Shown here one piece after another: positions 1 through 16,732 of a stretch of DNA of 16,732 nucleotides (the stretch's first letter is position 1; the number at the start of each line of letters is the position of its first letter). This DNA is from Entamoeba histolytica HM-1:IMSS (Eukaryota; Evosea; Mastigamoebida; Endamoebidae): positions 1 to 16,732 of the forward strand of contig NW_001915172.1 of NCBI RefSeq assembly GCF_000208925.1. The letters are read 5' to 3'. Position numbers and translations under genes: made by a program. The notes under the pieces were generated by a model. It did not search any database, was not told the origin of the DNA, and saw only the letters and a list, made by a program, of their open reading frames with translations.

Positions 1-194
1 CTTTTATATATTTATATTCTTTTTATATTATTTGGTTTTCGTTGTTGTTTATATTTGTTTCTTCTATTATTTATCAATTTTATATTCATTTATTCTTTTT
101 ATTTCTTTTTTATTAATTCTTGAGTATTGTATATTTCTTTATTATTTCATTTATATATTATCAAAATATATGTTTTATTGAATTTATGTTGAAT

Positions 195-219
195 AAAATA
201 TTGAATAATTCAATATTTT
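195..219. repeat. 25-bp near-perfect palindrome in left flank
   Basis: Twelve-base arms (AAAATATTGAAT and its complement) flank a single central base. It is the longest simple palindrome I noticed in the left flank. In DNA this AT-rich it may be chance, and no function is implied. Confidence 0.5.
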
Positions 220-711
220 CAATGTCAAACTTTAATTCTTTAATATGAAATGTTGATTGTGTTTATTATATTAAATGAATATGATGAATGAATATCAATA
301 TTATTGTTTATTTGATTTTAAAAAATAATAAATGAATATAAAATAATAAATGAAATAAAATAATGAAGACATTGAAATGATAATGAAATAGAATAATCTA
401 ATATTGAACAAATTAAATAAAGAATAAATTGAATATATCATTATTGTTACTTTATTATTTATTATTTCAATTATTAAATATTAATAAATTATTATTCATG
501 AATATTTAATTGATTGATATTTTATAATTTCATTTTCATTTTATTTAATAAATGAAATATAAATAATAAATGAATGAATAATAATTTAATATATGAAATA
601 ATAAAAAGAAAAGAAAGATAAATAATAAAGAAATATGATGTATTTAATATATAATATAATTTATTATCAAATATAATAATATCAAATGATGATTTATTTT
701 TATTTCAAAAT

Positions 712-770
712 ATTTTGCATCAATAAAAATGTTGCTAAATATTTTGCATCATTAAATTTTGCATCATTAA
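712..770. repeat. Tandem ATTTTGCATCATTAA repeat
   Basis: The 15-base unit ATTTTGCATCATTAA occurs twice in perfect tandem at 741-755 and 756-770. A one-mismatch copy lies at 712-726, and a decayed piece (AATTTGCATC) near 802. This is a small minisatellite with no detectable coding role. Confidence 0.75.
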
Positions 771-2105
771 ATTTTGAGCTTTTTTTTATTTGTTTCAATA
801 AAATTTGCATCCTTTATTTTTTTCATTCTTTTCTTCTTTTATCATCTCTTTTCTTTTATTACTCTTTATCTTCTTTCTTTTTATATTCTCTCCTTTCTAC
901 TTTTATTCTTTCTTCATCATATTCTACTTCTTACTTTCTTTTTATTCTTTTATATCATTCATTCTCTTCTTTTTCAATTATTTGCTTTTTTTCGTTGCCA
1001 ATATATTTTGAGAGAATTAAGAATTAAATACAAATTATTTCAAAATAAAATAATAAATCAACTGAGGAAAAGAATAAAGGGAAAATACAAACGAAAAAAG
1101 ATAACATAAGAAGAGTAGAAAAGAAGAGATAATAGTAATGAAGCATAGTGAAAATATGAATAAAGAATAAATGAAGTTCAATAAAATACTAGACATTTAT
1201 ATGATATGTTCAATGAACAAATATCACGTATCATAGATATGATAAATGTAAGAAATTGCAATATAAATATAATATTTATGAATAAAATGAACATGTAAGA
1301 TATAAATTATGAAAATTCAAGAGAATAGAATGATGAAAGTAATGATAATTAGTATTTGTAATAAGAATAAGAAGATTAATTAATAAAGAAATAAGAAGAT
1401 TAATAGAAGTGTTTTGAATCAAAATACCATATGAAATAATTGAGAAAGATATTGTTAACAAGAATATGAAAGAATTAATGAAATAATGTTATAATCATTT
1501 TGATGAATATAAGAATCTATATAGAATAGAAGAAATAATCTATTTGATATTAAAATAATAGATGTAATAGCAGTTAAATATCATATAGAAGATGTTTGTT
1601 TTGAAACATAATAATTAATATATTTTATTGATAATAAATAAAAGTTTTATTTCATTTTTAATTTTATTATTAATATTTATATAAAACAATTTTAAATTAA
1701 TAAATAATTCTGATAGATGAATAATAAACTAAATATGTTTAGTATAAACTAATATATGAATCGAATAAAATATTATAAATAATATTAATATTAATATTTC
1801 TATAGAATAATTGAATAAATAATTTATATGAAAAATAAGAAATAAATAAGAAGAGTTATAAATTAAAATATTTATTTAAAAAATAAACATAGAATTTATT
1901 TTATAAAAAGAATTAAATATTAATATTTATTAACATAATTATTTTATTTGTTAATATGAAATAATGAATGAAAAGAATATTTAAATATATTTTTATTTTA
2001 TTTGTAAATTGTTACATTATTATATTATTTACATAGATAAAATATTAAATATTATTAATTCATTAAATTATTTATAAAATTATAAAGAATTAATAAAACT
2101 ATATT

Positions 2106-2114
<9 letters not shown>

Positions 2115-2138
<24 letters not shown>
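2115..2138. repeat. (ATT)8 microsatellite
   Basis: Eight uninterrupted ATT units lie just outside the outermost part of the left ITR that can be matched. It is an ordinary microsatellite, but it lies 36 bases from the point where comparison with the right arm stops. Confidence 0.85.
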
Positions 2139-2969
2139 TATTGAATAAATTATTTTTGATTTTCTTCTTTTGAAATATATAATTTATTTTATTTATTCAA
2201 TTTATTTAATATTATGAAATTTATTCTATTTGTTTATTTATTTACTTCTTTATAATATCTATTTATTTGATTAAATTTATCATGTTTCTTTTTGCTTTTT
2301 TAATATATTTTAATTTATGAAATATTTATTTTCTTATTTTTATTTATTTCTTTTTTATAATTATTTTTTATGGTACAATTTATTATTAGTATGTTAATTT
2401 GTATATTGTATATTATTATTTCTTCATTCATTTGGTTATTTATCATTTATTTATATTTTGTTTTATACCATATTCTGTTTGTAGAAAATATAATTCTTTA
2501 ATTCTTTGACTATTTCATATCTAATCATTTATTCACGTTTCTCGTGTTTATAACTTATTATTCTCTCTAATATTTAAAATCATGTTATTTTTATTATAAT
2601 TTATTATAATTATTTATTTTTAATCAATCTAAAAGAATGAAATTAGTATATATTAATTCATTTGTGTAAATATTAAAATGGAGATTATATTTTGATTCAT
2701 AACAACATAAGAATGTATAGATTTTTCATTTGAAATAAAGATAATAAATGAAAAGAAATAGAAAATGGAAATAAAAAGAATGAATAATAAATAATAAATA
2801 AAAAAGAAGAAATAGAATATGATTAAAAGAATAATAGAAGAATAATATAAATAATAAGAAAATAGAAGAAAATAAGACATAATGATAATAAACAAGAATT
2901 AGATATAATAAAAGAAATTAAACGATATAAAGAAGAATATAAATAATAGAAATATGTCAGAAGAAGAAA

Positions 2970-3023
2970 AAATATTAATAATTTGTGATTTTCTCCGGAG
3001 AAAATCACAAATTATTAATATTT
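2970..3023. repeat. Perfect 54-bp palindrome, left ITR
   Basis: Two 27-base arms meet without a spacer between 2996 and 2997, with the central sequence CTCCGGAG. The right ITR has the same 54-bp palindrome with centre CTACGTAG, so one base pair has changed on both arms at once. The palindrome marks the border between the almost identical outer ITR and the diverged inner ITR. It could extrude as a cruciform or fold as a terminal hairpin when single-stranded. A role in replication, end resolution or Rep binding is inferred. Confidence 0.95.
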
Positions 3024-3040
3024 CAAATTGAAATGACAAA

Positions 3041-3060
3041 GTGTTCTAAAAATAGAACAC
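3041..3060. repeat. Hairpin GTGTTCTA-AAAA-TAGAACAC
   Basis: Eight-base perfect arms surround a four-A loop. The right ITR keeps the hairpin at 15845-15862 with seven-base arms, although the sequence around it differs between the copies. Confidence 0.8.
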
Positions 3061-3117
3061 AACATTGAACATAAAAATGATTGTAATGACGTGTCAACTA
3101 AAAATAGAAATAGAACA

Positions 3118-3135
3118 TGACGTGGCAACACGTCA
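3118..3135. repeat. Hairpin TGACGTG-GCAA-CACGTCA
   Basis: Seven-base perfect arms flank a GCAA loop. The counterpart at 15771-15788 has one mismatch in the stem. The ACGT core recurs nearby and in the promoter region 13406-13618, so it may be a repeated binding site. Confidence 0.8.
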
Positions 3136-3248
3136 GAAATATTTATAGAAATAGATTGATGACGTAATGAAACGTAATCAAATAAAAATAGAATTATGGT
3201 ATAGATAACACAAAAATCTAAAAGTCAGAATGAAAAACTAAAAATGAA

Positions 3249-3264
3249 CTGACCGAAAGGTCAG
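3249..3264. repeat. Hairpin CTGACC-GAAA-GGTCAG
   Basis: Six-base perfect arms flank a GAAA loop, followed by CTGACTCACTGACC. The same hairpin with flanking words lies at 15643-15658 in the right ITR. GTCAGTG also occurs outside the ITRs at 3373-3379 and 15344-15350, making it the best candidate for an iterated Rep-binding word near both ends. Confidence 0.8.
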
Positions 3265-3411
3265 CTGACTCACTGACCAAATTTATAGTAAAATTATAAT
3301 AAAAATATTATAAAATATAATAAAAATATATAGTCATATATATAAATATATATATATATTTTGGACCTCAAAAGTCAGTGTTGAATTATTTATGAAACAC
3401 TCTCTGACCAT

Positions 3412-3431
3412 ATTGTGTTAAATAACACAAT
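3412..3431. repeat. Inverted repeat ATTGTGTTA-AA-TAACACAAT
   Basis: Nine-base perfect arms with a two-base spacer lie just inside the left ITR and downstream of the minus-strand spike gene. It could help end that transcript or be a binding site. No equivalent was found inside the right ITR. Confidence 0.7.
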
Positions 3432-3451
3432 TTGTTAATTTCTTTTGCTCG

Positions 3452-3545
3452 ATTTAATGTTATCAGCCGTCAGGAAATCGTTACATGCACTTCCCTTTGG
3501 TTGTTATTTCACTCTTATTTTCCTGTACAACTGACAACATTAAAT
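3452..3545 (-). other. Long structured element downstream of the 354-aa gene
   Basis: Outer arms at 3452-3466 and 3531-3545 pair at 14 of 15 positions, with the exception able to form G-U. Inner arms CAGGAAA (3471-3477) and TTTCCTG (3519-3525) pair perfectly. They enclose a 41-base loop that is noticeably less AT-rich than the surroundings. The inner element is asymmetric, with TTGTA opposite ACGG. On the minus strand it starts about 15 bases after the stop of the 354-aa gene, so it would lie in the 3' untranslated RNA. It may be a structured RNA or a DNA element. It matches no ribozyme or riboswitch class I know. Confidence 0.65.
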
Positions 3546-3560
3546 TATTCACAAAAGAAT

Positions 3561-4625
3561 TTAATTACCTAGTGCTTTCCAACGGTTTGAGAAAAGTGAA
3601 GTTGGCAAATATGAATATGCTGCTGTATCTTTTCTGAATGCTATTTTCAATGAATCTTCTTGTTGTGCCATTTCATCATCAGAGTTCGATGCTATAAAGA
3701 ATATGCTGCCCCAATTTATTGCATTAGCGACGAGTATTGGAACAAGTAATGCCTTTTCCCCCGCAGCTAAGAAGATTTCTCCTTCAAATATGAATCGGGG
3801 TTCTAATTTCCCATTATTTGCGAATTTTAACGAAAGGCAGCTTTTAGAACTTGGTAGAGTTATATAAAACGGTCTAAGTGTATGACTAGATTTTACGAGT
3901 GTCGTTTCTTCGGAGTAAGGAATGTTGAGTTCCGACCATGTAACCTGTTCCGTGTTTGTAGGAAGGTTTATTATGTTGGTAGGATAGTTAATTGGAAAAG
4001 CTTCGGTTCCACTCGAATAATATAGCTTATTGAATGTATGTTTTTCTTCTGGGATGTTCGTGGTTATGGTAATTTTTGAAAAACCATAGTAGTTTGAATC
4101 CGGAGTGTAAGTTGCTGTTGCGTTTTCCTGTATTGTTATGTCTTTTGCTTGTAGAGCAGGTTGTACGTTTATTGATGCATTGACGGCATTTAAACCATAA
4201 TGATTTTCATCCGGTTTAAGAAGGTAATTTCCGTTATTTGTAAACGTGTGTGTCAGTGTTTGAAGAGGAGGGTTGACATCCGTTGTTATCGAAACTTGAC
4301 CGAAGGTATGATTTGGTTCTGGTAAGAAGGTTTGTTGGCCGTTCTGGTTTATCAATTTTACTAACATATCTTCTGTTTTAGGAGGTACATCGACTTTGAG
4401 GTTTACTTCTTTTATTCCATCATAATCAGTTGGTGTCTGAATTGTATAATTTCCATTCTGTGTTATGTAAGAAGATAGAGTTATAGTATTTATTGGCTGT
4501 TTTGTTTCTAAATCTGGTATATTTGTTAGAATAATTTTTTCTTTTTCGGAAATTATTTCAAGTGAATCCTGGTTCGATTTATTGCATGTTTTTATGAGGT
4601 TTGTTAGGTTTATCTCTGTTTCCAT
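3561..4625 (-). CDS. Repeat-bearing spike/attachment-like protein (354 aa)
   Basis: Three parts can be seen. An N-terminal segment (1-45) matches the 208-aa neighbour: a TE..LT.LI.TCN start, then EKEKIILTNIPDL. Four beta-type repeats of about 38 residues follow (about 50-81, 88-119, 126-156, 163-192), with a pattern like T.NGNY...P..YDG...V...V. A C-terminal domain of about 125 residues (from W230) shares WSELNIP and a closing LFS..WK with the neighbour. Repeats of this kind are common in phage tail proteins and bacterial surface proteins, where they form stalks. I infer a particle-surface attachment protein with a stalk between two conserved ends. There is no signal peptide or membrane span. 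It lies 49 bases after the 208-aa gene on the same strand, in a less AT-rich stretch. The ATG at 4625 is the only sensible start. Function is not proven. Confidence 0.8.
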   Translation of the reverse strand: METEINLTNLIKTCNKSNQDSLEIISEKEKIILTNIPDLETKQPINTITLSSYITQNGNYTIQTPTDYDGIKEVNLKVDVPPKTEDMLVKLINQNGQQTFLPEPNHTFGQVSITTDVNPPLQTLTHTFTNNGNYLLKPDENHYGLNAVNASINVQPALQAKDITIQENATATYTPDSNYYGFSKITITTNIPEEKHTFNKLYYSSGTEAFPINYPTNIINLPTNTEQVTWSELNIPYSEETTLVKSSHTLRPFYITLPSSKSCLSLKFANNGKLEPRFIFEGEIFLAAGEKALLVPILVANAINWGSIFFIASNSDDEMAQQEDSLKIAFRKDTAAYSYLPTSLFSNRWKALGN

Positions 4626-4674
4626 TGGTTATAATGTTTATTGAGATGAATTAAATAACTAGTCAATTAAAAGT

Positions 4675-5301
4675 TTAAACTTCCTTGTTGAAGTATTTAT
4701 TCCAAATCTCATCAAAAAGACCGGGAGAAACTGATGATATTCCCCCATTAATTTCCAGGTCTATTTCAATGAATTGCTGGTCCGAGTTTTGTTCTCTTCC
4801 CCCGCTTTCTAATGTTAATAATAAACGTTTAGTCGAATCATTATAATTTAATCTATAAGGAAATATTATTATGTTTTTTTGAGGTGTGATATTGAACCAT
4901 TGATTTTTGTATGCGCCGAAATGGATTGCGTGTGTTTTCAAGTCGAAGCTCATTACCACGTAGAGTATTCCACTTCCTTCTGTAATCATTATTTCATGTT
5001 CATCGTCGTCTTTCATTGTTAGAAATGTCGCGGTTGAAGTTGGAATGTTTAGAGATTGCCATGTTTGAGTGTTACCATTTTCAGATGTTATGATTATATG
5101 ATTAGTTGGTTGTTCATTTATTTGTATTTGTTTTTCGTCATTGTCTGGATTAATTCCTGTCAGTTTTATCCTGTTTATTACGAGTAAGCTTGGTATATCT
5201 TTTAGAGTTATTGTTTCTTTTTCCAAAACAATGTCGTATTGATTCATTTGGAGGATATTACAAGTGTTTATTAGGTCTTTTATACTCACTTCCGTGTTCA
5301 T
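4675..5301 (-). CDS. Paralogue of the spike-like protein, lacking the repeats (208 aa)
   Basis: Residues 1-40 match the 354-aa protein (LI.TCN near residue 10, EKETITLKDIPSL near 27-39). The C-terminal domain from W81 to the end has nearly the same length (about 127 residues) and starts with WQSLNIP, ending GLFDEIWNKYFN. The four repeats of the larger protein are missing and replaced by a linker of about 30 residues. The pair therefore looks like a duplication followed by gain or loss of a stalk, and could form short and long versions of one surface structure, or a base and a fiber. It is transcribed divergently from the 577-aa capsid-like gene with only 40 bases between the start codons. There is no signal peptide or membrane span. 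The biochemical role is unknown. Confidence 0.8.
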   Translation of the reverse strand: MNTEVSIKDLINTCNILQMNQYDIVLEKETITLKDIPSLLVINRIKLTGINPDNDEKQIQINEQPTNHIIITSENGNTQTWQSLNIPTSTATFLTMKDDDEHEIMITEGSGILYVVMSFDLKTHAIHFGAYKNQWFNITPQKNIIIFPYRLNYNDSTKRLLLTLESGGREQNSDQQFIEIDLEINGGISSVSPGLFDEIWNKYFNKEV

Positions 5302-5336
5302 TGATATTCTCAGTTTCTCTGGGATCTTGTAATATC
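5254..5336. repeat. Spaced inverted repeat GATATTACAAG / CTTGTAATATC
   Basis: Eleven-base perfect arms lie at 5254-5264, inside the start of the 208-aa gene, and 5326-5336, in the divergent promoter. Both arms contain TATTAC, the core of the CRESS-virus origin nonamer, in opposite orientations, but the first three bases of the nonamer do not fit. A regulatory or origin role is speculative. Confidence 0.55.
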
Positions 5337-5341
5337 AGTTT
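5302..5341. promoter_or_regulatory. 40-bp divergent promoter
   Basis: Only 40 bases separate the ATG of the 208-aa gene (minus strand) from the ATG of the 577-aa gene (plus strand). They contain TGATATT at 5302-5308 and its complement AATATCA at 5331-5337, placed nearly symmetrically about the centre. There is no clear TATA box inside it, so promoter elements must lie within the coding starts or leaders must be very short. Confidence 0.6.
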
Positions 5342-7075
5342 ATGTCTTTTTCATCTAATTCGACGTTTAAACACAAGAAATATGGACCAACTAAAGTCAA
5401 TGTTGATATTGCAAAACGCAATCAGAGACAAGAGCTTACTGTTACTATTCCGGTGTCAACTGAATGGAGAGGTGCAATGAGACATATCGGGGGAAGAGAT
5501 TACAGTGATGTCCATACCATTTCGAGTTTATCCATGCTCGCTGGTTCCAGGCAATTTATAGAAATGTGTGATTGTTTTGATCAATTTAAAATTATGGATG
5601 TTCATATTTGTGGCGATGTTAGTAAAGGAGTATCCACATTAATGAATTTTAGAGTGTGTTTTATAAAGAGTATTTCACTTCAGGTGAGTATTGATAATGG
5701 TTCAAATTGGACAGATATCGATGCTGCTGAATTATTAGTTGATGCGAATCATGTGTATTTTGAAGAAGGTCAGGCTGGCGAATTTATTGAATATTATAAT
5801 GGGAATTTTTATATCGGAAAACCGGAACATGGTGCTGGTTATCCGATAATTGCCACGCAAGTTCTTAGTTTTCCAACCGTTTATGGTCTGGCTAGTCGTC
5901 GTACTGTTCCTCCCGGATTTTTTACTCCGAGTCCCACGGGAGTTTCGTATGTTGAGCCTAGTTTTGATGTTCTTTCTTCTTATTCTTCTTTTATATATCA
6001 AAGTAAATTACCTGGTGCCAGTTTACATTTATCACTTGATGTTGCTGGAGTATCTTCGAGTGAAAAAATGATGACAACCCCCACTATGATGGCGGGAAAG
6101 TTATATAAATTTATTCCGGAGAATCAAAATGGACGTTTTTTCCCTTTTATTATGTATGGTGCCAAAGCTACTCTTCCTACTGGTGCTGGTGATATTACAG
6201 ATGCTCTTTCTTTTATTGATGATGGTGGTATTTCTTGGTCTGGTAATGTGGGAATACCTCAAGAAGAAGAGGAAATTATTTTGGATAATGCTAATGTTGA
6301 TTTACAGGATGTTATTCGTGATAATGTGAAAATAAAAGTTCGTGTTGGTCGTGGTATTGTAGTTGGAGGATTTCAGGGATCGGATGCCGCGGATGTTGAA
6401 GCTGCATATAAACAAGAACTTGCTAATCATACCACCGTTGATACTGATGGTTCGTATATTATGAAAATTATGGGGTATATTACAGTGAGATTTAAGCAAT
6501 TGCGTTCATCTCCTCTCGAGATTGTTGAAGCATATAATTTTGTTCGTTGTCAGTCATCTTGGAGAAATCCAACGACTGGCGAGGTCGCATCTCATGACAG
6601 TGTAATTTCGTTAAATGGTTTAGGACAATTTGTTCAAGACGGTGTTAGTGGGTTTGTTATTGAACGTGGTGATGGAGAGTCGTGGACGGATGCATTGAAG
6701 CGATATGGCGTTGAAAACATTCCAGTTGATACTTTCTTGACTCTCGGCTCTCTTGCTGAAGGAACGGGTATTACTTCTTATGCATGTAATATGGTTAAAA
6801 AAGGAGTTAAGAATGTAATTGGTCCATTAGTTGAAAGTGCCATTTCTGATGCTGTACCTGGTTATAATACTGCTAAGGTGTTGGTGGGATATGCTTATAC
6901 TGGTATTTCTGAAGGTATGGAGTTTATTGATAATAATACGTATTTGAGTGCTGGTCGAGATGCTTTGGAATCTGTCTTAATTGGTGGGTTGAGGAAAGTT
7001 GCAGGTGATAAAGTTGTTGATTTTTGTGGTAATGTTACTTCATTACTTTCAAAGACTATATCACTCTTTAATTAG
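5342..7075 (+). CDS. Large jelly-roll-like capsid protein with hydrophobic C-terminal domain (577 aa)
   Basis: The N-terminal part has the outline of a CRESS-type capsid jelly roll and parallels the 317-aa protein: a beta-rich start, FDQFKIMDVHI (79-89) against YDQFKLNAVRA, an SSYSS segment (212-216), and a late strand GYITVRFKQLRSS (378-390) against WQFDVTLRGLRK. It carries large insertions between strands (about 115-205 and 250-370). The last 115 residues are a separate region rich in Gly, Ala, Val and Ser with amphipathic helices (about 483-577), resembling membrane-active or assembly tails. It lacks the arginine-rich N terminus, having only a mildly basic start (K10-K29). Clean ATG at 5342, TAG stop, 33 bases to the next gene. 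I infer a second capsid or minor vertex protein derived from a duplicated capsid gene. The paralogy rests on pattern, not alignment scores. Confidence 0.72.
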   Translation: MSFSSNSTFKHKKYGPTKVNVDIAKRNQRQELTVTIPVSTEWRGAMRHIGGRDYSDVHTISSLSMLAGSRQFIEMCDCFDQFKIMDVHICGDVSKGVSTLMNFRVCFIKSISLQVSIDNGSNWTDIDAAELLVDANHVYFEEGQAGEFIEYYNGNFYIGKPEHGAGYPIIATQVLSFPTVYGLASRRTVPPGFFTPSPTGVSYVEPSFDVLSSYSSFIYQSKLPGASLHLSLDVAGVSSSEKMMTTPTMMAGKLYKFIPENQNGRFFPFIMYGAKATLPTGAGDITDALSFIDDGGISWSGNVGIPQEEEEIILDNANVDLQDVIRDNVKIKVRVGRGIVVGGFQGSDAADVEAAYKQELANHTTVDTDGSYIMKIMGYITVRFKQLRSSPLEIVEAYNFVRCQSSWRNPTTGEVASHDSVISLNGLGQFVQDGVSGFVIERGDGESWTDALKRYGVENIPVDTFLTLGSLAEGTGITSYACNMVKKGVKNVIGPLVESAISDAVPGYNTAKVLVGYAYTGISEGMEFIDNNTYLSAGRDALESVLIGGLRKVAGDKVVDFCGNVTSLLSKTISLFN

Positions 7076-7108
7076 AACTTTTAATTGAATCTTGTTTTCA
7101 ATCATTTG

Positions 7109-8062
7109 ATGCAACGACGTGTTAGTAGACGTAATTATCCAAGAAGAGGTTATAAAAAACGCACAACTTTGAAACGACAAGCATTTGGTAATTTTGCAAG
7201 TGCTATGCAGCAACGAGATAGTACTAATGTAGTTATTAGTATGCAAGAGGACGTTTCTATTAATGTTCCAGTTGGTGCAAATGAAGGTACAATGTTGAGG
7301 AATGTCACTGCTTTGATGACTTCTACACAATATTTTCATAATTATATGGGAATGTATGATCAATTCAAGTTAAATGCTGTCAGAGCATCCATGGAAATGA
7401 CATTCATTGGAAATCAGTTGTTAAATAGTGCAACATTCCCTTCTATATGTACAGCATGGGATCGTAATGGTGTTAGAATTAATACTGCTGTTATTAATAA
7501 TACGAGATATTTCCAATTACCTGCTTATTCTTCTGTTTCTTCGTATTCTAGTGCAAATGAAAAGACATTGTATTATGGTAGTAGATGGGGAGTAGTGAGA
7601 CAATTAGATGCGGCATCTATGATGGAAAAGTCTATGTATTTACCAACAACTAATACTAGAGATGTACTTAGTATGGATAATATGTATAGTGCATGGAATC
7701 CTCAATTACTAATCGCTATAAAAACTCCTCAAGCTGTTAATGTTGCCAATGCTTGTACTCTAACAATTCATTGGCAATTTGATGTTACATTGAGAGGTTT
7801 GAGAAAAGTACTTGTTACTGATGAAAATTCATTTAAACCTTATGCCGGGTTTATTGGTTATGCTCGCAATAATAATGGACTTGTTGTACCTAGTAATATT
7901 CCTAATGCTCAACCTCCGTATATTTTAGTTGGAGCTATTGCTAATGGATTTGCTCCATCAATTAATCCTGAGACTGTTTATGATAATGCCAATGATGCAT
8001 ATTCTAACGGTGGGTTGGTAATACCAAATGATGGATTGCCAGAACATAATGTTAATCTCTAA
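7109..8062 (+). CDS. CRESS-type capsid protein with arginine-rich N terminus (317 aa)
   Basis: The start is basic (residues 2-23 hold about 12 Arg or Lys), as in circovirus-like capsids, where the arm binds genomic DNA. A beta-rich jelly-roll core follows. FHNYMGMYDQFKLNAVRASM (76-95) fits the conserved strand C/D region, and LTIHWQFDVTLRGLRK (218-233) fits the last strand. A glycine- and asparagine-rich tail (about 240-317) follows, probably exposed. The length is typical of CRESS capsids. I chose the ATG at 7109; the in-frame TTG at 7085 would add eight residues before the basic arm and is unlikely. It follows the 577-aa gene by 33 bases, with GAACTTTT at 7075-7082 in the gap, and precedes the coiled-coil gene by 29 bases. 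Probably the major capsid protein. Confidence 0.82.
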   Translation: MQRRVSRRNYPRRGYKKRTTLKRQAFGNFASAMQQRDSTNVVISMQEDVSINVPVGANEGTMLRNVTALMTSTQYFHNYMGMYDQFKLNAVRASMEMTFIGNQLLNSATFPSICTAWDRNGVRINTAVINNTRYFQLPAYSSVSSYSSANEKTLYYGSRWGVVRQLDAASMMEKSMYLPTTNTRDVLSMDNMYSAWNPQLLIAIKTPQAVNVANACTLTIHWQFDVTLRGLRKVLVTDENSFKPYAGFIGYARNNNGLVVPSNIPNAQPPYILVGAIANGFAPSINPETVYDNANDAYSNGGLVIPNDGLPEHNVNL

Positions 8063-8091
8063 TTGATTATTGAACTTTATTTGGTTATTTG

Positions 8092-10566
8092 ATGTGGAGA
8101 CGAAGGAGAAGACAATATAGTTATAACAAACGAAATAACCGTTATTATAATAGTGCTGGAAAGTATGTTTCCAGACAATATGATAAACAACCCATTGATA
8201 ATGAACAACAGTTTTATCAATTTGGTGGAAGACCTTATAATCCACCACTTCCAGATGAATCTCTTCAAAATATAGTTAGTAGGGAATTGGATAAACGATT
8301 AGGTGAAGAAGGCAGTTTTTATAAAGAAAATAATAAACTACAGAAAAAGATTGTTGATGATAATAAAAGTCTGTATAGAGCTATTCTACGTGCTCAACAG
8401 GATAATCTTAAAAATGTCCATCATATTGAACGTTTAGAGTCTGCAATTAAAAAATATAAACAAAATGCTGAACGATTTATTACAGTTGAAGATTTGGTTC
8501 GTGAAAATAGAGAATTGATAAATGAAAATGTGAATAAGATCAATGAATTAAAATTACAATTTGGTGATTTTATTCCTCGTAATGTTCGTACTCAAATAAA
8601 GGATCTTACAGAACAAAATTCAGTATTGAAACGTCGTGTATCTCAAATTGAAAGGAATAATGGGATATTTGTTACTCGTGCAGAGTTAAATGCTTTCAGA
8701 GATTTCTATGAACCTCTAATTGAAAAACAAGGTTCCAGATTACAAAATATCGAAGAACGAGTTAATGTCATGAGAGGATTAATTGATAAATATCCTGCTT
8801 TTGAGAATGAATTACAGAATCTATCTAATGCTTATCGGAATATGGGAATGGTATTTTCTAAACAATATGATGATTTAAATTCTCAATTTAGACATTTGAA
8901 TACAATAAGTCCAGAAAATTTAAATGCTGTTAGAGCGGATTTGGAATTATATAAAAACCAACTTCAAAAAGAAATACAATTACTTTATAAGACTAAATTG
9001 GATGTTAATGATGCTGCTAAGTGGTTTGATCAGACATTACCCAATACATATAATCGAAATGATGTAAATGCTTTATTAGGACAAATTAATGATTATGTAA
9101 AGAAACAAGAAGGAATTATTAAGGATATTGATTCAAGACTTGCTGAACAGAACCGATTTTCATTGAAACGACTTGATGCTGTTACAGATAAGGTTAATTT
9201 ATATACAGAACGTCTTGATAAATTAGAAAAGAAATCAGAAGAATGGAAAAATGTTTTTGATGTTGTTAATAGATTACCTGAACATATGAAAATACCATTA
9301 AATGATTTACTTAAAGATTTATTGGAAGAAAGAGAACCCGCTAATTTCACTAGAAGAATGAGAATACTTGAGAGTGAAGTGAAAGCTCTTAATTCATCAA
9401 TACATAAAATTGGTAGTGGTAAAACAGAAGAAATTACTCGTGTAATAAGTTTGGTGAATAGTATACAAAATGATATGAATTCATATAAAAAGAAGGGACA
9501 AATAATAAATGCAGGAGAAGAACAATTTTATAGTGATGATCCGGATATGAGACAGAGTAAAAAGGCATTTGAAAATACACGCCAATTATTAATTTCTCGT
9601 TTTAAAGATGTTAATAAGTATATAAAAGATAATGAAGTTCGAGGCGCGCAATATAAAGATGTAATAAGTAATGTTAATGCGATTATGAAACAATTTGAAA
9701 ATATTGCTCGGTCTTTTAATGCTGAATATGTTGTTCCTGTTAATGATATGCAAAATTTCCATGAAAGTATGATGATGGTTTTGAGTGGTATTATGGATGA
9801 TAAGTCTAATGTTGATGAAATTCGTTATAAATTGGATGTCGCTTCTCACGATTTTGATAAATTGCGAGGTTCTTGGAATGATAATAGAAATGCAGGTGCT
9901 AAGATTATTGCAAATAAATTAGCTGAACGAAATGGTATAAATATCAATGATTTTGTTGAATATGCTCAGAGTTTTGCTGTACGTGGTGGTGCAGATTCTT
10001 ATGTTTCTGAGAGTGTAATACAACCCAGAAAAAGAATGTTAAGAGATGATATTTCTTCTGATTCAAATTCTGGATTTGACAAACGTGGAGATGGAACAGT
10101 TACACCGAGAGAAAGAAATTACGGATATGAAATAATAGGTAGACATAAAATTGAACCTAAATATGATGCTATTCCCGTTGCTTCGGATTATAGACAGAAG
10201 ACAAATGATTTGATGCGTTCATCTTATAATGAATATGATTATGAGAAGTGGTACAAAGAAGCTAGAGGAAGAATAAAAGAACGAGTAAAGAAATATTATG
10301 ATAATCCGGAAAATGAAAGAGAAGTTGTTGATATTAATGGACATATTACTGAATCTATTCCGAGAGGTGTGTATAACATGATTGAGGCAGATGAAATCGG
10401 ACAATATGAAAAGCGTGTGAGTGCATCAAAAAGAAACAATTTAATACTAAAACGTACTATGGAACGTATTAACAAACATGCATGGGAAGATGCAATGAAG
10501 AAAGATAAAACGGTGAAACCAAGAAAAATAACAAAAATTTCAATGGTAAAAGATAAAAAGAAATAA
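8092..10566 (+). CDS. Long coiled-coil protein with basic ends (824 aa)
   Basis: The N terminus is arginine-rich (MWRRRRRQY, then RNNR), reminiscent of a capsid DNA-binding arm. About 45-430 is a long run of charged heptad-like helices rich in Glu, Lys, Gln, Asn and Leu. A mixed helical region follows (430-640), then a charged, Tyr- and Arg-rich tail ending in a Lys cluster (about 800-824). There is no signal peptide or membrane span. I do not recognise a family. Its place directly after the capsid genes and its basic ends suggest a structural protein, perhaps an internal nucleoprotein scaffold or a trimeric fiber; both are inferences. It is as large as many whole CRESS genomes can encode. 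I chose the ATG at 8092, preceded by GAACTTT at 8072; the upstream TTG is not needed. Base composition is very AT-rich (14 G+C in 8401-8460). Confidence 0.8.
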   Translation: MWRRRRRQYSYNKRNNRYYNSAGKYVSRQYDKQPIDNEQQFYQFGGRPYNPPLPDESLQNIVSRELDKRLGEEGSFYKENNKLQKKIVDDNKSLYRAILRAQQDNLKNVHHIERLESAIKKYKQNAERFITVEDLVRENRELINENVNKINELKLQFGDFIPRNVRTQIKDLTEQNSVLKRRVSQIERNNGIFVTRAELNAFRDFYEPLIEKQGSRLQNIEERVNVMRGLIDKYPAFENELQNLSNAYRNMGMVFSKQYDDLNSQFRHLNTISPENLNAVRADLELYKNQLQKEIQLLYKTKLDVNDAAKWFDQTLPNTYNRNDVNALLGQINDYVKKQEGIIKDIDSRLAEQNRFSLKRLDAVTDKVNLYTERLDKLEKKSEEWKNVFDVVNRLPEHMKIPLNDLLKDLLEEREPANFTRRMRILESEVKALNSSIHKIGSGKTEEITRVISLVNSIQNDMNSYKKKGQIINAGEEQFYSDDPDMRQSKKAFENTRQLLISRFKDVNKYIKDNEVRGAQYKDVISNVNAIMKQFENIARSFNAEYVVPVNDMQNFHESMMMVLSGIMDDKSNVDEIRYKLDVASHDFDKLRGSWNDNRNAGAKIIANKLAERNGININDFVEYAQSFAVRGGADSYVSESVIQPRKRMLRDDISSDSNSGFDKRGDGTVTPRERNYGYEIIGRHKIEPKYDAIPVASDYRQKTNDLMRSSYNEYDYEKWYKEARGRIKERVKKYYDNPENEREVVDINGHITESIPRGVYNMIEADEIGQYEKRVSASKRNNLILKRTMERINKHAWEDAMKKDKTVKPRKITKISMVKDKKK

Positions 10567-10583
10567 ATTAATTTAATTCTTTC

Positions 10584-12263
10584 TTAATCGTAAATTATGT
10601 CCATATCATCATTTTTCCCTCCAAGAGGTGCGCGTTCTAATGGTCCGTCTGAATAATCATCAACATCATCATCGTCATCAACATCATAGTCTTCTTCTTC
10701 CATAGTATTGTCGTTGGGAGTGTTGTTAAAATATTTACTTCTCTGCTTTTCATAAGTTGTCATTGTATCTCTTTCAAAGCGATTAAAATCGTCTTTTGAC
10801 ATACCTAATGGATTATCTAATTGATACGATTCAAGGTCTTCGTTCCATTCTTCAATCATGCTGTCATTATTCTCCTGAGATTCATCTAGTATTCTTTTCA
10901 TCTTCTTGTCCTTTCTCGATTCTTTAATCTTTTCATTAAATTCTTCTAAGAAAGTATTGTCATAGCCCAGCGTTTCTAATAAGTTTGTTACTCTATTGTA
11001 GAATGTTTGATGTTCGGTGGGACTGGTTTCTTCTGTTGTTTGACTTTCTGGCATATCTTTAATTTCATTAAATTTTTCTTCTAAGTCGTTCATTGCGTTG
11101 TAATTTTCTTCTTGTTTTTCCATGTCTTCTGAATCATTTTCAGATTCTTCTGGATCTTTATAAAGTTTTTTATTTATAAATACCGTCAATGAATTTCTCT
11201 TCCACCAATTATAACCACCGTTATACTTCATTAAACTTACTACACTTTCATATTCTTTCTGATTTAATAAATGGATACAAGGACGGGCGGTTACAATAGC
11301 TTTGGAATATTTTATATTTACCATTGTTTTCTTATTGATAGTGGATGTAATAGCTTTTATTAATCTTATTAAATTCTTATCATAGTTGATGTCATCAAAT
11401 AGTATAAATCTATAATTTTGTTCTTCGTCATAAGCGTCGAAGAGAGAATCTCCTCTTAACATAAATGTATTAAATTTTAAGAATATTTCTTGAATGGCAA
11501 ATTCCGTTTTACCGGTTTTAGTTGGTCCAACGATGAATAAATTTCCCATTCTATAACGATCGCCTTGAGCGCATTTAATCCATTTACGTATTGTTTGAAC
11601 TTCCTCCATTTCTTCTCTCCAAGGTAATAAATCGTTTCTAGTATAATTTTCAATATCGAGTCTTCTCGCATTTTTACGCATCCAACGTGATTTAATTTTA
11701 CCTTCTTGTTGGATATATTTTTCTGCGTTAATATCCAACAAATTCTTTTCTAATTCTCCGTAATCTTGGTATGAATCTAAATCGGATAAAGCATTTATCC
11801 ACGTTTGTTTAAGATCTTCTTTAAGCGTTGGGTCTCCTTTGAACATTCCTTTACCCCTCTTTGTAATGTATTCTATAATCTTAGAAATGTCGCCCGTCCT
11901 TGATGTATATGAATTAACGCGCGAATACCAGAACGTTTGTTGTGTTCCGTCTGAATGTTTAATAATTGGGCGAGCTTTGAATGAACGAGGCCTTCTGGTT
12001 ACAATTATAACATGTTGATGGGGATGAGGATTGACCTCGTCTTGTTCCACTGGAGAAATATGTGCGTATTGTAGGTTATTAGTTGGTCCGGCAAATCGGT
12101 CTATTAATTCTTTAAATTGTGTCTGGTTTGATATTTCATCTCCCCAAAGAGTTAAATACATGTATCTAGAAGTAAAATGGACAGCTTTATTATGAGAGAG
12201 AGCTTCTTTTAAATGTAATTTATCTGTTTTGGATGGTTCCGAATTAAATGTATTTGTTGACAT
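10584..12263 (-). CDS. Replication initiator Rep: HUH endonuclease plus SF3 helicase (559 aa)
   Basis: A nickase domain comes first: a likely motif I (YMYLTLWGD, 34-42), motif II H82-Q83-H84 of the HUH type that binds the metal ion, and motif III Y132-I-T-K135, where Tyr132 would form the covalent link to nicked DNA. The YxxK form points to CRESS-DNA viruses rather than parvoviruses. The SF3 helicase follows: Walker A GPTKTGKT (246-253), Walker B FILFDD (286-291), the motif C region IVTAR (323-327), and a likely arginine finger in WWKRN (353-357). Motif C lacks its usual Asn. A 190-residue extension is unusual for CRESS Reps and ends in an Asp/Glu tail (521-540). I start at ATG 12263 because a TATA box (12289-12296) lies just upstream; ATG 12326 would add 21 residues and overlap the divergent gene. 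It ends 17 bases from the convergent 824-aa gene. Confidence 0.92.
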   Translation of the reverse strand: MSTNTFNSEPSKTDKLHLKEALSHNKAVHFTSRYMYLTLWGDEISNQTQFKELIDRFAGPTNNLQYAHISPVEQDEVNPHPHQHVIIVTRRPRSFKARPIIKHSDGTQQTFWYSRVNSYTSRTGDISKIIEYITKRGKGMFKGDPTLKEDLKQTWINALSDLDSYQDYGELEKNLLDINAEKYIQQEGKIKSRWMRKNARRLDIENYTRNDLLPWREEMEEVQTIRKWIKCAQGDRYRMGNLFIVGPTKTGKTEFAIQEIFLKFNTFMLRGDSLFDAYDEEQNYRFILFDDINYDKNLIRLIKAITSTINKKTMVNIKYSKAIVTARPCIHLLNQKEYESVVSLMKYNGGYNWWKRNSLTVFINKKLYKDPEESENDSEDMEKQEENYNAMNDLEEKFNEIKDMPESQTTEETSPTEHQTFYNRVTNLLETLGYDNTFLEEFNEKIKESRKDKKMKRILDESQENNDSMIEEWNEDLESYQLDNPLGMSKDDFNRFERDTMTTYEKQRSKYFNNTPNDNTMEEEDYDVDDDDDVDDYSDGPLERAPLGGKNDDMDIIYD

Positions 12264-12315
12264 GTTTGAATTGATGTTATTGTGTGTGTATTTATAGTAA
12301 CTTTTGAGGTTTTGA
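12264..12315. promoter_or_regulatory. 52-bp divergent promoter of rep and the 201-aa gene
   Basis: Between the two start codons lies a single TATA-like element, TATTTATA on plus and TATAAATA on minus (12289-12296), 20-26 bases from each ATG. It could serve both directions. AACTTTTG follows on the plus side (12299-12306). If the box works as in other eukaryotes, the leaders are only a few bases long. Confidence 0.65.
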
Positions 12316-12921
12316 ATGCGTGTCACTGAGTTGTCGTTGATGTCATTGAATGGAGTTGAACTATTTAATCGTCAGAACTTTGAAAGAAATTATTCGATGT
12401 CTTCTTTTAATAGGGTGCATGATGATATTTATACTGACGTTGCCTCAATGGATTTAGTAGACGTTTATACTGAATCTCAGATTGAGCCGGGTGTCAATGG
12501 ATTATTAAAGAGATACTTCTATCTTATGAAAGAACCTTCGTACATAGACTGGAAATTGAATAATAGCGAAAAAGTAAAAACTGACGAGGAACGGCAAGAT
12601 TTGATTAGACAAAAGCTTGAGAGTATAAGACGCTGTGAAAGAATTTCACTATTTCTCGATGAAAGTGGTATCGGATTAAATAGCTTTAATGCTTGGAACA
12701 GGAAATTTGCTAAGAAGAAAGGACTTAAAAGCGTTGAACAATCTGCAATTCCTGATTGGGTGAGAAAATATTCGCGGAAAATTGAAATGGTTGTTGATGA
12801 TGATAATGTGGATGTTGTTGAAGAAATAAGTGAGCAAAAATCTAAACGAGCTTTACTCAAACCATTAAAGTCTAAAGATGAAGAGAAGAAACCTAAGAAA
12901 GCCGAGACTAAAGATAATTAA
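12316..12921 (+). CDS. Protein of unknown function with basic C-terminal tail (201 aa)
   Basis: I do not recognise a family. The protein is mostly helical and charged: a mixed N terminus (1-60), a helical core (about 62-165) with charged helices around DEERQDLIRQKLESIRRCER and aromatic anchors (W79, W124, W145), an acidic patch near 158-168, then a lysine-rich, probably disordered tail (170-201). There is no membrane span or signal peptide. It is transcribed divergently from rep through a shared 52-bp promoter, so early expression with Rep is plausible, perhaps as a replication accessory or regulator; that is inference from position only. Start at ATG 12316; later Mets at 12340 and 12397 are alternatives. 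Stop TAA followed by a second TAA. Confidence 0.78.
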   Translation: MRVTELSLMSLNGVELFNRQNFERNYSMSSFNRVHDDIYTDVASMDLVDVYTESQIEPGVNGLLKRYFYLMKEPSYIDWKLNNSEKVKTDEERQDLIRQKLESIRRCERISLFLDESGIGLNSFNAWNRKFAKKKGLKSVEQSAIPDWVRKYSRKIEMVVDDDNVDVVEEISEQKSKRALLKPLKSKDEEKKPKKAETKDN

Positions 12922-13099
12922 TAACTTTTTATTCTTTTATTTTAATTGTTTAATAATATATAATTGGATAATAATATCAGTGTTTGATTAAGTTAAATAA
13001 ACCCGACGAAGGAGGGTTACATAAGTTAATAAAAAAAAATACGAATACCAAATAAATCTTTAATTGATAATTAGTAAAAAAAAAAATAATAAAAATTAA
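12922..13099. other. Convergent intergenic region with one GC-rich hairpin
   Basis: It separates the convergent 201-aa and 101-aa genes. It is A-rich with long A runs (13031-13038 and 13077-13086), which read as T runs at the end of the minus-strand gene. AACCC (13000-13004) and GGGTT (13014-13018) form a five-base stem around a nine-base loop, GACGAAGGA, the only GC-rich patch here. Both transcripts probably end in this stretch; no known terminator or poly(A) signal class is assigned. Confidence 0.55.
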
Positions 13100-13405
13100 T
13101 CACTTAAAGTGTATAGCATATTCTCTGGTATAGAAAAATCTGAATTGATCTAGAAGTCCTAAAAGTTTTTCATTATCTATTATTAATACGTGAGCATCTT
13201 CTATTAAATAATCTAAGTAATTGAGCAATGTGTCATTGTAATTAAATTCGTTGATAAACGAAACGCGTCTTATCCAAATGGCGACAGCGTGAATTAGACT
13301 ATCTCCTTCTGGTGATAAATTGGTCGACGCTAAGTATTTGATGGTGATTGATATTTCGGCAGCTAATTCTTTTAAAACGCTTTTAACATAAGTTGAGGAG
13401 TTCAT
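13100..13405 (-). CDS. Small helical protein of unknown function (101 aa)
   Basis: No family is recognised. It is predicted to be nearly all helix: amphipathic helices at about 5-25, 35-55, 58-78 and 80-95, with hydrophobic positions spaced for a helical bundle. There is no convincing membrane span. The start at ATG 13405 is preceded at 31 bases by GTATTTAAAG on the minus strand, a good TATA-like box, which supports this as a real gene. The stop is TGA. It is divergent from the 108-aa gene across the repeat-rich region 13406-13618 and about the same size as that protein, but they show no clear sequence relation. Confidence 0.72.
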   Translation of the reverse strand: MNSSTYVKSVLKELAAEISITIKYLASTNLSPEGDSLIHAVAIWIRRVSFINEFNYNDTLLNYLDYLIEDAHVLIIDNEKLLGLLDQFRFFYTREYAIHFK

Positions 13406-13618
13406 AATGTTGATAATATTGTTAATTTTTCAGTGCTTTAAATACGTTTGAATACGTGTTGTTCAGTAATAGTTTTGTCTGTTTGGTGACGTGTATTGTC
13501 TGTTCGCGTTGAGTTATGCCTGTTTGTGTCTGTTTATGACGTTTTAAGGTGTTTGTTGTCTGTTTTGTTCTATATTTAAGTAAACTGAAAATAAAACAAT
13601 AATTATATAATATAATTG
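13406..13618. promoter_or_regulatory. Divergent promoter with phased repeats
   Basis: This 213-base region between two divergent small genes is richer in G than its surroundings. It holds GTATTTAAAG on the minus strand (13436-13445), a tandem ten-base repeat AATACGTTTG/AATACGTGTT (13441-13460), five TGTCTGTT words (13476-13566), GTGACGTG (13486-13493), TATGACGT (13535-13542), and TATATTTAAG (13571-13580), which could be the TATA box of the plus-strand gene. It looks like a regulated promoter or a replication origin with iterons. Confidence 0.7.
13476..13566 (+). repeat. Five phased TGTCTGTT iterons
   Basis: Copies start at 13476, 13497, 13517 (as TGCCTGTT), 13527 and 13557. The steps are 21, 20, 10 and 30 bases, all close to whole turns of the DNA helix, so one protein could bind every copy on the same face. 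Iterons of this kind mark Rep or regulator binding sites in many replicons. Confidence 0.8.
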
Positions 13619-13945
13619 ATGTCTTCAACTGTTGATGATAAGATGGAATATTGTTCTTTATCTGATTTAACTGTCGGTGCTTTGCGCGATTTCTATTTGG
13701 ATCTTGATGATTTACATGATTTATGTTCTACCATGGTTGATTATTATGAAAAAGAACAAAGAACTACTCTTGGAAGTGATAAATATTTAAATCTTATTGA
13801 AAGTGAAGTTTTCTTGGTTAAAGATATTGCTAGCAGTGCACGTGAAATGTTACAAAAATATAAAACTGTTATTAATGCATTTAAACGGTGTCGTGATGAT
13901 AGAGAATTAGCACGAAAAGAATTAAGTAAACCAAAAAAAAAATAA
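13619..13945 (+). CDS. Small acidic-then-basic helical protein of unknown function (108 aa)
   Basis: No family is recognised. An acidic N-terminal half (DLDDLHDL near residues 27-34) is followed by helical segments (about 45-100) with heptad-like spacing, and it ends in a lysine cluster (KPKKK) encoded by a run of A. There is no membrane span. I use ATG 13619; the TTG three bases earlier is not needed. A TATA-like box lies 39 bases upstream and five phased repeats before it, so it may be one of the most tightly controlled genes. A regulator or small coiled-coil adaptor is possible but unproven. It ends 19 bases before the convergent 51-aa membrane protein gene. Confidence 0.72.
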   Translation: MSSTVDDKMEYCSLSDLTVGALRDFYLDLDDLHDLCSTMVDYYEKEQRTTLGSDKYLNLIESEVFLVKDIASSAREMLQKYKTVINAFKRCRDDRELARKELSKPKKK

Positions 13946-13964
13946 TTAATTATTTCTTGTTTAA

Positions 13965-14120
13965 TCATGTTAATATTTTAATTATTAATTCGGCTGCAAT
14001 GATTCCTATGAGTACCACAAATAATAAAATTGCTACTATTAGAGAATAACATAATCTTAACAATAATTGGGGTTTTCTATTTTCAATTTTATTTACTGAC
14101 TCGTTTTCTGTTTCTACCAT
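13965..14120 (-). CDS. Small single-span membrane protein (51 aa)
   Basis: The frame runs from ATG at 14120 to TGA at 13965. A polar N terminus of 18 residues (MVETENESVNKIENRKPQ) is followed by one hydrophobic stretch (about 19-49) with a single Arg, Cys and Tyr near its start and a central LIVAILLFVVLIGIIAA. No other protein explains the stretch, and it fills the gap between the kinase and the 108-aa gene, 28 bases after the kinase stop on the same strand, so the two may share a transcript. By topology it would sit in a host or virion membrane with the N terminus cytoplasmic or inside. Small proteins like this act as viroporins or membrane anchors in other viruses; here that is only inference. 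Confidence 0.72.
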   Translation of the reverse strand: MVETENESVNKIENRKPQLLLRLCYSLIVAILLFVVLIGIIAAELIIKILT

Positions 14121-14148
14121 GATATAAACGTTAAATGAGAATAACCAG

Positions 14149-14883
14149 TTAATTAATTTGATTTAGCTTTTGTTGTACCAATTCAGTATAAAATAACGCA
14201 TATTGATTATTTAAGATATATAAATCTTCTTTTGATTTGTATGATTCTATTTCCGGTGTTCTATTTCTTTTTGTTAATCGTTTGAATTGTGTATTTGTAT
14301 CACTACAGAATAAGAAGACATAAATACTTCCATTTGATAATCCTAATAATAATGGATGAATAAATGTATTAACCAATGCTTCTTCAATTACTTCTGTAGA
14401 AATTCTACTCGTATCTACGTTAATTACACCAACATTCTTATTAGTTAATTGAGGAATCTGATATCTTCTACTTAATTGTTCTATTCTTAATCTGAGCTTT
14501 AGACGTTGTTCATTACTTATTGAATTATTGGTTGCGCAAAATACTTCCAATGATTCGATGGGATGTCTATCCCATATTACAATATCAGCATCTTCATAAA
14601 TACTTGAATTTAGTTGAGTTTCATAACAATCTAATATATAATTCTGAAATTCAAAATTACTTATTAAACCATCGTGTAAAAGTTTTAATTTAAATTCTCC
14701 ATCGGTGTTGTAATCAATGTATTCTTTTATATATGCAGCGGGAGTATAATAGTCGAGATATTCAAATAATAAATTGCATAACATTGTTTTACCCGTGCTA
14801 ATACTACCACTTATAAATACATGTTTTTTATTGTAAGCGAATGTTTTATATTTGTTGATGCATTCAGAATTATTAACATTCAT
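14149..14883 (-). CDS. Deoxynucleoside kinase (244 aa)
   Basis: It would phosphorylate deoxynucleosides with ATP to feed dNTP pools, in the cytosol. All landmarks of the dCK/dGK/TK2-type family are visible: P-loop GSISTGKT (26-33), a likely catalytic Glu54, a substrate-binding Gln80 in EFQNYI, the DRH motif (105-107) that replaces the more usual ERS/DRS and is also seen in herpesvirus-type thymidine kinases, and the LID arginines R202, R206 and R208 with E211. A final helix YILNNQYALFY (222-232) completes the pattern. Length is normal for the family. Substrate preference cannot be read off. The start is the ATG at 14883, with an AT-repeat promoter upstream. Such kinases are frequent in large dsDNA viruses and unexpected beside CRESS-type genes. 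It probably shares a transcript with the 51-aa gene. Confidence 0.92.
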   Translation of the reverse strand: MNVNNSECINKYKTFAYNKKHVFISGSISTGKTMLCNLLFEYLDYYTPAAYIKEYIDYNTDGEFKLKLLHDGLISNFEFQNYILDCYETQLNSSIYEDADIVIWDRHPIESLEVFCATNNSISNEQRLKLRLRIEQLSRRYQIPQLTNKNVGVINVDTSRISTEVIEEALVNTFIHPLLLGLSNGSIYVFLFCSDTNTQFKRLTKRNRTPEIESYKSKEDLYILNNQYALFYTELVQQKLNQIN

Positions 14884-14935
14884 CGTTTATGTTGTTAATT
14901 TATATATATATATTTATATATTTATTAGTTCTTTT
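14884..14935 (-). promoter_or_regulatory. AT-repeat promoter of the kinase gene
   Basis: On the minus strand, AGAACT is followed by TATA-rich sequence (14901-14927) ending about 17 bases before the kinase ATG. The (TA)n tract offers several TATA boxes. No operator stands out. Confidence 0.5.
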
Positions 14936-15541
14936 TATTATTATTATTACGTGTTTTGTGTAATGATTACGTATTATTTTTAATATTATATTATATAATT
15001 ATTTATTCTATAATTTAATTTTGTCGTCATTTTAATTCCTCGTTACTGTCGTAATACCTCACCTTCTCTTGTTGTTTATTGGTTGTTTTGTGTTTCTCGG
15101 CTTCTTCGCGCTTCTATATTGCATTTTTTTTTCTCGATTCTCGTTTCTATTCTTCATTGGTATGATGTTTATCATTCTCTTGACTTTTTTGTTGACTTTT
15201 GTATGTTTATTCGACTTCTTCGCGCTTCTTTGTTGCATTTTTCTTCTTATTTCTGCACCTTTCTTTCACCCTAATTCCTCACCGTTTGAAAATTTTGAAC
15301 GTTATTTTCGACCTTGCCACATAAGCATTTCTATATAAACTGGGTCAGTGATCTAATATTTCAGTTGCGCTGACTTTTATGTTATACTCCATACGTTGTT
15401 ATTTTATTTATCGTTTTAATTTTTAATTGTTATTCATTATACTAACATTTTTAGTGTTTCTTTTTTATTCCCATAATTTTATGGTATTTATATCACTTCT
15501 CTCGATATCCGTTTCATTATCATTCTTGTTCTATTTATAAA
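14936..15541. other. Non-coding region between kinase gene and right ITR
   Basis: No gene is supported in these 606 bases. The two longer plus-strand frames near 15069-15338 start with TTG, are purely hydrophobic and come from T-rich sequence. The region holds a nonamer-like TATTATTAC (14942-14950) followed by GTAAT (14960-14964), which can pair with ATTAC; two ACGT words; a 28-base direct repeat; GTCAGTG at 15344-15350; and the inverted repeat TCAG-TTGCG-CTGA (15361-15373). It may contain an origin or a packaging signal, but no direct evidence shows this. Confidence 0.6.
15101..15242 (+). repeat. Direct repeat around CTTCTTCGCGCTTCT, 114-bp period
   Basis: CTTCTTCGCGCTTCT at 15101-15115 recurs at 15215-15229, and both continue into TTGCATTTTT at the same spacing, so 28 bases match with two differences (15101-15128 and 15215-15242). 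The CGCG core is conspicuous in AT-rich DNA. The bases between the copies do not match. Confidence 0.75.
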
Positions 15542-15642
15542 TCCAAACATATATATATATATATTATATATGACTATATATTTTTATTATATTTTTAATA
15601 CTTTTTACTATAATTTTACTATAGTTTCGGTCAGTGAGTCAT

Positions 15643-15658
15643 CTGACCTTTCGGTCAG
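15643..15658. repeat. Hairpin CTGACC-TTTC-GGTCAG, right ITR
   Basis: This is the mirror copy of the hairpin at 3249-3264 and is kept perfectly in stem and loop although the neighbouring spacers differ. GGTCAGTGAGTC lies beside it (15629-15640). Confidence 0.8.
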
Positions 15659-15770
15659 TTCATTTTTAGTTTTTCATTCTGACTTTTAAGATTTTTTTGT
15701 TATTCATAACGTTATTCTATTTTTAATTGATCACGTGTTGATGAGTCAATTCTATTTCTATAAATATTTC

Positions 15771-15788
15771 TGACGTGTTGCCGCGTCA
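15771..15788. repeat. Hairpin TGACGTG-TTGC-CGCGTCA, right ITR
   Basis: This is the mirror copy of the hairpin at 3118-3135, with one changed stem position. A further copy of the word, GCCACGTCATC, lies at 15811-15821. Confidence 0.7.
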
Positions 15789-15844
15789 CGTTCTATTTCT
15801 ATTTATAGTTGCCACGTCATCACACTTCCATGTGAACGATGCTG

Positions 15845-15862
15845 TGTTCTATTTTTAGAACA
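15845..15862. repeat. Hairpin TGTTCTA-TTTT-TAGAACA, right ITR
   Basis: This is the mirror copy of the hairpin at 3041-3060. It has seven-base perfect arms and a four-base loop, beside the 54-bp palindrome. Confidence 0.75.
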
Positions 15863-15882
15863 TTCATAATCATTTCAATTTG

Positions 15883-15936
15883 AAATATTAATAATTTGTG
15901 ATTTTCTACGTAGAAAATCACAAATTATTAATATTT
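15883..15936. repeat. Perfect 54-bp palindrome, right ITR
   Basis: Two 27-base arms meet between 15909 and 15910 with centre CTACGTAG. Compared with the left copy (centre CTCCGGAG), the second base pair from the centre is changed in both arms, so perfect symmetry is kept. See the left copy for its possible role. Confidence 0.95.
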
Positions 15937-16732
15937 TTTCTTCTTCTGACATATTTCTGTTATTTATATTCTTCTTTATATCGTTTAATTTCTTTTATTA
16001 TATCTAATTCTTGTTTATTATCATTATGTCTTATTTTCTTCTATTTTCTTATCATTTATATTATTCTTCTATTATTCTTTTAATCATATTCTATTTCTTC
16101 TTTATTATTTATTATTTATTATTCATTCTTTTTATTTTTATTTTCTATTTCTTTTCATTTATTATCTTTATTTCAAATGAAAAATTTATACATTCTTATG
16201 TTGTTATGAATCAAAATATAATCTCCATTTTAATATTTACACAAATGAATTAATATATACTAATTTCATTCTTTTAGATTGATTAAAAATAAATAATTAT
16301 AATAAATTATAATAAAAATAATGTGATTTTAAATATTAGAGAGAATAATAAGTTATAAACACGAGAAACGTGAATAAATGATTAGATATGAAATAGTCAA
16401 AGAATTAAAGAATTATATTTTCTACAAACAGAATATGGTATAAAACAAAATATAAATAAATGATAAATAACCAAATGAATGAAGAAATAATAATATACAA
16501 TATACAAATTAACATACTAATAATAAATTGTACCATACAAAATAATTATAAAAAAGAAATAAATAAAAATAAGAAAATAAATATTTCATAAATTAAAATA
16601 TATTAAAAAAGCAAAAAGAAACATGATAAATTTAATCAAATAAATAGATATTATAAAGAAGTAAATAAATAAACAAATAGAATAAATTTCATAATATTGA
16701 ATAAATTGAATAAATAAAATAAATTATATATT

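What the first reader, a model, noticed from the sequence alone, without database searches (positions are those of the whole stretch)
2174..16732. A linear, ITR-bounded genome of at least 14.6 kb built from CRESS-type rep and capsid genes
Seen: a Rep with HUH (H82-Q-H84), YxxK (Y132) and SF3 motifs; a capsid-like protein with an Arg-rich arm; a deoxynucleoside kinase; and about 1.19 kb inverted repeats at both sides of a 12.2 kb core. Known: CRESS-DNA viruses have small circular genomes of a few kb, while linear ITR genomes with HUH-SF3 initiators are a parvovirus trait, and nucleoside kinases belong to large dsDNA viruses. The combination matches no family I know. Inference: a new lineage of enlarged CRESS-derived linear viruses or virus-like elements.
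Basis: partly seen in the sequence, partly recalled or inferred. Interest (0 to 1): 0.93.

Follow-up and report, generated by a model that had tools for sequence, protein, structure and literature searches.

The report
Large CRESS-derived provirus family in Entamoeba
The genome of the dysentery amoeba Entamoeba histolytica carries a family of unusually large virus-like elements whose replication enzyme and coat proteins resemble those of tiny circular DNA viruses, but which are several times larger and bounded by long mirror-image repeats; related genes occur in sister species of the amoeba.

Summary
The window is one whole contig (C86) of an Entamoeba histolytica assembly. It holds a CRESS-type Rep, two related capsid proteins (C models as a jelly roll), a deoxynucleoside kinase, six other ORFs and long inverted repeats. 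Four sister contigs carry the same element. A second, related family lies on eight more contigs. The repeats are longer than reported: at least 1.8 kb per side in sisters C72 and C88. Bases 1-999 are the end of a dispersed host repeat (ERE2-like), so this copy probably sits in nuclear DNA. A 54-bp perfect palindrome lies in 10 of 10 repeats. Across copies the virion half (A-E) is 92-100% identical, the replication half (Rep to kinase) 34-78%, with a sharp junction at the E/Rep boundary. Virion genes show dN/dS 0-0.19. Each of the four sisters has at least one broken gene; all ten frames here are open. Best reading: proviruses of a large, ITR-bounded, two-capsid lineage built on a CRESS replicon, not found in the literature searched. 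A free linear genome is not shown.

The parts
1..999 (.). End of a dispersed host repeat (ERE2-like transposon), flank of the element and not part of it
   Evidence: 40 further places at 93-97% identity, a lower bound; three fetched copies stop matching at window 999/1000; six copies (L060-L065) share both ends about 1.8 kb apart; ERE2 is 1,936 bp in Lorenzi 2008, passages read. Identity with ERE2 is inferred from length and copy number, not from its sequence.
1000..3360 (.). Left inverted repeat, about 10-15% GC in its outer part
   Evidence: Matches C82, C88, C72 and C49 ends at mostly 97-99% out to position 3036, less further in; the 2174-3359 part is repeated inverted at 15549-16732
2970..3023 (.). 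54-bp perfect palindrome, candidate Rep origin or resolution hairpin
   Evidence: DNA fold z -8.7 with 0 of 200 shuffles as good
3087..3129 (+). Two direct repeats TGACGTGNCAAC, iteron-like (weak evidence)
   Evidence: 4 matches in the window, all in the two repeats; 1.07 expected, 5 of 200 shuffles reach 4; the pattern was chosen after seeing the sequence
3561..4625 (-). Gene A, 354 aa, repeat protein; candidate spike or fibre (inferred)
   Evidence: N-terminus related to B (blastp E 4e-7, two-sequence comparison) and to one family-2 protein (E 7e-5 in a small database); no family above cutoff
4675..5301 (-). Gene B, 208 aa, related to A
5342..7075 (+). Gene C, 577 aa, single jelly-roll capsid protein (model)
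7109..8062 (+). Gene D, 317 aa, capsid protein with an Arg-rich N-terminal arm; the most conserved gene
   Evidence: 56 relatives, one named 'Capsid protein' by UniRef; profile match to C, probability 87, E 3.7e-6 for this one pair; own structure not predicted
8092..10566 (+). Gene E, 824 aa from ATG, basic N-terminus; structural or scaffold protein (inferred)
   Evidence: no family above cutoff
10584..12263 (-). Gene F, Rep, 559 aa from ATG: HUH endonuclease plus SF3-type helicase (helicase by motifs)
12316..12921 (+). Gene G, 201 aa, unknown, 50-71% identical in the sisters
13100..13405 (-). Gene H, 101 aa, also in family 2
13619..13945 (+). Gene I, small protein, also in family 2
   Evidence: 12 places in the genome: 5 in this family, 7 in the other
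14149..14883 (-). Gene J, deoxynucleoside kinase, 244 aa
   Evidence: Pfam PF01712, E 3.5e-9
15549..16732 (.). Right inverted repeat, cut by the contig end
15883..15936 (.). 54-bp palindrome of the right repeat, with a paired change at its centre (CTAC|GTAG for CTCC|GGAG)

Best explanation
This is an integrated copy (provirus) of a large virus of Entamoeba whose replication and coat genes descend from CRESS-DNA viruses. Shown: the gene set, the long inverted repeats with a conserved palindrome, a jelly-roll model of capsid protein C, the CRESS-like model of the Rep catalytic domain, five copies, a second related family, and purifying selection. Inferred: Rep nicks in or next to the repeat palindrome in the nucleus and its helicase unwinds from there. 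The inverted repeats let ends prime or recombine, which would keep both arms alike. The kinase raises nucleotide supply. C and D together build a capsid larger than the T=1 shell of small CRESS viruses, with A and B on the surface. Copies then settled in AT-rich, repeat-rich nuclear DNA and decay there. Because the virion half is shared while Rep-to-kinase differs strongly, the lineage evolves by swapping or homogenising modules.
Against: No junction on both sides of one copy was seen, so integration of the complete unit is inferred. No reads, particles or transcripts were examined. The helicase half of the Rep model is poor (pLDDT under 50), so SF3 rests on motifs. Sequence profiles gave no match above a cutoff for Rep or the capsids. 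Weak Rep matches below cutoff point to more than one HUH type: phage-type REP_ORF2-G2P in 6 of 12 rows (best E 0.00097), RNA_helicase in 1 (0.0067), Gemini_AL1_M 0.082 for the C11 Rep. No member was found in IMG/VR. Broken genes in the four sisters show decay, or assembly errors.
Confidence: 0.78

Rival explanations
1. Free linear genome: each 14-17 kb contig is a linear viral or plasmid molecule ending in its inverted repeats, kept beside the chromosomes.
For: Five contigs of similar size, each one element; C72's arms are 99.9% alike over 1828 columns out to a contig end.
Against: Long near-identical repeats break assemblies and give the same picture. C86 has a dispersed host repeat outside its inverted repeat. 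Contig C56 overlaps C82's end by 1,184 columns at 99.2% and runs on into sequence of which one stretch recurs in at least 38 places. C is also on a 215-kb contig.
Confidence: 0.2
2. A transposon-like element that spreads only inside the nucleus and keeps captured viral genes, as some Polinton-type elements are thought to do.
For: Long inverted repeats and several copies; alike Rep lineages in E. histolytica, E. dispar and E. nuttalli.
Against: No Pfam match to an integrase or transposase among the ten ORFs; capsid genes are the most constrained (D dN/dS 0-0.03), which points to virions; 54 of 56 D relatives are unnamed entries not assigned to Entamoeba, though some may come from its genomes.
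Confidence: 0.12
3. Dead relics: old CRESS insertions brought together and frozen in the host genome, with no large virus ever having existed as a unit.
For: All four sisters have at least one broken gene; a lone CRESS-type Rep occurs in this genome (C335).
Against: Same order in five copies, C and D neighbours in E. dispar by locus tag, constraint over saturated divergence, and a second family sharing Rep, D and gene I.
Confidence: 0.07

Closest known systems
Naryaviridae and Nenyaviridae (CRESS viruses of Entamoeba; Kinsella 2020, PMC7493932, passages read)
   Same: Entamoeba host, Rep plus capsid gene, integrated copies shared between species
   Different: Those are circular genomes with Rep and Cap, small (size recalled); this core alone is 12.2 kb with ten ORFs, two capsids and long inverted repeats. 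Sequence distance to them not tested.
Large CRESS viruses of Tisza 2020 (PMC7000223, passages read)
   Same: CRESS Rep with two or three divergent capsid genes, some with tombus-type capsids
   Different: Circular; two-capsid genomes of 3.5-6.2 kb and one of 6.6 kb in the passages read; no long inverted repeats mentioned there
Redondoviridae (Vientovirus Rep 9pqq)
   Different: Small circular genomes with one capsid gene (recalled)
Parvoviridae and Bidnaviridae
   Same: HUH-SF3 initiator with inverted terminal repeats (recalled)
Polinton-like viruses (14-40 kb; PMC12220804, start of abstract in a listing)
   Same: Protist proviruses of similar size, often with inverted repeats (recalled)
   Different: No Pfam match to PolB, integrase or packaging ATPase; CRESS-type Rep instead
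ERE1 transposon of Entamoeba (Lorenzi 2008, PMC2657916, passages read)
   Same: AT-rich, 2,221-bp terminal inverted repeats
   Different: ERE1 has one 369-aa ORF and is dispersed; this repeat occurs at 98-100% only at the five element contigs

Membership tests
Cressdnaviricota (by Rep) | HUH endonuclease with HxH and YxxK (motif names recalled) | tested here: met
   HQH, Y153 and K156 invariant in the 12 rows of A2; HxH and the Y also invariant in the 9 rows of A5
Cressdnaviricota (by Rep) | Rep catalytic fold closest to CRESS Reps | tested here: met
Cressdnaviricota (by Rep) | SF3 helicase domain fold | tested here: inconclusive
   Walker A/B residues and an N at the motif C position conserved, but the model is below pLDDT 50 there
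Cressdnaviricota | Single jelly-roll capsid protein | tested here: met
Cressdnaviricota | Small genome: nearly all under 3.5 kb, exceptions to about 6.6 kb in passages read | tested here: not met
   12.2-kb core plus repeats of at least 1.8 kb per side
Cressdnaviricota | Circular single-stranded genome | not testable with these tools
   Only assembled copies seen; no reads
Naryaviridae/Nenyaviridae | Rep clusters with these families | not tested
   No member sequences were on hand; IMG/VR scans with two Reps found none
Parvoviridae/Bidnaviridae | Initiator domain of parvovirus type | tested here: not met
Parvoviridae/Bidnaviridae | Inverted terminal repeats at linear genome ends | tested here: inconclusive
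   Inverted repeats present; genome ends not seen
Polinton/PLV | PolB, integrase, double jelly-roll capsid, packaging ATPase (recalled) | tested here: not met
   None in Pfam for the ten ORFs; C models as a single jelly roll
ERE1 transposon | Dispersed 2.2-kb terminal repeats and 369-aa ORF | tested here: not met
   Outer repeat at 98-100% at 10 places, all in the five contigs; the ERE1 sequence itself was not on hand

The most novel reading that the evidence does not exclude
A new lineage, at least of family rank, of large viruses (16 kb or more) that enlarged a CRESS replicon into an ITR-bounded, probably linear genome with two capsid proteins and a nucleoside kinase, and that lives as a latent provirus in Entamoeba. 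It is a sequence candidate for the never-sequenced polyhedral virus of E. histolytica reported in 1972 and presumed latent.
Probability: 0.4. Interest if true: 0.95.

Novelty: new variant of a known kind. Interest (0 to 1): 0.86.

Why it matters
CRESS viruses are thought of as tiny circles limited by a small shell. An element with the same Rep and coat types but a core of 12 kb, ten ORFs and long inverted repeats would show how such viruses can escape that limit, a path parallel to the one proposed for bidnaviruses (recalled). It also makes an old question testable: transmissible particles of E. histolytica were described in 1972, a 2023 review lists them as polyhedral, 70 nm, with the genome left blank (PMC9973342, table passage), and another notes they were presumably induced from latency (PMC3820453, passage). 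No evidence here ties the element to those particles beyond host and capsid genes. The sharing of one virion module by five very different replication modules is a natural experiment in modular virus evolution inside one host genome.

Tried and rejected
Pfam, NCBIfam and PHROGs scans gave no family above cutoff for Rep, capsids or A/B (capsid C was scanned in Pfam only, D and Rep in Pfam and NCBIfam); sub-cutoff hits such as Cadherin_5, CowN or FlhF were treated as chance. PDB sequence profiles of Rep, C and D found nothing relevant. IMG/VR scans with Rep, D and the C335 Rep and a GTDB contig scan with D found no relative. Gene A recalled phage tail-fibre repeats; tblastn of A and B against 50,697 phage records found nothing, so that idea is dropped. 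C329 was suspected as an integrated copy from mirror repeats; the stretches read hold apparent host genes and dispersed repeats. C11's inverted ends are mostly two dispersed-repeat copies, not a viral repeat of its own. The idea that ERE1 terminal repeats are these repeats was rejected on copy number. One search used loose alignment settings and gave many AT-rich chance alignments; one search replaced it. In one search H and I were not scored and the kinase gave no row, and E was compared only over codons 334-825, because the loci held did not cover the rest or I left them out. In one search, bins around 8401-9200 and 13601-14800 are partly or wholly uncovered for the same reason.
Full report
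WHAT WAS CHECKED. The window is the whole of contig C86 (16,732 bases) in an assembly of 16.95 Mb and 392 contigs. The organism is Entamoeba histolytica. The window's Rep is 99.8% identical over 559 of 559 residues to a protein of strain HM-3:IMSS, and the Reps of C82, C88 and C72 match other E. histolytica proteins (HM-3:IMSS, HM-1:IMSS-B, KU27) at 99.7-99.8% (the C88 and C72 partners are shorter proteins). The fifth, C49, is nearest to an E. nuttalli protein (96.2%).

REPEATS. The window's arms (2174-3359 and 15549-16732) are 95.1% alike, limited by the contig end. Within sisters the arms are alike over 1828 columns (C72, 99.9%), 1802 (C88, 99.3%), 862 (C82, 99.7%) and 798 (C49, 98.9%), each running out at one contig end. 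The outer arm (863 bp) occurs at 98-100% at 10 places, all in these five contigs, two of them cut by contig starts; the other rows are the palindrome matching itself or AT-rich matches at 65-78%, in a capped list. A 54-bp perfect palindrome lies in 10 of 10 arms. Nine have the same centre and the window's right arm has a paired change that keeps the symmetry. As single-stranded DNA it folds far better than shuffles (z -8.7, 0 of 200). Beside it lie two TGACGTGNCAAC-like repeats per arm (4 in the window, 1.07 expected, 5 of 200 shuffles reach 4; pattern chosen after seeing the sequence). Palindrome plus short repeats is what a Rep origin looks like (recalled); that it is the origin is inference.

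FLANKS. Homology to C82 and C88 stops at window position 1000, where these two go on together. Window 1-999 is one end of a dispersed repeat: 40 further places at 93-97% (lower bound), three copies ending at the same base within one, six copies with both ends about 1.8 kb apart. This resembles the published ERE2 transposon in length and abundance (PMC2657916, passages). Contig C56 overlaps C82's outer end by 1,184 columns at 99.2% and then runs into other sequence, one stretch of which recurs in at least 38 places at 79-82%. C is also encoded on a 215-kb contig annotated Entamoeba histolytica. Together this favours copies in nuclear DNA. No single copy was seen with host sequence on both sides.

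MOSAIC. The gene order is the same in all five contigs. Against the four sisters, A-E are 92-100% identical in protein (D 99-100%; E over residues 334-825 only), while Rep is 67-75, G 50-71, H 34-78, I 40-51 and the kinase 38-57. The change is sharp: 50-base bins from 10,200 to 10,599 are 86-100% in all four comparisons, and those from 10,600 to 10,799 are 40-74%, which is the E/Rep boundary. The right repeat returns to 96-100% from about 15,850, apart from the bin at 16,100 (84-96%). Synonymous divergence of A-E is 0.05-0.32 with dN/dS 0-0.19 in 20 of 20 comparisons. Rep synonymous sites are saturated with dN 0.17-0.23. The outer, non-coding repeats are thus mostly more alike (about 1-3% different) than synonymous sites of the virion genes, which fits exchange between arms and copies. 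In a 24-row tree (14 of 21 inner branches well supported), Rep lineages pair across host species with starred support: E. histolytica P0012 (C82) with E. dispar P0013; C49 with E. nuttalli P0010, then E. dispar P0011; KU27 P0021 (C72) with E. dispar P0004. One outgroup row (P0023) has a very long branch and its place is unsure. So these Rep lineages split before the hosts did, or crossed between them.

STATE OF THE COPIES. All ten frames are open in the window. Each of the four sisters has at least one interrupted gene: C72 (Rep; C and kinase in two pieces), C49 (Rep, D near its start), C82 (C), C88 (G, kinase). Assembly errors cannot be excluded.

SECOND FAMILY. Contigs C11, C48, C69, C123, C142, C174, C189 and C239 carry related elements with a Rep of 23-33% identity and share a 505-aa protein among themselves (eight of eight). 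A D homologue (37-40%) is on six of these eight and gene I on seven of eight. Relatives of H match in six of the eight loci tested, and of A in one. C335 has a lone Rep amid what look like host genes, the kind of small CRESS insertion already known from Entamoeba.

LITERATURE. Ten searches of open-licence PubMed Central found CRESS integrations in Entamoeba (PMC7493932, passages), large circular CRESS genomes with several capsid genes (PMC7000223, passages), and the 1972 particles without a genome (PMC9973342, PMC3820453, passages), but nothing describing this element in the listings seen. Most subscription papers and preprints were not searchable.

VERDICT. A real, unusual family of proviruses: CRESS-type replication and coat genes in an ITR-bounded element of about 16 kb or more. 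Membership in Cressdnaviricota is supported for the Rep catalytic domain and capsid but not for genome size, and circularity is untested. It works like a CRESS replicon with a larger virion module; whether its free form is linear stays open.

Noticed in passing
G000 contigs C11, C48, C69, C123, C142, C174, C189, C239 (L043, L045-L051): A second family of virus-like elements with Rep, often a D-type capsid and gene I, and proteins beginning MCLVKKRKQ and MSYWYRPN.
   Followed up: partly
G000:C239:849-2410 (-) and 7791-9352 (+): Inverted duplication of second-family element genes, reminiscent of a head-to-head dimer; 247 bp at 98% seen inside L050.
   Followed up: partly
L041 and L042 (ends of contig C11): C11 has the same end of the dispersed repeat at both ends in inverted orientation, as if an insertion had been copied from one arm to the other.
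   Followed up: partly
L044:4593-6011 (contig C335): Lone 472-aa CRESS-type Rep, 29-30% identical to the window's Rep, between apparent host genes in a 73-kb contig.
   Followed up: partly
G000 contigs C178, C23, C146, C118, C353, C257: Further kinase-like ORFs at 27-33% identity to the element's kinase; host genes or more elements.
   Followed up: no
window 3561-4625: Gene A shows a repeated pattern recalled from phage tail fibres; a search of phage records found no match.
   Followed up: yes
L066 (C56:1150-4200): Outer sequence beyond C82's end contains a stretch present in at least 38 other places at 79-82% identity, possibly ERE1.
   Followed up: partly
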